From Desulfobacula sp. (GTDB taxonomy: Bacteria; Desulfobacterota; Desulfobacteria; Desulfobacterales; Desulfobacteraceae): a DNA stretch of 64,000 nt. Shown in pieces: positions 1-64,000 of the stretch. The notes beneath the pieces were generated by a model, which saw only the letters and a program-made list of their open reading frames with translations, was not told where the DNA came from and searched no databases. The position numbers and the translations under genes are program-made. The stretch is from the NCBI GenBank assembly GCA_018645325.1, contig JABGOU010000006.1, positions 1 through 64,000 of the forward strand, read 5' to 3'. The stretch's first letter is position 1. Every line of letters begins with the position of its first letter.

Positions 1-1
1 A

Positions 2-220
2 AGAAAACTTTCCACAGAGCATTATCATCTTTTTGTTGAAGTTATTTTCAAAAAAAAACAAAAACTCATGGATCAGGTCAATATCACCCTTTATGTCGAT
101 GGCAATTTTCCAAAAAAATATATCCAACCCATCATAAAATCCATGAACTCATGTGCCGTGAAAAATCAACTTCACCCGGACATAACATTTAATACATCTG
201 TGGTTTATCCTGAAAAATAA
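2..220 (+). CDS. OsmC-like protein, C-terminal fragment (cut by window edge)
   Basis: The frame is open from the left edge to a TAA at 218-220 and gives 72 residues. The tail has the pattern of the OsmC/Ohr fold: a strand segment around VNITLYVDGNFPKKY, then a helix carrying the conserved cysteine in IIKSMNSCAVKNQL, then a final strand ending near NTSVVYPEK. OsmC family proteins reduce organic hydroperoxides or have unknown thiol roles, and here only one of the usual two cysteines lies inside the window. The start and N-terminal half are missing, so the assignment rests on the tail alone and is moderate. The gene converges on the minus-strand glutamate synthase-like gene, with a hairpin terminator between them. 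Confidence 0.5.
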   Translation, partial: RKLSTEHYHLFVEVIFKKKQKLMDQVNITLYVDGNFPKKYIQPIIKSMNSCAVKNQLHPDITFNTSVVYPEK

Positions 221-278
221 TCGTACGCTTTTGGATGCAGAACTTGTCTGGTTCTTTAAGGCAATAGTTTTAAACCAT

Positions 279-316
279 AAAAGGGCTCTTGCATATTAAT
301 ACAAGGCCCTTTTACA
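279..316. terminator. Bidirectional rho-independent terminator
   Basis: AAAAGGGC...CTTG pairs with CAAG...GCCCTTTT around a loop of about ten bases. The stem has A-runs on one side and T-runs on the other, so it works in both directions. It lies between the convergent OsmC-like and glutamate synthase-like genes. Confidence 0.75.
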
Positions 317-352
317 TTTAACTCTAACTTTAGGATTAGGTTAAAAATTTTT

Positions 353-2011
353 CTATGAATTTAATATTTTTTTAGCACTTTCATTGTTCACATCAGACAC
401 ATGGGGAATGCCTGTTTCAATAGCTGTTTCCCGATTACCTGAAAAAATTTCCTGGCGTGTAATCTGATTTAATGAAAATTTTCTAGCCCCGGCCATTAGT
501 TGCTGCAGGCCGCAATAAAGTTTATCAGCCTGTGTATAGAAACCAATGGCTCCATATGGAATCTTCTTTATTTCATCTTTCCCAATTTTTTTCTCAAGGT
601 CATGGTAACCGGCAAAAATTTCATCAGCTGTCTTTCCGACTTGCAAAACATTTTTCGGCAGCTCATTCCATGTACCGTTCACATCTGCCCTTCGATCAGG
701 ATAGATGGCACCTTCTATATTTGAGCCTAAAAATCCAGGAATCATGATGGCTCTTCCCATGCAAATTAATTTTGTATATGGAGCTCCTAAGGCCAATGCT
801 TTAAAAATATGATCTTCAAGGGCAAATCCACCTGCAAAAGACATGTCCACAACATTTTTTCCTTTTGCTGATAAAATGCTCGCATATTCATGGGCTTTTG
901 AATGAAGATTAATTGAAGGAACTCCCCAGCTTTGCATCATATTCCAGGGACTCATACCGGTTCCACCTCCTGAACCGTCTATCGTCAGAAGATCCAGTTC
1001 AGCATCTGTTGCAAACTTAATGGCCATTGCCAACTCTTCCATGCCATAAGAACCTGTTTTCAGAGTGATTCTCTCAAAGCCGATGCTGCGAAGATATTCC
1101 ACGCTGTTCATGAAATCTTCCTGGACTTTGCTGACCGTATCAAAGTTAGTACCACCCAGCCGGCTGTGACGGGCAAAGGACTTAATGGCCCCCTGCTCAA
1201 ATCCCTGTTGAACTTCAGGCAGGGATGGATCAGGATCAACCACATACCCGCGTTTTTTCAGAAACATGGCATATTCAAGGCTTCTGACCTGTATTTCGCC
1301 GCCAATATTTTTTGCCCCCTGACCCCATTTTAATTCAATAATACACTTGTTGCCATATTTGTTCACAACATACTCTGCCACACCATTTCTTGTATCTTCA
1401 ACATTGAGCTGAACAATAATGGCACCATAACCGTCAAAATACCTTAAATAGGTCTCAATCCTGCGGTCTAGCTCAGGCGCCTTAACAATTTTACCTTTTT
1501 TGTCAGTTTGCGGACCAATTTCAGAATCTCTATCCACACCCACCACATTTTCACCGATCACAACAGGGATACCAATCAATGCACCACCAATAGCAAATGA
1601 GTCCCAGTATTTTTCTGCAATAAGTGTTGATCCCAGTGCGCCGGTCATCATTGGCATGCGAATTTTTGTCTTGGTTTTGCTCCCAAACTCTGTTTCAAGA
1701 CTGACGTTGGGGAAAATACAGTCATCCGGGTTATTTGTCATATCACCTGTAAGACCTGCAGAACCATAGGCATATCCCTGGATTCTAAGGGAATTATAGG
1801 ATACCCCCACATGGGTGGTATTGTTTGCACCTGCCGTGACCAGACCATAACTTCTTGGATACAACAATTTCCTTCCAACCATGCTGGACAGCCATGTTTC
1901 GCACTTGCCTTTACAATCTGCCCGGCATAATGTGCAAAGGCTTGATTCGCAGGCATTCCCCCTGTTTATGGTTCCCAGGGCATCATTTCCTTTTGAGAAT
2001 CTCATTTCCAT
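353..2011 (-). CDS. FMN-binding glutamate synthase-like protein (GltB catalytic/FMN domain, stand-alone)
   Basis: This 552-residue protein matches the FMN-binding, (beta/alpha)8 synthase domain of glutamate synthase without the amidotransferase domain, the arrangement seen in archaeal-type GltB. Supporting stretches are the glycine-rich phosphate-binding run LTIDGSGGGTGMSP, the segment GQGAKNIGGE and a late FAGGFALEDH stretch. The N-terminus carries a dense cysteine cluster (CESSLCTLCRADCKGKC) that could bind an iron-sulfur centre. The start at 2011 is supported by AGGAGC seven bases upstream. N-methylglutamate synthase subunit C belongs to the same family, so a role in amine metabolism rather than ammonia assimilation is possible. 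A terminator-like hairpin lies in its leader. Confidence 0.8.
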   Translation of the reverse strand: MEMRFSKGNDALGTINRGNACESSLCTLCRADCKGKCETWLSSMVGRKLLYPRSYGLVTAGANNTTHVGVSYNSLRIQGYAYGSAGLTGDMTNNPDDCIFPNVSLETEFGSKTKTKIRMPMMTGALGSTLIAEKYWDSFAIGGALIGIPVVIGENVVGVDRDSEIGPQTDKKGKIVKAPELDRRIETYLRYFDGYGAIIVQLNVEDTRNGVAEYVVNKYGNKCIIELKWGQGAKNIGGEIQVRSLEYAMFLKKRGYVVDPDPSLPEVQQGFEQGAIKSFARHSRLGGTNFDTVSKVQEDFMNSVEYLRSIGFERITLKTGSYGMEELAMAIKFATDAELDLLTIDGSGGGTGMSPWNMMQSWGVPSINLHSKAHEYASILSAKGKNVVDMSFAGGFALEDHIFKALALGAPYTKLICMGRAIMIPGFLGSNIEGAIYPDRRADVNGTWNELPKNVLQVGKTADEIFAGYHDLEKKIGKDEIKKIPYGAIGFYTQADKLYCGLQQLMAGARKFSLNQITRQEIFSGNRETAIETGIPHVSDVNNESAKKILNS

Positions 2012-2080
2012 AACTCTTGCTCCTAATTTAAAGGTGTTATTATTCTACATTTCCTCATTGAAATGAATTCCTGAAAACAA

Positions 2081-2121
2081 AAAAGGCGCTTCTCTGATCA
2101 TAAATCAGAGTAGACGCCTTT
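2081..2121 (-). terminator. Terminator-type hairpin in the leader of the glutamate synthase-like gene
   Basis: Read on the minus strand, AAAGGCG and CTCTGAT pair with ATCAGAG and CGCCTTT, with a small internal bulge, and a run of six T follows immediately. This is a textbook intrinsic terminator, but it sits about 70 bases upstream of the ATG at 2011, inside the expected 5' leader, and the plus-strand neighbour diverges. It may therefore be an attenuator or riboswitch expression platform. No known aptamer was recognised. The remainder of 2012-2460 is AT-rich intergenic DNA. Confidence 0.6.
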
Positions 2122-2295
2122 GTCATTTTTATATTTATTTTTACGCCGTTGTAAAAATAAATTCAATTAAAAGTATCTCTTACGATTTTTAATGTCAACT
2201 AAATTTAATTTTGATGTCTTCTGGAATCATATAGATTGTTGATTAACAACTAATTTAATACCAGAGTGTGGTTATGTTTTTCAAAAATAAATCAT

Positions 2296-2325
2296 ATCAA
2301 TGAAATGCAAATCAATGAAATGCAA
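2296..2325 (+). repeat. Two tandem copies of a 15-bp unit
   Basis: ATCAATGAAATGCAA occurs twice in direct succession, about 135 bases upstream of the ornithine cyclodeaminase-family gene. Perfect tandem 15-mers are compatible with a paired regulator-binding site or simple slippage. No promoter is obvious beside it. Confidence 0.6.
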
Positions 2326-2460
2326 CTTGCAATCCATCACTTTATAGAATAATTTAATCTGATTGTTTATCGTAAATTTCCTTTTTTATGATCTTTGAAT
2401 AGATCTAAATATTGGAAATCATCGTATATTCCTTAAAATATAGAATTTTGGAGGTTTGCA

Positions 2461-3429
2461 ATGGAAATTATTTCAGAGAATCAGGTTAAGCAGCTGTTGC
2501 CTGCAGACCATGCCATTGAGGTAGTTGAGCAGGCATTTAAGGACTATTCAAAAAATGTCATATCAATGGGGAAAAGGGGAACTCTTGATGTTGATTCCAA
2601 TGGAGATGCCTGCATCTTTCTTCCAGCCGTTCATAAAAGAAAAAAATATTATTCAATGAAATATGCGGCCAGTTTTCCAAGCTGTGGTGCTAAAGGGCTG
2701 CCAACAGTTCAAAGTGTGATTTGGATTTTTTCTGCTGAAACAGGTAATGTGTGTGCGATGATTCAGGCAAATGCTTTAACTGCAATTAAAACAGGTGCTG
2801 CCTCAGCAGTCGCCACCCGATACCTGGCAAAAAAAGATGCCGGCGTTCTCACAATTATCGGTGCAGGGAATCAGGCACAAATGCAATTGGCATGTATATC
2901 ACAGGTCAGAGATTTGAAAGAAATCCGATTGGTAGACCTTAATCTTGACAAATGTGAGAATTTAAAAAACTGGACCATAAAAAATCTGGATTTATGTATT
3001 CCCATCATTATGTCTTCTACAGCAGATGAAGCTGTTAAGTATGCTGATATTATCGTTACCTGTACCACCTCAAGCCGCCCTGTGTTAAAAGGTGAACTTA
3101 TTAAGCCGGGAACCCATATCAATGCCATAGGATCCTTTACTCCCGAGATGCAGGAAATAGATGCGCAGACAGTATTGAGATCTGATAAAATTATTACTGA
3201 TGCCGTTAAGGAAACCTGGAACTGTGCAGGCGACCTTATAGTTCCAGTCAATAAAGGCTTGATTCCCAGGACAACTGCCATTTGTGAACTTGGAGATATT
3301 ATTGAAAAAAAAATTACTGGACGCTCTTCTAATGAAGAGATTACCTTGTATGAAAGTGTTGGTTTTGCACCGCTGGATCTGGCTGTTGGCATAGAAACCT
3401 TTCAGCGGCTGAAGTCTTCACTTAAATAG
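2461..3429 (+). CDS. Ornithine cyclodeaminase / mu-crystallin family protein
   Basis: The 322-residue protein has the length and order of the family: a substrate lysine region in YYSMKYAASFPS, the family helix TAIKTGAASAVATRYLA, then a Rossmann NAD(P) site with TIIGAGNQAQMQL and an acidic strand end RLVDLN. Members include ornithine cyclodeaminase, L-alanine dehydrogenase and NADPH-dependent Delta1-pyrroline-2-carboxylate reductase. The island 17 kb downstream encodes aconitase X, whose bacterial product is pyrroline-2-carboxylate, so the reductase activity is an attractive inference that the sequence does not prove. A GGAGG site precedes the ATG by about six bases. The sigma-54 activator follows 150 bases later on the same strand. 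Confidence 0.85.
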   Translation: MEIISENQVKQLLPADHAIEVVEQAFKDYSKNVISMGKRGTLDVDSNGDACIFLPAVHKRKKYYSMKYAASFPSCGAKGLPTVQSVIWIFSAETGNVCAMIQANALTAIKTGAASAVATRYLAKKDAGVLTIIGAGNQAQMQLACISQVRDLKEIRLVDLNLDKCENLKNWTIKNLDLCIPIIMSSTADEAVKYADIIVTCTTSSRPVLKGELIKPGTHINAIGSFTPEMQEIDAQTVLRSDKIITDAVKETWNCAGDLIVPVNKGLIPRTTAICELGDIIEKKITGRSSNEEITLYESVGFAPLDLAVGIETFQRLKSSLK

Positions 3430-3579
3430 TTATATGTGCTGGAACACAGATATTCTGGACAGGCACTTAAAATTATGATTTAAATATTTACCTGAACAAT
3501 ATTACAACCTGTGGGCAACATAAATAGCATGCCGAGCATATTTCTGATCAAAATATGCTTATTTTAGGATTAATGAGAA

Positions 3580-5325
3580 ATGGATATCATTCGGAAAAAT
3601 TATTTTAAAGCAATTGTAGGGGCATTTGACGGGCCCGTGTATGTCTGTTCCTCGGACAATACCATTGAATACGTCAATCAAAAGGTTATAGATGAAATGG
3701 GTAGGGATATAACGGGCCAGCATTGTTTTAAAGCGTTACACGGATGTGAAAAAATCTGTTCATGGTGCAAGGAACAGGAAGTTTTTAAAGGAAAAACTGT
3801 TCGATGGGAGTTTGAACATCCGAAAACGGGTAAATGGTTCAACTATATGACGTCACCCATTTTCCATTCCGATGGATCCGTATCCAAATTAACCTTATGC
3901 GCTGATATTACAGAAAATAAACTGCTTGAAAAAGCGTTAACAGAGAGCACACGAAAGCTTACGACCCTTATGGGAAATCTGTCTGGAATGGTATACCGTT
4001 GCAAAACAGATGCGGAAACCAGTATGGAGTTTGCCAGCAAAGGGTGTTACAAACTTTTGGGATATAAGGCTTCAGAGTTGATTGGTAAAAGTACGACAGC
4101 GTATCAACATATTGTACACCCCCAGGATAGAAAAAATCTGCTTAGATGTGTGGCTGCCGCATTGGATGAAAAAAGGTCCTACAGCTTCATCTACAGAGTT
4201 AAAAAGGCCACTGGAGAAATAATCTGGGTTTGGGAACAGGGCGAGGGTGTGTTTTCTGATAGCGGTAAGCTGATGGCCCTGGAAGGGTTTATAACCAATG
4301 TTACAGAGCAAAAAAAAGTCGAACTGGATCTTCGAAATGAAAATACCAAATTAAAAAACTCCTTTAAAGATCGATATAAGTTTGGAAACATTGTGGGCAA
4401 GAGTGATTTAATGCAGGCTGTTTATGATCTGATACTACACTCTTCTTCAAATAATGCCAATATTATTATTTATGGTGAATCAGGGACGGGTAAAGAGTTG
4501 GTGGCACACAGCATCCACAACTTAAGCGACAGAAAAAAGAATGCTTTTGTAGCGGTTAACTGCGGCGCCATTAATGAAAATCTTATCGAAAGTGAGTTTT
4601 TCGGTTATAAAAAGGGGGCCTTTACAGGGGCATCATCAGATACGCTTGGATATTTTGATAAATCAGATGGCGGATCTCTTTTTTTAGATGAGCTTGGTGA
4701 GATGAGCATGAGCATGCAGGTCAAGCTTTTAAGGGCCATAGAGGGTCAGGGATACACACCCGTGGGTGGCAATAGTGTAAAAACATCTGACTTTCGAATC
4801 ATTGCTGCAACCAACCAGAATTTAAAGGAATTGATTAAGAATAAAAGGATGAGAGAAGATTTCTATTACCGTATTCATATTTTACCCATATTTTTACCGC
4901 CTTTAAGAGAACGCAAAGAAGATATCCCCTTGTTAATTGATCATTTCATACAAATATATCCAAACAAAGACTCAAAAAAAATAACAATGCCGAATCATAT
5001 AAGAGAAGCCTTCAACAGATATGACTGGCCCGGTAATGTCAGAGAACTGCAGAATGCAGTCTATCGTTATTTAACCCTTGGAGAGATCGTTTTCATCAAT
5101 GAAGAACCCATGTTGGAAAATAATTTATATGAAAATTTTCATAAAGATATTTCCGGCAGTCAAAAAGGGTTGGATATAGTAATGGCCCAGTTGGAAAAAA
5201 AAATCATTCTAAAGACATTGGAAAAATTTCAGTGGAACCGCGGTAAAACTGCAGAATACCTGAATATTGATCGAAAAACACTTTATCGTAAAATTAAAAC
5301 CCTTGATGTGATAATCCATAAATAA
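3580..5325 (+). CDS. PAS-PAS sigma-54-dependent transcriptional activator
   Basis: Domain order over 581 residues: an N-terminal PAS (about 10-112) with a cysteine cluster HGCEKICSWC, a second PAS (about 130-245), the AAA+ sigma-54 interaction domain with Walker A GESGTGKE at 299-306, GAFTGA loop at 346-351 and Walker B LFLDE at 367-371, WPGNVREL, and a Fis-type helix-turn-helix near the end (RGKTAEYLNIDRKTLYRK). The intact GAFTGA means it should contact sigma-54 and open promoters. The cysteine-rich PAS may sense redox state or a ligand. It is not preceded by a kinase and lacks a receiver domain, so it is probably a direct sensor. The nearest sigma-54 promoters lie at 7.7 and 8.1 kb and are its likely targets. 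Confidence 0.93.
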   Translation: MDIIRKNYFKAIVGAFDGPVYVCSSDNTIEYVNQKVIDEMGRDITGQHCFKALHGCEKICSWCKEQEVFKGKTVRWEFEHPKTGKWFNYMTSPIFHSDGSVSKLTLCADITENKLLEKALTESTRKLTTLMGNLSGMVYRCKTDAETSMEFASKGCYKLLGYKASELIGKSTTAYQHIVHPQDRKNLLRCVAAALDEKRSYSFIYRVKKATGEIIWVWEQGEGVFSDSGKLMALEGFITNVTEQKKVELDLRNENTKLKNSFKDRYKFGNIVGKSDLMQAVYDLILHSSSNNANIIIYGESGTGKELVAHSIHNLSDRKKNAFVAVNCGAINENLIESEFFGYKKGAFTGASSDTLGYFDKSDGGSLFLDELGEMSMSMQVKLLRAIEGQGYTPVGGNSVKTSDFRIIAATNQNLKELIKNKRMREDFYYRIHILPIFLPPLRERKEDIPLLIDHFIQIYPNKDSKKITMPNHIREAFNRYDWPGNVRELQNAVYRYLTLGEIVFINEEPMLENNLYENFHKDISGSQKGLDIVMAQLEKKIILKTLEKFQWNRGKTAEYLNIDRKTLYRKIKTLDVIIHK

Positions 5326-5327
5326 AG

Positions 5328-5433
5328 GTGATTATTCAGCTCTTACGCTTGAACCCGCCCTGTCTGATGGATATTTGTGTTCGATGCTAAACGCTTAACC
5401 TCCTTCAAATATCCATCAGACAGGGCTTTGGGG
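5328..5433. repeat. 105-bp hairpin repeat, copy A
   Basis: The core is a perfect 21-bp inverted repeat (arms 5357-5377 and 5406-5426, beginning GCCCTGTCTGATGG) around a 28-base loop. The whole 106-bp unit recurs in opposite orientation at 23399-23503 with only scattered differences, including flanks beyond the hairpin. There is no T-run, so it is less a classical terminator than a small dispersed or MITE-like element. It begins right after the activator stop and reaches 18 bp into the 3' end of the minus-strand methyltransferase, whose last residues PQSPV and stop codon are encoded by the repeat. Confidence 0.9.
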
Positions 5434-6849
5434 ATATAGAAACCGCTCTTCCACCCCCTTGTTCTTTAGATATGCAACAAGTTCCGATTGAACATCTCCG
5501 GGAAGCTGAGGTTTCACATACTCCATCAGCATTTTGGATTTTTTTTGTTCAATCTTTTCAAAAATCGCTGAATCTATATTTTCATACACCTTTGGCCCTT
5601 TTATTCCAATATCCGGGCTCCAGATCTCTTGTCGACACAGTTTGGCCGTATGTGCCGAAGTCATATACTCGCCGCCCACGCCAACATCGTGGATCACATC
5701 AAGTGCCAGGGTTTCATCGTCAACCCTGACATCCTCATGAATACGCTTCACCATACCCATGAGTTCGAGGTCAATGATAAATTTATCAAATGACATACAA
5801 TTAAAACTGTCAAGAATACCAGCACTGTGGATGATATAATTGATGTTTTCTTGAATGCATGTCAATAGAATCATCATACTTTCATACCCGCTTTGGACGG
5901 ATACCTTTTTTGCATCGCTTGACGCACCACCACCACGACAGGGCAAGCCATAGTTTCTTGCCAGTTTTGAAGCAAATTTGAGACACAGCGCGTGTTCAGG
6001 ATTTCCAACAACATAGGCACCAGAACGCATGTCTCCTGCAGTTGACTGACATCCGTAGACAACTGGTGTACCCGGCCTTACCATTTGTGTAATAGCTATA
6101 CCTGCAAGTGTTTCTGCATTACTCAATGCGATGAGGCCGGCCAGGGTTATGGGACCTGTGAACCCGGCTGAGGCACCCGGCGTAATGATAACGGGCTGGC
6201 CATGGGAAGAATAGGCAAGAATCGTATCAAGAGCGGTTTGATCCATTCGCAAAGGCGTCAGCGTGTTGACAATGGTCATGATTCTGGGTTTGCTTATCAG
6301 CTCGCTTTGGCTGCCAAACAAAATTTTAACCATATCAAGGGTCATGTCAACCTGACTTTTTCTTCCCTCTATGCCAAAGATAAATTTATCCGACAGGGTC
6401 ATGATATGGTAAAGCATTACAAGATGATTATTTTGAGGACTTATATCACTGGGCTCAACAAGAATCCCCCCGTTTACCTTAAACTTGTCGCTCTGATGCA
6501 CAAGCTTTGCAAATTCAATATAATCCTTTAAGAGCGCCCGTCTGACCTTCCCGTCTCTTTCCAGAATATTGGGAGCACCATAGCCGGGTGCAAATTCAAT
6601 GTGTTTCACACCACCTGAATCGCCGACAATAAAATCATGGGCTGGATTCCTGGCATACACCTTAAAATGATCCTTTGCTTTTCCCACCCAGTCCAGGATC
6701 TGATTCTCTGTAAAGAATGCTGTTTCTCCTTCAACTCTTACACCGTTTTCTTTCAAAAGATTCAAAATTTCCGGGTGATGGAAACCCATTCCTGTCCTGT
6801 TCAAGATCTTCATTGATGCATCATGAATTTTATTTATCTTTTCATTCAT
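5416..6849 (-). CDS. MttB-family (trimethylamine methyltransferase-like) corrinoid methyltransferase 1
   Basis: The 477-residue protein belongs to the MttB/COG5598 family, TIM-barrel enzymes that move a methyl group from a quaternary or tertiary amine to a cognate corrinoid protein. Typical blocks are the N-terminal helix IHDASMKILNRTGMGFHHPE, the barrel stretch NTLTPLRMDQTALDT, and the glycine-rich GLPCRGGGASSDAKKV. There is no in-frame amber codon, so it is a non-pyrrolysine member, the group that contains demethylases of glycine betaine, proline betaine, carnitine and gamma-butyrobetaine. It is co-transcribed behind the racemase-like gene (24-bp gap) from a sigma-54 promoter. Its extreme C-terminus is supplied by a dispersed repeat and may differ from relatives. 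No corrinoid protein lies in this operon. Confidence 0.9.
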   Translation of the reverse strand: MNEKINKIHDASMKILNRTGMGFHHPEILNLLKENGVRVEGETAFFTENQILDWVGKAKDHFKVYARNPAHDFIVGDSGGVKHIEFAPGYGAPNILERDGKVRRALLKDYIEFAKLVHQSDKFKVNGGILVEPSDISPQNNHLVMLYHIMTLSDKFIFGIEGRKSQVDMTLDMVKILFGSQSELISKPRIMTIVNTLTPLRMDQTALDTILAYSSHGQPVIITPGASAGFTGPITLAGLIALSNAETLAGIAITQMVRPGTPVVYGCQSTAGDMRSGAYVVGNPEHALCLKFASKLARNYGLPCRGGGASSDAKKVSVQSGYESMMILLTCIQENINYIIHSAGILDSFNCMSFDKFIIDLELMGMVKRIHEDVRVDDETLALDVIHDVGVGGEYMTSAHTAKLCRQEIWSPDIGIKGPKVYENIDSAIFEKIEQKKSKMLMEYVKPQLPGDVQSELVAYLKNKGVEERFLYPQSPV

Positions 6850-6873
6850 TGGATTCTCGCTTTAACTATTTTG

Positions 6874-7644
6874 TTACATATAACCATAAAATTGTTTGCG
6901 GACTACGGCTGAATGTACCCAGTCAATCAGCGTGGAAAAATCAAACACTGGTAATTTTATTTCTTTTTGAATTGCCCATGCATGGCTTGGAAAAAGCGTA
7001 CACTCTAATAAAAAAGCACCAATGTCCGGGTTTTTTGTGACAAGATCTTTTGCCAGACCGATCAGGCCCTGTTCCAGCTTATAGGTATTATAATGCCCAA
7101 CGCCGGACAGTATCTTTTTCATTTCCGGAAGCTCCTCAGCTCCGGCAACAACCAGTCGAGAAGGATCATGAATTCCGCAATTTGCTAATACAGGTGCTGA
7201 GTTTAAAACTTTACCATTTGCACAGAGAACACCGATTTTCTGTTTAGGTCTGAGCGAGCTTAGAATCATGGGGACCTGCATTAAGCTGGAAAAAAAACAA
7301 GGGGTATGAAGTTTTTCAACCACCTGTGGCAGGTAATTTGCAAAGTACCCACAGGCGCCAATGATCGCCCGGCACCCCTGCTGTTCCAGATACAGACCCG
7401 CATCCACAAGCTGGGATATAACATCCTGATCAAGTTTTGGAGATACCACTGACTCAACTGAAGCCGCATGAATACCATGAAACAAAACAGGATATTTAAA
7501 TGTCTGGGCATTCTCTACACTTCCCGGTGGAAAACTATATCCAGCCTGGCCGAATAAGATAATTCCGATTGCAACGCCACCCAGTATCTGTCCGTCGTTT
7601 GTGTTAAATTCTTCATCGGTTACAGCTTGTTGATAGGGATTCAT
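6874..7644 (-). CDS. Asp/Glu racemase-superfamily protein
   Basis: This 256-residue protein has two pseudo-symmetric halves, each with a candidate catalytic cysteine (IIGACGYF in the first and LLECTLFP in the second), as in the cofactor-independent Asp/Glu/hydantoin racemase and maleate isomerase superfamily. The start at 7644 is chosen because AAAAGGAGG lies five bases upstream; an in-frame TTG further out at 7662 falls inside that ribosome site. It is the first gene of the minus-strand operon with methyltransferase 1 and has its own sigma-54 promoter. The substrate is unknown. Hydantoin racemase is worth noting because a HyuA-type protein is encoded in the divergent operon. Confidence 0.75.
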   Translation of the reverse strand: MNPYQQAVTDEEFNTNDGQILGGVAIGIILFGQAGYSFPPGSVENAQTFKYPVLFHGIHAASVESVVSPKLDQDVISQLVDAGLYLEQQGCRAIIGACGYFANYLPQVVEKLHTPCFFSSLMQVPMILSSLRPKQKIGVLCANGKVLNSAPVLANCGIHDPSRLVVAGAEELPEMKKILSGVGHYNTYKLEQGLIGLAKDLVTKNPDIGAFLLECTLFPSHAWAIQKEIKLPVFDFSTLIDWVHSAVVRKQFYGYM

Positions 7645-7701
7645 AAGACCTCCTTTTGTCAATTTATGGCATTTTATTCACAAAACATTCAGTATGTATA
7701 A

Positions 7702-7717
7702 AGCAAAACCTATGCCA
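7702..7717 (-). promoter_or_regulatory. Sigma-54 promoter of the racemase/MttB-1 operon
   Basis: On the minus strand the sequence reads TGGCATAGGTTTTGCT, with GG and GC separated by exactly ten bases. It matches the -24/-12 consensus TGGCACG-N4-TTGC closely. It lies about 58 bases upstream of the start codon at 7644. It diverges from the second sigma-54 promoter at 8141. Confidence 0.8.
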
Positions 7718-8140
7718 GTAAAATATTAAAATTAGTCTGAATATTCAGGCCTTTTTTTTGGTTTGCCGATATGAACTGCCCGAATTCAATCGAGATTTGC
7801 CTTATTTTATGTCGGCCGACTTTTCCTTGACAAGAGCCTTGGCCTATCATAATTTATGAGTTAATTTATTCACAATTGCATCCTAAATCTATCTATAACC
7901 CTTTTTGTCTGGAAATTACAAGCTTCATCCTGGTTTTAGGGCACATCTGAGACTTATTCAGGCTCTTATGCCCCAAAAACTTAAAATAATAGAATTATCA
8001 GTGGGTTAAACCAAATTTAACATCTGATTAGGGCAATAACACCCCATTATATTAATTAACAATGGAATATTACTCTTATTAATTAAAATCTATCTTTATA
8101 ACTAACTTATATTACAAGGTATTTTTAAATCGTATCTCAT
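7718..8140. other. Divergent control region between two sigma-54 operons
   Basis: No gene is visible. The region separates two divergent sigma-54 promoters and is where enhancer sites for an activator would be expected. It contains a 10-bp palindrome GTCGGCCGAC near 7813 and a long imperfect inverted repeat, TTTTAGGGCA to TGCCCCAAAA, over about 7933-7979. A TTGACA-17-TAATTT match near 7828 on the plus strand is probably fortuitous. Which of these bind a protein cannot be told from one copy. Confidence 0.4.
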
Positions 8141-8156
8141 TGGTATAAGAGTTGCT
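8141..8156 (+). promoter_or_regulatory. Sigma-54 promoter of the methyltransferase operon
   Basis: TGGTATAAGAGTTGCT has the GG-N10-GC spacing required for sigma-54 and ends in a good TTGC -12 element. It lies 64 bases before the ATG at 8220 and should drive the six closely spaced genes from 8220 to 15544. Confidence 0.8.
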
Positions 8157-8219
8157 TATTACTAATTGTTTATTAACAAAAAGCCATAAACAACAAAAAT
8201 TTTGATCAGGAGGACTAAA

Positions 8220-9632
8220 ATGGAACCTAAACTAAAAATATTGAGTGACCGGGAGATGTTGGATATAGACCAGGCATCCCGTGCCCTGTTGTGGGAAGTC
8301 GGCACCCTCGCGGAAAATGAAGAGGCCATGGATCTGTTTGAAAAGGCAGGCGCAAAGGTTGATCGAAAAAAACAATTGGTGAAAATTCCTGATCATGTCA
8401 TTAATGAAGCCCTGGCAATGTGCTCTTCCTGTGTTCGCCTGTACGACCGCAACGGTGGAGAGCCTCTTATTATAGGTGGGGACCATGTTTATTATGGAAC
8501 GGTTGGAATCGCCACCAATGTATTGGATTTTGAAACAAATGAATACCGCCAGGTGGTTTGTGATGATTTAAGGGATATTGTTCGCCTGTCAGATGTACTT
8601 GATCCTCCTGATTTTATATTGGTTCCTGCAACACCTACTGATGTGCCCGCCTCTATTGTTGATGTAATAGAAACAAAAATATTATTGACCAATACAAAAA
8701 AGCATTTTATTGCTGAAGCTCAGAACAGAGAAAATTGTTTAAAAAATATTGAAATGGCTGTGGAAGTGGCCGGCAGTCTTGAAGCGCTTCAAGAAAGACC
8801 TTTCTTTTCCACGCTAGTGACCTTAAGCAGCCCCCTGCACTTTAGAAATGATGGAGTAGAGTTGATTGTTGAGTGTGCAAAAAAAGGCCTGCCTCTTTTT
8901 ATCGAATCCGGTCCCATGTGCGGCGGGACATCTCCTGCTACCCTTGCCTCAACTCTGGTCATGGCCAATGCTGAATTATTGAGCAGCTTTGTCCTTGCAA
9001 AGGCAGTTAACCCTGCTGTTCCCCTTATTTATGCCAGCTGGGCAAGAATCCTTGATATGCGGGCGGCTACATGCTCCCATGGCGGTCCGGAATTTGGAAT
9101 GCTGCGCATCGGCACCACCCAGATGGCAAAGTATTATGGGCTTCCCTCCGGGGGCGGAGGCATTCTTGCCGATACCAAGTCCATTGATGTTCAGCTGGGA
9201 ATGGAAAAAATGGGAACCGGGCTTTTACCTGCCCTTGCCGACACTAATATGGTTGTGGGAATGGGACTTTTTGCAGACGAGAATGCCATCAGCCTTGAAA
9301 CCCTGGTGATTGACTGTGAAATTGCCGGATGGATAAAAAAGGTGAAAAAAGGCATTGAGGTGAATGACAGAACATTAGACTTGACCGTATTTAAGGAAGT
9401 CGGGCCTGGTGGTGATTTTATAAGAGCCAAACATACCCGGGAAAACTTTAAAAAGGAAATGTTTTTGCCCAAGGTTATGGATCGAGGTTTTCTGGCCCTG
9501 GATAAAGATCCTGAAGAAAAAAACATGCGCACAAGAGCAAGAAATTATTTTTCAAAAATGATGGAAACATATACTCCCCCGGAATTACCCGAAGATATTG
9601 ATGCTAAATTGGATGCCATAATTAACAGATAA
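8220..9632 (+). CDS. MttB-family corrinoid methyltransferase 2
   Basis: The 470-residue protein is a non-pyrrolysine MttB homologue of full length. Family blocks include AKAGAKVDRKKQLVKIP-like N-terminal sequence (seen as EKAGAKVDRKKQ), TLSSPLHFRNDGVEL, SGPMCGGTSPATLA and GLPSGGGGILADTKS. It is closer in layout to methyltransferase 3 (31705-33120) than to methyltransferase 1. The ATG at 8220 follows CAGGAGG by five to six bases; the upstream in-frame TTG at 8202 precedes that site and is not used. It is the first gene of the operon with the corrinoid protein and methyltetrahydrofolate transferase, so it is probably the substrate-specific methylamine or betaine demethylase of the system. Confidence 0.93.
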   Translation: MEPKLKILSDREMLDIDQASRALLWEVGTLAENEEAMDLFEKAGAKVDRKKQLVKIPDHVINEALAMCSSCVRLYDRNGGEPLIIGGDHVYYGTVGIATNVLDFETNEYRQVVCDDLRDIVRLSDVLDPPDFILVPATPTDVPASIVDVIETKILLTNTKKHFIAEAQNRENCLKNIEMAVEVAGSLEALQERPFFSTLVTLSSPLHFRNDGVELIVECAKKGLPLFIESGPMCGGTSPATLASTLVMANAELLSSFVLAKAVNPAVPLIYASWARILDMRAATCSHGGPEFGMLRIGTTQMAKYYGLPSGGGGILADTKSIDVQLGMEKMGTGLLPALADTNMVVGMGLFADENAISLETLVIDCEIAGWIKKVKKGIEVNDRTLDLTVFKEVGPGGDFIRAKHTRENFKKEMFLPKVMDRGFLALDKDPEEKNMRTRARNYFSKMMETYTPPELPEDIDAKLDAIINR

Positions 9633-9651
9633 TGTATCAGGAGACAATAGA

Positions 9652-10302
9652 ATGAATACAGACGAATATTTAAACAAAATAATTGAGAGCGTAATAGACC
9701 AGGATGAAGCAATGGTTGGAAAAAGCGTTGAAGAGGCATTAAACGCTGATATCGATCCCATGGTTATCATTAACGATGGCCTCACTGAGAGTCTGAAAAA
9801 AGTTGGTGACCTCTTTGCAGAGGAGATCCTTTTTCTACCTGAACTGATTGGATGTGGCGAAATAGTAACCAATGTCATGAAAAAAATTGAAGATAAACTC
9901 AAGGGAGATGATTCGATTACAAAGAAAGGACTCATGCTGATTGCAACGGTTAAGGGTGATGTCCATGATATCGGTAAAAATCTTGTGGTATTACTTATGG
10001 GTGCTTCAGGCTATGATGTTGTAGATCTTGGCAAAGATGTGCCTGCAAACACCATTGTGGAAAAAATAAATGAGCTCAACCCTGACATCGTTGCCTTATC
10101 TGCACTCTTATCCACCACTATGCCGGGCCAGAAGAATACAATTCAGGCCATTGAGGAAGCAGGTATCCGCAAAAAAATTAAAATCATGGTGGGCGGGGCA
10201 CCCGTTACCCGGGCATGGGCTGAAGAAATCGGTGCGGATGGTTATGCAGAAGATGCCTCTACTGCCGTTGTGGAAGCCGATCGTATTATGGGTATCAGTT
10301 AA
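9652..10302 (+). CDS. Methyl-carrying corrinoid (B12-binding) protein, MttC/MtbC type
   Basis: The 216-residue protein has the standard two-part build: an N-terminal helical cap domain (about 1-90) and a Rossmann-like B12 domain (about 92-216). The cobalamin ligand motif is DVHDIGKN at 103-110, with His105 as the lower cobalt ligand, followed by VDLGKDVPANTIV, ALSALLSTTM and VGGAPVTRAWAEEIGADGY. It accepts a methyl group from an MttB-type enzyme and passes it to the methyltransferase encoded next. Only one such protein is present for three MttB homologues in the window. Nineteen bases separate it from methyltransferase 2, with a GGAG site before the ATG. Confidence 0.95.
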   Translation: MNTDEYLNKIIESVIDQDEAMVGKSVEEALNADIDPMVIINDGLTESLKKVGDLFAEEILFLPELIGCGEIVTNVMKKIEDKLKGDDSITKKGLMLIATVKGDVHDIGKNLVVLLMGASGYDVVDLGKDVPANTIVEKINELNPDIVALSALLSTTMPGQKNTIQAIEEAGIRKKIKIMVGGAPVTRAWAEEIGADGYAEDASTAVVEADRIMGIS

Positions 10303-10340
10303 TATTATCTATAGGCAACAATCCATGGAGGGTTCACAAG

Positions 10341-11138
10341 ATGTATATTGTTGGAGAGCTTATCAATGCGAGTCGTAAGTCCATAGGGGAGGCCATAAAA
10401 GCCAAAGATGTAATGGCCGTCCAGAAAATCGCAAAGGCCCAGGAAGAGGCGGGCGCTGATTATATCGATGTTAATGCAGGAATTTTTGTGGGCAAGGAAC
10501 CTGAATATTTAAAATGGCTGGTAAAAACAGTACAGGAAGCTGTGGATCTGCCCTGCACCCTGGACAGCCCGGATCCAAAAGCCATTGAAGCCGCGTTGGA
10601 TGTGCACAAGGGAACTCCAATGATCAATTCGATCTCTTTAGAAAAAGAACGATATGACGGTCTTATGCCGATCCTTATAGGTTCTGATTTAAAAGTTGTG
10701 GCCTTGTGCATGAGCGATGAGGGAATGCCTGAAACCATGGATGATCGAATGAAAATAGCTGATTTTCTTGTAAATGCATTGGTAAAAAACGGTGTGAAAA
10801 CAGAAAATATTTTTGTAGATCCTCTGGTACAGCCCTTATCTGTTAATAATAGTTTTGGCATGGAATTTATCAACACCGTAGAAAAAATTCATTCTACTTT
10901 CAAAGATATTCATACGATATGCGGACTTTCCAATATTTCTTATGGTCTGCCAAACAGACAATTTTTAAACCAGACATTCATGTCTATGGCAATTTCAAAA
11001 GGCCTGGATGGTGCCATCATGAATCCTCTGGATAAAAGGATGATGGCAAGTATCATTGCAGCAGAAGCTCTGGCCGGGCATGACCGGTATTGCATGAAAT
11101 TTCTGAAAGCGCATAGAAAAGGCATTTTTATTATATAG
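10341..11138 (+). CDS. Methyltetrahydrofolate:corrinoid methyltransferase (pterin-binding family)
   Basis: This 265-residue TIM-barrel protein has the pterin-binding signatures GELINASRKS at the N-terminus, ADYIDVNAG, LDSPDPKAIEAAL, NSISLEKERY and the late FVDPLVQPLS and CGLSNISYGLPNR stretches. MtgA, MtvA and AcsE/MetH-type domains belong to this family; it would take the methyl group from the corrinoid protein to tetrahydrofolate, feeding the Wood-Ljungdahl pathway. A GGAGGG site lies ten bases before the ATG. It follows the corrinoid protein directly, the classical three-component order (demethylase, corrinoid protein, pterin transferase). Confidence 0.93.
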   Translation: MYIVGELINASRKSIGEAIKAKDVMAVQKIAKAQEEAGADYIDVNAGIFVGKEPEYLKWLVKTVQEAVDLPCTLDSPDPKAIEAALDVHKGTPMINSISLEKERYDGLMPILIGSDLKVVALCMSDEGMPETMDDRMKIADFLVNALVKNGVKTENIFVDPLVQPLSVNNSFGMEFINTVEKIHSTFKDIHTICGLSNISYGLPNRQFLNQTFMSMAISKGLDGAIMNPLDKRMMASIIAAEALAGHDRYCMKFLKAHRKGIFII

Positions 11139-11168
11139 TACAGGAACTTAACAAAAAGGAAATTATAG

Positions 11169-13187
11169 GTGAGTCTTTCTTTAGGAGTCGATACAGGCGG
11201 TACGTATACGGATGCGGTTCTTGTAGATCGTACCACCAAAGAAATTGTGTCTGCGGCCAAAGCATTAACAACAAGAAAAAATTTGTTCCTGGGAATTTTT
11301 TCTGCAATTGACTCGTGTCTCCACGACGTTTTAGGAAAATTTTCTCCTGAAGATATCAGCATGGTCTGCCTTTCAACCACCCTGGCTACCAATGCAATCA
11401 CAGAGGGGTATGGCGCTACGATTTGTAAGCTTCTTATTGGATATAACGAACCATTGCTGCGCAATCAGGGTTTTTTGGAAGAAATGGCTTCTGATGATAT
11501 TGTCTGGCTTACCGGTGGTCATGATGTCCAGGGCAACGAAGTTACGTCGCTGGATGAGGAAACGGCCAAAAAAGAGATACTGATGAGACGTAACAGCGTA
11601 GAAGCCTTTGCTATATCCGGGTATTTTGGAATAAGAAATCCTGACCATGAATTGCGTATCAAAAAACTGGTGAAAAAATTAACAAATTTGCCTGTTACCT
11701 GTGCCCACGAATTAACCAGCCGCCTGAATTCTGTAAACAGAGCCATCTCAGCAGGTCACAATGCCAGGCTCATTCCGCTTTTAAAGGATCTTATTTTAGA
11801 TATTGAACAAGCGCTTGAGCGGTTAAATATTTCTGCACCTTTAATGATTGTGAAAGGAGACGGGGCAATTGTACCTGCCCAATGGGCGAGTGAAAGGCCC
11901 ATTGAAACCATTCTTTCCGGGCCGGCGGCAAGCAGTGTCGGGGCCTATCATCTGACAGGATGCAAGGATGTCTGGGTGGCGGATATGGGAGGGACAACTA
12001 CGGATATAGCACTGCTTATAAATGGGCGCCCTGCCATCAATGAAGAAGGCGCCTATATCAGCCACAGAAGAACCATGGTGGAGGCAGTAGATATTCATAC
12101 CGTGGGAATTGGCGGAGACAGCCTGATTGAGATCGATACCCAGGGTGATATCCTGCTGGGTCCCTGTCGTGCAATTCCTCTGTGTCTTCTAGCTAACGAT
12201 TATCCAGGAGTATTAGCAAATCTGAAAGCCCAGGTTTTAGAAAAAAATTGGGAAAAAAATGCAGGACAATTTGTCATAACAGGGCGCTCTCAACTCAATC
12301 ACCTCCACCATGAAGAACGCGAACTGCTATACCGCATGGAAAAAGAGCCATTACCGTTATTGGCCGCTACCCGGGATCGAAAAAAATTCGTCACAAAAAG
12401 ACGTATTGAACAACTTGAAAAGAAGTGCCTGCTGCACCGTTCAGCATTTACACCCACAGATGCGCTGCATGTTCTGGGACAAATGGATTTATGGAATAAA
12501 GATGCATCATATCTGGGAGCAGAACTGCTTGCAAACCAGCTGGGTATGGATGTGACAGACTTTTGTAAGGCCCTGGTAAAGAAATTGTCGGACAGCCTGG
12601 CAAAAGAAATTTTAAGCAAGGTTATGGAGGATAAAACAGGATTGCCGCAATGGGGAAAAGAACCCACTGCATCTGCGCTTCTCAAGCGCGCTTTAACAGA
12701 TCAGGATGATAGAGAATTTTCCTGTAGTTTTAAATTAAAAAAACCTTTGGTGGCAATAGGAGCTCCGGTTCAAGCGTATATGCCGACCGTTGCATCAAGT
12801 TTGAATACCCAGTTGATCATTCCGGAATATGCCCATGTGGCAAATGCATTCGGTGCTGCCACTGCCGGCATTATCCAGCGTGGCCAGGCAGTTATCCGAA
12901 TGATGGAGGGCGGCCTGATCTATCGCGTACACCTGCCGGATAAGATTGAAGATTTTCCAGATTTTGAAGCGGCAAAAATATATGCAGAAAAATATATGAG
13001 GGCTTATATTATTGAGTTGGCAAAAAAAGCCGGTGCCAAAGAGATCAAAGTAGAAGCGGCTTTCAGTGATCATGCCGGCAAGTTGCCCGCAGGGTGGCCC
13101 CAGGAAATATTTTTAGATACTGAGCTTTTTGTAACGGCTTATGGGGTTCCAGATATGAATGATGCGGTCATGGAGAAAAAAAATTAA
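11169..13187 (+). CDS. Hydantoinase/oxoprolinase (HyuA)-type ATPase
   Basis: The 672-residue protein has the Hydant_A_N and Hydantoinase_A arrangement. The phosphate-1 loop is GVDTGGTYTDAVLVDR near the start, and the phosphate-2 loop VADMGGTTTDIALL lies near residue 275, both typical of the ASKHA ATPase fold; LSTTLATNAI is another family block. Known relatives open hydantoin or 5-oxoproline rings with ATP, usually with a HyuB subunit, which is absent here. The GTG start follows AAAAGGAAA. No RamA/RACo-type corrinoid activase occurs in the operon, and those are also ASKHA ATPases, so this protein may fill that role; this is speculation. N-methylhydantoin (creatinine) hydrolysis is the alternative. 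Confidence 0.85.
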   Translation: MSLSLGVDTGGTYTDAVLVDRTTKEIVSAAKALTTRKNLFLGIFSAIDSCLHDVLGKFSPEDISMVCLSTTLATNAITEGYGATICKLLIGYNEPLLRNQGFLEEMASDDIVWLTGGHDVQGNEVTSLDEETAKKEILMRRNSVEAFAISGYFGIRNPDHELRIKKLVKKLTNLPVTCAHELTSRLNSVNRAISAGHNARLIPLLKDLILDIEQALERLNISAPLMIVKGDGAIVPAQWASERPIETILSGPAASSVGAYHLTGCKDVWVADMGGTTTDIALLINGRPAINEEGAYISHRRTMVEAVDIHTVGIGGDSLIEIDTQGDILLGPCRAIPLCLLANDYPGVLANLKAQVLEKNWEKNAGQFVITGRSQLNHLHHEERELLYRMEKEPLPLLAATRDRKKFVTKRRIEQLEKKCLLHRSAFTPTDALHVLGQMDLWNKDASYLGAELLANQLGMDVTDFCKALVKKLSDSLAKEILSKVMEDKTGLPQWGKEPTASALLKRALTDQDDREFSCSFKLKKPLVAIGAPVQAYMPTVASSLNTQLIIPEYAHVANAFGAATAGIIQRGQAVIRMMEGGLIYRVHLPDKIEDFPDFEAAKIYAEKYMRAYIIELAKKAGAKEIKVEAAFSDHAGKLPAGWPQEIFLDTELFVTAYGVPDMNDAVMEKKN

Positions 13188-13244
13188 GATGGCGTTTTTT
13201 AAGCACTTTACAAAAAATAGAACAGATACACACAAGGAGGCTGC

Positions 13245-14435
13245 ATGAAAGATAAAAATTTTGATGTTATTATTATGGGTGGCGGGATTATGGGCTTATC
13301 CACAGCCTATCATCTGATGAAGGCGGATTCATCCTTAAAAGTGATTGTTATTGAAAAGGATCTGGGCTATGAAAAATCATCTACGGCGCTGTCCATGGTA
13401 AATGTCCGGATTCAGTTCAGCCTGAAGGAAAATGTCCAGATTTCTCAATACGCCTCTAAAATACTTGAAAATTTTGAGGACGAGATGGCAGTTAACGGTA
13501 AAAAACCAGCCATTTTTTATCGAAGGGAAGGAAATCTGTTTCTATATGACGAGAAAAGCGAGCCTGCTGCACAAAAAGCATTTCATATGCAAAAAGAGCT
13601 GGGATGTGCAGTTGAATGGTGGTCTACCAAAAAACTAAAAGAAAAATATCCCATGTATGAAAACCTGGACAATATTGTGGGCGCTACCTTTGGACCCGAG
13701 GACGGTCATTTAGATGCCTATGCCTTATTAATGGGATTTAAGACAAAAGCCGCTTCCATGGGTGTTTCTATCATTCAAGATGAAGTGGTTGAACTGATAA
13801 AAAATAAAGACGGGGAAGAGTCCGGGACTGCCATTCAAGGGGTGAAAACGGCTTCAGGAGAAACTTTTTATTCTTCCCATGTGGTGAATTGTACTGGGGC
13901 ATGGGCTGCCCGACTGTTAAAAACAGCCGGTATTGACCTTCCCATCGATCCTACGAAACGTCAGGTATTTGCTGTAAAACCGGAATTTACACTTGATGGT
14001 CCTCTACCTTTGACAATTCTACCCTCTGGATTCTATTTCAGAACAGAAACCGGCGGTCTGCTGCTGTTGGGCAAATCCATGGAAAATGATCCCGTCGGGT
14101 TTGATTTTTCATGGGACCAGGAGCGGTTTGAACTGTTATGGGAAGAATTGTACGAGTTTGCGCCCGTGTTTGAAGCACTGAAGCTGATCAAGGGGTGGTC
14201 TGGACTATATGCCGTCAATACAATGGATGCCAATGCTATTTTAGGTGAGTGGCCGAATCTTAAAGGCCTGTATCTTGCCAATGGTTTTTCCGGTCATGGA
14301 ATGCAGCAGGGGCCAGCTGTGGGAAGATATATAACTGAGTTGATAACAGGGCAAAAACCGATCCTTGATCTTTCTATTTTTAATCCCATAAGAATACTTG
14401 AGAATAATCCCATACGTGAAGACGGGATTGTATAG
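13245..14435 (+). CDS. FAD-dependent amine oxidoreductase (DAO family), copy 1
   Basis: The 396-residue protein starts with a dinucleotide-binding fold (VIIMGGGIMGLSTAYHL, then the acidic strand end VIVIEKDLGYE) and follows the D-amino acid oxidase/sarcosine oxidase/dimethylglycine dehydrogenase pattern, with VVNCTGAWAARLL and the C-terminal ANGFSGHGMQQGPAVGR flavin contact. It probably oxidises an N-methylated or cyclic amino acid and gives electrons to an electron-transfer protein. CAAGGAGG precedes the ATG. It is fifth in the sigma-54 operon, after HyuA. A close paralogue lies at 27467-28645 beside the second AOR. Exact substrate unknown; sarcosine, N-methylproline or a D-amino acid are reasonable candidates from family knowledge. 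Confidence 0.85.
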   Translation: MKDKNFDVIIMGGGIMGLSTAYHLMKADSSLKVIVIEKDLGYEKSSTALSMVNVRIQFSLKENVQISQYASKILENFEDEMAVNGKKPAIFYRREGNLFLYDEKSEPAAQKAFHMQKELGCAVEWWSTKKLKEKYPMYENLDNIVGATFGPEDGHLDAYALLMGFKTKAASMGVSIIQDEVVELIKNKDGEESGTAIQGVKTASGETFYSSHVVNCTGAWAARLLKTAGIDLPIDPTKRQVFAVKPEFTLDGPLPLTILPSGFYFRTETGGLLLLGKSMENDPVGFDFSWDQERFELLWEELYEFAPVFEALKLIKGWSGLYAVNTMDANAILGEWPNLKGLYLANGFSGHGMQQGPAVGRYITELITGQKPILDLSIFNPIRILENNPIREDGIV

Positions 14436-14491
14436 GTCAGGACCTGTTTCAATTTCAACAAACAAGATCAGAGTTTTAAAAAGGAAATTCA

Positions 14492-15544
14492 ATGGGATTT
14501 AAAAGAACAATTCATGCAGTTGACACTCATATTGGTGAACCCATGAGGGTTATAACCGGGGGAGTTCCTCATATTCCAGGGAAAACCATGTTTGAAAAAA
14601 TGAAATATATGGAAGAAAATGATGACCAGCTTCGAATGATGATGCTCAGAGAACCCAGGGGGTATCCACCCCTTTGCTGTAATTTGATCTGTGAACCAGT
14701 ACATCCGGATGCTGATGCCGGATATATCATCATGGAGCATGTTGAGTATCCACTCATGTCAGGAGGTAACACCATTTCCGTTGCCACAGTCCTGCTTGAG
14801 ACCGGTATGATCCCTATGAAAGAACCGGTTACCGAGATGATTCTTGAATGTCCCGCCGGTCTAATCGATATCCGTGCCCAGTGTGAACACGGCAAAGTCA
14901 AAAACGTGAGATTTAAAAATGTTCCCGGCTTTGCCGCCTATCTGGATAAAGAGATAGATGTACCCCATATAGGCAAGGTGACAGTGGATGTTGGATGGGG
15001 CGGCATGTTCTATGCCATTGCTGATGTTCGACAGTTTAAGGGGTTAGAGCTGATCCCGGAACACGGAAGAGAAATCACCCGGATTTCATCTTTGATTAGA
15101 AGAGCAGCCCAGGAGCAATTACCCGTATCCCATCCTGATTATCCTGAAGCCCAAATTACCATATCCCAGCTCTCGGGTCCGAGCCTAAATCCTGAAGCAG
15201 ACTGGAAAAATGCCGTGACCATGGCCTCCGGCCCTGTAGACTGGGATAACCCATCCACATGGATCGGTGCTATTGATCGCTGTCCCTGTGGTACGGGCAC
15301 CTGTGCAAAAATGGCAGTGCTCAACGCAAAAGGTCAATTACCATTGAAACAAAAATTTCGGCATGAAGGAATCCTTGGCAATATCTTTACCGGAGAGTTG
15401 GTGGAAGAGACTCTTATCGGACATTACACTGCAGTGGTCCCCACAGTGGAGGGCCAGGCCTGGATTACAGGATTTAATACCATGGTTCTGGATCATACAG
15501 ATCCGTTTCCCAATGGATTCAAGGTAGGAGATATATGGGCATAG
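14492..15544 (+). CDS. Proline racemase superfamily enzyme, Ser/Cys active-site variant
   Basis: The 350-residue protein has the proline racemase fold and length, opening with THIGEPMRVITGG. The first catalytic motif, normally MCGH with cysteine, is MSGGNT here, so Ser90 replaces the usual Cys. The second, DRCPCGTGT, keeps Cys266. Classical proline racemases and 4-hydroxyproline 2-epimerases have Cys/Cys; trans-3-hydroxyproline dehydratases usually keep the first Cys and have Thr second. Ser/Cys members form a distinct subgroup, so racemase, epimerase or dehydratase activity cannot be settled by reading. It is the last gene of the sigma-54 operon and points to a proline-like ring substrate for the pathway. 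Confidence 0.88.
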   Translation: MGFKRTIHAVDTHIGEPMRVITGGVPHIPGKTMFEKMKYMEENDDQLRMMMLREPRGYPPLCCNLICEPVHPDADAGYIIMEHVEYPLMSGGNTISVATVLLETGMIPMKEPVTEMILECPAGLIDIRAQCEHGKVKNVRFKNVPGFAAYLDKEIDVPHIGKVTVDVGWGGMFYAIADVRQFKGLELIPEHGREITRISSLIRRAAQEQLPVSHPDYPEAQITISQLSGPSLNPEADWKNAVTMASGPVDWDNPSTWIGAIDRCPCGTGTCAKMAVLNAKGQLPLKQKFRHEGILGNIFTGELVEETLIGHYTAVVPTVEGQAWITGFNTMVLDHTDPFPNGFKVGDIWA

Positions 15545-15923
15545 CAAAGCTTTTATGCAATATTATGACAAGTTTGGCACATATTATTTGCATAGTATAT
15601 TGAAGTTTTACAATATTCCAAGCCCTTATGAATTTATTTGTAATAAAAAATATTTGACAAGCAAAATCATCACTGATATGCGTGAAGTTTAGAAAATAAA
15701 GAATTTAAAATACTGTTTATAGACAAGGGAAAGCCTTTGACAAGTTATGCTGAGTAATCACAAAGAGATAAATTCTGTATAGTTTGTTGTCTCCGGGTTG
15801 AGGTTGGAGTTGGGAAAATATTTAAGCATTTTTTAATTAGTTTAAGTGGTTATTAAATTTATTTTACTGATTGTTGGCAAAGGTTCAATTTTAACATTTT
15901 TTTATTTTAGGAGGTACAGCATT
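15545..15923. other. Intergenic control region before the solute-binding protein
   Basis: No gene is supported here. The stretch is very AT-rich and contains the promoter/palindrome at 15654-15683 and an AGGAGG ribosome site at 15909-15914. An open frame running through from a non-ATG codon at 15846 is discarded because the ribosome site and Tat signal fix the start at 15924. A leader of roughly 230 bases lies between the promoter and the gene, with no recognised riboswitch. Confidence 0.5.
15654..15683 (+). promoter_or_regulatory. Sigma-70-type promoter with overlapping palindrome, copy 1
   Basis: TTGACA (15654-15659), a 17-base spacer and TATGCG (15677-15682) form a promoter facing the solute-binding protein gene. 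The spacer end and -10 read ATCACTGATATGCGT, containing the palindrome ATCA-C-TGAT. The same arrangement recurs at 27376 and 33365, so the palindrome is a candidate operator for a common regulator. Confidence 0.6.
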
Positions 15924-17630
15924 ATGGGCGGAAAAAAAGACAATTTATCATTTAAAAGGGTACATCCAGGTGTTGGGCAAATGGAAAAAAGTCTGGCAGA
16001 TGGGAAATGTTCCCGCCGTGAATTTTTACGGACAACAACCTTATTGGGTATATCTGCGACGACTGCCTACAGCCTTGCAAGCTCGATTCTGGGTAAAGAT
16101 GTTCTGCCCGACCTGATTGCAACTGCCCATGCAGGTCAGAAAAAAGGCGGTGTGTTAAAATTTGGTATGCCCATATCAGAGATAACTGATCCTGCCACAT
16201 ATGACTGGCCAAAAAAATCGGTAATCAGCCGTCATATTGTTGAATATATGGTTGAAACAGGGCCGGATAATATCACCAGACCGGGTCTGGCAGAGAGCTG
16301 GGAAGCATCGGATGACCTGAAAACATGGATCTTCCATCTTCGAAAAGGGGTTAAGTGGTCAAATGGAGACGACTTTGGTGCAGATGATGTTGTGTTCAAC
16401 TTTACGAGGTGGCTGGATCCGAAAACCGGATCATCCAATTTAGGGCTTTTCAACGCCATGCTGGAAGATACGGGTGAAAAAGATGCAAAAGGCAATCCTA
16501 AAAAACGCATGATTAAAAATGCCGTGGAAAAAGTGGATGCCCATACCGTCAGAATCAACCTTAAATCAGCTGTTCTGTCCATGCCTGAAAACCTTTACAA
16601 TTATCCCACGGCCATTGTTCACCGCAACTTTGAAAAAGAGGGGGGGAATCTTGCTAAAAACCCTGTGGGTACCGGGCCCTATGAGCTTGCCGAATTTAAA
16701 GTCGGCGAACTGGCCGTATTGAAGAAGAGGAAGGCACCCTATTGGGGAGATGAAGTTTTTCTTGATGAAATCCGGTTCATCGACCTGGGACAGGATTCCG
16801 GTGCTTATCTGGGTGCACTCGCATCAAAACAGGTTCATGGAATTTTTAACCTTGACCTGACAACACTGGATACGGCAAAAAATATTCCAGGAATCAAAGT
16901 GGTCTCCGTTCCTTCCACTGATACGGGTGTTATCCGTATGAAGGTAACTGAAAAACCCTTTGACGATATCCGTGTGCGCAAGGCATTACAGAAAACCTGT
17001 GATCCCCAGAGACAGCTTGACATTGCCCACCGCGGTCTGGGCGTTGTTGCAGAGCATCATCATGTCTCAAGCAATCACCCTGAATATTTCAAACTTCCCC
17101 CGATTAAACAGGACATTGCAGGGGCTAAAAAACTGCTTGCCGAAGCAGGATATCCCGATGGCATTAAATTAACCTGTAATACGGGGAATACATCAGGTAC
17201 CTGGGAGCAGGATTCTCTTGCCGTACTCAAAGAAGACGCTGCCAAAGCCGGGATCAACATCAAGATAAATGTGATGCCGTCTGCAGCATATTGGGATGTC
17301 TGGGACAAGGCTCCTTTCGGTCTCACCCTATGGGTTCACAGGCCTCTGGCTGTTATGGTACTGGGTCTGGCCTATCGTGCCGGGGTTCCCTGGAATGAAT
17401 CAAGCTACAACAACCCTGCCTTTGATGCGGCCCTGGATGAAGCCGAAGCAACACTGGATGTTGATGCCCGCCGGGTCAAGATGGAAAAGGTTGAAAAGAT
17501 TCTCCAGGATGACGCTATCATGGTACAGCCCTTTTTCAGATCTGTTTTCACTGCAACCTTAGACAATGTAGTTGGGTTTGAAATGCATCCGACGCGATAC
17601 TACCGTTTTCACAAGGTCTCTCTGGCCTGA
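15924..17630 (+). CDS. Tat-exported ABC solute-binding protein, family 5 (DppA/OppA-like)
   Basis: The 568-residue protein has a twin-arginine signal, [14 protein letters not shown], followed by a hydrophobic run and an AHA-type cleavage region near residue 70. The mature part is family 5 solute-binding: [39 protein letters not shown] and the [10 protein letters not shown] hinge block. Such proteins bind peptides, nickel or small cationic solutes in the periplasm. The start is fixed by AGGAGG nine bases before the ATG. No permease or ATPase genes are in the window, so it must use a transporter encoded elsewhere. Its place inside the methyltransferase island suggests that it captures the amine substrate. 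It has its own promoter and a strong downstream hairpin. Confidence 0.9.
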
Positions 17631-17647
17631 TTGAAAACATTGTAATA

Positions 17648-17680
17648 CCTGGTAAGGGGGCTTGCCTCCCCCTTACCAGG
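17648..17680 (+). terminator. Strong GC-rich hairpin after the solute-binding protein gene
   Basis: CCTGGTAAGGGGG (17648-17660) pairs perfectly with CCCCCTTACCAGG (17668-17680) around a seven-base loop. No T-run follows, so it may stabilise the upstream transcript or partially terminate before the AOR gene, giving high expression of the binding protein relative to downstream genes. The rest of 17681-17897 shows nothing clear. Confidence 0.6.
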
Positions 17681-17897
17681 CACAAATTACCAGACACAAA
17701 AATCCTGCCGTTGTTGATTTATCATTGACGATCAATCCAGGTGAGACCATCGGCATAAATGTCAACCTGCCCGATCCTGAACGGGTGATGGCATCTTATC
17801 CTGAATAAAAATAATACCCATAAAAAGCAAAATTGGTTTATAATAAAGAAATGATTTGCAGGTAAAATAAATTTTAACTTTAAAAGGAAATTAGGCC

Positions 17898-19742
17898 ATG
17901 CATGGTTGGAAAGGAAAAATTCTCCGGGTTGATCTGAATACCCGGAGTATGAATGAAGAAAAATTAAATCCGGATATTGCAAAGGATACCATTGGCGGCA
18001 GGGGGCTTGGGATCTACTATATGAACAAAGAGCTTGATCCTCTGTGCAAACCCCTGTCTCCGGAAAATATGATGATCATGGCCGCAGGCCCCTTAACGGG
18101 AACAGGCGCACCCACGGGAGCCAGGTACATGGTCATGACCAAATCCCCTTTGACCGGGGCTGTCACCTGCTCAAATTCAGGGGGATATTTTCCGACTGAA
18201 CTTAAAAAAGCCGGTTATGACGCAATTATTGTTACGGGTAAAGCAGACAAGCCAGTATACCTGTGGATCAATCATGGACAGTTTGAGCTCAGAGACGCCG
18301 GCCATTTGTGGGGGAAAACCACCCATGAGACAACGGATCTTCTGACGGCAGAAACCGATACCAAAGCAAGAGTTGCCTGTATCGGCCCTGCCGGAGAAAA
18401 TCTGGTGCGCTTTGCCGCGATTATGAATGATAAGGACAGGGCTGCCGGCCGCTCGGGTGTGGGGGCTGTTATGGGCAGCAAAAATCTTAAAGCCATCGTG
18501 GTGCGAGGAAAAGAAAAAATTGCTCTGGCAGACCCGGATAAATTTAAGGCCTTTAACCATGATATTTTAAAAGCGTTTAAGGAATCCATAAAAGAAGCGC
18601 CACTAGGACTGACTGTTAATGGTACGGCAGGTGTTGTTCTTACCACCAATCTTCTGGGTGTACTGCCTACAAAAAACTGGCAGCAGGGAACATTTGACAA
18701 TTGGGAAAATATACATGGGGAGACGCTTACCAAAAAGTATCTGGTTTCAAATAAAGCCTGTTATGCCTGTCCCATCGGCTGCGGCAGAAAGACAAAGGTT
18801 GAAGAACCCGGATTCCAGGGAGAAGGCGAAGGCCCTGAATATGAAACAATCTATGCCATGGGTTCCAATTGCATGATTGATAATCTGGCAGCCATCGCAA
18901 AAGCCAATTTTCTGTGCAATGAATTCGGATTGGATACCATCACTATGGGCGCCACTGTCGCCTGTGCCATGGAGCTTTTTGAAAAAGGATTTCTGTCAGA
19001 AAAAGAAGTGGGACAACCCCTTAACTGGGGAGATGGAGATGCGTTGGTTGAACTCACCCGCCAGACAGCATTGTGCAAGGGATTTGGAGAAAGACTGGCC
19101 CAGGGAAGTTTCAGACTTGCCGACAGTGTGGGCCACCCTGAACTTGCCATGGTGTCCAAAAAACAGGAATTTCCCGGTTATGACCCCCGGGGTGCACAGG
19201 CCATGGGACTAGCCTATGCGACATCTCCTATTGGCGGTTCCCATATGAGGGGCGATCCAGCATATTTTGAATTGTTTGGAATTCCCCAACCCATGGACCC
19301 GCTTGTATGGAAAGGCAAGGCCAAACCGACAAAATCATTCCAGGATTTATCAGCCATCATTGATGCAGCCGGACTCTGCATATTTTTTGCGGTTCGAAAT
19401 CTTGCAGATAAGTCCCTTGAAGTCAAACCAACGGGTATCCTTGCATACCTTAATGCGGCAACAGGGGCGGACTACACCCTTGAGGAACTCATGGCAGCCG
19501 GCGAAAGAATCATCAATGCCGAGCGCCAATTCCTTGTTAAAGCGGGTTTTGCAAGAAAGGACGATACCCTGCCAAGCCGTCTGACAAAAGAACCCACACC
19601 CACAGGCCCGGCCAAGGGAAGTGTCTGTCATTTAGAGGAAATGCTGGATGAGTATTATCAGGTTCGAGGCTGGTCACAGGATGGCATTCCTTCTGAAAAA
19701 AAACTGACTGAGCTGGAACTGGGTGGAAAAGCAAGTCAATGA
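17898..19742 (+). CDS. Tungsten-type aldehyde:ferredoxin oxidoreductase, copy 1
   Basis: This 614-residue protein matches the AOR family: N-terminal GWKGKILRVDL, the pterin-contact block GRGLGIYYMNKE, AAGPLTGTGAPTGAR, and the [4Fe-4S] ligands Cys288, Cys291 and Cys295 (CYACPIGC) with a fourth at Cys494 (AAGLCIFF). It would oxidise an aldehyde to the acid with ferredoxin as acceptor, or run in reverse, with a bis-pterin tungsten (or molybdenum) cofactor in the cytoplasm. The ATG follows AAAAGGAAA. The stop overlaps the start of the MoaD-like gene in ATGA, so the two are translationally coupled. The paralogue at 28688 aligns without gaps over at least the first 300 residues. Confidence 0.95.
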   Translation: MHGWKGKILRVDLNTRSMNEEKLNPDIAKDTIGGRGLGIYYMNKELDPLCKPLSPENMMIMAAGPLTGTGAPTGARYMVMTKSPLTGAVTCSNSGGYFPTELKKAGYDAIIVTGKADKPVYLWINHGQFELRDAGHLWGKTTHETTDLLTAETDTKARVACIGPAGENLVRFAAIMNDKDRAAGRSGVGAVMGSKNLKAIVVRGKEKIALADPDKFKAFNHDILKAFKESIKEAPLGLTVNGTAGVVLTTNLLGVLPTKNWQQGTFDNWENIHGETLTKKYLVSNKACYACPIGCGRKTKVEEPGFQGEGEGPEYETIYAMGSNCMIDNLAAIAKANFLCNEFGLDTITMGATVACAMELFEKGFLSEKEVGQPLNWGDGDALVELTRQTALCKGFGERLAQGSFRLADSVGHPELAMVSKKQEFPGYDPRGAQAMGLAYATSPIGGSHMRGDPAYFELFGIPQPMDPLVWKGKAKPTKSFQDLSAIIDAAGLCIFFAVRNLADKSLEVKPTGILAYLNAATGADYTLEELMAAGERIINAERQFLVKAGFARKDDTLPSRLTKEPTPTGPAKGSVCHLEEMLDEYYQVRGWSQDGIPSEKKLTELELGGKASQ

Positions 19743-19972
19743 AAATAAGGGTCAAAATGGTGTCCGTCCTGCAAAAATATGCTCCCCATGAAATGGATGA
19801 ATTTATCTTTACAGTGGAAAAGGGGACAAATGCGAAAAAGGTATCTGAACTCATGGATATTCCTGAGACCCTTAAATATAACATGTTTATAAACGAACGT
19901 TACTGCAATCCTGAAACCGTTTTACAGACAGGAGATAAAATAACATTTTTTCCTCTTATGGATGGCGGGTAA
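19739..19972 (+). CDS. MoaD/ThiS-like ubiquitin-fold protein beside AOR 1
   Basis: The 77-residue protein is a beta-grasp protein ending in the required Gly-Gly (PLMDGG). In MoaD this terminus is thiocarboxylated and gives sulfur to molybdopterin; a copy tied to each AOR gene suggests dedicated supply of the tungstopterin or another sulfur transfer. The start overlaps the AOR stop by four bases (ATGA), implying matched synthesis. A second copy at 30564 follows AOR 2 in the same way. Confidence 0.88.
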   Translation: MKIRVKMVSVLQKYAPHEMDEFIFTVEKGTNAKKVSELMDIPETLKYNMFINERYCNPETVLQTGDKITFFPLMDGG

Positions 19973-19993
19973 ACGCTTTAATGGGAGAGGTGT

Positions 19994-21259
19994 ATGCGGT
20001 TAACCGATTATGAAAAAAAATTGCTGGATGGAAAGCATGGTAAAGCCATACAGATTGCCATGCGCGTTCTTTATGATCTCGGGAAAAATTATGAAGCAGA
20101 TTATTTTGTAGAAATTGCCTCATGTCATGATGACAGCACCTGTTTCATGGGAGAAGCCCAGGTGGCATTTGCAGAGCACCTGGTCCGTCTCGGGGCACGC
20201 TTTTCAGTTCCTACAACCACCAATGCTTGTGCCATAGACATGAACCGGTTTGACAGGCAGAAACTCGATTTAGAGTTTATGACAGCGACGCGACGTATTG
20301 AAGCCTCCCATCTTGCCTTAGGAGCCATTGCAAGCTGGACGTGCGCCCCATACCAGGCAGGATTTACCCCTGGCTTTGGTCAGCAGGTGGCTTATGCAGA
20401 ATCAAACGTTATTGCCTTTGTGAATTCAATTGTAGGGGCGCGCACCAATCGATATGCAGGTCCCCTTGAACTGCTTGCCGGGATTGCAGGAAGGGTGCCC
20501 TATTTTGGACTGCATGTCACCGAAAACCGGAAGGCCCAGGGACTTGTTACCTTGGGTAAAGACATTACACCGGATATGTTTGAGCATGATGACGTCTATA
20601 CGCTTCTTGCCTATGCCTATGGTGAAATTGTAGGCGACAGGGTATGGGCAATGGACAAACTCCCCAAAAATATCAGCATGGATAACCTCAAACATATGAG
20701 TGCAACAATGGCTTCTTCAGGCGGCATTGCCCTTTTTCACCTTGTGGGGATTACACCTGAGGCACAAAGCCTGGAAATGGCATTCCAGGGGGAAACACCC
20801 CGAGAGGTTGTTACAATAACCCGTAAAAGCCTACAAAAGGCCCGGGCACAGCTGTGCAATCCAGATATTGAAGAGAGTCTTGATATTGTCAGTCTTGGCT
20901 GTCCCCATTTTTCCTGTGCTGAATTTTTATTGTTGGAAAAGGCACTCAAAGGGAAAAAAGTGCATGGGAACACCCTTTTATGGGTATTTACGAGCCGGAC
21001 AACCTATGGTTTGATTCGTGACAGCGGACAATTGCACAGGCTTTCTTCCTTAGGGGTTGAAGTATTTGTCGACGGGTGTGCCCTGGAGCATGCCACTGAA
21101 AAATGGAACACCCGAACCTATATGTCCAATTCCGGGAAGTTCTGCACCTATTGCTTCAGTAAAACAGGTTGTCACCCTTTTTTTGGTACGATTACAGACT
21201 GTGCAAAAAGTGCGGTGCAGGGCAGGATGATATGGAAGAAAAAACCATGGTTGAATTAA
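19994..21259 (+). CDS. Aconitase X large (catalytic) subunit; candidate cis-3-hydroxyproline dehydratase
   Basis: The 421-residue protein opens with MRLTDYEKKLLDGKHG, the typical aconitase X start, and has the family blocks VAYAESNVIAFVNSIVGARTNRY and the cysteine ligands SLGCPHFSC and VDGCAL expected to bind the iron-sulfur cluster. Bacterial aconitase X has been characterised as cis-3-hydroxy-L-proline dehydratase giving pyrroline-2-carboxylate, while archaeal forms are phosphomevalonate dehydratases. Here a proline racemase-family enzyme and an ornithine cyclodeaminase-family protein are nearby, which favours the hydroxyproline role. A GGGAGAGGT site lies before the ATG, and the small subunit overlaps its 3' end. 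Confidence 0.88.
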   Translation: MRLTDYEKKLLDGKHGKAIQIAMRVLYDLGKNYEADYFVEIASCHDDSTCFMGEAQVAFAEHLVRLGARFSVPTTTNACAIDMNRFDRQKLDLEFMTATRRIEASHLALGAIASWTCAPYQAGFTPGFGQQVAYAESNVIAFVNSIVGARTNRYAGPLELLAGIAGRVPYFGLHVTENRKAQGLVTLGKDITPDMFEHDDVYTLLAYAYGEIVGDRVWAMDKLPKNISMDNLKHMSATMASSGGIALFHLVGITPEAQSLEMAFQGETPREVVTITRKSLQKARAQLCNPDIEESLDIVSLGCPHFSCAEFLLLEKALKGKKVHGNTLLWVFTSRTTYGLIRDSGQLHRLSSLGVEVFVDGCALEHATEKWNTRTYMSNSGKFCTYCFSKTGCHPFFGTITDCAKSAVQGRMIWKKKPWLN

Positions 21260-21675
21260 GCTGTAAGTATATCATTGCGCCAAAGAAAACACTGCAACTG
21301 GAGTTACTTTTTTCCAATGACCCCATCAGTTTTTTTGGCGGCGTAAACTCGAAAAATGGAAAGATAGAAGATCATCGTCACAGCAGCTATCAAGAGTCCA
21401 TTACGAATAAAGCCTTTGCCTTCCCCTTTGGCAAAGGCAGCAGCGGTGCCGGACTTGTACTAATGGAAATGGCACGGCTGCAGACGGCCCCCGCAGCCAT
21501 CATCAATATTCGAACAGACCCTGTTATTTTAACAGGGCCACTGATCTGCAAACATTTTTACGACCAGTTTTTTCCTGTTATAAACCTGACCCGCGAAGAG
21601 TATGCCAAACTTTCCATCATGAAAAAAGTAGCGCTTTTTGCCACGGGAGAGATCCTGGAAGCATTTGAAAAATAA
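21232..21675 (+). CDS. Aconitase X small (swivel) subunit
   Basis: This 147-residue protein is the DUF126-type swivel domain: an N-terminal strand VELSCKYIIAP, DPISFFGGVNSKNGKIEDHRH-like segment, and the GKGSSGAG loop whose serine lies in the active site. The start at 21232 overlaps the large subunit by 28 bases and has AGGAT upstream; ATG 21247 is an alternative. Large plus small subunit genes in overlap is the usual bacterial layout. The activator gene follows after 135 bases. Confidence 0.88.
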   Translation: MEEKTMVELSCKYIIAPKKTLQLELLFSNDPISFFGGVNSKNGKIEDHRHSSYQESITNKAFAFPFGKGSSGAGLVLMEMARLQTAPAAIINIRTDPVILTGPLICKHFYDQFFPVINLTREEYAKLSIMKKVALFATGEILEAFEK

Positions 21676-21810
21676 AAATGGGAATTCTTTCCGGTTTTGT
21701 AAAACAATTCGGGTTGATTCTCTTTTCTTTTTTGTGTAATCATTGCTCAAAGAGTTATTGCCCAGATTCCACGGGATGGGATGTATTCGAAAGACAAAAG
21801 GATATGTTAA

Positions 21811-23349
21811 ATGCAGGATAAAGAATTAAGCCTGGCTGCGGTTCTATCTCCGGCCTATATAGAGATATGGGAAAATTCCCTTCTCGGCGTTATGATCATA
21901 GATGGAAAAGGTATATTTCGTTATATGAACCGGCTGCTTATCCAGACGGATGATCTGCAGGACGAAAAAATCCTGGGAAGGAACATGGTGGATTTCTATC
22001 CATTGGAAAAGGATAGTCATCTGTCCATCCAGATCATTGAGACACAAAAACCCATTATCAAAAAAACGATTGTATATTACACCCGTAAAAAAAAACTGGT
22101 TAACTCTCTATGTTCTTCTTTCCCCCTTTTTTCAGAGGGCAAGATTGAGGGTGCCATCCATTTTTCTTTAAATTTACAAACCAGCCAGACCCTTATTCAG
22201 CGATCTCAAAACAAAGGTAGGCAAACTATCTATCCGCGTCCCGTTCAGGGAATCCAGCCCTATACCTTTGATTCCATCATTGGTGAGGATGTGAAAATTA
22301 AAAATGCCATCACGGCTGCAAAATCTGCCAGCCAGACCGATTTCCCCGTATTTATCTGGGCAGAGAGCGGGTGCGGGAAAGAAATTTTTGCTCAGTCTGT
22401 TCACACTGCATCTGCCCGTCGGAACAAACCCTTTGTTCCCATAAATTGCGCCGCTATTCCGGAGAATTTGCTGGAGACAACACTTTTCGGTACGGCAAAA
22501 GGTGCCTTTACTGGTGCTTCAGAAAAGGCGGGCCTTTTAGAGGAAGCCGAGGGTGGAACACTCCTTCTGGATGAACTCAACTCCATGTCTCTGGATCTGC
22601 AGGCCAAACTTCTGCGCGCCAGCCAGGAGAAAAAGATCCGCCGTGTGGGAGCGCTCAAAGAAATTGCCGTCAATGTCAGGTTTATTTCCACCTGCAATAT
22701 CCCGCCTTCCCAAGCCATAGAAGAAAATAAAATCAGAACGGATCTTTTTTATCGTCTTGCCGTTGCCGTCATTGAAATCCCTGCATTACAAGATCACATC
22801 TCAGATATTCCCGTTCTGTGTCATCATTTTTTGAAACAATGGTCTGAATTGCCCCATCCTGCCGCTGATTTTAAGAACAAAGGGATATCCGTATCCGATG
22901 AAGTGATTGAGATTTTTAGTCGCTATCCCTGGCCCGGTAATGTCAGAGAGCTGGAACACACCTTGAAAGTTGCTCTTACCATGTGCCATGATTCCAATAT
23001 CATTGAGCTCAAACATCTTTCAACTTTTTTCATGAATAACTTTCACAGGGTGATAAAGGAAGAAAAATACCCTGAACCAAAAAAAGAGGAAAATCTTTCA
23101 AAAGGCCTGGCTTCATTAAAATGGCCTGAACCCCGCGAACTCGAAAATCTGAAGGTCGACCTGAATGCTCAAACCCCGGGGAAAATCTGTTTGAACACTA
23201 GCCTGAAGAATATCGAAGCCCTTTATATTCAAAGAGCTTTGACCCAGGCCGGATATAACATATCAAAGGCTGGAAGATTTTTGAATCTTTCTCCACAGGC
23301 TTTGCGGTATAAATTCAAAAGATTGGGAATTAGTATTCCTGTTGACTGA
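21811..23349 (+). CDS. PAS sigma-54-dependent transcriptional activator 2
   Basis: The 512-residue protein has one PAS domain (about 15-120), the AAA+ domain with a variant Walker A AESGCGKE at 184-191, an intact GAFTGA loop at 231-236, Walker B TLLLDEL and WPGNVRELEH, a linker rich in lysine and glutamate, and a Fis-type helix-turn-helix near the end (ISKAGRFLNLSPQALRYK). With GAFTGA intact it should activate sigma-54 promoters; the one at 23675, before the glycyl radical enzyme gene, is the closest. AAGGAT precedes the ATG. It lacks the cysteine-rich PAS of the first activator, so the two probably sense different signals. Confidence 0.92.
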   Translation: MQDKELSLAAVLSPAYIEIWENSLLGVMIIDGKGIFRYMNRLLIQTDDLQDEKILGRNMVDFYPLEKDSHLSIQIIETQKPIIKKTIVYYTRKKKLVNSLCSSFPLFSEGKIEGAIHFSLNLQTSQTLIQRSQNKGRQTIYPRPVQGIQPYTFDSIIGEDVKIKNAITAAKSASQTDFPVFIWAESGCGKEIFAQSVHTASARRNKPFVPINCAAIPENLLETTLFGTAKGAFTGASEKAGLLEEAEGGTLLLDELNSMSLDLQAKLLRASQEKKIRRVGALKEIAVNVRFISTCNIPPSQAIEENKIRTDLFYRLAVAVIEIPALQDHISDIPVLCHHFLKQWSELPHPAADFKNKGISVSDEVIEIFSRYPWPGNVRELEHTLKVALTMCHDSNIIELKHLSTFFMNNFHRVIKEEKYPEPKKEENLSKGLASLKWPEPRELENLKVDLNAQTPGKICLNTSLKNIEALYIQRALTQAGYNISKAGRFLNLSPQALRYKFKRLGISIPVD

Positions 23350-23398
23350 TCAAAAAGGTAAAATATCTGTAATTGTTCAGCCCGTTAAAAAAAGTTAT

Positions 23399-23503
23399 CC
23401 CCAAAGCACTGTCTGATGGATATTTGCAGGAGGTTAAGCGAATAGCCTCGAAACAAATATCCATCAGACAGGGCGGGTTCAAGCGCAAGAGCTGAATAAT
23501 TAC
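23399..23503. repeat. 105-bp hairpin repeat, copy B (inverted relative to copy A)
   Basis: The reverse complement matches 5328-5433 nearly throughout, including the ends CCCAAAGC and TTCAGCTCTT. It contains the same long inverted repeat, with one arm carrying a mismatch (ACTGTCTG instead of CCTGTCTG). Like copy A it follows a sigma-54 activator stop codon by about 50 bases or less. The pair forms an inverted bracket around 18 kb of catabolic genes. Confidence 0.9.
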
Positions 23504-23551
23504 AAATATCTTTCAAAATTTAAAGATATTTTTAAATTTTGAAAGATATTT
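23504..23551. repeat. AT-rich perfect palindrome (21-bp arms)
   Basis: AAATATCTTTCAAAATTTAA... at 23504-23524 is perfectly mirrored at 23531-23551 around six bases. It lies 124-171 bp upstream of the sigma-54 promoter, a usual distance for an enhancer site, but may simply be a cruciform or a terminator-like remnant. The rest of 23552-23783 holds only the sigma-54 promoter and the ribosome site. Confidence 0.7.
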
Positions 23552-23674
23552 TTTAACTTGATTGTTCTTTCCAATTCCATTTCCATCTTAAATAAAAGAT
23601 TTAATAAAAATTTTTCACTTTAAATTCAAACAATTAACAAGATTACCATCCTTTTTTATTCATTAGATTACCAG

Positions 23675-23690
23675 TGGCATGCACTTTGCG
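23675..23690 (+). promoter_or_regulatory. Sigma-54 promoter of the glycyl radical enzyme operon
   Basis: TGGCATGCACTTTGCG is almost the full consensus TGGCACG-N4-TTGC, with exactly ten bases between GG and GC. It lies 94 bases before the ATG at 23784. Confidence 0.87.
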
Positions 23691-23783
23691 ATGCAGTCTT
23701 AATATAAAAAAATTATAGACATAAGTATTATGTTATCAAAGCAGTCAGGCCGTATTAATATTTTATTTACAAGGAGATAAGCC

Positions 23784-26189
23784 ATGGTCAACAAGATAAA
23801 TAATCCTTCTTATATGGACAGGATCAATAAACTTCGAGAACGTGTTGTCAATTCAACCCCTACCATGGATATTGAAAATGCCCTGATTTTGACTCAAAGC
23901 TTTAAAAAAACAGAAGCACTGCCCAGAGAAATGAGAAAAGCCAGGGCTTTCAAAGAAGTTTGCAGCAAAAAGACCATTACCATCTGGGATAATGAACTTA
24001 TTTTAGGATGTTCCGGCAAAGTTGCACGCGGTGGAGTCCTGTGCGCAGATGTCTGCTGGTCTGTGCTGGATAAAGAGCTTGATACCATAAGCACACGTCC
24101 TTTTGATCCCTTCTATATTTCAGAAGAAGATAAAATATTATTTAAACAGGAGATAAAGCCCTATTGGCTGGGCCGATCCAATTTTGAAAAATGGGAGGCA
24201 CAGGCACCCCGGGATATTGTGGAATTAAAAGAAAATGCCGTAATCTATATTGACCGCAAAGCGGTTCGGGGCCCTGGAGAACTGACGCCTAACTATGAAG
24301 AGCTTTTACAGGAAGGGATGGAAGGGATCATTTCATATATTGAAAAGAAAAAATCAGACTACTCTCTATCAAAAGCCAATCACTATCCTAAAATTGCCTA
24401 TTTAAATGCCATGATCACAGCAGCCCGGGGAATGATCATCCTGGGTCAGCGATACCGGGAAGAAGCTCTTCGCCTTGCTTCACAAGAAAAAAATGCTTTA
24501 CGCCGTAAAGAATTAGAACAGATAGCCAATGTATTTTTACAAATTCCGGCCCGCCCTGCCCGAACCTTTCATGAAGCATTACAATTTGTTTACCTGTATC
24601 ACTCCTCTATTTTCATGGAACAGAATGCAGCCTCCTATAACCTGGGTAGAATTGATCAATACCTTTATCCCTATTATAAGACTGATATTGATGCGGGCAG
24701 GCTGACCGAGGAAGAGGCACAGGAACTCTTGGACTGTGCATGGATAAAACTTGCAGAGCCCTGTTTATTCCAGGATGGCGTCACAGCAGAATATGCCAAT
24801 GGATATACCATGTTCCAGAATGTCTGCGCCGGTGGTATTAACAGCAACGGTCAGGATGCAGTAAACGAACTCTCCTATATGGTGATCCAGGCATCTATGG
24901 ATACCATGCTCTATCAACCATCTCTTTCCGTTCGGTATAATCTTGCTAAAAACCCGGATTCTTTTTTAAAAAAATGCGCAGAGTGCATCAATACGGGTAA
25001 TGGATTCCCTGCATTTCATAACGATGAAGTCGGCATTCGTATGGTACAGAACAAAGGGGTTCCCCTCCATGAAGCCTATGACTGGAATCCCTGCGGGTGT
25101 GTGGAGACCAATTTAAGCGGAAGGATAAGGGGATATGTCAGCGCCGATGTAAACATGGCAAGCCTGGTGGAATTTGTTCTTTTCCGTGGAATCCATAGAA
25201 AAAGCGGGAAACTGTTAGGGCATGATACGGGAGATCCGCTTTTGTTCACCCGATATGAAGAATTTTCCAATGCCATTAAACAGCAGGTGGACCATATTAT
25301 CAAAAAAGTGGTGGAAGCCAACAATATCCTGGATGAAATCTGGGATGACCGGCCCGTCCCCTTTATTTCCTTAAGTTTTAGAAATTGTATTGATACGGCC
25401 ACGGATTATGCCCATGGCGGAACCAAATATGAATGCGGAAACGGCATTATTTATGATGGTATCGCCGATTTTATCAACAGCATTGCCGCTGTCAAAGAAC
25501 TGGTCTTTGACAAAAAGTCCGTCTCCATGGAGCGTTTAATAACAGCCCTGGCCGCTGATTTTGTCAGCTACCCGGACGTGCATAAAAAATGTCTTGAAGC
25601 ACAAAAATACGGGAATGATCTGGATCATCCGGATGAGATTGCCGCTGAAATGATGGCATACCTTGCCATTCAGACCAACCAGCAGGACAGCAAATATGGA
25701 AAATTGATGTCCGGCATTTTGCCTGTGACTGCCCATGTTCCCTTAGGCAAGGTCATCGGGGCGCTTCCCTCGGGCAGAAAGGCCTGGACCACCCTGACAG
25801 ATGGGCTAAGCCCCACGGGTGGAACCGATTCCAATGGTGCAGGCGCGGTTTTAAAATCCGTTGCCAAGATCCCTCATGATCTTTTTGCTTCCGGTACGCT
25901 TTTGAACATGAAGCTTTCTCCTGATTTGATGAAAGATGAGCGGGGCACGGTCAATCTGATGAATCTTTTAAAAAGTGCCTGCTCCCTGGGGGTGTTCCAT
26001 GCACAGTTTAATGTGGTGGACAAAGAGATGCTGTTAAAGGCCCAGAAGTCTCCGGAAAAGCACAGGGATCTGCTGGTAAGGGTTGCAGGATATACTGCTT
26101 ACTTTGTTGAACTCTGCCCCGAGGTCCAGGATGAGATCATTAACCGAACCATTCAGGAATCCATTACACCCCTTAAGGCAGCCGGTTGA
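23784..26189 (+). CDS. Glycyl radical enzyme of the dehydratase/lyase (GCVE) type
   Basis: The 801-residue protein has both hallmarks of the family: an active-site cysteine in PCGCVETN (Cys439, with the general-base Glu441 seen in choline lyase, glycerol/propanediol dehydratase and hydroxyproline dehydratase) and the glycyl radical motif RVAGYTAYF with Gly769. The position and C-terminal run VELCPEVQDEIINRT are standard. The GCVE glutamate argues for C-O or C-N bond elimination rather than pyruvate formate-lyase or fumarate-adding chemistry. The segment following the cysteine differs from the choline lyase GCVEPQ, and the usual GHxxPDY segment reads GELTPNY here, so the substrate is unassigned. 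trans-4-Hydroxyproline dehydratase (CVET is also my recollection of HypD) is one candidate. The activase gene follows. Confidence 0.93.
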   Translation: MVNKINNPSYMDRINKLRERVVNSTPTMDIENALILTQSFKKTEALPREMRKARAFKEVCSKKTITIWDNELILGCSGKVARGGVLCADVCWSVLDKELDTISTRPFDPFYISEEDKILFKQEIKPYWLGRSNFEKWEAQAPRDIVELKENAVIYIDRKAVRGPGELTPNYEELLQEGMEGIISYIEKKKSDYSLSKANHYPKIAYLNAMITAARGMIILGQRYREEALRLASQEKNALRRKELEQIANVFLQIPARPARTFHEALQFVYLYHSSIFMEQNAASYNLGRIDQYLYPYYKTDIDAGRLTEEEAQELLDCAWIKLAEPCLFQDGVTAEYANGYTMFQNVCAGGINSNGQDAVNELSYMVIQASMDTMLYQPSLSVRYNLAKNPDSFLKKCAECINTGNGFPAFHNDEVGIRMVQNKGVPLHEAYDWNPCGCVETNLSGRIRGYVSADVNMASLVEFVLFRGIHRKSGKLLGHDTGDPLLFTRYEEFSNAIKQQVDHIIKKVVEANNILDEIWDDRPVPFISLSFRNCIDTATDYAHGGTKYECGNGIIYDGIADFINSIAAVKELVFDKKSVSMERLITALAADFVSYPDVHKKCLEAQKYGNDLDHPDEIAAEMMAYLAIQTNQQDSKYGKLMSGILPVTAHVPLGKVIGALPSGRKAWTTLTDGLSPTGGTDSNGAGAVLKSVAKIPHDLFASGTLLNMKLSPDLMKDERGTVNLMNLLKSACSLGVFHAQFNVVDKEMLLKAQKSPEKHRDLLVRVAGYTAYFVELCPEVQDEIINRTIQESITPLKAAG

Positions 26190-26245
26190 TGCTGATTTTA
26201 GGGTTTAATCGTCCTTATACCATCAGTTTAACGAGGTAAAGAATC

Positions 26246-27166
26246 ATGTCCGCAGCCGCCAGCGTTCTGCGTATTGAAAAATTATCCAGCTTTGATGGGG
26301 ATGGTCTTAGAACCGTTGTTTTCCTCAAAGGATGCCCTTTGAGATGTCAATGGTGTTCCACGCCCGAGTCCCACGAGATGAAAACTGATTTTGGAAACGA
26401 CAAAAAAAAATGCACAGGCTGTTTTGAGTGTGTGAACACCTGCCCTGAACAGGCCATTAACTATGACATAAAAAAAGAACAATTTACCACAAACATGGAA
26501 AGCTGTTCCGACTGCAAAAAGTGTATTGATGTCTGTCTTGAGGGCTCACGTATTTTTTGGGGATACACGGCAACAGCAGATGAAATTTTTAAAGAGGTGC
26601 AAAAAGATTCTATTTTTTATTATCACTCCGGCGGCGGGGTCACCATCAGCGGGGGCGAACCTTTCCTGCAAAAAAATTTTGTAAGGGAATTGCTGAAAAA
26701 ATGCGTGTTTCAGGGAGTGAATACAGCCATTGAGACCTGCGGCCACGTCCTGTGGGAAAACATCAAATTCGTTCTTCCCTTTGTGGACACCCTTTTTTAT
26801 GACTTAAAACACATGGAAACAAATCGCCATAAAAAAATTACAGGAGTAGGCAATGGCTTGATTTTGGAAAATCTAAAAAAAATAGATGCCGGACCACAAA
26901 ACTTTCCCATTATTGTCCGGATTCCTGTCATCCCGACGGTGAATGATGAAGACGGCAATATCAGAGATCTGGGTGAGTTCTGCCGAAATTTAAAAAAATT
27001 AAAAGAAATTCAGCTTCTCCCCTACCACCGTTTCGGAATCGAAACCTATAGAAAACTTTCCATGCCATATGATTTGGAAACCCTTTGTTCCCCGGAAAAA
27101 GAAAAGATGGAATATAAAGCCGCCCTTTTGCAGGATATGGGATTGACGGTAAAAGTCGGCGGATAA
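26246..27166 (+). CDS. Glycyl radical enzyme activase (radical SAM)
   Basis: The 306-residue protein carries the radical SAM cysteines Cys30, Cys34 and Cys37 (CPLRCQWC) and two ferredoxin-type [4Fe-4S] clusters inserted after them (Cys56/59/62/66 and Cys87/90/93/97), the build of activases for dehydratase-type glycyl radical enzymes. VTISGGEPFLQ is the SAM-contact GGE motif. It makes the glycyl radical on Gly769 of the upstream enzyme. It is 56 bases downstream with a GAGGTAAAG site and must be co-transcribed from the sigma-54 promoter. Confidence 0.95.
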   Translation: MSAAASVLRIEKLSSFDGDGLRTVVFLKGCPLRCQWCSTPESHEMKTDFGNDKKKCTGCFECVNTCPEQAINYDIKKEQFTTNMESCSDCKKCIDVCLEGSRIFWGYTATADEIFKEVQKDSIFYYHSGGGVTISGGEPFLQKNFVRELLKKCVFQGVNTAIETCGHVLWENIKFVLPFVDTLFYDLKHMETNRHKKITGVGNGLILENLKKIDAGPQNFPIIVRIPVIPTVNDEDGNIRDLGEFCRNLKKLKEIQLLPYHRFGIETYRKLSMPYDLETLCSPEKEKMEYKAALLQDMGLTVKVGG

Positions 27167-27375
27167 AAACCCCATATTATTTACATACGTCGGCCCAGTA
27201 TCACCAGACCGAAACCCTGAAGATATTGGAACCATAGCCGTCGCTCTGAGCTGAATCCAAATTTTTTAATCAAAGGAATTGGCAATTTTCGGGCATCCCT
27301 ATTCAGGTGGCTGGTGATCTGGCAGCAGTATAATTGTTAATAAAGAATAGTTGATTTATTAATGATAAAAAATTA

Positions 27376-27405
27376 TTGACATAAAAAACTATCACTGATA
27401 TGCAT
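27376..27405 (+). promoter_or_regulatory. Sigma-70-type promoter with overlapping palindrome, copy 2
   Basis: TTGACA (27376-27381), a 17-base spacer and TATGCA (27399-27404) precede the second FAD oxidoreductase gene. The spacer end and -10 read TATCACTGATATGCAT, with the palindrome TATCA-C-TGATA. This is the best-formed of the three copies. The remainder of 27167-27463 shows no gene. Confidence 0.65.
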
Positions 27406-27466
27406 CAGACACTGAAATTATAAACGCAAAAACAGCTGCTTTTTTCATACCAGGGGAAAATTTTTG

Positions 27467-28645
27467 ATGAGAAATGATCCATATGATGTAATCATTGTCG
27501 GGGGCGGTGTCATGGGGTGCTGCAGCGCCTACTATCTTTTAAGCCTGCAGGACAATCTTCGTATCGCAATTATTGAACGGGATCCCTCTTATGAAAGAGC
27601 CTCAACAACACTTTGCAACGGCAACATAAGACACCAGTTTGCCTTGAAAGAAAATATCCAGATCTCCCAGTACACATTTGATGTGTTGTCCCGCTTTGGT
27701 CAAACCATGGGTGTGGGCCAAAGCAAGCCCGATGTCGGGTTTGTGCCCACGGGAAATCTGTTCATTGTTGATGCCAAAGGTCAGAATGCTGCAAAAAAAG
27801 GTCTTGCCGCACAAAAAGAACAGGGCTGTGATGTGAACTGGTTTTCTGCCGAGCAGCTGTCAAAGCAATATGATATGTTTGAATTGAACGGATACAAAGG
27901 AGGGACGTTCTGTGCCAAAGACGGGAAATTGGACCCCTACTCAATGCTCATGGCGTACAAGGCGAAAATCAGACAAATGGGCGGAAACTTCATCAAAGAT
28001 GAGGCCGTCTCTTTTGTCAGCTATAACAATTGTGCCCAAGGCGTAACCCTTGCATCTGGCACGACATTAAAATCTGAGATCATCATCAATTGTGCCGGCG
28101 CATGGGGACCTGAACTGGCAGAAACAGCGGGAATAAAAATGCCCGTATTGCCCACCAGACGACAGGTCTTTGTATTTAAAACGCGTCTCAAGAACGCGAA
28201 CAAACTGCCGGGCGTATTTTTACCATCTGGTCTCTACTTTCAGCCGGAAAGTCATGATTTAATGATCCTGGGAAGATCCATGGATACTGATCCTGTGGGA
28301 TTCAATTTCAACTGGGAAGACAGCCGTTTCATGGAAGATCTTTGGCCTGAACTGGCAAAATTCGTTCCGGCTTTTGAAGCCATTAAAATGATTCGCGGAT
28401 GGGCTGGTCTCTACGCTGTCAGTACCATGGACAACAACCCCTTTATCGGTCAATGGCCCGAGTTAAAAGGTCTTTATCTTGTCAACGGGTTTTCAGGTCA
28501 TGGCCTTCAACAAGGCCCGGCCGTTGGTCGGTATGTCGCTGAGATGGTTCTTGATCAACCTTTTTCACTGGATTTATCCATCTTCAGTCCTGAACGTATT
28601 CTGGATGGAAAACCCATTTGTGAGGGTGACTGGGCAATCGTATAA
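27467..28645 (+). CDS. FAD-dependent amine oxidoreductase (DAO family), copy 2
   Basis: The 392-residue protein parallels the gene at 13245 throughout: VIIVGGGVMGCCSAYYLL, AIIERDPSYERASTT, INCAGAWGPELAE, and NGFSGHGLQQGPAVGR. A D-amino acid, sarcosine or N-methylated amino acid oxidation is expected from the family. The ATG at 27467 is chosen over the adjacent TTG because AGGGGA lies at a suitable distance. It is followed after 42 bases by AOR 2, so an aldehyde or imine product might be handed on. Copy 1 is separated from its AOR by the racemase and binding-protein genes. Confidence 0.85.
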   Translation: MRNDPYDVIIVGGGVMGCCSAYYLLSLQDNLRIAIIERDPSYERASTTLCNGNIRHQFALKENIQISQYTFDVLSRFGQTMGVGQSKPDVGFVPTGNLFIVDAKGQNAAKKGLAAQKEQGCDVNWFSAEQLSKQYDMFELNGYKGGTFCAKDGKLDPYSMLMAYKAKIRQMGGNFIKDEAVSFVSYNNCAQGVTLASGTTLKSEIIINCAGAWGPELAETAGIKMPVLPTRRQVFVFKTRLKNANKLPGVFLPSGLYFQPESHDLMILGRSMDTDPVGFNFNWEDSRFMEDLWPELAKFVPAFEAIKMIRGWAGLYAVSTMDNNPFIGQWPELKGLYLVNGFSGHGLQQGPAVGRYVAEMVLDQPFSLDLSIFSPERILDGKPICEGDWAIV

Positions 28646-28687
28646 AACAAGGCATCGTTCTTGGGAAATAAAAAAATGGAGGCAATT

Positions 28688-30517
28688 ATGCACGGATGGA
28701 TGGGAAAGGTACTCAGGGTCGACCTGACAGAGGGAGTGCTGAAAGAGGAACGCTTAGACCCTGATGTTGCCCGGAAATACCTGGGCGGCCGAGGCCTGGG
28801 TATCTACTATTTAAACAAGGAAGTTGATCCTGGCTGTGATCCCCTGGGAAAAGAAAATCTCATGGTTATGGCAACAGGTCCTTTAACCGGAACCAAGGCG
28901 CCAACTGGTGCCCGGTATATGGTCACTACCAAATCACCTTTAACCGGAGCCATCACCTGCTCAAATTCAGGAGGTCAATTCCCAGCTCACTTGAAACGCA
29001 CGGGATTTGATGCCTTATTGATTTTTGGTGCTGCAAAAAAACCGGTTTATCTTTTTATTGACAACGAAACATGTGAATTACGTTCTGCAGATCATTTATG
29101 GGGTAAAACCACCCATGAAACCACAGCACAATTACTTTCTGAAACCCATCCAAAGGCCAAAGTTGCCTGCATAGGTCCGGCAGCGGAAAAAGGTGTTTTG
29201 TATGCGACCATCATGAATGATAAGGATCGAGCCGCCGGCCGCTCAGGTGTGGGAACGGTCATGGGTGCAAAAAGACTAAAAGCCATCGTTGTCAGAGGTG
29301 GGCAAAAACCCGCCATTGCAGATGCTGACAAATTTAAAGACGTTCAAGACCGAGTCATGGGTCAGTTTAGGGAAACCCATAAAGACACCCCGCCCCCTTT
29401 AAGGGTAAACGGCACTGCAAATACCGTGGCCATAGCCCAGGCCTTTGGTGTACTGCCCACCAAAAATTTTCAGCAGGGCACATTTGATAAATGGGAAAAC
29501 ATCCAGGCAAGTACCCTGCGCGATACCCTGGTGGTTGGAAACAAAGCGTGTTACTCCTGCCCCATCGGGTGCGGGAGGCTTACCAAAGTGACCCAGCCCG
29601 AATTTGCAGGTGAAGGAGAAGGGCCGGAATATGAAACTATCTATTCCATGGGCTCCAATTGTGCCATTGACAATTTATCCGCCGTCACCAAGGCCAACTA
29701 TATCTGCAATGAACTGGGTCTGGACACCATCACAATGGGGTCTACCGTGGCCTGTGCCATGGAGTTGTATGAAAGAGGTTATATCACCCGAAAAGAAGTG
29801 GGCTTTCCATTAAAGTGGGGAGATGGCCATGCATTGGTTAAATTAACAAAAATGACCGGTGAAATGAAAGGATTTGGCAGGGATCTCGCTCTGGGAAGTT
29901 ACCGCCTGGCCCAAAAATACGGTCACCCTGAACTGGCCATGGTTTCCAAAAAACAGGAATTTGCCGGCTATGACCCCAGGGCTGAACAGGGCATGGGATT
30001 GGCCTATGCCACATCGCCAATTGGTGCATCCCATATGCGCGGCGATCCAGCTTATTTTGAAATTCTTGGAATACCAACCCTGCTGGACCCCCTTGAATGG
30101 AAGGGACGCGCCAAGTGGGTAAAAGTCTGCCAGGATCTGTCGGCCATCATTGATGCCTCTGGTATTTGTATATTTTTCACAATGCGTGCCCTTGTGGAAC
30201 AGAAGATGGAGATGCGCCCATTTGGTATAAGGGACTATCTTGAAGCCGTTACTGGTTTTGATTATACCATAGAAGAACTGGCTCAGGTTGCAGAGCGAAT
30301 CATCAATGCTGAGAGATTGTTTCTCGTACGGGCAGGTTTAAATCGAAAGTCTGATACCCTGCCTCATAGATTAACCCACGAACCCATTCCAGATGGTCCG
30401 GGTAAAGGGTATGTCTGCCATTTGGAGGAGATGCTGGATGAATACTACAAAGAGCAGCAATGGACAGTCAATGGAGTGCCTAGTGATAAAAAACTTAAAC
30501 AACTGGGCCTGACCTGA
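28688..30517 (+). CDS. Tungsten-type aldehyde:ferredoxin oxidoreductase, copy 2
   Basis: The 609-residue protein matches AOR 1 closely: the first 300 residues align without a gap, with cluster ligands again at Cys288, Cys291 and Cys295 (CYSCPIGC) and a late cysteine in SGICIFF. The start at 28688 (MHGWMGK) is preferred because GGAGG lies five bases upstream and the paralogue begins at the same residue; ATG 28676 and an upstream TTG are alternatives. It is in one transcription unit with the FAD oxidoreductase and the MoaD-like gene. The two AORs may differ in aldehyde preference. Confidence 0.94.
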   Translation: MHGWMGKVLRVDLTEGVLKEERLDPDVARKYLGGRGLGIYYLNKEVDPGCDPLGKENLMVMATGPLTGTKAPTGARYMVTTKSPLTGAITCSNSGGQFPAHLKRTGFDALLIFGAAKKPVYLFIDNETCELRSADHLWGKTTHETTAQLLSETHPKAKVACIGPAAEKGVLYATIMNDKDRAAGRSGVGTVMGAKRLKAIVVRGGQKPAIADADKFKDVQDRVMGQFRETHKDTPPPLRVNGTANTVAIAQAFGVLPTKNFQQGTFDKWENIQASTLRDTLVVGNKACYSCPIGCGRLTKVTQPEFAGEGEGPEYETIYSMGSNCAIDNLSAVTKANYICNELGLDTITMGSTVACAMELYERGYITRKEVGFPLKWGDGHALVKLTKMTGEMKGFGRDLALGSYRLAQKYGHPELAMVSKKQEFAGYDPRAEQGMGLAYATSPIGASHMRGDPAYFEILGIPTLLDPLEWKGRAKWVKVCQDLSAIIDASGICIFFTMRALVEQKMEMRPFGIRDYLEAVTGFDYTIEELAQVAERIINAERLFLVRAGLNRKSDTLPHRLTHEPIPDGPGKGYVCHLEEMLDEYYKEQQWTVNGVPSDKKLKQLGLT

Positions 30518-30563
30518 TTTATCTTTGTTTCATTTGCGGTCCTAAACGAACAGGAAAAATGAA

Positions 30564-30827
30564 GTGAACGCTAACAGCAAAACAGGAGAAACCATAGGGG
30601 TTACAGTCCGGTTACTTGCAAATTTGAACACTTATTCGCCAATAGGTAAGGAATGCTTCAAGTTAACAATAGCCCGTCAGGAAACCGTGGCCGACTTCCT
30701 CGATCGCTTCAATATTCCATCTGTATTAAAGCCGATAGTTGTGATAAATGGTCGCCCGGCAAAACCCATGACCCGATTGTCGGACGGTGACAGCGTACTG
30801 GTATACGAACCTGTTACCGGTGGATGA
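30564..30827 (+). CDS. MoaD/ThiS-like ubiquitin-fold protein beside AOR 2
   Basis: An 87-residue beta-grasp protein with the terminal Gly-Gly (EPVTGG) and the hydrophobic-acidic pattern DGDSVLVYEP just before it. It begins with GTG after AGGAAA. It sits 46 bases behind AOR 2 and mirrors the pair at 17898-19972, although the two small proteins are less alike than the AORs. Confidence 0.82.
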   Translation: MNANSKTGETIGVTVRLLANLNTYSPIGKECFKLTIARQETVADFLDRFNIPSVLKPIVVINGRPAKPMTRLSDGDSVLVYEPVTGG

Positions 30828-30907
30828 TGATTCCTGTTCTGCCGATACCCAAAAGTTTTACCTTGATTGCTTACAAGCGTTGGCCCTGCCCAAGAGTTTG
30901 GCAATTC

Positions 30908-30936
30908 TTGACATAGGATTAACTTTAGGATACTAT
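30908..30936 (+). promoter_or_regulatory. Promoter of the GntR-type regulator gene
   Basis: TTGACA, a 17-base spacer and TACTAT lie about 50 bases before the ATG at 30986. It lacks the TATCA-N-TGATA palindrome seen in the other island promoters. Confidence 0.55.
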
Positions 30937-30985
30937 TTTTTTTTGAATAAAATTCAACAATAATTGAGATGCTAAAAAGGTGTTT

Positions 30986-31627
30986 ATGAAGTCTAAAGAT
31001 TCTTCACTTTATCAAAAATTTTTAGAAAGAATTTTATTTTTTGAATTTGAACCCGGGGAATTACTAAATGAAAAAAGTCTGGCTGAGGAATTTAAAGTCA
31101 GCCGTACTCCTGTTCGAGAAGTTCTTAACCGCTTGCAATGGGAAGGCCTTGTCAGGATCATCCCACGTTCAGGATCAATCGTCACTGATATAGAGTTTCA
31201 AAAAATTCTTTACGTTTTTCAAATTCGTCTGGAACACGAAGCCATTATTGGCCGATTAGCCACGGAAAATGTAACGGACAACCAGTTAAAGCAAATGGCG
31301 GAAATAAAAAAAGAATGCCTGAATCTTTTCCAGAATCATACTCCAAAAGAATTGATGAAAATCGATTTTCATTTTCGCGATGTGCTGTATGAAGCAACAG
31401 GAAATCCAATTTTAGGGGATATCTCAAGGCAGCTTTATAACCTTACTGTTCGTCTTTGGTATATGCGCCTGAAAAATAAAAATACCTGGAAGGATGAAGT
31501 TCAGCTAATGGCTGATGAGATCGAAAGTACAATTGATATGCTTAAATCAGGAGATACTGAACAAGTTGCCGGCCTGAGGCAGTCCTGGTTAAGAAAAAAT
31601 ATCGAACGTATGAAAAGTCAATTTTAA
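30986..31627 (+). CDS. GntR-family regulator with FCD domain (FadR subfamily)
   Basis: The 213-residue protein has an N-terminal winged helix (FEPGELLNEKSLAEEFKVSRTPVREVLNRLQ) and a C-terminal all-helical FCD ligand domain with the metal-site histidine pattern DFHFRDVLYEATGN. FadR-type GntR proteins bind short palindromes and respond to acids or amino acid-derived ligands. The ATG at 30986 follows AAAAGG; a GTG six bases earlier overlaps that site. As the only non-sigma-54 regulator in the island, it is the natural candidate for the palindromes at 15.7, 27.4 and 33.4 kb. It is convergent with methyltransferase 3. Confidence 0.92.
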   Translation: MKSKDSSLYQKFLERILFFEFEPGELLNEKSLAEEFKVSRTPVREVLNRLQWEGLVRIIPRSGSIVTDIEFQKILYVFQIRLEHEAIIGRLATENVTDNQLKQMAEIKKECLNLFQNHTPKELMKIDFHFRDVLYEATGNPILGDISRQLYNLTVRLWYMRLKNKNTWKDEVQLMADEIESTIDMLKSGDTEQVAGLRQSWLRKNIERMKSQF

Positions 31628-31704
31628 ATATCTAAAATAGCATTTAAAAAGTTCACAACATATCTTTCAAAGATATCAAGTGTACTGAATATTACGCATC
31701 CATT

Positions 31705-33120
31705 TTATGCGTTTATTATTTCATCCATCTTTATTTTAATATCATACGGTAAACCAGGTTTTGAATAATGTGCCATATATTCTTCCATCAAATTTTGCGT
31801 TCGCATTCTAACATCTTTGGAACCATTGTTTTGAAATGTTCCAAGCATGCTCCGGTCACTAACCTTTGGAATGAAATGTTCGTTCTTAAAATTTTGATAT
31901 GTATGTGGATTTGTAAGATATTCTGATTTAATGGATTCCTCTTTTATAATATCATAAGCCAGTTGATCATGTCCTATAGTTATACCGGATTTAAGCCGCT
32001 TTATGATTTGTACAATTTCATTATCCATAATCAAAGACTCACAACTCATAACATTCATTTGTGACAGAAGTCCCATCCCAAAAAGGATATCCAGACCTCC
32101 TAAAGCGGGAATAAATGAGGTCATAAGTTTTTCCCAACCATATTGCGAGTCAATTGTATTGGAATCGGATAGTAACGCCCCCCCTCCGGAAGGTAAATTA
32201 TAAAACCGTGCAAGCTGAGCAATAGCAAGCCTCATAAGTGCAAATTCAGGCGTTGCAACAGTACAGGTGCTATACTTCATATCAAAGATCCTACACCAAC
32301 TCGCATATATTGCCGGAGCTTCCGGATTAATTAATTTGCTGTAGATGATATGGGACAAAATTTCAGCGTTTGCCTGTGACAACTCACCTGCAAGGGTTAC
32401 AGGCGATGTTGCCCCTCCCATACAACCGGCTGTAACAAGGTATGGCACTCCGGCCTTTGCCGCACTCCTGATTACTTCGGCTGCATCTTTTCTCATGGTC
32501 AATGGAGAAAATGTATTAATATTAAAAATCAAGTGCGGAGTTTTTTTTAATTCATCCATTCCTCCCATAGTCTCGGCCGCCATGGCAATGATTTTATCAG
32601 CATGTTTTTCGCAATAAGCATGGGTATGAATAGGTTTTCGAGTATTTGTCAAAAGTGCTTTGGCCTGATATAAATCACCTTTTTCACTTGGATCGTCAAT
32701 GGGCTGACCCGGAGGATGAACCAAATCGACACCGTCCAGAACATCGGCCAATTGGATAATCTCTTTCAAATCTGTATTCTTCACGCTACGAACTTTTTGT
32801 GTTTTCCAGTCAATTAAAAAAGGTGCATATCCAATGGTTGCAAAATATTGGTTACCGCCCCCCAGAGTCATTGAGCGGACACCGTCTGTATTGTATAAAG
32901 AAAGGTTAGGATTTGCCTTGGCCAGTGCATCTTTAGTTAAATATTGTGGAATAAATACTCTTTTTATATTCCAGTCTACTTTTGCCCCGGCTTTCTCAAA
33001 TATCTCAAGTGCTGTATCTTCTTGAATATGAATTCCGATTTTTTCCAAAATTTCCAATGACTGCAAGTGAATCTCATGGATTTCATTGTCACTAAGAACA
33101 CAAATAGTATTTAGCTTCAA
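31705..33120 (-). CDS. MttB-family corrinoid methyltransferase 3
   Basis: The 471-residue protein is a full-length, uninterrupted MttB homologue, with LEIFEKAGAKVDW, NTFSPLTMRKDAAEV, AGCMGGATSPVTLAGE and NLPSGGGALLSDSNT. It resembles methyltransferase 2 in length and in the block IYASWCRIFDMKYSTC. It starts with TTG at 33120, which overlaps the TGA stop of the small EtfB-like ORF, and an AAAAGGAG site lies seven bases upstream. It is likely a demethylase for a different amine that shares the corrinoid protein at 9652. It reads convergently towards the GntR gene. Confidence 0.9.
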   Translation of the reverse strand: MKLNTICVLSDNEIHEIHLQSLEILEKIGIHIQEDTALEIFEKAGAKVDWNIKRVFIPQYLTKDALAKANPNLSLYNTDGVRSMTLGGGNQYFATIGYAPFLIDWKTQKVRSVKNTDLKEIIQLADVLDGVDLVHPPGQPIDDPSEKGDLYQAKALLTNTRKPIHTHAYCEKHADKIIAMAAETMGGMDELKKTPHLIFNINTFSPLTMRKDAAEVIRSAAKAGVPYLVTAGCMGGATSPVTLAGELSQANAEILSHIIYSKLINPEAPAIYASWCRIFDMKYSTCTVATPEFALMRLAIAQLARFYNLPSGGGALLSDSNTIDSQYGWEKLMTSFIPALGGLDILFGMGLLSQMNVMSCESLIMDNEIVQIIKRLKSGITIGHDQLAYDIIKEESIKSEYLTNPHTYQNFKNEHFIPKVSDRSMLGTFQNNGSKDVRMRTQNLMEEYMAHYSKPGLPYDIKIKMDEIINA

Positions 33121-33257
33121 TTCATTTCTCCTTTTACTTTTTGGATTTTACCAAGAATACCAGGCAAGACCTCATGCCAATCTTTTGTAATAGTAAAATC
33201 AGGGTTTTTTAAAGTCGGTGCATCTGGTATCTGTTTGACCGAAACAAGGATTTGCAT
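33117..33257 (-). CDS. 46-residue EtfB N-terminus-like small protein, coupled to MttB-3
   Basis: The ORF begins with ATG at 33257 after AAAGGA and ends in TGA overlapping the TTG start of methyltransferase 3. Its first 16 residues, MQILVSVKQIPDAPTL, match the start of electron-transfer flavoprotein beta subunits, but nothing beyond that resembles EtfB. It may be the remnant of an etfB gene cut by a fusion event, or a short translated leader used to couple translation. The good ribosome site and the overlap argue that it is translated. Confidence 0.6.
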   Translation of the reverse strand: MQILVSVKQIPDAPTLKNPDFTITKDWHEVLPGILGKIQKVKGEMN

Positions 33258-33314
33258 GGTTTTATTCCTTTGTTTTCATTTGCAGGTTTACAAGGGTTTA
33301 CCAACCTTCTGAGG

Positions 33315-33343
33315 AATATAATTTACCAATAAATGCTTGTCAA
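33315..33343 (-). promoter_or_regulatory. Promoter of the EtfB-like ORF / MttB-3 unit
   Basis: On the minus strand TTGACA (33343-33338), a 17-base spacer and TATATT (33320-33315) precede the ATG at 33257 by about 55 bases. It diverges from the trp operon. Confidence 0.65.
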
Positions 33344-33364
33344 TATATTAATAATAGAAAATAA

Positions 33365-33394
33365 TTGATTTTTAAATTTATCATTGATACGCAT
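33365..33394 (+). promoter_or_regulatory. Promoter-like element with palindrome, copy 3
   Basis: TTGATT, a 17-base spacer and TACGCA carry the same TATCA-T-TGATA palindrome and following GCAT as the copies at 15654 and 27376. It lies between the minus-strand MttB-3 promoter and the trp promoter. It could be an operator for MttB-3 or a second trp-directed promoter; the first fits the other two copies better. Confidence 0.5.
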
Positions 33395-33422
33395 AAAATT
33401 AAGAAAATCTCAAGAAAATCTC

Positions 33423-33451
33423 TTGACACCCTTAAAAAAAGCGGTTAACAA
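33423..33451 (+). promoter_or_regulatory. trp operon promoter
   Basis: TTGACA (33423-33428), a 17-base spacer and TAACAA (33446-33451). The predicted start of transcription would be only a few bases before the leader peptide ATG at 33460, giving an almost leaderless message. An upstream start from the 33365 element is therefore possible too. Confidence 0.5.
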
Positions 33452-33459
33452 AGAAACAA

Positions 33460-33549
33460 ATGAAAAATTCAAAGCTAATATTAAATTACACCTTTAACTA
33501 CTGGTGGTGGCGTCAAATACTTGGGGTCACCTGCGAGTTATCTTTATGA
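33460..33549 (+). CDS. trpL: trp leader peptide with three tandem Trp codons
   Basis: A 29-residue ORF (MKNSKLILNYTFNYWWWRQI... to TGA at 33547-33549) carries three consecutive TGG codons at 33502-33510. It lies upstream of trpE and is followed by terminators, the layout of ribosome-mediated trp attenuation. When charged Trp-tRNA is scarce the ribosome should pause on the Trp codons, leaving 33528-33537 free to form an antiterminator. No strong ribosome site is visible before the ATG. Confidence 0.88.
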   Translation: MKNSKLILNYTFNYWWWRQILGVTCELSL

Positions 33550-33573
33550 TGATATAATAAATAAACTTATATA

Positions 33574-33614
33574 AACACCGTGGGCTGATCAAAAAGCTCA
33601 CGGTGTTTTTTTTT
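33574..33614 (+). terminator. trp attenuator terminator (first hairpin)
   Basis: AACACCGTG...GCT pairs with AGC...CACGGTGTT, followed by nine T. The 3' arm CTCACGGTG (33597-33605) can alternatively pair with CACCTGCGAG (33528-33537) in the leader ORF, with one bulge and one mismatch, which would break the terminator. This gives the expected antiterminator when the ribosome stalls on the Trp codons. Confidence 0.85.
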
Positions 33615-33621
33615 GGACAAG

Positions 33622-33653
33622 AAAGATCGTGAAAACTCACGATCTTTTTTTTT
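33622..33653 (+). terminator. Second terminator in the trp leader
   Basis: AAAGATCGTG and CACGATCTTT form a 10-bp stem with a six-base loop and a T-run. It lies only eight bases after the first T-run. It shares the CTCACG stretch with the first hairpin, so it may be subject to the same competition, but it could also be a constitutive backup terminator. Confidence 0.8.
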
Positions 33654-33690
33654 GCAAAAAATAACTATGAATCAATAAAAAGGAAAATCC

Positions 33691-35172
33691 ATGTTACTGA
33701 ATAATTTCCCTGAAAAAGATAGATTCTTAACCCTTACAGAAAAACACAATGTTGTTCCTGTCTGCACAGAGATACTTGCTGACATGGAAACCCCGGTTTC
33801 CCTTCTTAAGAAGTTCTATAGGGAAAAAAGGCCTGTTTTTCTTTTTGAAAGTGTTGAAGGGAAAGAAAGATGGGGCCGGTACAGTTTTCTTGGGACCTCT
33901 GCCAGAACACATGTTCAAATTTTTTCACAACATGTTGAAATAAGATCAAATGATAGAAAACAAATAATTCCTCATCATGGAGAACCATTAATCATGTTAA
34001 AGGATTTCATGGCCAAATTTTCCCCTGCCAAAATCCCCGAGTTACCACGATTCTGGGGGGGTCTTGTTGGATATTTTACCTATGAAATGGTATCTTTTTT
34101 TGAAAATATACCAAACAATTTACCCGAAACATCCCCTGTTGCGCATTTTATTTTGCCTGATGAAATCATCATTTTCGATAATATCAGAAATACATTGTTA
34201 TGTGTTGTAATAGCTTTTTTAGACGAGTATCAAGATAAACGTCAGGCTTTTGATGATGCTCAGGCAAAAATTTTTATAATGCTTGAAAAAATAAAAAATA
34301 TCATCCCTGCACTTGATGGGCCTGTTCAAAGTATCCTACCTCCAACCCCTGTTTTTGATGAGAATGACTATAGAAAAAATGTACAAAAAACCAAAGAATA
34401 TATTCTTGCCGGAGACATAATCCAGGCTGTTATATCCCAGCCTTTTTCATGTGACGCCCCAAAAGATCTTATTGAACTTTACCGGGCACAAAGATATATC
34501 AATCCATCTCCTTATCTTTTTTTCATGCATTATAATGAGGTTGCACTTGTGGGATCATCCCCTGAAGTTATGGTGCGTTTGGAAAATGGCCTGGCAACGT
34601 TAAGACCAATAGCGGGAACAAGGCCAAGAGGAAAAAATGAACAGGAAGACAGAAGGCTTGCACATGAACTTTTATCTGATGCAAAAGAACGTTCAGAACA
34701 TCTTATGCTTGTTGATCTTGGCCGCAATGATCTAGGGAGAATTGCTGAAACAGGAACTGTGCAGGTGACTGATCTCATGGTCGTTGAAAAATATTCCCAT
34801 GTCATGCACCTTGTTTCAAATATCAATTGTGAAATTCTAAAAGACAAAGACGTATGGGATCTTATCAGGGCTACATTTCCCGCAGGCACTCTTTCAGGCG
34901 CCCCAAAAGTACGTGCAATGGAAATAATTGCTGAACTTGAAAAAGAACCCAGAGGTCCATATGGAGGTGCAGTAGGATATATCTCTTTTGATGGGAATAT
35001 GGATCTTGCCATAACCATAAGAACAGCGGTTATTGAAAAAGACAAACTTACAATAAGAGCAGGAGCCGGTATTGTAGCAGATTCCGATCCGGAAAAAGAA
35101 CGACTTGAAACTGTGAATAAGGCAAAAGCCATTGAGAGAGCAATAAACATCTTAAATCATAAGGGAGAATAA
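33691..35172 (+). CDS. trpE: Anthranilate synthase component I
   Basis: The 493-residue protein is a full-length TrpE. The N-terminal half contains the tryptophan-feedback site region (VFLFESVEGKERWGRYSFLG, with the LLESVE-like element), and the C-terminal chorismate-binding half has IAGTRPRG, DLGRNDLGRIAETG, TFPAGTLSGAPKVRAMEI and the final GAGIVADSDPEKE. It makes anthranilate from chorismate with TrpG. AAAAGG lies before the ATG. It is the first structural gene after the attenuator and is two bases from trpG. Confidence 0.97.
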   Translation: MLLNNFPEKDRFLTLTEKHNVVPVCTEILADMETPVSLLKKFYREKRPVFLFESVEGKERWGRYSFLGTSARTHVQIFSQHVEIRSNDRKQIIPHHGEPLIMLKDFMAKFSPAKIPELPRFWGGLVGYFTYEMVSFFENIPNNLPETSPVAHFILPDEIIIFDNIRNTLLCVVIAFLDEYQDKRQAFDDAQAKIFIMLEKIKNIIPALDGPVQSILPPTPVFDENDYRKNVQKTKEYILAGDIIQAVISQPFSCDAPKDLIELYRAQRYINPSPYLFFMHYNEVALVGSSPEVMVRLENGLATLRPIAGTRPRGKNEQEDRRLAHELLSDAKERSEHLMLVDLGRNDLGRIAETGTVQVTDLMVVEKYSHVMHLVSNINCEILKDKDVWDLIRATFPAGTLSGAPKVRAMEIIAELEKEPRGPYGGAVGYISFDGNMDLAITIRTAVIEKDKLTIRAGAGIVADSDPEKERLETVNKAKAIERAINILNHKGE

Positions 35173-35174
35173 TC

Positions 35175-35750
35175 ATGATTGTAATGATAGATAATTATGA
35201 TTCTTTTACATATAATCTGGTTCAATATTTAAGAATTCTGGGCGCCGAAGTACTGGTATTCAGGAATGACAAATTTAAAATAGATGACATAGCTTCAATA
35301 GATCCTGCTGGCATAGTTATTTCCCCGGGACCGGGACGGCCTAAAAATGCTGGATTAACAATTTCTGTAATTGAAAATTTTTCCGGGAAAAAACCTGTTC
35401 TAGGAATTTGTTTAGGGCATCAGAGTATTGCTTTAGCCTTTGGGGGGAAAATCATACCTGCAAAAAAAATAATGCATGGTAAAACATCCATGGTAAATAC
35501 GGATGGCAAGCATATCTATACCGGAATTAAAAAACCTTTTCAGGCAATGCGCTACCATTCTTTAGCCGTTTGCCGTGACACCCTTCCGGATTGTTTTGAA
35601 ATAACCTCACAAACAGATGATGGTGAAATAATGGGTATAAGACATAAAAGCCATTCAACCCAGGGGATGCAGTTTCACCCGGAATCCATCATGACACCTG
35701 TTGGAAAAAGGCTGCTCAGAAATTTTTTAAAAAGTACTGGGGACATATAA
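35175..35750 (+). CDS. trpG: Anthranilate synthase component II (glutamine amidotransferase)
   Basis: The 191-residue class I amidotransferase begins MIVMIDNYDSFTYNLVQYL, has the oxyanion loop SPGPGRP, the nucleophile Cys in LGICLGHQSIA, and the catalytic His-Glu in QFHPESIMT. It supplies ammonia to TrpE. It is a separate protein, not fused to TrpD. The 102-bp gap to trpD contains a long palindrome. Confidence 0.97.
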   Translation: MIVMIDNYDSFTYNLVQYLRILGAEVLVFRNDKFKIDDIASIDPAGIVISPGPGRPKNAGLTISVIENFSGKKPVLGICLGHQSIALAFGGKIIPAKKIMHGKTSMVNTDGKHIYTGIKKPFQAMRYHSLAVCRDTLPDCFEITSQTDDGEIMGIRHKSHSTQGMQFHPESIMTPVGKRLLRNFLKSTGDI

Positions 35751-35766
35751 ATCGGGGTCATAAATC

Positions 35767-35830
35767 GGGGTCAGGCTTTCCTTATTGTCTTTATTGAGCT
35801 CAATAAAGACAATAAGGAAAGCCTGACCCC
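35767..35830. repeat. 64-bp perfect palindrome in the trpG-trpD gap
   Basis: Beginning GGGGTCAGGCTTTCC and ending GGAAAGCCTGACCCC, the two 32-base arms are exact mirror images meeting at GAGCTC. A partial extra copy of its end (ATCGGGGTCA) lies just upstream at about 35751-35760. The GGGGTCAGGCTT end is of the kind found in REP-type elements mobilised by TnpREP (RAYT) transposases, which is recollection rather than a search. As RNA it would form a near-loopless stem between trpG and trpD and could alter downstream expression. Confidence 0.92.
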
Positions 35831-35852
35831 AAATAAATAAAGGAAAAGAATA

Positions 35853-36869
35853 ATGTTTCGAAAAAATTTAAATAAAATTATCAAGGGTCGCAACTTAAGT
35901 GATTCTGAAATGTCTCAAATGATCCTGGATATTTTTTCAGGTGATATTACAGATGCTCAAATCGGCGCTTTTATGGCAGCATTGGCTGCAAAGGGTGAAA
36001 CCTTTGAAGAACTGGCAGGAGCTGCCCGCGCAATGAGGAAAAAAGCTATAAAAATACAAGTGTCTTCTCCCATTGTTGTTGACACCTGTGGAACGGGTGG
36101 AGATGGTTTAAATACATTTAATATTTCAACAACAACTGCCTTTGTTGTTGCAGGTTGTGATGTTATCGTTGCAAAACATGGAAACAGAAGTGTTTCAAGC
36201 AAATGCGGAAGTGCGGATGTTCTCGAAGCCTTAGGCGTAAAACTTGACCTTGATCCTGAAATTGTAGAGGAAGCTATTGAAGAAGTCGGTATTGGTTTTC
36301 TTTTTGCGCCCCAATATCACGGGGCCATGAAATATGCTCTCAAAGCAAGAAAAGAAGTGGGGATAAGAAGTATTTTCAATATGCTGGGGCCTTTATCCAA
36401 TCCTGCTGCTGCAAATTGCCAGCTCCTTGGCGTATATGCCCCTGAGTTAACGGAAATGTTTGCCCAGGCATTAAATATGCTCGGCATTAAAAAAGCCTTT
36501 GTTGTTCATGGCCACGATGGTCTGGATGAAATATCAATCTGCGCGCCTACAAGGGTATCCCAATTAGATTCAGGCCAGATCAAAACCTTTGATTTAAATC
36601 CTGAAAAATATTTTGGAGAATATGCAGATCCGAGTGATCTTTTTGGAGGTGATGTAAAAAAAAATGTTGAAATCACCCAAAATATTTTGGCTGGAAAAAA
36701 AGGACCTGAACAAAATATTGTACTGCTTAATTCTTCTGCAGCACTTGTTGCCGCGGGAAAGGCAAATAATTTTGACCAGGGAATAAAAATTGCTCAGGCA
36801 TCTATAGATACTGGTGCTGCAAAAGATAAACTTGACAGGCTCGTTCAATTTACCCGGGAAAACGGATAA
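35853..36869 (+). CDS. trpD: Anthranilate phosphoribosyltransferase
   Basis: The 338-residue protein has the PRPP-binding glycine loop CGTGGDG, the STTTAFVVAGCDV block, KHGNRSVSSKCGSADVLEALG for anthranilate, and GPLSNPA. It transfers phosphoribosyl to anthranilate. AAGGAAAAG precedes the ATG. Normal length, separate from trpG. Confidence 0.97.
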   Translation: MFRKNLNKIIKGRNLSDSEMSQMILDIFSGDITDAQIGAFMAALAAKGETFEELAGAARAMRKKAIKIQVSSPIVVDTCGTGGDGLNTFNISTTTAFVVAGCDVIVAKHGNRSVSSKCGSADVLEALGVKLDLDPEIVEEAIEEVGIGFLFAPQYHGAMKYALKARKEVGIRSIFNMLGPLSNPAAANCQLLGVYAPELTEMFAQALNMLGIKKAFVVHGHDGLDEISICAPTRVSQLDSGQIKTFDLNPEKYFGEYADPSDLFGGDVKKNVEITQNILAGKKGPEQNIVLLNSSAALVAAGKANNFDQGIKIAQASIDTGAAKDKLDRLVQFTRENG

Positions 36870-36940
36870 ACTGGCGATCACAGTCCGGACAATAAATAAA
36901 TTTAAATTATTATACCTTTAATCTCCCGGAGCAAAGACAT

Positions 36941-37735
36941 ATGGAAAAAAATTTTTTATCAATTATTGTTGATCATAAAAAACAGGAAGTTGCTTTGGCA
37001 AAAAAACATATCAGTGAGAATCAATTAATGAAAAGAGCGGCCAAAAGAGACGGCAAACGCCCTTTTCTTGAAAACCTTAAAAGATATAATGGTGTGAATA
37101 CAGTTAATATTATTGCAGAAATAAAAAGGGCATCCCCTTCAAAAGGAGATATCGATATTAATTTGAATCCTGAAACTCTTGCCAAAGAATACGAAAAAGG
37201 AGGAGCTTGTGCATTATCTGTACTAACAGAGACAAAATATTTCAAAGGCAGTTTTGATGATTTTAAAAAAACCCGTGACGTATCATCCCTTCCCATGCTG
37301 AGAAAAGATTTCATGATATCAGCATATCAGCTCTATGAATCCTGTGTTCTTAATGCAGATGCTGTTCTTCTCATTGCCCGCATTCTTTCAAAAACACAGC
37401 TTAAGGATTATCTTGATCTATCAGCCGAGTTGAATTTGGATGCCCTGGTTGAAATCAATTCTGAAAAAGATCTTGAATCTGCAAATGATGCCGGTGCAAA
37501 ACTGATCGGGATTAATAACAGGAACTTAAGTTCCTTTGATACGGATATAAAGACTGCCATGCGCCTTGCTTGTCTTCTTGATTCCGACCAGATTGCTGTT
37601 GCGGCAAGCGGTATAACAAGCAAAGACGATATTATCAAGAACCAATCATTTGGCATCTATAATTTTCTCATTGGAGAGAGTCTGGTAAAGGCCGAAAGTA
37701 CCACGGATTTTTTAAAATCACTCTATTCCTTATGA
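36941..37735 (+). CDS. trpC: Indole-3-glycerol phosphate synthase
   Basis: A 264-residue TIM barrel with the conserved IIAEIKRASPSKGDI near residue 60, VLTETKYFKGS, PMLRKDFMI, LIGINNRNLSSF and the final AASGITSKDDI and LIGESLVKA. It closes the indole ring on carboxyphenylaminodeoxyribulose phosphate. A CCGGAG site lies before the ATG at 36941. Confidence 0.97.
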   Translation: MEKNFLSIIVDHKKQEVALAKKHISENQLMKRAAKRDGKRPFLENLKRYNGVNTVNIIAEIKRASPSKGDIDINLNPETLAKEYEKGGACALSVLTETKYFKGSFDDFKKTRDVSSLPMLRKDFMISAYQLYESCVLNADAVLLIARILSKTQLKDYLDLSAELNLDALVEINSEKDLESANDAGAKLIGINNRNLSSFDTDIKTAMRLACLLDSDQIAVAASGITSKDDIIKNQSFGIYNFLIGESLVKAESTTDFLKSLYSL

Positions 37736-37752
37736 AATAAAGGGAAAATGTT

Positions 37753-38442
37753 ATGAACAAAACCATTATAAAAAATTCATCATATATCCCGCAGGTTAAA
37801 ATATGCGGCCTTACAAGGGTTGATGAAGCCATGCAATGTGCTGAACTTGGGCCGGATGCCATTGGATTGGTGTTCTTTGAAAAAAGTACAAGAAATATCA
37901 CAATAGAAAAGGCAAAGGAAATCAGTTTAAACCTGCCAAAAAATATTTCAACCATTGGTGTTTTTGTAAATCAACCATTGGGATATATCATGGAACGGGT
38001 TGAAAAATGCTCTTTAGATGCTGTTCAGCTTCATGGCATGGAACCTCCTGATCTTGTGAACCAGCTCATGGAACTCGATCTCATTGTAATAAAATGTCTT
38101 TATGTTGATAGCCGGCCTTTTCTAAAAGATGTTTCAGAATATAATGCCACAGCTTATCTTGTTGAATGTGCAAAAGGGATTTTACCGGGAGGGAATGCTC
38201 TTTCATGGAATTGGGCAAGGGTAAAAGATTTTGGGATAAACCACCCTTTTATACTTGCCGGCGGACTTAAGCCGGAAAATATAAAAGAGGCAATACATAA
38301 AAGCCTGCCCCATGCAGTTGATGTCAGTTCAGGAGTTGAAAAAGCACCTGGACGAAAAGATATGGCAAAAATAAAAGCCTTTATAAAAGCTGTTTCAAAA
38401 TCTTCAATAAAGGGAAAAAATAATTTAAGGAGAATTTTTTAA
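37753..38442 (+). CDS. trpF: Phosphoribosylanthranilate isomerase
   Basis: A 229-residue barrel with the starting motif [12 protein letters not shown] (catalytic Cys), [14 protein letters not shown], and the phosphate loop [10 protein letters not shown] and [12 protein letters not shown]. It has a slightly long N-terminus of about 15 residues before KICG. Its TAA overlaps the trpB ATG by one base (TAATG), so the two are coupled. Confidence 0.96.
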
Positions 38443-39656
38443 TGACAATAAATCATTTATACCCTGATTCCAGGGGACATTTTGGCCCATATGGCGGTCG
38501 TTATGTTGGAGAAACATTGATGCCTGCCATACTGGAGCTTGAACAAGCGTATAATAATTATTTCCAGGATAAGACATTTAATAATGAATTAACAACGCTT
38601 TTAAAAGATTATGTAGGCCGTCCCACTCCCCTTTATTTTGCGAAAAGGCTTACAAGACATCTTAAAGGTGCATCCATATATTTTAAAAGAGAAGATCTTG
38701 CACATACAGGCGCTCACAAAATCAACAATACACTGGGCCAGGCACTCCTTGCAAAATACATGGGTAAAACAAAATTAATTGCAGAAACAGGTGCAGGCCA
38801 GCATGGGGTTGCAACTGCAACAACTGCAGCATTATTTGGAATGGAATGTAAAATTTTTATGGGGGTTGAAGATATACAAAGACAGGCTCCAAATGTAAAG
38901 CGAATGAAGCTTTTAGGAGCAAGTGTTTTCCCTGTGGATTCAGGTTCAGGCACACTAAAGGATGCCATGAATAAAGCCATGAGATACTGGGTAGGAAAGG
39001 TTGCGGATACATTTTATGTAATTGGTTCCGTTGCAGGTCCGCACCCCTACCCTGCCATGGTCCGCGATTTTCAAAAAATCATCGGCGTTGAAACAAAAAA
39101 ACAAATCCTTGAGGCTGCCGGTCGTCTTCCGGATCTGCTTATTGCCTGTGTAGGGGGTGGAAGTAATGCCATGGGACTTTTTTATCCCTTTATTAATGAT
39201 TCCTGCGGTCTCACAGGGGTTGAAGCAGCCGGTTTAGGCATTAAAACAGGTAAACATGCCGTTACTCTTGGTGAGGGCAGCCCAGGTGTTCTCCATGGTT
39301 CTAAATCCTATGTGCTTCAGGATGAAAACGGACAAATTAAAGAAGCCCACTCCATTTCGGCAGGACTTGATTATCCCGGCGTCGGCCCGGAACATGCCCT
39401 TTTAAAAGACCTTAAAAGGGCAAATTATGTTTCTGTAACAGACAGCCAGGCATTGGAAGCATTTCAAATACTTTGCAGCCTGGAAGGTATCATCCCTGCT
39501 CTTGAAAGTTCCCATGCAGTTTTTTATGCCATGGACCAGGCAAAAAAAAGGTCAAAAGATGAAATCATTATTGTCAATCTCTCGGGGCGTGGTGACAAAG
39601 ATCTTGAAACCGTATTTTCTGTTTTGGGAATGAATAAAGGAGATAAAAATGAATAG
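38442..39656 (+). CDS. trpB: Tryptophan synthase beta subunit
   Basis: A 404-residue PLP enzyme. [15 protein letters not shown], the PLP lysine in [27 protein letters not shown], and the phosphate loop [11 protein letters not shown] are all intact, as is [13 protein letters not shown]. It condenses indole with serine. It overlaps trpA by eight bases. Confidence 0.98.
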
Positions 39657-40455
39657 AATAAAAAAAGCCTTTGAACAGGTTAAAAAAAAAGGTGATAAGG
39701 CAGTCATCGGATTTGTAACTGCAGGTGACCCAGATTTTGATACCTCACTTGAACTCATTAAACAAATGTGTTCTTCAGGCCTTGATATTTTGGAACTGGG
39801 CATCCCTTTTTCAGATCCGACAGCTGATGGTCCGGTTATCCAAAGGGCTTCAGCAAGAGCAATTGCAAACGGTATTAATGTGGCAGCTGTTTTAAAAATA
39901 GCAGGTAAAATTCGTAAAACAACTAAGATTCCAATCATTCTTTTCTCTTACTACAATCCAATCCATGCCTATGGAGCCAAAAATTTTTACACGGATTCAT
40001 TAAAGGCTGGAGTGGATGGTGTTTTAATTGTGGACCTGCCACCTGAAGAATCTTACGAAATGACATCAAAATGGACAGGAGACGATCTTTGTCTTATCCG
40101 ATTAATTGCTCCGACAACTCCTTTATCAAGGATGAAAAAAATATCAACTGGTGCTTCAGGTTTTTTATATCTTGTTTCAAAAACCGGTGTAACGGGCAGC
40201 TGCCATCTTGATACCTTCAATATTGAAAACCAGGTTAATGATCTAAGGCATTTTACTAATCTACCCATATGTGTAGGTTTTGGCATATCCACTGCCAGAG
40301 ATGTTAAGGCAATTTCAAAATTTGCCGACGGCATTGTTATCGGGACTGCCTTTATAAAATTGATTGAATCTAACCTTGAGAATAAAGAACTGCCTTTAAT
40401 CTTGGGAAAAAAGGTTAAGGAATATAAGAACGCTGCAAAAATGGGATGTGTCTGA
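39649..40455 (+). CDS. trpA: Tryptophan synthase alpha subunit
   Basis: A 268-residue barrel. Catalytic Glu and Asp lie in [20 protein letters not shown], followed by [13 protein letters not shown] and [12 protein letters not shown], and the phosphate loop [10 protein letters not shown]. It splits indole-3-glycerol phosphate for TrpB. It is the last trp gene; no clear terminator follows. Confidence 0.97.
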
Positions 40456-40624
40456 CCACAGCATACAAAATTCTTCATAATTCGAGTTGATAATTATTTG
40501 CCACCGAGAAATGCTGAGTTATAAGCGGGATGGACAATTGATTGATTATATGCTATCGATTAAACTTTAACAGCCTAGCAGCACAAGCTTCATTGGAGCG
40601 GCAGCGTAGTAAAAACTTCAGCGG
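40456..40624. other. Intergenic segment after trpA
   Basis: About 170 bases without a gene. It joins the end of the trp operon to a broken histidine kinase tail. No repeat or terminator is clear, and the junction may be a deletion scar. Confidence 0.4.
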
Positions 40625-40777
40625 CAGGAAGGAACCGGTCTCGGGTTATCGATGAGTTACTGTATTATCAAGAGGCATGGAGGAGGAATTGACGTTGAGA
40701 ATATTCCGGGGCAAGGCACTACATTTACATTACCGATTGAAAGTGTTGAAGGAGAAAAAAATGTTATTAACAACTAA
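40625..40777 (+). pseudogene. Histidine kinase C-terminal remnant
   Basis: One frame encodes QEGTGLGLSMSYCIIK, RHGGGIDVENIPGQGTTFTL and PIESVEG before a TAA at 40775, which is the G2 box and final strands of a histidine kinase ATPase domain. An in-frame stop (TAA) lies a few codons upstream, and no kinase core is present. The stop overlaps the HD-GYP gene start by 17 bases, as expected if an intact kinase and the HD-GYP gene were once a translationally coupled pair and most of the kinase was deleted. Confidence 0.75.
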
Positions 40778-42026
40778 TACAATTCACCGTCAACTTTTAT
40801 TCAGGTTTTTCCTTGTTTGGGTATCGATTTCAATTATTGCCGGGAGCATCTCCTTTTATATTGAATATGAGGCAACTGACAAATTCGTAGTTGAGCTTGC
40901 ACGGGATGAAGCCCGGTTTATTCTTGCAGATCTGGAAACCTCTTTTGACAGCAAGGATGCCCGGATATTTCAATTACTTGAAGAACGGTTGTTTGAAATA
41001 AGCAGCAGGGGGCATTTTGTCGTAGTGGAAGTATATGATATGGCAAATGAGCTAGTAGCGGAACACATTGCCCATGACGGGAAGGATGTGGAAAAGTGGC
41101 TTGATAAAAATCTGCACAATCAGTATCTGGTCGGGGCTACTTCTTACAAACGATTTTCTTTGGGAGAAAACCAGTTTCTTATGGTTTTCGTACCCTTGTA
41201 TGATGAAAGAGCAAATCAAAAAGGCCATTTTGAGGGAGTATACAGGATTCCCAATGAGGTATTGCAACGGATGGAGCGCCAACCTCTGGTTTCTGCAGGG
41301 GTTGTATTTGCAGCAGTATTGGCGACCATATTTATTCTTTACCCTATAGTTATTAGTATGCATCGAAATTTGAAATTGCTGACCCTGGATTTGGCCAATG
41401 CCAATATAGGCATATTAGAGACCTTAGGCGCGGCTATTTCAAAACGTGACAGCGATACAAGTGAGCATAATTATAGGGTCACTCTCTATGCCATCCGAAT
41501 TGCAGAAGAGTTTGGCTTAAAAAGGGCGAAGATGCGTGGTCTTATTAAAGGAGCTTTTTTGCATGATGTTGGAAAAATAGGGATCCATGATAGCATTCTT
41601 TTAAAACCCGGCAAGCTCAATGATGAAGAATTCGCAATCATGAAAACTCATGTTGACCATGGTGTGGAAATTGTAAAAGAACACGCATGGCTGACAGATG
41701 CTGTCAAGGTAGTTGTGGGTCACCATGAAAAGGTGGACGGCAGCGGTTATCCAAAGGGTTTAAAACAGGAAAAAATTCCACTGAATGCAAGGATTTTTGC
41801 GATTGCCGATGTCTTTGACGCCCTGATGTCCGAAAGACCATATAAAAAATCTTTTTCTTTTGAAAAGAGTATTGCCATTATGCAGGAAGGAAAAGGGCTC
41901 CATTTTGATGTTGATCTGTTGGATATTTTTTGTAAAATAGCTGCAAGTATTTCAGGAGAGATTTTAGAATGTGATGCCCCAACCTTGAAAAAGATGTTGA
42001 AGCAGGAGACCTTGCGTTATTTTTGA
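40761..42026 (+). CDS. Membrane-anchored HD-GYP domain phosphodiesterase
   Basis: The 421-residue protein has an N-terminal membrane segment (LFRFFLVWVSISIIAGSISF), a periplasmic sensing part of about 130 residues, a second membrane segment (VVFAAVLATIFILYPIV) and an HD-GYP domain with FLHDVGKIGIHD, HVDHGVEI, VVGHHEKVDGSGYPKGL and ADVFDALMSERPYK. The metal ligands and GYP motif are intact, so it probably hydrolyses cyclic di-GMP. The ATG at 40761 is chosen because GGAG lies immediately upstream and the predicted membrane helix follows; a longer frame from 40677 begins inside the kinase remnant. The original partner kinase appears to be lost. Confidence 0.9.
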   Translation: MLLTTNTIHRQLLFRFFLVWVSISIIAGSISFYIEYEATDKFVVELARDEARFILADLETSFDSKDARIFQLLEERLFEISSRGHFVVVEVYDMANELVAEHIAHDGKDVEKWLDKNLHNQYLVGATSYKRFSLGENQFLMVFVPLYDERANQKGHFEGVYRIPNEVLQRMERQPLVSAGVVFAAVLATIFILYPIVISMHRNLKLLTLDLANANIGILETLGAAISKRDSDTSEHNYRVTLYAIRIAEEFGLKRAKMRGLIKGAFLHDVGKIGIHDSILLKPGKLNDEEFAIMKTHVDHGVEIVKEHAWLTDAVKVVVGHHEKVDGSGYPKGLKQEKIPLNARIFAIADVFDALMSERPYKKSFSFEKSIAIMQEGKGLHFDVDLLDIFCKIAASISGEILECDAPTLKKMLKQETLRYF

Positions 42027-42247
42027 GTGAGCCCTCAGCCTGCAACCTTGAATTTGCAGGTGAAATAAAAAGCGCTTCCGTCGGCCTGAGTAAAATTTGA
42101 AAATATCAATTCGTGTTTGTCTTCGAGAATACCGATTCCGGGGTCTATTGGTGGGTTTCATAATTGCAGGAGATCCCCCCCCCTGAAGAAGACAGAGAAG
42201 AGCTGCACAGGAGAACCCAAATTATAAAGCTCCAGAGAGATTTTACC

Positions 42248-42682
42248 ATGGCTAAACCCGACAATCAGTCCGATGCAAATTGGACTCTTCTTTTTTTAAC
42301 CTGGCTTATAGTCAGCGCATCAACTCTGGGAAGTCTGTTCTTCAGCCATGTAATGGAGTTCGCTCCCTGTGTTTTGTGCTGGTATCAGAGAATCTGTTTA
42401 TTTCCCCTGGTTATTATCCTGGCCGCAGGACTTTTCCCCTTTGATAAAAGTGTTGTAAGGTATGCGCTGCCCCTGTCGATTGCAGGGTGGTTAACGGCAT
42501 TTTATCATAATTTAGTGTACTCCGGATTTATCCCTCAGGAATTACAACCATGCAGCCAGGGGGCTTCCTGTACGGAAAAATACATAGACCTTTTTGGTTT
42601 TTTAACCATACCCATGCTTTCTTTACTTTCGTTTTCAATAATTATAACACTCTTATTTATTTTAAAGAGGAGGATATCTTAA
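42248..42682 (+). CDS. DsbB-family disulfide oxidoreductase
   Basis: A 144-residue membrane protein with four predicted helices, the quinone-linked pair CVLC in the first periplasmic loop (APCVLCWYQR) and a second pair near QPCSQGASCTEKY. This matches the DsbB/BdbC pattern that re-oxidises a DsbA-like partner with quinone. The start at 42248 (MAKPDNQ) is preferred over a longer frame from 42164, whose extra residues are not membrane-like. The partner gene starts right after the stop codon. Confidence 0.88.
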   Translation: MAKPDNQSDANWTLLFLTWLIVSASTLGSLFFSHVMEFAPCVLCWYQRICLFPLVIILAAGLFPFDKSVVRYALPLSIAGWLTAFYHNLVYSGFIPQELQPCSQGASCTEKYIDLFGFLTIPMLSLLSFSIIITLLFILKRRIS

Positions 42683-43330
42683 ATGAAATATAAAATATTT
42701 GCAGCCACCTGCCTTGTATTGATCGGTATATTCTGGGCAACCTCTTACTATTATAAAGTCCAGCAGGCCCGCATGTATGACTTTATGGCCCAGAATAATT
42801 CCTCAACTTTTGTCCGGGACCATTCCATGACACTTGGCAGTGATGATGCAAAAGTCTACCTTGTCGAATTTATGGACCCGGCCTGTGAAACCTGTGCAGC
42901 TTTTTCACCCTATGTCAAACAGATGATGAAAAACAATCCCGGTAAAATAAAACTGGTTCTTAGATATGCTCCTTTTCATGATGGTGCTGAATACTTTGTA
43001 AAAATTCTTGAAGCAGCCAGAAAGCAGGGGAAATATTGGGAGACACTGGATGTAATGTTCAAATCCCAAGCTTCTTGGGCCAGTCATCATAACCCGCAGC
43101 CCAAAAAAATATGGCAGTTCCTTCCAAAGGCCGGACTTGATTTGGCAAAAATCAGAAAAGATATGAATGACCCTGCATTTGTTAAACTTATTGAACAGGA
43201 TCTTGCCGATGCCAAAACGCTTAACGTTAAAAAAACACCTGGATATTTTGTCAATGGAAAACCCCTCAAGACCTTTGGATATAAGCAGTTGTATAAATTG
43301 ATCGAATCGGAAATAAAAGCAAAATATTAA
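42683..43330 (+). CDS. DsbA-like thioredoxin-fold oxidoreductase
   Basis: The 215-residue protein has an N-terminal membrane anchor (FAATCLVLIGIFWATSYYY) and a thioredoxin-fold domain with the redox motif DPACETC and the cis-proline region VKKTPGYFVNG, followed by a conserved LKTFGYKQL end. It should introduce disulfides in exported proteins. It begins at the first base after the DsbB stop, so the two form one operon. Confidence 0.88.
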   Translation: MKYKIFAATCLVLIGIFWATSYYYKVQQARMYDFMAQNNSSTFVRDHSMTLGSDDAKVYLVEFMDPACETCAAFSPYVKQMMKNNPGKIKLVLRYAPFHDGAEYFVKILEAARKQGKYWETLDVMFKSQASWASHHNPQPKKIWQFLPKAGLDLAKIRKDMNDPAFVKLIEQDLADAKTLNVKKTPGYFVNGKPLKTFGYKQLYKLIESEIKAKY

Positions 43331-43337
43331 AATTTTA

Positions 43338-43859
43338 ATGAAATTAAATAATATGAAGAAACTTTTTTTTATAGCCCTGGTATTTTGCATGCCCCTGTTC
43401 ATTTTTGCCTGTGGCCAGACACCGGCTCTTTTAAAGGTGGGTGACCCTGCCCCGGATTTTTCCCTTAAGGACCGGAAGGGAAAAACCTGGATTCTCTCTG
43501 AACTTAAAGGACAGGTTGTCCTGGTTAATTTCTGGGCAACATGGTGCCCGCCCTGCCGCGAGGAAATGCCTTCAATGCAAAAGCTATACGCAAGGCTTCC
43601 AGGGGAGAATTTTAAAATGCTGGCCATACTCAATAAAGACAAGCCTGCCCTGGCGGATTTTGTTGCGACACAGATTGGCTTCACCATCCCGATTCTTAAT
43701 GACCAGGACAACCAGGTCAGTTCAAACTTTAGTATAATCGGGTTGCCTGAGACTTTTATAATTGATAAGCAGGGAATTCTCCGGGAAAAATTTATAGGTC
43801 CAGTTAAATGGGATTCTCCAGTATCCATCAAAATGCTTATGAAATATATTAATCAATGA
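43338..43859 (+). CDS. TlpA/ResA-like lipoprotein thioredoxin
   Basis: The 173-residue protein has a lipoprotein signal peptide ending at the lipobox IFAC (cysteine about residue 25), then an AhpC/TlpA thioredoxin domain with FWATWCPPCREEMPSM (CPPC) and the cis-proline segment IGLPETFIIDKQG. It probably acts in periplasmic thiol reduction, cytochrome maturation or a related step. It follows the Dsb pair by seven bases. An internal ATG at 43353 is an alternative start. Confidence 0.9.
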   Translation: MKLNNMKKLFFIALVFCMPLFIFACGQTPALLKVGDPAPDFSLKDRKGKTWILSELKGQVVLVNFWATWCPPCREEMPSMQKLYARLPGENFKMLAILNKDKPALADFVATQIGFTIPILNDQDNQVSSNFSIIGLPETFIIDKQGILREKFIGPVKWDSPVSIKMLMKYINQ

Positions 43860-43917
43860 TATAATCATCTTAAATCATCGAATGCCTGCAAAGGGGTAAA
43901 CTTTTTGGATAGCCTCC

Positions 43918-45318
43918 ATGAAAATACGTAATGCAATACTAAATAAAATCAGTATCAAAAGATTTGATGCCCATGCTGAAGATGCATGGTTTATATGGGG
44001 ATCCAACAGTTCAGGCCTGGAAAAATTCTTCCTGCTCATATCAGGAGAAGCCAGGGAAGATGCCATAGCGGACAAGCTTGATCTGCCGACCAATATCGGT
44101 ATTGTTTCTTTTAAAAAACAACAGGAACTCTATGAGTCGGAACTAAAAAAAAACGACACGGATTACATGGATAAGCTTGATCCCGGAACACTTTCCATGA
44201 CTTTTTTAGAGGATATAGAAAAATATAAAAACCTGATTGAGGCATTTGGCATGACAGATTCCCTTGATAAAGGTTACCGCCAGCTGAGTACTGGTCAATC
44301 AAGAAAACTTTTGATCCTGTCTCAAATCTCAAAAGGTGTATCATGCCTTATCATTCAGTCACCCTATGATGGACTTGATCCTAAAACCTGCCGGGAAATG
44401 AATAAGGCTCTTTTCCATCTGCATCAACAAAAAAACCAGCTTATTATTTTTGTGAACAACAAGGATGATATACCTTCCTGGTGCACCCATGTCGCAGTGA
44501 TGTCCGAGGGCCGGCTTACACATCAGGGGAAAAGGCAAAATATAATAAAAATTCTTGAACAAAAAGCACATACACAATCTCCTGATTTTCAGGTTTCAGT
44601 TCAAGATTTATATAAAACACGGGTTAAAGACAAAAAAAAGATTCCTGAGCATAAACATCAAACCCGGCTGGTTAGACTGAACAGGGGATTTGCAGGATAT
44701 GAAGGCTTTACAATATTCAAGAATTTATCCTTTTCGATAAATCAGGGAGATCATACCTTGATAACAGGCCCCAACGGATGCGGGAAATCAACCCTGCTCC
44801 AGGTTATTACAGGGGATCATCCGGCCTGTTACCAGAATGATCTGAAAATATTCGGTATACAGAGGGGAACAGGAGAATCCATCTGGGATCTAAAACAGCA
44901 CATGGGTATTGTAAGCTCTGAGTTGCACAGGAACTATAATGTGCCTGGAACCAGTCTGCACTGCATTATTTCAGGATTGTTTGATTCCATCGGGGTTTAC
45001 CGCCAATATAACACTCAGCAGGAACAAAAGGCCATGTCATGGCTTGGGCGGCTGAATATGGACAAGGAAGCCGATACCCCTTTCAGGCAGCTGGAATATG
45101 GCCGGCAGCGGCTGGTGCTGATTGCCCGGGCCCTGATAAAACTCCCAAGGCTTCTCATACTGGATGAACCCACCCAGGGCCTTGATGAATCAAACAGAAA
45201 AGCCGTTCTTAACTTCCTTGGGGATGTGGTGAAAGAAGATCTATGTACAATTCTCTATGTCAGCCATCGTGAAGATGAATACCGCAGCTTTTTCAGCCAA
45301 CACCTAAAAATGGGATAA
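43918..45318 (+). CDS. modF: ModF-like double ABC ATPase
   Basis: The 466-residue protein holds two ATPase modules. The second has Walker A TGPNGCGKSTLL, RQLEYGRQRLVLIARAL in place of the normal signature, and Walker B LLILDEPTQGLDE, which is the ModF pattern. The first module is degenerate: Walker A reads WGSNSSGLEKF, while LSTGQSRKLL is near normal. ModF is linked to molybdate/tungstate handling in other bacteria, fitting the two tungsten-type AORs in the window, but no Mod permease is adjacent. The gene is followed convergently by the EamA transporter. Confidence 0.75.
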   Translation: MKIRNAILNKISIKRFDAHAEDAWFIWGSNSSGLEKFFLLISGEAREDAIADKLDLPTNIGIVSFKKQQELYESELKKNDTDYMDKLDPGTLSMTFLEDIEKYKNLIEAFGMTDSLDKGYRQLSTGQSRKLLILSQISKGVSCLIIQSPYDGLDPKTCREMNKALFHLHQQKNQLIIFVNNKDDIPSWCTHVAVMSEGRLTHQGKRQNIIKILEQKAHTQSPDFQVSVQDLYKTRVKDKKKIPEHKHQTRLVRLNRGFAGYEGFTIFKNLSFSINQGDHTLITGPNGCGKSTLLQVITGDHPACYQNDLKIFGIQRGTGESIWDLKQHMGIVSSELHRNYNVPGTSLHCIISGLFDSIGVYRQYNTQQEQKAMSWLGRLNMDKEADTPFRQLEYGRQRLVLIARALIKLPRLLILDEPTQGLDESNRKAVLNFLGDVVKEDLCTILYVSHREDEYRSFFSQHLKMG

Positions 45319-45346
45319 TCTTTTGGGATTGATTATAAACAACTTT

Positions 45347-46189
45347 TTAACCTGAGATATGGCTTTGTTTTGCTTTTTTATGCTCTGCTCTGATGTTGAT
45401 AAAATTACCTGACAGCATAATAAAAGCGCCGATCAGCACAAAAATATCAAGAATTTCATTGTAAAACAAATATCCTAAAACAGCTATCAAGGGCAATCTT
45501 AAAAAATCCATGGGAACCACCACTGTTGCATCTGCTATTGCAAAAGCCCTGGCCATGCAATAATGGGCTGTTAATGCTGTAATGCCTACAACTATTAACC
45601 ACGGCCACATGGAAAATGAAACAAAAGCCCAGTTGTTAAGGCAAAGAACAAAGCCAATGGGAAGCTGTATCAGGGTCATGTAAAAAAGAATAGTTATTGG
45701 ATGGTCAAACCAGACAATCCTGCGGGTTAATGTATGGGACAGCCCGAAACATAAAGCACTTGCCAGTACAAAGAGTGATATGGTATTCAAAACTCCCATT
45801 CCGGGTCTGAGGATTACGAGCATACCCGCTATCCCTAAAGCAACAGCAGAAAATCTAGATAATGTCATTTGTTCTTTTAAGATAAGTGTAGCTAAAACAG
45901 CTGTCCATACTGGCAGAGTAAATTCAATGGCAAAAACTTCAGATAAAGGGAGATATGCAATTCCATAAAACCAGCCGAACTGCCCCCCAAAATGGGAAAT
46001 ATTGCGCAGAAAATGCAAAGGAAAATGCCTGGTTTCTGCTAAATGCCATCCTTTATTAAAAAGGATCAGACATAAGACAAACAAACCGATCAGGCTGCGG
46101 AAAAATAAAATTTGAAAAGTATCCATCTCAAGCGAGAGTTCCCGGCCGCCCACAGCCATACCCATAAATGAAACAAGGGTTCCTGTCAT
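45347..46189 (-). CDS. EamA/DMT-family transporter
   Basis: A 280-residue membrane protein of about ten helices in two EamA repeats (FRSLIGLFVLCLIL; ALCFGLSHTLTRR). It resembles drug/metabolite exporters. Family members usually have about 15 more residues; the reading frame continues upstream as conserved-looking KYSIINATLW with no ATG, GTG or TTG, so translation may start at a CTG at 46237, or the ATG at 46189 may be correct. No ribosome site favours 46189. Function unknown. Confidence 0.75.
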   Translation of the reverse strand: MTGTLVSFMGMAVGGRELSLEMDTFQILFFRSLIGLFVLCLILFNKGWHLAETRHFPLHFLRNISHFGGQFGWFYGIAYLPLSEVFAIEFTLPVWTAVLATLILKEQMTLSRFSAVALGIAGMLVILRPGMGVLNTISLFVLASALCFGLSHTLTRRIVWFDHPITILFYMTLIQLPIGFVLCLNNWAFVSFSMWPWLIVVGITALTAHYCMARAFAIADATVVVPMDFLRLPLIAVLGYLFYNEILDIFVLIGAFIMLSGNFINIRAEHKKAKQSHISG

Positions 46190-46599
46190 CCACAGGGTTG
46201 CATTTATGATTGAATATTTATCAGTATCCTTTTTCAGAGCACTATACCTTTCTTATTGATAAAAGCTCTTCTTGGCGGGATTTCAAATCCATAGTTCTTT
46301 TCTGTATGTTTTCATAGCATTAATCCCATATTTGTTTATCAGCCATTGAAAACAAAGCATATAAAAATATATTTTTCAAGAAACTTGAGTTAAAGTTTAT
46401 CAATAACGCAAGGTGTAATTAAAACCCTTCTTATTGCAGGCATTCTTTTCTGTTATTTCAACAAAATTCTAATAAAGTATGTTTTAGTATCTTTTAGGAT
46501 TCCGGGATTTGACTATTATGTACAAGGATTATCCTTGATTTTTTTAAGTTTAAAAATATAGAATCATTTTAATTACAAGCATCTGGAGAACGATAAAAA
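46190..46599. other. Intergenic region between the EamA and YchJ-like genes
   Basis: About 410 AT-rich bases between divergent genes. Apart from the possible CTG start of the transporter at 46237, no ORF, repeat or strong promoter was found. A TTGAC near 46508 is not followed by a well-spaced -10 element. Confidence 0.3.
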
Positions 46600-47067
46600 A
46601 TGGATTGTTATTGCAATAGTAAAAAAAAATATAATGCCTGTTGTTATCCATTTTTATCCGGAAATTTAAAACCAGAAAGCCCGGAAGAATTAATGAGATC
46701 AAGATATTCTGCTTTTTGCATCAAAGATACTAAATATTTGATCTCCACACATCACCCATCCCGGCAGGAGCCAAATGAAGCTGAGTTATTAAATCAAACT
46801 TTTCGTAATACTCTCTGGATTGGATTAAAAATTTTAAAAACGGAGGAAAGTCGCACTGATAATCAAATCGGATATGTTGAGTTTGCTGCATTTTATCAAA
46901 ATGATCCAATAGGGCAATTGCATGAAAATTCAAGATTTATCTATGAAACCGAGCAATGGTTTTATCTTGATGGTGTAATCCTTGACCCTTTGACATTTAG
47001 TCGAAATGAACTATGTTGGTGTGGAAATAATAAAAAATATAAAAAATGTCACGGTAAAAATACTTAA
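46600..47067 (+). CDS. YchJ-like SEC-C/UPF0225 protein
   Basis: The 155-residue protein has a cysteine pair at the N-terminus ([13 protein letters not shown]) and the typical SEC-C zinc motif at the C-terminus ([14 protein letters not shown]), with the middle block [13 protein letters not shown] and YVEFAAFYQ. It belongs to the YchJ family of small zinc-binding proteins, of unknown role. The next gene overlaps its last base. Confidence 0.85.
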
Positions 47068-47624
47068 TGGAAAATATGAAAATAGATAAACTTGAAAAAA
47101 TCCATAATCGAAATCTGGATATTTCCAGTTATATTGTTGATGATGAGCACATATTAATTAAAGGTGAATTTAAAGAAAAGAATCTGATAATAGTTTATGA
47201 GAGATCTGGTGAACCGATTGTTCCGAATGTGTTTCATCATATGCAAATTCAATTACTTGTTAAAATTTCTGAATTAAAAATTGTGGATATTCATACAAAA
47301 ATTCCAGGTGCTCCTCACGATAATGTTTGCAGGGAAATGGAAAACAGTCTTGATAAAATAAAGGGATTAAATATTGCTCCGGGATTCACATCCAAAGTCA
47401 AAAAGATTGCAGGTGGTATAAAAGGATGTGTTCATTTGACTACTTTACTTTTATCCATGGCACCATCAGCACTTCAGGCATACTGGATATTCGGAGCACG
47501 TGATAAAGACAGAAAAGAAAATTCTGAGTTTGACATTGGCGAATACTTAATAGATACATGTTGGGCATGGCGCAAAGATGGACCGCTATCAGAAAATTTT
47601 ATTAAACAGAACCATAAAGAATAG
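47067..47624 (+). CDS. DUF2889 protein
   Basis: The 185-residue protein matches the DUF2889 pattern: [43 protein letters not shown] and [14 protein letters not shown]. The function is unknown. It overlaps the YchJ-like gene by one base, so both are one operon. Confidence 0.8.
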
Positions 47625-47860
47625 CAAATAATGGTTCCAGTATTAAAAATATTACTCTTAAAGATGAACTAAAATTTGAAAAATTAATCCTAAAGCTAAG
47701 ATATTTTACTGATTTTGATGAAACTATTATGATCTTGGCTTTAGCAAGAATTGCTTACTTAAATTTTTTATATTTTATAAAAATTATAGCTGAAGAATGG
47801 CTTATAAAGCTGGTTGTGGCTCATATAATAGGATCTGAGTTTTCAGCTTGATAAAGTGAG

Positions 47861-50731
47861 TTATTGTGGGATGGATACTCCAAGACTTTCATTGTCACCT
47901 GCAATTACCTTTGTACCGCCTATAGTTGTTGGTATAATCCATGGTATCCATTGAGCTGGTCTTTCGTTTAAAATAACGGTAGATTGAAGTGTAGACCAAA
48001 GGACTTTCTGAATAACTCGACTCTGATAAAAAGTTCCATCTCCTCCAGAAGTTCTAAGTATCCATAACACACGATTATTGCCAGTTCCAGTAAATGTAAA
48101 ATCAAGAACTACACCTTCCTTTGGAACCGCCGGGATAATAATTGGCGTAACATTGGAAAAATTATTATTTCCAGGATTGATAAAGACCAAAGTCTCTGCA
48201 CCCTCAAACTCATGGCCACCAAGCAACAGGTCAAGTTTGTTGTCTTCGTTTATGTCAATAAGTTCAGTTGTAAAATAATTTTTTCCTCCAATGAATGCCG
48301 GAAGTGTGGATGTTATTTCCCGCTTGAATGATCCGTCACCCTGATTTAAAAGTACAAATGCAGAATCAGGATCAAAATTATTTACAACTATAACATCACC
48401 ATAGCCATCAACATTAAGGTCAGCTGCTGTAGCACCATGAAAAAAACCTATATCATCTGATGCATCTGTAATTTCAAAAGTGCCGTCTAATTGACTTAAT
48501 ACCAACTTATTTTTCTCACCTGGAAAAGGATTTTTGTCATATCCATGACAGGCAACAAAAACATCTGAGACGTTATCATTGTTAAAATCATATGTTATTG
48601 CTTTGCGAGGATGTATACATCCATCAGTGGATGATAAAAGTGATTCGTCTTTAATATAAGTGCCATTACTTTGTTTCTTCCAAAATCCAAATTTACTTGG
48701 AGTTGCTTCACTTTCAGGCTTATTCCAATCATAAGTTTGTTCTGCAATGAATAAATCTATAACACCACGTTTCGAAAAATCTGCATATCCTCTTGTTGTC
48801 TGATCCGGCTTGGGTAATATTTGAGGTGTCAAACCAATCTCTTTAAAATTTTTGTAAGAAGTTTGAGTGTTATTAGTTTGCAATAAGAAATAATCAATAT
48901 TTGACAATGCACTTTCAATGTTATTGTAATAAGCTTTAACCGCCACATAAAAGGCTGCGCCACTCCATAAGGCAACAGACAAGCTTGCTTTGGTTCCCAT
49001 ATCAATAGTCGTAATACTGCTTGATCCACTGTATGGATAGGGCGCATATAATAAAGAATAGCCTATTGAACCTGGTACAGGTGTCCAGGATAAAACGACA
49101 TTAACTCCTGAAGTTGTCATGGTTAGGAACGGAGCGCTTAATTTTGAGAATATTTTATTATTTGGAAGCACTTTTTTAGATGTTAATTGATACAGGATAA
49201 ATTCACTGTCTGTTGCAGATGAAACAAAATCAGGAACTTGTGTAACAGTTATAAAATCAATACCATATTGACCGTCAATATTTATAGGGATAGATGTTTG
49301 CATAGGACGTTGATTCCATTGCTCCAATTTTTCAAATCCCTCAATTTGGTATGGATTAAGATAAATATATGATGACTGCTCAACATATGAAAAATTTCCA
49401 TCCCCATCATTAAGGAAAATGTGAAGTCCTGGAATACTGTTTTCTTTCCAACCTGCTGTGGTTGCATCAACAATATCAATGCTACCATTATTATCTATAT
49501 CTAATAAATATAAAACACCCTCACCTAAACCACTTTCGGTAGTGTCAAGATTATTTAGATCAGCGCGTTTAGAATTATTAATTCGTAAATTGGTTTCATC
49601 GATAAAGAAACCATTACCTTGATTAATTAATATTTGGATTGCTCTGCCAACATAATATGGATCAGCCCTTGTTTGACCGATTAAAATATCTTTATATCCA
49701 TCACCATTAATATCAGCCGAATTGGCAAAATTATGTTTGGTATTGGTGCCAAACAGTCCAGTTGTTAACAACTGAGAATCTCGATCTGAAAGAAGGGGCT
49801 TACCCTTACTGATAAACGAATATGAGTTTGAACCAGTTTCATCATCATGAAATACAATAAGGTCACCAATGCCATCATTATCAAAGTCATCAATTAACGA
49901 GGACATCATATAGTTAGCTGATGGAGGAGAATTCCATTTATTTTTAGCCTCCTTGGGTAATTGATCGAGAGCATTAGCAAATTTACCAACTCCATCATTC
50001 AAAAAAAGAAGGCCACCTGCATAAAAATCGATATCTGAATCTCCATCAATATCGCCCCAGGATAAATCATGAGCAAATGTGAAGCCATCAGACAATCCAC
50101 TATTTTCTTGACCTTCAATATTCCCTGTAGCGTCGTATAATTTACCATCCTTGCCGCTTAATAAAAGTAGATTTGGTTCGAATTTATTCGTATATGTTCC
50201 ATCTGAATTTGTTTTAATCATACCCATAGCCCCGGCCAGGTAATCATCTAAACCATCAGAATTAAAATCCGCAACTGCTGTTCTATATAACATGTGCCTT
50301 TTAATATTAGAGTAACCATTTATAATGTCATCAGATCTGACCAAAGTTCCCTTACCGTTATTTAAATAGAAAATAGGTTTTGATGGGGTGTCAACTCTCT
50401 CGATTGTATGGGGAGAATAAGCTATGGTTAGAACAAGATCTTCAAACCCGTCACCATTGAAATCACCTGTTTGTGCATTATTCATTGCCATAAGAGAAAA
50501 GATCCCATTTTCATTATTACAGTCATTAGCAGTTGGATAACAAACTGTTTGGGTGTAGGATTCAGTAATAATAAAATAATCCGTGCCAAAGTTGTCAATT
50601 TTAAAATAATTATTCTCAGTTAATGCTATTGGAGAAATATTGTATGGCGATAGACTCACTCCTGAAACTAAAGAAACGATAATACCTGAACAGCAGCAGC
50701 AGGTTAGTACAGCGTTTATAATTTTTCTCAT
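47861..50731 (-). CDS. Exported FG-GAP/VCBS repeat protein
   Basis: The 956-residue protein starts with a signal sequence that contains four consecutive cysteines (LTCCCCSGIIVSLVSG), possibly a lipoprotein signal. Many calcium-binding FG-GAP repeats follow, for example DFNGDGFEDLVLT, DFNSDGLDDYLAG, DINGDGYKDILIG and DLNVDGYGDVIVV, probably in two beta-propellers. Between them, near residues 550-630, is a fibronectin type III-like part (VNVVLSWTPVPGSIGYSLLY). Such proteins bind surfaces, matrix or sugars outside the cell. It is 98 bases downstream of the kinase genes on the same strand but may be independent. Confidence 0.85.
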   Translation of the reverse strand: MRKIINAVLTCCCCSGIIVSLVSGVSLSPYNISPIALTENNYFKIDNFGTDYFIITESYTQTVCYPTANDCNNENGIFSLMAMNNAQTGDFNGDGFEDLVLTIAYSPHTIERVDTPSKPIFYLNNGKGTLVRSDDIINGYSNIKRHMLYRTAVADFNSDGLDDYLAGAMGMIKTNSDGTYTNKFEPNLLLLSGKDGKLYDATGNIEGQENSGLSDGFTFAHDLSWGDIDGDSDIDFYAGGLLFLNDGVGKFANALDQLPKEAKNKWNSPPSANYMMSSLIDDFDNDGIGDLIVFHDDETGSNSYSFISKGKPLLSDRDSQLLTTGLFGTNTKHNFANSADINGDGYKDILIGQTRADPYYVGRAIQILINQGNGFFIDETNLRINNSKRADLNNLDTTESGLGEGVLYLLDIDNNGSIDIVDATTAGWKENSIPGLHIFLNDGDGNFSYVEQSSYIYLNPYQIEGFEKLEQWNQRPMQTSIPINIDGQYGIDFITVTQVPDFVSSATDSEFILYQLTSKKVLPNNKIFSKLSAPFLTMTTSGVNVVLSWTPVPGSIGYSLLYAPYPYSGSSSITTIDMGTKASLSVALWSGAAFYVAVKAYYNNIESALSNIDYFLLQTNNTQTSYKNFKEIGLTPQILPKPDQTTRGYADFSKRGVIDLFIAEQTYDWNKPESEATPSKFGFWKKQSNGTYIKDESLLSSTDGCIHPRKAITYDFNNDNVSDVFVACHGYDKNPFPGEKNKLVLSQLDGTFEITDASDDIGFFHGATAADLNVDGYGDVIVVNNFDPDSAFVLLNQGDGSFKREITSTLPAFIGGKNYFTTELIDINEDNKLDLLLGGHEFEGAETLVFINPGNNNFSNVTPIIIPAVPKEGVVLDFTFTGTGNNRVLWILRTSGGDGTFYQSRVIQKVLWSTLQSTVILNERPAQWIPWIIPTTIGGTKVIAGDNESLGVSIPQ

Positions 50732-50829
50732 CGTATCTCGTTCCTAACTCATAAATTTTGGCTTTGTCATATATTATTAATTGCTATCCTGTAACAAGCC
50801 TTAATTGGTGCGTCAATAGGCAAAACTAC

Positions 50830-53127
50830 CTATTTTTCAACCAGCACTTTTCTGACAATTTTTGCCAGATCTTCCTTGGAGAAAGGTTTTTGAATGAAGT
50901 GTTCTCCTTTGAGCAGGACTCCGTGATGTCCGATGGCATCGGCTGCATATCCTGACATAAATATGCATTTTAGGTCTGAATTAAAGGATTTCAGCCTTTC
51001 CGAAAGTTCTCGGCCGTTCATTTCAGGCATGATCACATCAGTGATCAGTAGATGAATTTTTGTTTTTTGTTCCTTGACAAGCCTTATTGCCTCTTTTGGC
51101 GCACCCAAGGCCAAAACTGAATAGCCAAGTTCGTTAAGGATTTTCTGAACAAGTTGCAAAATCTGGGAATCATCCTCCACTAACAGGATATTTTCACCTT
51201 GGCCCTGCGGGACTTTTTCCATTTTTTCATTCTGGATCTCAGAAGCTTTGTTATCATATCTGGGCAGGTATATCTTGACGCTTGTCCCTTGGCCGAGTTC
51301 ACTGTAGACGTCTATGAATCCATTGTTCTGCTTGGCAATGCCGTAAACGGTGGAAAGTCCCAGTCCAGTGCCTTTATCTACAGCTTTTGTGGTAAAAAAC
51401 GGTTCAAAGATACTATTGAGTATTTCCTTATCCATTCCGCATCCATTGTCACTTACTGTCAGCTGGACAAACTCACCTGGAATAAAACCTTTATGCTGAG
51501 CACAAAAAACTGTGTCCAAAGTCACAGTACAAGTCTCAATGGTGATTTTACCTACACCTTGGATGGCATCTCTGGAATTAACACAAAGATTGGCCAGAAT
51601 CTGGTCAATCTGGGAGGGGTCCAACATGATTGACCAAAGATTTTTTCCGGGGGTCCAGACAAGTTCAATATCTTCGCCAATAAGGCTACGCAGCATTTTG
51701 ATCATCGTTTCCACGTTTTTGTTCAGATCAATCAAAATGGGAGAGATGGTCTGCTTGCGGGCAAAAGCCAGCAATTGGCGTGTAATATCTGTTGCACGTC
51801 TGCCGGCCTTCAGAACCTGTTTGAGATTGTCATACATCTGGTTCTCTGGATCTATATCGCTCATAGCCAGTTCAGTAAACCCCAAGATCACACTTAAAGC
51901 GTTATTATAATCATGGGCCACCCCTCCTGCAAGACGTCCCACAGATTCCATCTTCTGGGCCTGGCGGTATTGTCCCTCTAACTTTTCTTTTTCTTCTTCT
52001 GCCCTTTTGCCTGCTGTAATATCCGTCACATAGCCTTCGTAACGATCTATTTTGCCGTCATGATCATAGATAACCCGGGTGCTGTTGGATACCCAGATAT
52101 GAGAATCGTCTTTGCACCGGGCTTTGAACTCGAAAAACTCTACAGATCCTTTTTCCTGAAGAATCTTTTTATATCGATCCCGATCTTCTTTGTTGACGTA
52201 ATACTGATTTGCAATATCAGAAATACTTGAAACGAGATCATCTGGCGATGCATAGCCCAGCATTCTGGCAAAAGCCGGATTTACATGGATGAAACGCCCT
52301 TTTGGTGTGCTCTGAAAAAGACCTTCAACAGCATTCTCATAAATACTCCTGTACTTTTCTTCGCTTTTCTGAATTTCTTTTTTGAGAATTCTTTCCTGGC
52401 TTGCTTGAGTCTCAAGCTGTGTCTTTTTTTGATTTAAATCAATAATAATGCCTGTAATCAAACGCAATACAATAAAACACAGAACACTTCCGACAAGGGT
52501 AAAAAAAATCATGATTACAAATAGTAGATTCGCCGCCCATCTTGCAGCATTTGATATATTGAAAGAAAACTGGTTCTCAGCCTCATTAAGTTTTTTTTGC
52601 AAAACATCTATTGAGGCCAGAGTCTGGACAGCCTTTTCCTTACTCATTTTATTATTAACGATGTTACGATTTGCTTGTTCACCGAGTATTAAAAGTTCCT
52701 GTATCAGCCCATCCCCTATTGCCCATTGTTCAATGGCCTTTTTGATATGATTTGTATTTTTAAAATATTTATACAAAAAAATCATTGTGGGAATATCCTC
52801 TGGATGGTTGCCTCCGTTTCTTAATCCCTGGATAATGATTTCATTAAAAGGGTCTGCTTTATCAAGCTCTATACGTGCGACCTTGTCTCCGAGAGGAACC
52901 TTTAAGCTGTCGACAAACAATTGATATCTTTTTTTTTCACCCGTGAAAATATAATTAATGAGCTGATATGTGGCCTCTTTCTGACCCTTTGCCCACAGAC
53001 CTTCACCACCTACATAGGCCCTTAATCCCGATAAAATACTGAAACCGCTATTCCCTATGATTAAGAGTCCACTGAGAATGAAAAAAATAACAAAAATTGC
53101 CATATTATTTTTTATCTTGTGATTCAT
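50830..53127 (-). CDS. Hybrid histidine kinase with PAS and receiver domains
   Basis: Domain order over 765 residues: membrane segment (about 8-28), periplasmic helical sensor, second membrane segment (about 200-225), PAS (about 265-385), HisKA with [17 protein letters not shown], HATPase with [14 protein letters not shown] and [11 protein letters not shown], and a receiver with [11 protein letters not shown]. The conserved histidine and receiver aspartate are present, so it is an intact hybrid kinase that needs an outside phosphotransfer partner. The neighbouring kinase has the same arrangement with HAMP. Confidence 0.92.
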
Positions 53128-53228
53128 TTAAGCCTCTCTTAAATTGTCAAAATTAAGATGGGTGTTTGCAAAAGGCAGTGACCGGATTTTCTTTTTCGGG
53201 ATAGGATACTTCTGGTTTGAAATCATTA

Positions 53229-55544
53229 CTATCTTTCTAATTCCTGTTTGACTGCAAGCCCTAATTCATTAATTTTATAAGGTTTTTTTAAATATTCTCC
53301 AACGCCAAGTTTTTGAGCATTTTTGACACGGCATGTCTCAGAAAAACCGCTTGCAATAATAGCCTTCTGGTTTGGATGCAACTCAAGAACTTTTTTATAA
53401 GTACTAAAACCATCAATTCCAGGTTCCATTATCATATCTAAGACCATCAGATCTGCGTTATTTTCTTTCATATATTGCACAGCTTCTTCCCCGCTTGATG
53501 CGGTACAAACTGAATAGTTAAGTTGTTCCAGCATTCTTGATGCTATATCAAGCTGTTCTTTGATATCGTCAACAATAAGAATTTTTTCTCCATTCCCTTT
53601 ACAATCCTCAATTGAAAGAAAAGTTGTATCCGTATTTATCTTTTCTCTGGTTATTGGAAAATACACACGAAATACGGTGCCTTTTCCTTTGGAACTTTGC
53701 ATATCAATGTATCCATTATGATCCTTGACAGTTCCCCAAACCACTGCCATACCTAATCCGGTTCCACTTCTTCCCATGACCTTTTTAGTATAAAAAGGCT
53801 CAAATATTTTTTCTAAATCCTCTGGAGAGATTCCTATTCCAGTGTCTGAAATTGTTAACACACAAAAATCACCTTCTTCCACTGCATGGTAATTTCCAAC
53901 AGGTGTATCAATATATTGATTTTTTGTTGTGATAATAATTTTTCCACCATCCGGCATTGATTCAGCAGCATTGGATACCAAATTCATAATAGTTTTGGAC
54001 AGGTGTACCTGGGAACCTGTCATATTTAAAAGGTCACTTTCAAAATGTGTTTCCAATTTAACTTTAGAATGAAATGATATTAGTTTATCATATTCAGGGC
54101 TCTTTAAATACTCAGATACTATTGCATTAAGGTTCACTATACCTGAGATAGCTACACCCCTTCTTGCCAGTGTTAACAGATCCTGCACAATAGCCGCAGC
54201 CTTTAGTCCTGATTTCTGAATAGTTTCTATGGGTTCTCTATAGGGGTCATCTTGGGCCATATCAAAAAGCATAAGATCAGGATAACCCACAATTCCACTT
54301 AAAACATTATTCAAATCATGGGCAACACCACCGGCAAGGGTTCCAATCGCTTCCATTTTTTGTGCCCTGGTCAGTTTTTTTTCAAGTTTTCGCCTTTCTA
54401 ATTGTTCTTTTTTTTTGGTTGTTATATCAATTGCATGAATAAGAATCGCATTTTCCCCCTTGTAAAGGATCAGAGTGGCAAGCAGTTCAAACCACATTAT
54501 TTGTCCATCTTTTGATAAAACTCTGCATTCAAAATGGTCTTTTTCTATGCTGTTATTTTGAAGGGCTACAATTTTTTTTGTCACCCAGTCAATATCTTTT
54601 GGATGGATAATTTCCCAGAATTTCTTACCCTTAAAATTTTTATAATTCAATTTTAATGATTGGAGCATCATCTTATTTGCAAACACATATTCATCTTTTT
54701 GAATCATTGCAATATTGGCTAATGAAAACTCGGTCAGGACTCTGTATTGTTCTTCAGAATTTCTTAATTCTTTGATGATTGTACTTATTTTTTTCTTGTC
54801 TTGGGCAAGACTGTTAACCATGAAATTGAAGGCAAGAGATACCTGGGAGATCTCATCTTTTCCTTTTACAGACAATGGTTTCAGATTGCCTTTTGAAATT
54901 TCTTCAGTTGCCTGGATAATGCTTTTCAAAGGCCGGTTTATGCGCCAGATGAATAAAACAAGCATTGTAAAAAGAACAATAAAAAGAACACCAAAAGTGC
55001 CAATATTAACAATCCGTTTAGCCATGAGGATGGGCGCCATATAGTCATCATCAAACATAATACTTACTACACGCCAACGCCAGAATGGAAAAAACTGATA
55101 ATTTAATCTTACCCTGTAATCGCCTAAGTTTTGAATAAGGATACTATTTTGATTTTTTATCTGCTTCTGCAGCACCAACTGATTCACAGCTACCTTGAAA
55201 CTGCTTCCAATAATTTTCCAGTCCTTGTCAAGGATCAGCATCTGTATGCCGGGAATGATTTGACTTATTTTTTTTATTTGTTCAATAGCCTCTTTTTTAG
55301 AGGCTGCATTCATTTGCTGATTATCTTCCATCCTCAGTTCCAGAATATCACCAAATCTCTCTTCGCAGACAGTCATACCCATTTTTGAGGCGTGGATCAT
55401 AGTCGCATCTGTACGATCCTGTAAAAGTGAAATAATTGGCGGGAGCAAAAATTGCTTAAGCATAAATGAAAAAAGGCTGCCTATAATAACAACGGGTAGG
55501 ATTATCCCCAGCAAAAGCCTATTTTGGAAAACCCTTTTTGGCAT
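53229..55544 (-). CDS. Hybrid histidine kinase with HAMP, PAS and receiver domains
   Basis: The 771-residue protein has an N-terminal membrane helix, a periplasmic sensor with a cache-like look, a second helix (TFGVLFIVLFTMLVLFIW), a HAMP domain (RPLKSIIQATEEISKGNL), PAS, HisKA with AGGVAHDLNNVLSGIVG, HATPase with VSNAAESM, DTGIGI and GTGLGMAVVW, and a receiver with LDMIMEPGIDG. It follows the LivK-like binding protein by six bases, so a periplasmic ligand complex is likely to be its signal. ATG and length look normal. Confidence 0.92.
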   Translation of the reverse strand: MPKRVFQNRLLLGIILPVVIIGSLFSFMLKQFLLPPIISLLQDRTDATMIHASKMGMTVCEERFGDILELRMEDNQQMNAASKKEAIEQIKKISQIIPGIQMLILDKDWKIIGSSFKVAVNQLVLQKQIKNQNSILIQNLGDYRVRLNYQFFPFWRWRVVSIMFDDDYMAPILMAKRIVNIGTFGVLFIVLFTMLVLFIWRINRPLKSIIQATEEISKGNLKPLSVKGKDEISQVSLAFNFMVNSLAQDKKKISTIIKELRNSEEQYRVLTEFSLANIAMIQKDEYVFANKMMLQSLKLNYKNFKGKKFWEIIHPKDIDWVTKKIVALQNNSIEKDHFECRVLSKDGQIMWFELLATLILYKGENAILIHAIDITTKKKEQLERRKLEKKLTRAQKMEAIGTLAGGVAHDLNNVLSGIVGYPDLMLFDMAQDDPYREPIETIQKSGLKAAAIVQDLLTLARRGVAISGIVNLNAIVSEYLKSPEYDKLISFHSKVKLETHFESDLLNMTGSQVHLSKTIMNLVSNAAESMPDGGKIIITTKNQYIDTPVGNYHAVEEGDFCVLTISDTGIGISPEDLEKIFEPFYTKKVMGRSGTGLGMAVVWGTVKDHNGYIDMQSSKGKGTVFRVYFPITREKINTDTTFLSIEDCKGNGEKILIVDDIKEQLDIASRMLEQLNYSVCTASSGEEAVQYMKENNADLMVLDMIMEPGIDGFSTYKKVLELHPNQKAIIASGFSETCRVKNAQKLGVGEYLKKPYKINELGLAVKQELER

Positions 55545-55550
55545 TTAAAG

Positions 55551-56729
55551 TTATTCTCCGGAAGAATTGAATTGTGGTTGTGAAGTGCTCATTTTGCCTG
55601 GATACACAATCTCTTTTTTACCTTTTTGCCATTGAATAAGAATTGGATTGTGTCCAACCTGACGACCCGTATGATCCACTTTAAACCTGCCCATAATCGT
55701 TATAGTGTCAAAAGAACTCACATAATTTCTAATTTTTTTATGGTCAATTGTCTGGGCCTGAATGATTGCCTTTTCCAAAATCTGGCAGGCCGAATATGCA
55801 GATGCCGCGTGATAAGAAGGCATCTTTCCTGTAAAGTCCTTAAAGTCTTTTATAAATTGTTTTGTCCCTGGAAAAGGGATCCGTTCATCCGGTTCCCACT
55901 GGGATGGTCCAAAAACACCTTCAGCAAAAGTACCAACCCTTTTATAAAAACCAGGAAGTATGGGCGCAATTGTAAAAGCTAAATTTTTTGGCCGGTAACC
56001 AGTCTTTTTCATCAGATTAATAAACTTATAGCATTCGGGAGGGTAGCCACTGAAGATCAACCCATCAATATTTTTTTTCATGACTTGTTTGAGAATTATG
56101 GGAAGCTCATTATCGGCATCATCAAAACCATTATCGTATGTTATCTTGAGATTAAAACGGTCAGCCCATTTTCTGACGCCCTTTGCAATGGAAATATTGA
56201 AACCCGTGTTCTCAAAGATAATTCCTATGGATTCAGAACCTTGTCTTGCCAACAGATCCTGGAAGCCTATGAAATATCGATCTGCAAGTGCATATACCCC
56301 AAATATATATTTATATCCTCTCTCCCAGATTTGCTCACTTGCAGCAGCGCTGGCCAGCATGACATAGCCATGTTTCTCAGTTGCTTCAGATGCGGCCATG
56401 GTAAGGGGGCTCCCATAGGGTGAAAGCGTTAAATCAACTCTGTCCTCAACGATCAGCTTTTCATAAAGAGGGGCAACAAGATTCTTTTGGCTTTTATCAT
56501 TATAAAAAACAAACTTTACCGGGCGTCCTAATACACCGCCTTGTTTGTTCACTTGCTCAGCCCATAGCTTATATCCATTTTGTACCATAAAGGATGTTTC
56601 AATATATTTACCTTCCAGGGATACAGTACCCCCGATAAGAATTGGTTTTTCACCAGCCTGACAGACCGGTATTATAATGAACAATAGGGCAATGTATAAA
56701 AAAATCATCCGGTTATGAAAATTTTTCAT
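55551..56729 (-). CDS. LivK/AmiC-like periplasmic binding protein linked to kinases
   Basis: The 392-residue protein has a signal peptide (IFLYIALLFIIIPVCQAG) and the type I periplasmic binding fold of branched-chain amino acid and amide binding proteins (Peripla_BP_6): IGGTVSLEGKYIETS, FVFYNDKSQ, VDLTLSPYGSP and ASAYSACQILEKAI. No ABC permease is adjacent; the six-base spacing to a hybrid kinase implies that it is a sensor subunit. The ligand is unknown. Confidence 0.85.
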   Translation of the reverse strand: MKNFHNRMIFLYIALLFIIIPVCQAGEKPILIGGTVSLEGKYIETSFMVQNGYKLWAEQVNKQGGVLGRPVKFVFYNDKSQKNLVAPLYEKLIVEDRVDLTLSPYGSPLTMAASEATEKHGYVMLASAAASEQIWERGYKYIFGVYALADRYFIGFQDLLARQGSESIGIIFENTGFNISIAKGVRKWADRFNLKITYDNGFDDADNELPIILKQVMKKNIDGLIFSGYPPECYKFINLMKKTGYRPKNLAFTIAPILPGFYKRVGTFAEGVFGPSQWEPDERIPFPGTKQFIKDFKDFTGKMPSYHAASAYSACQILEKAIIQAQTIDHKKIRNYVSSFDTITIMGRFKVDHTGRQVGHNPILIQWQKGKKEIVYPGKMSTSQPQFNSSGE

Positions 56730-56974
56730 AGTTTATTATATTCCTTTAATTTGGGAGTATAACTGCATTTTTAACATTAAAAAAAACCCGGCAAAGTAAA
56801 TAAAATCAACATACAAAGTATTGTGATACAAAGTAAACAAGTATTTATATTTAAATTTTATAAAGATTGTAAAAATATCTATTTGCCAAAAAACCAGGAT
56901 TGGCGAAATGGGTATAATAGAGTGATTTATTTCTTGATTTAAAATTCTAACCCTGTTAACTATTCCGCACTAAT

Positions 56975-57922
56975 ATGGTTAACGAACAAAAAAATATTAA
57001 AGACAATATATTAAAACTGCTTTACCAGGTCAAAGGAAAAATAATTTCCGGCGTCAAATTAAGCCAGGTTTTAAATATTTCCAGAGTGGCTGTGTGGAAA
57101 CACATCAAAGCTTTAAAAGAAAGTGGTTTTGATATTGAATCACGGCCAAAGGGATATGTTCTATTAAACCATGAAGATCTTTTGCTGCCCTTTTGTTTCA
57201 AAAAAGAGTTTCAAAAAAAAATTTTTCATTTCCAGGAACTTGAATCAACAATGGATAAAGCAAAATTTTTGGCAAAAAATAAGGCATTGCATTTAAGTGT
57301 TGTGATTGCTGAAAATCAGACCACGGGCAGAGGACGGCTGAACAGGAAATGGTTTTCCTCAAAAGGCGGATTATGGTTTACCCTGATTTTAAAGCCCAAG
57401 GCACCTCCACAACTTTCCTATATTTATAATTTTGCAGCATCCTTAAGTCTTTCAAGGTCTTTAAGGCAGTTATTTGGCGTGGATGTCAGTGTAAAATGGC
57501 CCAACGACATTTTATTAAATGGTAAAAAACTTGTGGGACTTCTGTCTGAAATGGAAACCCGGGGGGATATGGTTGAATACCTCAACATCGGTATTGGTAT
57601 TAATGTGAATAACCAGCCTCAAAAAAATGAACCAAAAGCCATTTCATTAAAGGATGTCCTGCACAAAAACCTGTCTCGAAGATTAATCCTGGAAACTTTT
57701 CTGGAGAACTTTAAAAACCAGATTCAAACAATAGATTGTCACAGGATCATTGAACTATGGAAAAAACAGACATCAACCATTGGCAGTCACGTCAGGATTG
57801 AAACATTAACTGATGCTTATGAAGGACTTGCCATTGATGTTGATGAGGCAGGTACTCTTATAATTAAAGATAATAAAGGTAAAATCAAAAAAATAATTTA
57901 CGGCGACTGTTTCCATACATAG
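56975..57922 (+). CDS. birA: Biotin operon repressor / biotin-protein ligase
   Basis: The 315-residue protein is the bifunctional type: an N-terminal winged helix (ISGVKLSQVLNISRVAVWKHI), the ligase core with TTGRGRLNRKWFS and VKWPNDILLNGKKLVG, and a C-terminal SH3-like domain ending KIIYGDCF. It attaches biotin to carboxylases and represses biotin genes. Its TAG stop is the first three bases of a dispersed repeat, so its C-terminus may have been set by that insertion. The biotin transporter genes follow. Confidence 0.95.
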   Translation: MVNEQKNIKDNILKLLYQVKGKIISGVKLSQVLNISRVAVWKHIKALKESGFDIESRPKGYVLLNHEDLLLPFCFKKEFQKKIFHFQELESTMDKAKFLAKNKALHLSVVIAENQTTGRGRLNRKWFSSKGGLWFTLILKPKAPPQLSYIYNFAASLSLSRSLRQLFGVDVSVKWPNDILLNGKKLVGLLSEMETRGDMVEYLNIGIGINVNNQPQKNEPKAISLKDVLHKNLSRRLILETFLENFKNQIQTIDCHRIIELWKKQTSTIGSHVRIETLTDAYEGLAIDVDEAGTLIIKDNKGKIKKIIYGDCFHT

Positions 57923-58081
57923 TGCCTGACCGGAAACCCGTGTTTGGGTGAAAAATTGTCCATATACAAGGCGCAAGAAAGTTTGAAACCGGAGTGTACT
58001 CCTGTACATGAGGCCCGATCTTATAACTTGGCAAACTTTTACAGCAACGCAGTAGATGGGTGAGTTTTCGTTCAAACACTA
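57920..58081. repeat. MITE-like element with imperfect terminal inverted repeats
   Basis: The left end TAGTGCCTGACCGGAAAC and the reverse complement of the right end TAGTGTTTGAACGAAAAC match at 14 of 18 positions. The 162-bp interior is not coding in any frame. It separates birA from bioY and overlaps the birA stop codon. Only one copy is in the window, so dispersal across the genome is expected but not shown. Confidence 0.65.
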
Positions 58082-58094
58082 CATAAGGAAAAAA

Positions 58095-58625
58095 ATGAAC
58101 AATACAAATCAACTTAAAATGATAGTGTATACATCTTTATTTGTTGCCCTTATTGCCATTGGGGCTTTTTTTGTCATTCCCATCGGCCCTGTTCCCATTG
58201 TTCTCCAGAATATGTTCATCCTTCTGGCGGCAATTATTTTAGGCCCTTTATGGGGGATTGCCTGCGTGGCCATTTATCTTTTAATCGGTTTTTCAGGTCT
58301 GCCTGTATTTTCCGGGGGAACTTCGGGTATCGGCAGATTGTTCGGACCAACGGGCGGTTATCTTTTGGGATATCTTCCCTGTGTATTTGTCACTGCAGTT
58401 ATCTCAAAGAATCTAGGTAAAAAGCTGCATTCAGACATTATTGCCATGGTGGCAGGATCTTTGATTATTTATGCAGCAGGCGTTCCCTGGCTCAAAGCCG
58501 TGACGGGTATGACCTTTGAAAAAGCGCTTGTTATAGGCATGTATCCTTTCCTTATCGGAGATATGCTTAAAATTATTGCTGCAGCATTTATTGCAAAAGC
58601 CCTAAGGCCTGTCATAAAATTTTAA
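58095..58625 (+). CDS. bioY: Biotin transporter substrate-specific component
   Basis: A 176-residue membrane protein with about six helices and the BioY pattern: GPVPIVLQNMFILLAAIILGP, GLPVFSGGTSGIGRLFGPTGGYLLGY, and a lysine-rich C-terminus. It captures biotin and works with BioM and BioN. The ATG at 58095 has AAGGAA upstream and removes an unlikely N-terminal extension that would come from the repeat. Confidence 0.95.
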   Translation: MNNTNQLKMIVYTSLFVALIAIGAFFVIPIGPVPIVLQNMFILLAAIILGPLWGIACVAIYLLIGFSGLPVFSGGTSGIGRLFGPTGGYLLGYLPCVFVTAVISKNLGKKLHSDIIAMVAGSLIIYAAGVPWLKAVTGMTFEKALVIGMYPFLIGDMLKIIAAAFIAKALRPVIKF

Positions 58626-58646
58626 CCTGACCCATAAATAGCCATA

Positions 58647-59402
58647 ATGACAAAAAAAATTATAGATATAAGCTCTATCAGCCATACCTTTACAGATGGT
58701 TACATGGGAATCAACAATATTTCCTTATCCATATTTAAAGGTGAATTTATCATTCTGGCCGGGAAAAACGGATCTGGTAAAACTACTTTTTTAAAGCATT
58801 TAAACGGACTTGTAATGCCGGATTCCGGTGTAATTACTGTAAATGGGCAGGAAGTTAAAAAAAACCTTATTCAAACAAGAAAAACAATTGGTATGGTATT
58901 CCAGGATGCCGACACCCAGATCGTGGGTGACACAGTATTTGATGAAGCAGGTTTTGGCCTTGAAAATTTAAAATTCAACCGGACAGAAATCAATTCCAAG
59001 GTCACAAAAGTGCTTAAGGACTTAAGCCTTTTTCATTTAAAAGAAAGGGCCCCTTTTACCCTTTCAGGAGGTGAGAAAAAAAAGCTTGCCATTGCCGGAG
59101 TCCTGGTCATGGATCCCCAGGTAATTGTGTTTGATGAACCATTTTCCAATCTGGATTACCCTGGAACCGCTCAGGTTCTCACAACGATTATTGATCTGAA
59201 CCTGTCCGGTCACACCATTATTATTGCAACCCATGATGTTGAGACCGTTATTTATAATGCGACACGAATCATCATTATGGAAAATGGTCAGGTTAAAGAA
59301 GATGGAAATCCTGCCGATGTAGTCAGGCATCTGGAATCCTTCGGGATCAAGGAACCTTGTTCCTTAAAATTAGGGTTTGGAATTAAACCTTGGCTTTTCT
59401 GA
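58647..59402 (+). CDS. bioM: Biotin ECF transporter ATPase
   Basis: A 251-residue ABC ATPase with Walker A AGKNGSGKTTFLKHLNGL, the Q-loop VFQDADTQIVGDTV, signature LSGGEKKKLAIAGV and Walker B VIVFDEPFSNLD, all of the ECF (CbiO/BioM) type. It energises BioY/BioN transport. The TransT gene starts 30 bases downstream. Confidence 0.94.
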   Translation: MTKKIIDISSISHTFTDGYMGINNISLSIFKGEFIILAGKNGSGKTTFLKHLNGLVMPDSGVITVNGQEVKKNLIQTRKTIGMVFQDADTQIVGDTVFDEAGFGLENLKFNRTEINSKVTKVLKDLSLFHLKERAPFTLSGGEKKKLAIAGVLVMDPQVIVFDEPFSNLDYPGTAQVLTTIIDLNLSGHTIIIATHDVETVIYNATRIIIMENGQVKEDGNPADVVRHLESFGIKEPCSLKLGFGIKPWLF

Positions 59403-59431
59403 CACCTTTCTCATATCGCTGGGGTGATTCC

Positions 59432-60145
59432 ATGCTGCATCTGCTTGATGTAAGATGTAAATTCTTCCTCATATGCCTTTTAAGCATGTCGATTGTGCCT
59501 GCAAACCTTTTGGCCTGTTTTTTTTATGGTTTGGTTTTATCTTTTTTTTTTAAAAACTCCGGTCTTAATTTATTCTCAACTTTGAGCCATATTAAATATT
59601 TTATTATATTACTTTTTTTTATTTTTGCGGTACGTGCATTTACAGTTAAAGGGGATATTCTTTTTTCCTTTTATGACATTTCCATAACGGGACAAGGACT
59701 TATGGAGGGAATTTTAACAGCATTTAAATTCTTTTTAGTTATGGTAACGGGAATACTTTTTGCTTCCACCACCAAACAGTCTTCTGTTAAAAATGCTGTT
59801 CAATGGTTTTTAAAACCACTGCCTTTTATCCCTGAAAAAAGGGTAGCGATAATGATCAGCTTGTCCTTAAGTTTTATGCCGATAATCTTAAACCAGGCAA
59901 AAGAGATATCAGATGCCCAAAAGGCAAGATGTGCTGATCTTCAAAAAAATCCTGTAAAAAAAATCATTCGTCTTGTTTTACCCCTTCTAAAAAAAACCTT
60001 TATATCTGCTGACTATCTTGTCCTTGCCATGGAATCAAGATGTTACAGCGATTACAGGACTGAACCTGAATTCACACCTTCAGGAAAAGAACTTCTTTTT
60101 CTTATATGTGGTGTTATTATGTCATTGGGTCTTGCCTGGTTATAA
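59432..60145 (+). CDS. bioN: Biotin ECF transporter transmembrane component
   Basis: A 237-residue protein with the EcfT start MLHLLDVRCKFFLI and about five helices; the basic cytoplasmic segment near DAQKARCADLQKN carries the coupling Ala-Arg motif. The ATG at 59432 follows GGGGTGA; a TTG at 59390 overlapping bioM is the alternative. It closes the BioY-BioM-BioN set. Confidence 0.9.
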   Translation: MLHLLDVRCKFFLICLLSMSIVPANLLACFFYGLVLSFFFKNSGLNLFSTLSHIKYFIILLFFIFAVRAFTVKGDILFSFYDISITGQGLMEGILTAFKFFLVMVTGILFASTTKQSSVKNAVQWFLKPLPFIPEKRVAIMISLSLSFMPIILNQAKEISDAQKARCADLQKNPVKKIIRLVLPLLKKTFISADYLVLAMESRCYSDYRTEPEFTPSGKELLFLICGVIMSLGLAWL

Positions 60146-60286
60146 TTCAAATATTATTTTTCAGTCATCTTTAATATTTCCCATTGATCATAGGATTGTT
60201 TTATTGTAAAATTTGAATTATAATATATTTTCATTACTATTTTGAATGAAATAAAATTAATAATACACTCCGAAAAGGAGGCCGTC

Positions 60287-60862
60287 ATGTCAAAAATTGA
60301 AGACCAGTTCCCGGGCTCAACCATGTTTGAACTAAGAGGGAAACAATCTGTCCGGGCAACGTTCAAGCTTTCACAGAAAGCTATTGATGCCATCGGGCTT
60401 GTCGCTATCCACATGGGGATAAAACAAAAGTCTCTTTTTGATCATATTATAGAAGACGCGGATGCTTTGGGCAGTCTGGCAAAAACCATTCGGATCAGGC
60501 AATTTAAAAAAATTCCCAGAAAACAGAAAACCTTTGTATTAAGCCGCAAAACCATTGAATCGCTTGGGGCTATTTCCCAGGCTTATGGAACCCCGCGGGA
60601 TGCCCTTGTCGAATATTCGGTCAAAAAACTTGAATCCATTATCAATGCTGAAAAAGCAAGACATAAAGAACGCAAGATTCTGCAAAAAGAAATTATTGAA
60701 CACTTTTACCAGGGTAAATTATTCTACAAAAAAGCCATCAATATTCTGGGCAAAGAAGATCCTTTCTGCAGGCGGATTGGGAGAGCAATATTTGACTGCC
60801 AGAAAATAGAGATAGAACTATCCGATTTTATGAAAAGAAGTAAGGTTTTAGAAAATTTTTAA
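60287..60862 (+). CDS. Two-repeat hypothetical protein, possibly ribbon-helix-helix related
   Basis: I do not recognise a family. The 191-residue protein contains two similar segments: RATFKLSQKAIDAIGLVA (about 25-60) and KTFVLSRKTIESLGAISQ (about 85-120), each a strand followed by two helices as in ribbon-helix-helix folds. A basic C-terminal helix follows. The start at 60287 is fixed by AAAGGAGG six bases upstream. It is 14 bases ahead of the ABC export genes and could regulate them or be a soluble partner. Confidence 0.6.
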   Translation: MSKIEDQFPGSTMFELRGKQSVRATFKLSQKAIDAIGLVAIHMGIKQKSLFDHIIEDADALGSLAKTIRIRQFKKIPRKQKTFVLSRKTIESLGAISQAYGTPRDALVEYSVKKLESIINAEKARHKERKILQKEIIEHFYQGKLFYKKAINILGKEDPFCRRIGRAIFDCQKIEIELSDFMKRSKVLENF

Positions 60863-60876
60863 TTAAGGAGAAAACG

Positions 60877-61833
60877 TTGATTGAAGTTCAAAACTTAACA
60901 AAACATTATAAAGACTTCTGTGCTGTCAACAATATCAGCATGACAATCCGGAAAGGTGAGATTTTAGGTCTTCTGGGTCCGAACGGTGCGGGAAAGACAA
61001 CAACATTAAGGATGTTAACCGGGTATTTCAGGCCAAATTCAGGCACAATAAAAATAAAAGGATTTCAAATGCCCGAAGATGCTATCCGGATAAAATCCCT
61101 GATTGGCTACCTGCCGGAATCGGCTCCCCTCTACCACAACATGCTGGTATATGACTATCTTGAGTATGTGGCCAAAATTAAAGGGATTGATGACAAGGAA
61201 AAACGATATGACCGATTCCTTCAATTATCAGATATTTGCGGGCTGTCCTCCATTATGAACAAACCCATTGCAAACCTTTCAAAAGGATTGAAACAAAGGG
61301 TAGGTCTTGCCCATGCCATGATGACAGACCCGGAAATTTTAATTCTGGACGAACCCACCTCCGGCCTGGACCCGAATCAGATTGCTGAAATAAGGGACAT
61401 TATTAAGGCCATAGGCAAAGAAAAAACCATTATCTTTTCCACTCATATTTTAAGTGAAGCCGAGGCAACCTGCGACAGGATTGCCATTATTCATAACGGA
61501 AAAATGGTTGCCGATGATACCACTGCCAATCTTAAACGCGGGGCACAGCAAAACTCCATGATCACTTTGTCCCTTAGAGGGGCTTTAAAAGAAGATGCCG
61601 CCTCCTTGTTAAAAAGTATTCATTCCACCCTTGATGTTAAAAATATTGACCCTGTTGAAAAAGATCTTGTTTCTTTTGAAATCACCAATTTGGATAATCA
61701 GTCTAAAGATCATGATTTCAGATCAGACATCTACCTTAAAATTAAAGAGACGGACTGGATAATTGTACAACTTATAAAAGAATCCCAGACCCTTGAAAAA
61801 ATATTCCGGGAATTGACAAGGGAGGAAGCATAA
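60877..61833 (+). CDS. GldA-like ABC transporter ATPase
   Basis: The 318-residue ATPase has Walker A GLLGPNGAGKTTTLRMLTGY, Q-loop region IGYLPESAPLYHNM, signature NLSKGLKQRVGLAHAMM and Walker B ILILDEPTSGLDPNQ, plus a C-terminal domain of about 80 residues. It resembles the ATPases of gliding/auxiliary exporters (GldA, NosF). TTG start with AAGGAGAAA upstream. It is followed after five bases by a permease. The substrate is unknown. Confidence 0.9.
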   Translation: MIEVQNLTKHYKDFCAVNNISMTIRKGEILGLLGPNGAGKTTTLRMLTGYFRPNSGTIKIKGFQMPEDAIRIKSLIGYLPESAPLYHNMLVYDYLEYVAKIKGIDDKEKRYDRFLQLSDICGLSSIMNKPIANLSKGLKQRVGLAHAMMTDPEILILDEPTSGLDPNQIAEIRDIIKAIGKEKTIIFSTHILSEAEATCDRIAIIHNGKMVADDTTANLKRGAQQNSMITLSLRGALKEDAASLLKSIHSTLDVKNIDPVEKDLVSFEITNLDNQSKDHDFRSDIYLKIKETDWIIVQLIKESQTLEKIFRELTREEA

Positions 61834-61838
61834 CTATC

Positions 61839-62543
61839 ATGAAACAGATAAAAAATATTGCCATTAAAGAATTCAAAGATTATTTCATCTCACCCATTGC
61901 CTATATTGTGATATCTTTATTCCTGATCGTAACAGGATGGTTTTTCTTTTCCACTTTTTTTATTTTCGGACGTGCAGATTTAAGAGATTTTTTCTCTCTT
62001 TTACCCATTACTTTTTCCTTTATCATACCGGCTATTACAATGAGACTGTTTTCCGAAGAAAAGAATGTTGGTTCCTATGAAACTCTTCTAACCATGCCCG
62101 TGTCTTTTACGGATATTGCCCTGGGTAAATTTTTTGCTGCAACCTTATTCACGGTTTCCATGCTGGTTCCAACCCTGTCTTATCCGATTTTTATCTCCTT
62201 TATCGGTGAAGTTGATGCAGGACCTGTTCTAGGAGGATATATAGGAGCGATCTTTCTTGCTGCAGCATATTGTTCCATTGGATTATTTGCATCGTCTTTG
62301 ACACGAAACCAGATCATCGCCTTTATAATCGGCTGCTCTTTGTGCTTCACTTTAACGATTCTTGACAAGCTATTATTTTTCATGCCGTCTAAAATTATAT
62401 CTGCCATAGAATACATTGGTGCAAGCTCACACTTCACTAATATTTCCAGAGGAATTATCGACTCCAGGGATATCCTTTACTTTGTGAGCGTGATCTTCAT
62501 TTTTATTTTTTCAACCTATATTGTCATGCATGAAAAAAACTAA
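61839..62543 (+). CDS. GldF-like ABC-2 permease
   Basis: The 234-residue protein has six predicted helices and an ABC-2 type pattern: KEFKDYFISPIAYIVISLFL, ITMRLFSEEKNVGSYETLLTMP and YCSIGLFASSLTRNQIIAF. It should form the channel for the upstream ATPase. The partner lies 10 bases downstream. Not necessarily linked to gliding. Confidence 0.88.
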   Translation: MKQIKNIAIKEFKDYFISPIAYIVISLFLIVTGWFFFSTFFIFGRADLRDFFSLLPITFSFIIPAITMRLFSEEKNVGSYETLLTMPVSFTDIALGKFFAATLFTVSMLVPTLSYPIFISFIGEVDAGPVLGGYIGAIFLAAAYCSIGLFASSLTRNQIIAFIIGCSLCFTLTILDKLLFFMPSKIISAIEYIGASSHFTNISRGIIDSRDILYFVSVIFIFIFSTYIVMHEKN

Positions 62544-62552
62544 GGAGAAACA

Positions 62553-64000
62553 ATGGGTAACTTTTCAATAAAAGAAAAATATTTCAAATTCATTTTATAT
62601 ATTGTCGTCATAGGTTTGATCAATATTGTCGGAATAACTCTGTTTTTCAGGGCAGACCTGACAAAAGATAAAATATATTCCTTATCACAGGCAAGCCAGG
62701 ATGTTGTGGAAACCCTTTCAGAACCCTTGAGTATAAAGGTATTTTTCTCAAAGGATCTTCCCGCACCCCACAACAATACAGAACGATATCTTAGAGACCT
62801 TTTAGAAGAATATTCTGCAAAGAGTAAAAAATATTTTAATTATACCTTTTATAACGTAACACAAGAAGAAGGAGCACTGACCCAAAAAGCCGATACAAAC
62901 CGTGATATGGCAAGGGACTACGGGATACAGCCAGTTCAGATCAGAATTATGGAAAACGATGAAGTCAAATTTAAAAATGCCTATATGGGGCTGGTCATTC
63001 TCCACGGCGATTTGATGGAAAAAATTGAAGCCATCACCTCCACAAATGGTCTTGAATACAAGGTGACAACTGCAATCCAGAAGATGAATAACAAGGTCAG
63101 CGCATTGTTAAGGCTTAATGAAAAAGTAAATATCACCATGTATTTATCTTCTTCCCTTAATACCATCGCTCCTCTGATCGGCCTTGAACAACTGCCAATG
63201 CTGGGAAAAGCCGTCTCTGATACCATTGCAGACCTCAATAGCAAAAGCCTTGGTATTCTCCAATTCAAACAGATGGATATATCCGATAAAAACAAGCTTG
63301 ATGCCCTTGGCAACAAACACGATTTAATGGCACTTTCCTGGCCGGCCATACCGGAAAAAAATATTTTAGAAGGAAGCGGAGCTGCAGGCCTTGTAATTGA
63401 GTATAAAGGAAATGCAACAACACTGCCCCTTATCACTGCCATGGAACTGCCCATAATCGGCACCACATACCAGATGGCAGATCCGGCTGCCCTGGAAGAA
63501 GAACTCAACTCTATTGTGGAAAAACTCATTGGTATTAATAAGGATATAGGATTTCTCTCGGATCATGGCGCCCATTCCCTTATGCCGGACAGAATGGCCA
63601 TGATGCAGGGAAGACCAGGAGGTGGCCTGCAGACATTTAATAAACTTGTATCTTCACGGTATTCCATCAAACCAATTGGTCTAAAAGATGGTGCAATTCC
63701 CGATGGATTAAACTGCCTGATTATTGCAAGACCCACTGAAAAATTCACAGATTATGAATTATTCCAGATAGATCAGGCATTGATGAAGGGGACAAACCTT
63801 GCTTTTTTTGCGGACGCATTTAATGAAATCATGCCGCAGCAGGGCCAGATGGGCATGCCTCCAAGTTATGAACCCATTGATACCGGCCTTGAAAAACTTT
63901 TCACCCATTATGGTATAAAAATAAAAAAAGCCTATGTTTTAGACAAACAATCCTATACGCACCAGGCCCCTAAAAATATGGGCGGAGGTGAACAAAACAT
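62553..64000 (+). CDS. GldG-like ABC auxiliary protein (cut by window edge)
   Basis: The frame is open from ATG 62553 (AAGGAG site) to the right edge, giving 482 residues. It begins with a membrane helix (FILYIVVIGLINIVGITLFF) and then FRADLTKDKIYSLSQASQDV, the GldG/ABC_transp_aux start, followed by KVFFSKDLPAPHNNTERYLRDL. Later GIQPVQIRIMENDEVKFKNAYMG and FLSDHGAHSLMPDR match the family. The protein probably assists the exporter on the periplasmic side. C-terminal membrane helix expected outside the window. Confidence 0.88.
   Translation, partial: MGNFSIKEKYFKFILYIVVIGLINIVGITLFFRADLTKDKIYSLSQASQDVVETLSEPLSIKVFFSKDLPAPHNNTERYLRDLLEEYSAKSKKYFNYTFYNVTQEEGALTQKADTNRDMARDYGIQPVQIRIMENDEVKFKNAYMGLVILHGDLMEKIEAITSTNGLEYKVTTAIQKMNNKVSALLRLNEKVNITMYLSSSLNTIAPLIGLEQLPMLGKAVSDTIADLNSKSLGILQFKQMDISDKNKLDALGNKHDLMALSWPAIPEKNILEGSGAAGLVIEYKGNATTLPLITAMELPIIGTTYQMADPAALEEELNSIVEKLIGINKDIGFLSDHGAHSLMPDRMAMMQGRPGGGLQTFNKLVSSRYSIKPIGLKDGAIPDGLNCLIIARPTEKFTDYELFQIDQALMKGTNLAFFADAFNEIMPQQGQMGMPPSYEPIDTGLEKLFTHYGIKIKKAYVLDKQSYTHQAPKNMGGGEQN

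Follow-up and report, generated by a model that had tools for sequence, protein, structure and literature searches.

A candidate locus for anaerobic catabolism of hydroxyproline betaines in a Desulfobacula genome

Gene content of the island

The window analyzed here is a stretch of 64,000 nucleotides of Desulfobacula sp. DNA (assembly GCA_018645325.1, contig JABGOU010000006.1, positions 1 to 64,000), from a bacterium that is probably a sulphate reducer, and the island under study spans 5416..33257. Pfam and NCBIfam profile searches of the window open reading frames recovered every family named in the initial annotation, at or very near the positions it had assigned. They also uncovered a HyuA-like gene, an Asp/Glu racemase-family gene, two sigma-54 activators, a GntR regulator and an OCD-family gene.

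The island encodes three MttB methyltransferases, MttB1 (5416..6849, minus strand; PF06253, 398 bits), MttB2 (8202..9632, plus strand; 267 bits) and MttB3 (31705..33120, minus strand; 320 bits). All three are of the non-pyrrolysine type, matching PF06253 without an in-frame TAG; genome-wide, 6 of 28 MttB matches carry one TAG each. MttB1 and MttB2 occupy distant branches of the tree and MttB3 falls on the MttB2 branch (support 100/99). The gene upstream of MttB1, probably in one operon with it, encodes an Asp/Glu racemase superfamily protein (6874..7662, minus strand) scoring just under the cut-offs of NF005679 (222 bits against 231) and PF01177 (25 against 31).

Downstream of MttB2 lie genes for a corrinoid protein as methyl carrier (9652..10302, plus strand; PF02310, PF02607; TIGR02370, 201 bits, cut-off 215), a methyl-THF:corrinoid methyltransferase passing its NCBIfam cut-off (10341..11138, plus strand; NF005719, 351 bits against 259) and, inside the MttB2 operon, a HyuA/oxoprolinase-like protein (11169..13187, plus strand; PF05378, PF01968; 96 bits to 5-oxoprolinase 6yra) for which no HyuB partner was found among the reading frames scanned. 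A DAO-family FAD amine oxidoreductase, DAO1 (13245..14435, plus strand; PF01266, 221 bits), has a second family member further along (27464..28645, plus strand; 199 bits). The MttB2 operon also encodes a proline racemase-family protein, ProR (14492..15544, plus strand; PF05544, 359 bits), with a Ser/Cys dyad (MSGGN ... CPCGTG) made of catalytic Ser90, accompanied by Asn93 (S90-G-G-N93), and the Cys of PCGTG on the other face. Its best NCBIfam equivalog is T3LHypDht (319 bits, cut-off 550), and the 4-hydroxyproline epimerase model PRK13971 gives 244 bits against 376. Since such a dyad is known from a 4-hydroxyproline 2-epimerase, ProR may be a 2-epimerase rather than a dehydratase. A family-5 substrate-binding protein, SBP5 (15846..17630, plus strand; PF00496, 259 bits), bears a twin-arginine motif, SRREFLRTT, read by eye. 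Two aldehyde:ferredoxin oxidoreductases (AORs) are encoded at 17898..19742 and 28661..30517, both on the plus strand and both matching PF01314 and PF02730.

Regulation

A sigma-54-dependent activator with PAS domains (3580..5325, plus strand; PF00158) precedes the island. A second one (21811..23349, plus strand) has PrdR as its best model (NF041552, 315 bits, below the cut-off of 795), and its relatives adjoin the glycyl radical enzyme (GRE) gene in 7/7 close relatives. A GntR/FCD regulator (PF00392, PF07729) is encoded at 30980..31627 on the plus strand. Sigma-54-type -24/-12 sites are predicted in 3 of 13 upstream regions of the window: before the Asp/Glu racemase-MttB1 operon (7702..7717, minus strand; 10/11 consensus positions, matched in 1/1000 shuffles), before the MttB2 operon (8141..8156, plus strand) and before the GRE (23675..23690, plus strand), the latter two with 9/11 positions, equalled in 2/1000 shuffles each. 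Window-wide, such matches show no excess (38 observed, 37.7 expected), and a site of at least 9/11 lies upstream of the GRE in just 2/7 relatives, one of them equalled in 18/1000 shuffles.

The glycyl radical enzyme

The GRE (23784..26189, plus strand; PF02901, PF01228) is followed by its radical SAM activase (26246..27166, plus strand; TIGR02494, 320 bits, cut-off 174). Its core is intact, with GCVE at 438-441 (the Cys-x-Glu site) and RVAGY at 766-770 (the glycyl-radical loop). The nearest solved structures are 8id1 (994 bits) and 8iof (844 bits), entitled in the PDB N-methyl-cis-4-hydroxy-L-proline dehydratase and N-methyl-cis-4-hydroxy-D-proline dehydratase, respectively; the remaining 35 distinct solved GRE sequences score at most 634 bits, the value of CutC 9f3w, and HypD 6vxc reaches 480. 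In the alignments, MEQNAASYN and MFQNVC are common to the island enzyme and 8id1, the corresponding stretches of 8iof being MEQNASSYN and MTVQVC. By these relationships the island GRE is probably of the N-methyl-4-hydroxyproline dehydratase type, with identities (54% to 8id1 and 44% to 8iof) that do not fix its stereoisomer.

Two other assignments were considered. The island GRE could be HypD itself, in a locus for free hydroxyprolines where the MttBs are incidental: locus L067 groups a HypD above cut-off with AcnX, OCD and ProR and no MttB match, and L066, a locus from the same genus, is similarly arranged (of these two GREs, the HypD scan covered that of L067). This reading is close to refuted, and the assignment was rejected. 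With HypD model NF043068 (cut-off 1100) the island enzyme reaches just 587 bits, and it is nearer to 8id1 and 8iof; a true HypD, serving as positive control, is present elsewhere in the genome, on contig C79 (1243 bits). Six HypD positions are replaced (His160 by Glu, Asp278 by Ala, Ser334 by Ala, Asp339 by Met, Tyr450 by Asp and Thr645 by Val), among which Asp278, Ser334, Tyr450 and Thr645 contact the substrate amine and carboxylate; Phe340, Cys434 and Glu436 are retained (the equivalents of Asp278, Ser334, Asp339 and Phe340 were read by eye from alignments). A CutC-like lyase acting on the C-N bond of choline or another betaine-type compound, in a locus for an acyclic quaternary amine, would suit the pocket devoid of the HypD Asp that contacts the amine, and CutC (TIGR04394) is the best NCBIfam model of the enzyme. 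We regard this as very improbable: the 681 bits obtained are well under the cut-off of 1050, the top CutC chain trails both N-methyl-hydroxyproline dehydratases, and a relative's GRE locus (L009) encodes a P5C reductase that, like the BCCT transporter of that locus, exceeds its NCBIfam cut-off.

Aconitase X and the OCD-family gene

Aconitase X (AcnX) consists of a large subunit (19994..21259, plus strand; PF04412, 389 bits) with type-II-like cluster cysteines and a small, swivel subunit (21169..21675, plus strand; PF01989, 73 bits) whose real start is probably later than 21169. The 555-position NCBIfam model covers both parts as one chain; with it, the separate island subunits score 299 bits (large) and 77 bits (small). 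Just upstream of the island, beyond the range of the initial annotation, an OCD/mu-crystallin family gene (2461..3429, plus strand; PF02423, 218 bits; PRK06141, 227 bits, under the cut-off of 322) encodes a candidate (N-methyl-)pyrroline-2-carboxylate reductase. AcnX adjoins an OCD relative (39%) in L014, and relatives of the Asp/Glu racemase share contigs with AcnX in L014, L061 and L063. AcnX, ProR, OCD and the island MttBs all remain below NCBIfam equivalog cut-offs.

The island AcnX retains the general-base Ser70 and the amine-binding Asp203 of known enzymes and has two subunits like type II. It differs from them by Trp35 to Phe and Thr72 to Gly, both in the small subunit, and by a Cys where type I has Ser449. 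Residues at these first two positions group it with the enzymes of L014, L060 and L061: in this set of four, Thr72 is replaced by Gly on the nitrogen side and Trp35 by Phe or Val on the ring side. AcnX had initially been proposed as a cis-3-hydroxyproline enzyme, an assignment weakened by the absence of the canonical pocket. Because Thr72 binds the substrate nitrogen and Trp35 packs against the ring, their replacement would leave room for a methyl group. The changed pocket could fit N-methylated 3-hydroxyproline, the least certain part of our interpretation.

Conserved neighbourhoods

Conserved co-occurrence, which the initial annotation had put forward as a check, is indeed found: MttB lies near GRE orthologues in 7/10 loci compared with 1/20 loci of control GREs (p = 4e-4 in a one-sided Fisher test, an optimistic value since the rows share descent). 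By tblastn with transporter queries taken from L009 and L014, BCCT or OpuAC occurs in 6/10 GRE-orthologue loci and 0/20 controls. The island does not share this feature of its relatives: the genome, which is 90% complete, gave no BCCT, and its two OpuAC above cut-off both lie outside the island, which has none. A Pfam scan of the island genes found no P5C reductase. Among the genes of this genome, MttB1 best matches the MttB encoded in the GRE operon of L009 (444 bits, 310 for the next), and their grouping has a support of 88/79, or 100/99 once own_C21 is included; the identity of MttB1 to five GRE-operon MttBs is only 41-44% and 17 kb separate it from the island GRE.

The initial annotation considered the 28 kb as one system. 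The families do share the island, and the union of betaine demethylation with hydroxyproline chemistry is backed by the conserved neighbourhoods, the GRE kinship and the shared sigma-54-type sites. A single pathway is less well supported, given a second cluster of MttB, AOR, DAO, HyuA and SBP5 relatives on contig C1 of the same genome (56-70 kb), without GRE, AcnX or ProR match, which suggests that the island may be two modules. GRE, MttB1, AcnX and OCD would then serve hydroxyproline betaines, and MttB2, the corrinoid protein, methyltransferase, HyuA, DAO, ProR, SBP5 and AOR a different methylated compound, for example a further quaternary amine, cyclic or derived from an amino acid, with the HyuA-like protein helping to open its ring. 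The distance between MttB1 and MttB2 in the tree agrees with this, as does L088, where relatives of MttB2 (58%), DAO1 (63%) and AOR (50%) cluster with no GRE match. Two independent modules nevertheless appear unlikely to us, if far from negligible, for ProR belongs to the MttB2 operon and has a 70% relative directly after an MttB in L087, the sigma-54-type sites are common to both MttB operons and the GRE, and AORs occur in GRE-orthologue loci L010, L037 and L038 compared with 1/20 controls.

A possible pathway

We consider it reasonably probable that the island serves to break down hydroxyproline betaines anaerobically. Computation supports the gene content, the subfamily of the GRE, the kinship of MttB1, the conserved neighbourhoods and the sigma-54-type sites; we infer all substrates, all reaction orders, the steps assigned to AOR and DAO, the role of ProR as an epimerase and the branch for 3-hydroxy compounds. 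MttB1 or a sister would load one methyl group of the quaternary betaine onto the corrinoid protein, from which the methyl-THF transferase would pass it to tetrahydrofolate for oxidation, leaving N-methyl-hydroxyproline. The activated GRE would dehydrate the 4-hydroxy compounds to a product of the N-methyl-pyrroline-5-carboxylate or N-methyl-glutamate-semialdehyde type. As the GRE is closest to N-methyl-4-hydroxyproline dehydratases, one methyl is probably still on the nitrogen at ring dehydration, and the order first suggested, all methyl groups before the ring, is probably wrong for this branch. P5C reductase may reduce the GRE product in some relatives; here, the aldehyde in its open-chain form may instead be oxidized by AOR, and the resulting N-methylglutamate may next lose its remaining methyl or its nitrogen through a DAO flavoprotein. 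ProR probably epimerizes C2, which would bring the L and D diastereomers into one route. In a parallel branch, AcnX and the OCD-family reductase would convert 3-hydroxy compounds to (N-methyl)proline. The sigma-54 activators would co-induce the GRE and both MttB operons, that of MttB1 including the Asp/Glu racemase gene.

In the boldest version, which we hold to be rather doubtful, the island would provide a full anaerobic pathway for betaines of both 3- and 4-hydroxyproline, whatever their configuration at C2; the AcnX clade would dehydrate N-methylated 3-hydroxyproline, and AOR would produce reduced ferredoxin from the N-methyl-glutamate-semialdehyde into which the GRE product opens. We know of no energy-conserving AOR step for hydroxyproline and of no characterized MttB for hydroxyproline betaine.

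Comparison with known systems

Plants and marine organisms use the betaines of hydroxyproline and proline as osmolytes. The known route for growth on trans-4-hydroxyproline betaine is aerobic and, to our knowledge, oxygen-free consumption of such betaines is largely open. If the proposed reading is true, sulphate reducers could exploit the carbon skeleton of these compounds as well as their methyl group, and the AcnX clade would represent a new substrate class within the aconitase superfamily. The conserved set is also present in the cultured Desulfocicer vacuolatum DSM 3385 (L014), which opens the question to direct test. Judged by its residues, the AcnX with altered pocket, possibly for N-methylated 3-hydroxyproline, could be the most novel element.

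Structures 8id1 and 8iof presumably belong to a 2024 ACS Catalysis paper. As its entry among the references of PMC13319378 indicates, that paper (Jiang et al. ACS Catal 2024 14:4407) covers GREs acting on two N-methyl-4-hydroxyproline isomers. N-methyl-hydroxyproline GREs are already known since 2024, and the initial view that corrinoid demethylation joined with hydroxyproline-type enzymes in one locus was not described is doubtful. The island GRE, with 8id1 and 8iof as nearest solved relatives and common pocket stretches, probably catalyzes the same kind of reaction; unlike these enzymes from Intestinibacter and Clostridium, it shares its locus with AcnX, OCD, ProR and AORs. HypD (eLife 2020, PMC7077986) is likewise a GRE dehydratase with a Cys/Glu pair, but acts on the unmethylated amino acid, unlike the N-methylated substrate proposed here; the island GRE is 30% identical to 6vxc and 35.5% to the HypD of its own genome.

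The island MttBs resemble the proline betaine demethylase MtpB, as it appears among the references of PMC8318568, and the glycine betaine demethylase MtgB in being non-pyrrolysine MttBs, and are accompanied by a corrinoid protein and a methyl-THF transferase. PDB entry 9yce is entitled 'glycine betaine methyltransferase'.

A likeness to the aerobic hydroxyproline betaine pathway resides in the enolase gene near the L012 GRE, whose best matches are 4e8g/4izg (459 bits) and 2pmq/4h2h (394 bits), which we take to be hydroxyproline-betaine epimerases, 4h2h/2pmq presumably being HpbD; the nearest structure to the L037 enolase is 2ps2. The aerobic route demethylates by means of an oxygenase and needs oxygen. 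According to PMC4113996, trans-4-hydroxyproline betaine supports growth of some organisms, and the aerobic pathway cited there (Zhao 2013 Nature; Kumar 2014 mBio) handles the same kind of substrate. Unlike that pathway, the island would use corrinoid transfer and a radical dehydratase.

Gene content of the locus

The Desulfobacula sp. draft genome under study comprises 4.39 Mb and is 90% complete. All gene families named by the initial annotation for an island at 5416–33257 were found in the window by Pfam and NCBIfam profile searches. Just before this stretch lie an OCD-family gene (2461–3429) and a sigma-54 activator (3580–5325), and behind it stands an anthranilate-synthase-type gene, here called TrpE (33691–35172). 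The genes for MttB2 (8202–9632, plus strand), a corrinoid protein, a methyl-THF transferase, a HyuA-like protein, the FAD amine oxidoreductase DAO1 and a proline racemase-family protein (ProR, 14492–15544) are consecutive at 8202–15544; since the gaps between them measure 19 to 57 bases, they probably form a single operon. The island is adjoined by a glutamate-synthase-domain protein (353–2011, minus strand) that could function in glutamate handling. Farther away, at 47861–56729 (minus strand) and outside the present finding, a 956-aa FG-GAP repeat protein and two large hybrid histidine kinases are encoded beside a periplasmic binding protein.

Class of the glycyl radical enzyme

The glycyl radical enzyme of the window (GRE, 23784–26189) was ranked by phmmer against proteins of solved structure. 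The best match was 8id1 (994 bits, 54% identity), titled N-methyl-cis-4-hydroxy-L-proline dehydratase of Intestinibacter bartlettii, followed by 8iof (844 bits, 44% identity), titled N-methyl-cis-4-hydroxy-D-proline dehydratase of Clostridium sp. FS41, then by CutC with 634 bits and less and by HypD with 480 bits. Foldseek runs supplied PDB titles and sequence identities only: AlphaFold modelled the GRE poorly from nine sequences (mean pLDDT 48, pTM 0.37) and an enolase-superfamily protein of the related locus L012 more poorly still (pLDDT 36), and the TM-scores of both are without meaning.

Two other assignments were tested and rejected. As a CutC, the enzyme scores 681 bits on a model whose cut-off is 1050, and in phmmer CutC stays below 8id1 and 8iof. 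As a HypD, it reaches 587 bits against a cut-off of 1100, again scores higher with 8id1 and 8iof, and has lost contact residues. Nine HypD residues are known from mutants (PMC7077986); in the alignment, six of them (His160, Asp278, Ser334, Asp339, Tyr450 and Thr645) are replaced and three (Phe340, Cys434 and Glu436) are kept, the columns of Asp278, Ser334, Asp339 and Phe340 having been read by eye. All ten orthologue rows, namely seven GREs at 83–84% identity, that of locus L037 and those of L038 and L039, each half a gene, match the window in these columns wherever they cover them. A true HypD (1243 bits on the HypD model) is encoded on another contig of the same genome. Given the phmmer ranking, the sub-threshold HypD and CutC scores, the replaced residues and this separate HypD, the most probable substrate of the GRE is an N-methylated 4-hydroxyproline, which it would dehydrate. 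This substrate would link the enzyme to MttB, because N-methyl-4-hydroxyproline is hydroxyproline betaine minus one methyl group. The order of steps proposed by the initial annotation, with all methyl groups removed before the ring is attacked, is better restated in view of the GRE class: the betaine would be partially demethylated and the resulting N-methyl compound then dehydrated.

Neighbourhoods of the enzyme in relatives

A scan of contigs for GRE peptide patterns, with one genome per species and 84,980 species, returned eight loci: the seven GREs at 83–84% identity and one 27% relative. The seven belong to records titled Desulfosarcinaceae, Desulfobacterales, Desulfotignum (two), Desulfobacteraceae, Desulfocicer vacuolatum and Desulfobacula. 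A sigma-54 activator and an activase adjoin the GRE in 7/7. Nearby are found MttB in five loci (L009, L010, L011, L014, L015), an OpuA-type ABC transporter in four (L009, L011, L013, L014), a BCCT carrier in three (L009, L010, L015) and a gene of the pyrroline-5-carboxylate (P5C) reductase family in two (L009, L010). Among the seven, both aconitase X (AcnX) subunits and OCD occur near the GRE in L014, from D. vacuolatum DSM 3385. The P5C reductase and the BCCT carrier of L009 pass their NCBIfam cut-offs (270 vs 254 and 654 vs 650 bits). The L012 enolase-superfamily protein is closest in phmmer to 4e8g/4izg (459 bits), then to 2pmq/4h2h (394 bits), all of which we take to be hydroxyproline-betaine epimerases (HpbD). 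Two others in a sample of 194 genomes of the order carry GREs of 57–63% identity. One (G033, locus L037) combines GRE, activase, MttB, aldehyde:ferredoxin oxidoreductase (AOR), enolase and a sarcosine-oxidase-alpha-like gene; the other (G145) is represented by two contig ends, L038 and L039, with GRE, activase, SDR and AOR, and MttB and OpuA.

MttB was detected by tblastn (E <= 1e-15) in 7/10 loci with a GRE orthologue vs 1/20 loci with other GREs (L099), a difference for which a one-sided Fisher test gives p = 4e-4, to be taken as a guide only because common descent ties the rows together. MttB was missed in L012 and L013, which are short contigs (8.6 and 7.7 kb), and in L038, whose GRE stands at the contig end; when L038 and L039 are counted as one genome, the proportion becomes 7/9. 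The control loci (L092–L111) contain GRE matches at 34–40% identity and were picked non-randomly from among the higher-placed matches, several candidates, mostly short contigs, being skipped. Among four additional loci with non-orthologous GREs, retrieved for other purposes, one had MttB (L063) and three did not (L040, L066 and L067). In the same tblastn search, BCCT or OpuAC was present in six of the ten orthologue loci and in none of the 20 controls (p ~3.5e-4, calculated by hand with kinship ignored), a comparison that favours the cases because the transporter and P5C reductase queries were taken from L009 and L014, whose rows match by construction. The MttB result for these two loci was obtained with MttB1 as query, and an OpuAC of L039, detected by Pfam only, stands outside the six; with it included, p would be 6e-5.

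Kinship of the MttB proteins

MttB1 (5416–6849, minus strand) is the MttB of this genome nearest to that of the L009 GRE operon (444 bits, the next reaching 310). In a tree of 23 rows, including 10 of the genome's 28 MttB-family matches, MttB1 is sister to the MttBs of L009, L010, L011, L014 and L015 at only 88/79, and these six group with a further own copy from contig C21 at 100/99. MttB2 and MttB3 (31705–33120, minus strand) fall together on a distant branch. MttB1 is thus the predicted partner of the GRE. The GRE-linked MttBs of L037 and L039 lie on a branch separate from MttB1, which argues that the MttB partners of this enzyme are of more than one origin. A single in-frame TAG interrupts six of the 28 matches, so that the organism may use pyrrolysine beside many non-pyrrolysine paralogues; the three island copies have no in-frame TAG.

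Aconitase X and racemase-family proteins

The AcnX of Agrobacterium tumefaciens binds the nitrogen of its substrate through Thr72 and Asp203, with Trp35 packed against the ring (PMC8184944). Asp203 is kept in all 11 fetched large subunits that cover the position (three more fall short of it), and Ser70 in 12/12 small subunits, that of the window included. The small subunits form three sets. In the first (window, L014, L060, L061), Trp35 is replaced by Phe or Val and Thr72 by Gly; the second (L063b, L064, L065, L066, L067, L069) keeps both residues; the third (L056, L068) keeps Trp35 and has Ala for Thr72. We infer from these residues that in the first set the pocket may have been widened on its nitrogen side to accept N-methyl substrates. 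Its members occur with GRE, OpuA and MttB (L014), with BCCT relatives of ~31% nearby (L060) or on a short contig (L061). Within the second set, L064 and L065 gave no match to HypD, OCD or ProR. A strict rule by which a nearby MttB entails loss of Thr72 fails: Thr72 is kept in L069 and L063b, with an MttB-like gene ~6.5 and ~6 kb away. Cys occupies the Ser449 position in 12/12 readable large subunits and is therefore no marker of the first set.

L067, devoid of an MttB match, and its same-genus counterpart L066 bring together a GRE (in L067 a HypD over cut-off), AcnX, OCD and a proline-racemase-family gene with a Cys/Thr dyad, a gene set that reads as the free-hydroxyproline counterpart of the island. 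The L066 GRE (4489–6831, minus strand), which at 774 bits falls short of the HypD cut-off, has its catalytic Glu replaced, with GCVATT instead of GCVE, and possibly performs a different reaction. A single 9-kb contig (L063, G167:C196) holds a HypD, an MttB-like gene with one in-frame stop and pieces of two AcnX kinds.

The ProR dyad consists of Ser (MSGGN) and Cys (PCGTG), as does that of a 70% relative located ~20 bases behind MttB in L087. A 2014 eLife study (PMC4113996) assigned 4-hydroxyproline 2-epimerase activity to a Ser/Cys member of the family and trans-3-hydroxyproline dehydratase activity to a Ser/Thr member. Since ProR reaches no NCBIfam cut-off and its best model is the trans-3-hydroxyproline dehydratase, an epimerase role is a lead. 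The Asp/Glu-racemase-family gene of the window (6874–7662) recurs on the AcnX contigs L014, L061 and L063, and beside another GRE in L096.

Putative shared regulation

Sigma-54-type -24/-12 sites were sought, with GG and GC fixed, in the 250–280 bases before 13 island and border genes. The three best precede the Asp/Glu racemase–MttB1 operon (10/11, -40; equalled in 1/1000 shuffles), the MttB2 operon (9/11, -46; 2/1000) and the GRE (9/11, -94; 2/1000), and the next, before the second amine oxidoreductase DAO2, matches 8/11 (32/1000). Two sigma-54 activators lie within the same stretch as the three best sites. The whole window has no excess of the motif (38 found vs 37.7 expected), position alone being informative. 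Before the GRE of relatives, sites of at least 9/11 occur in 2/7 (L014, 11/11, 0/1000 shuffles; L009, 9/11, 18/1000), poor ones in L010 (7/11), L011 (5/11) and L013 (6/11), and none was found in L012 and L015. We predict that the two MttB operons and the GRE form a joint regulon.

One pathway or several modules

The idea of a betaine and hydroxyproline locus is well supported by the GRE class and the neighbourhoods; its reading as a single pathway is limited by two clusters. On contig C1 of the same genome (L118, 56001–70000), relatives of MttB, AOR, DAO, HyuA and a family-5 substrate-binding protein (best matches at 28–36% identity) accompany an ABC ATPase relative, and searches for GRE, AcnX and ProR relatives gave no match there. 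Relatives of MttB2 (58%), DAO1 (63%) and AOR (50%) are likewise clustered in L088. These genes may therefore represent a more general MttB companion set. Two loci place a HyuA-like protein close to MttB; it may serve as a corrinoid-related ATPase or act to open a ring.

The BCCT carrier and the P5C reductase of some relatives are absent from the island. An AOR may oxidize the opened aldehyde in place of the latter enzyme, as L010, L037 and L038 pair a GRE orthologue with an AOR; an AOR also occurs in 1/20 controls (L096).

Distribution, origin and relation to known systems

Close relatives of the GRE reside in Desulfobacterales-type records, and in a phylum sample of 395 genomes the present one alone has the GRE at E <= 1e-240. 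None of five same-genus or same-family sample genomes contains the GRE (E <= 1e-100) or AcnX (E <= 1e-60); at the latter threshold AcnX is found in 10/194 genomes of the order, this one included. The ~15 kb upstream of trpE in two same-family genomes (G092, G035) have no matches to the metabolic genes of the island, G092 showing a sigma-54-activator match only; in the same-genus G192, trpE opens the contig and its upstream side is outside the comparison. These absences make the island a variable locus, probably acquired.

A search for papers containing both 'MttB' and 'hydroxyproline' found none, most subscription journals being outside its reach, so the link may be published. The reaction type of N-methyl-4-hydroxyproline dehydratase GREs has reportedly been known since 2024; the new parts would be the AcnX set with its putatively opened pocket, the predicted joint regulon and the proposed AOR/DAO continuation of the pathway.
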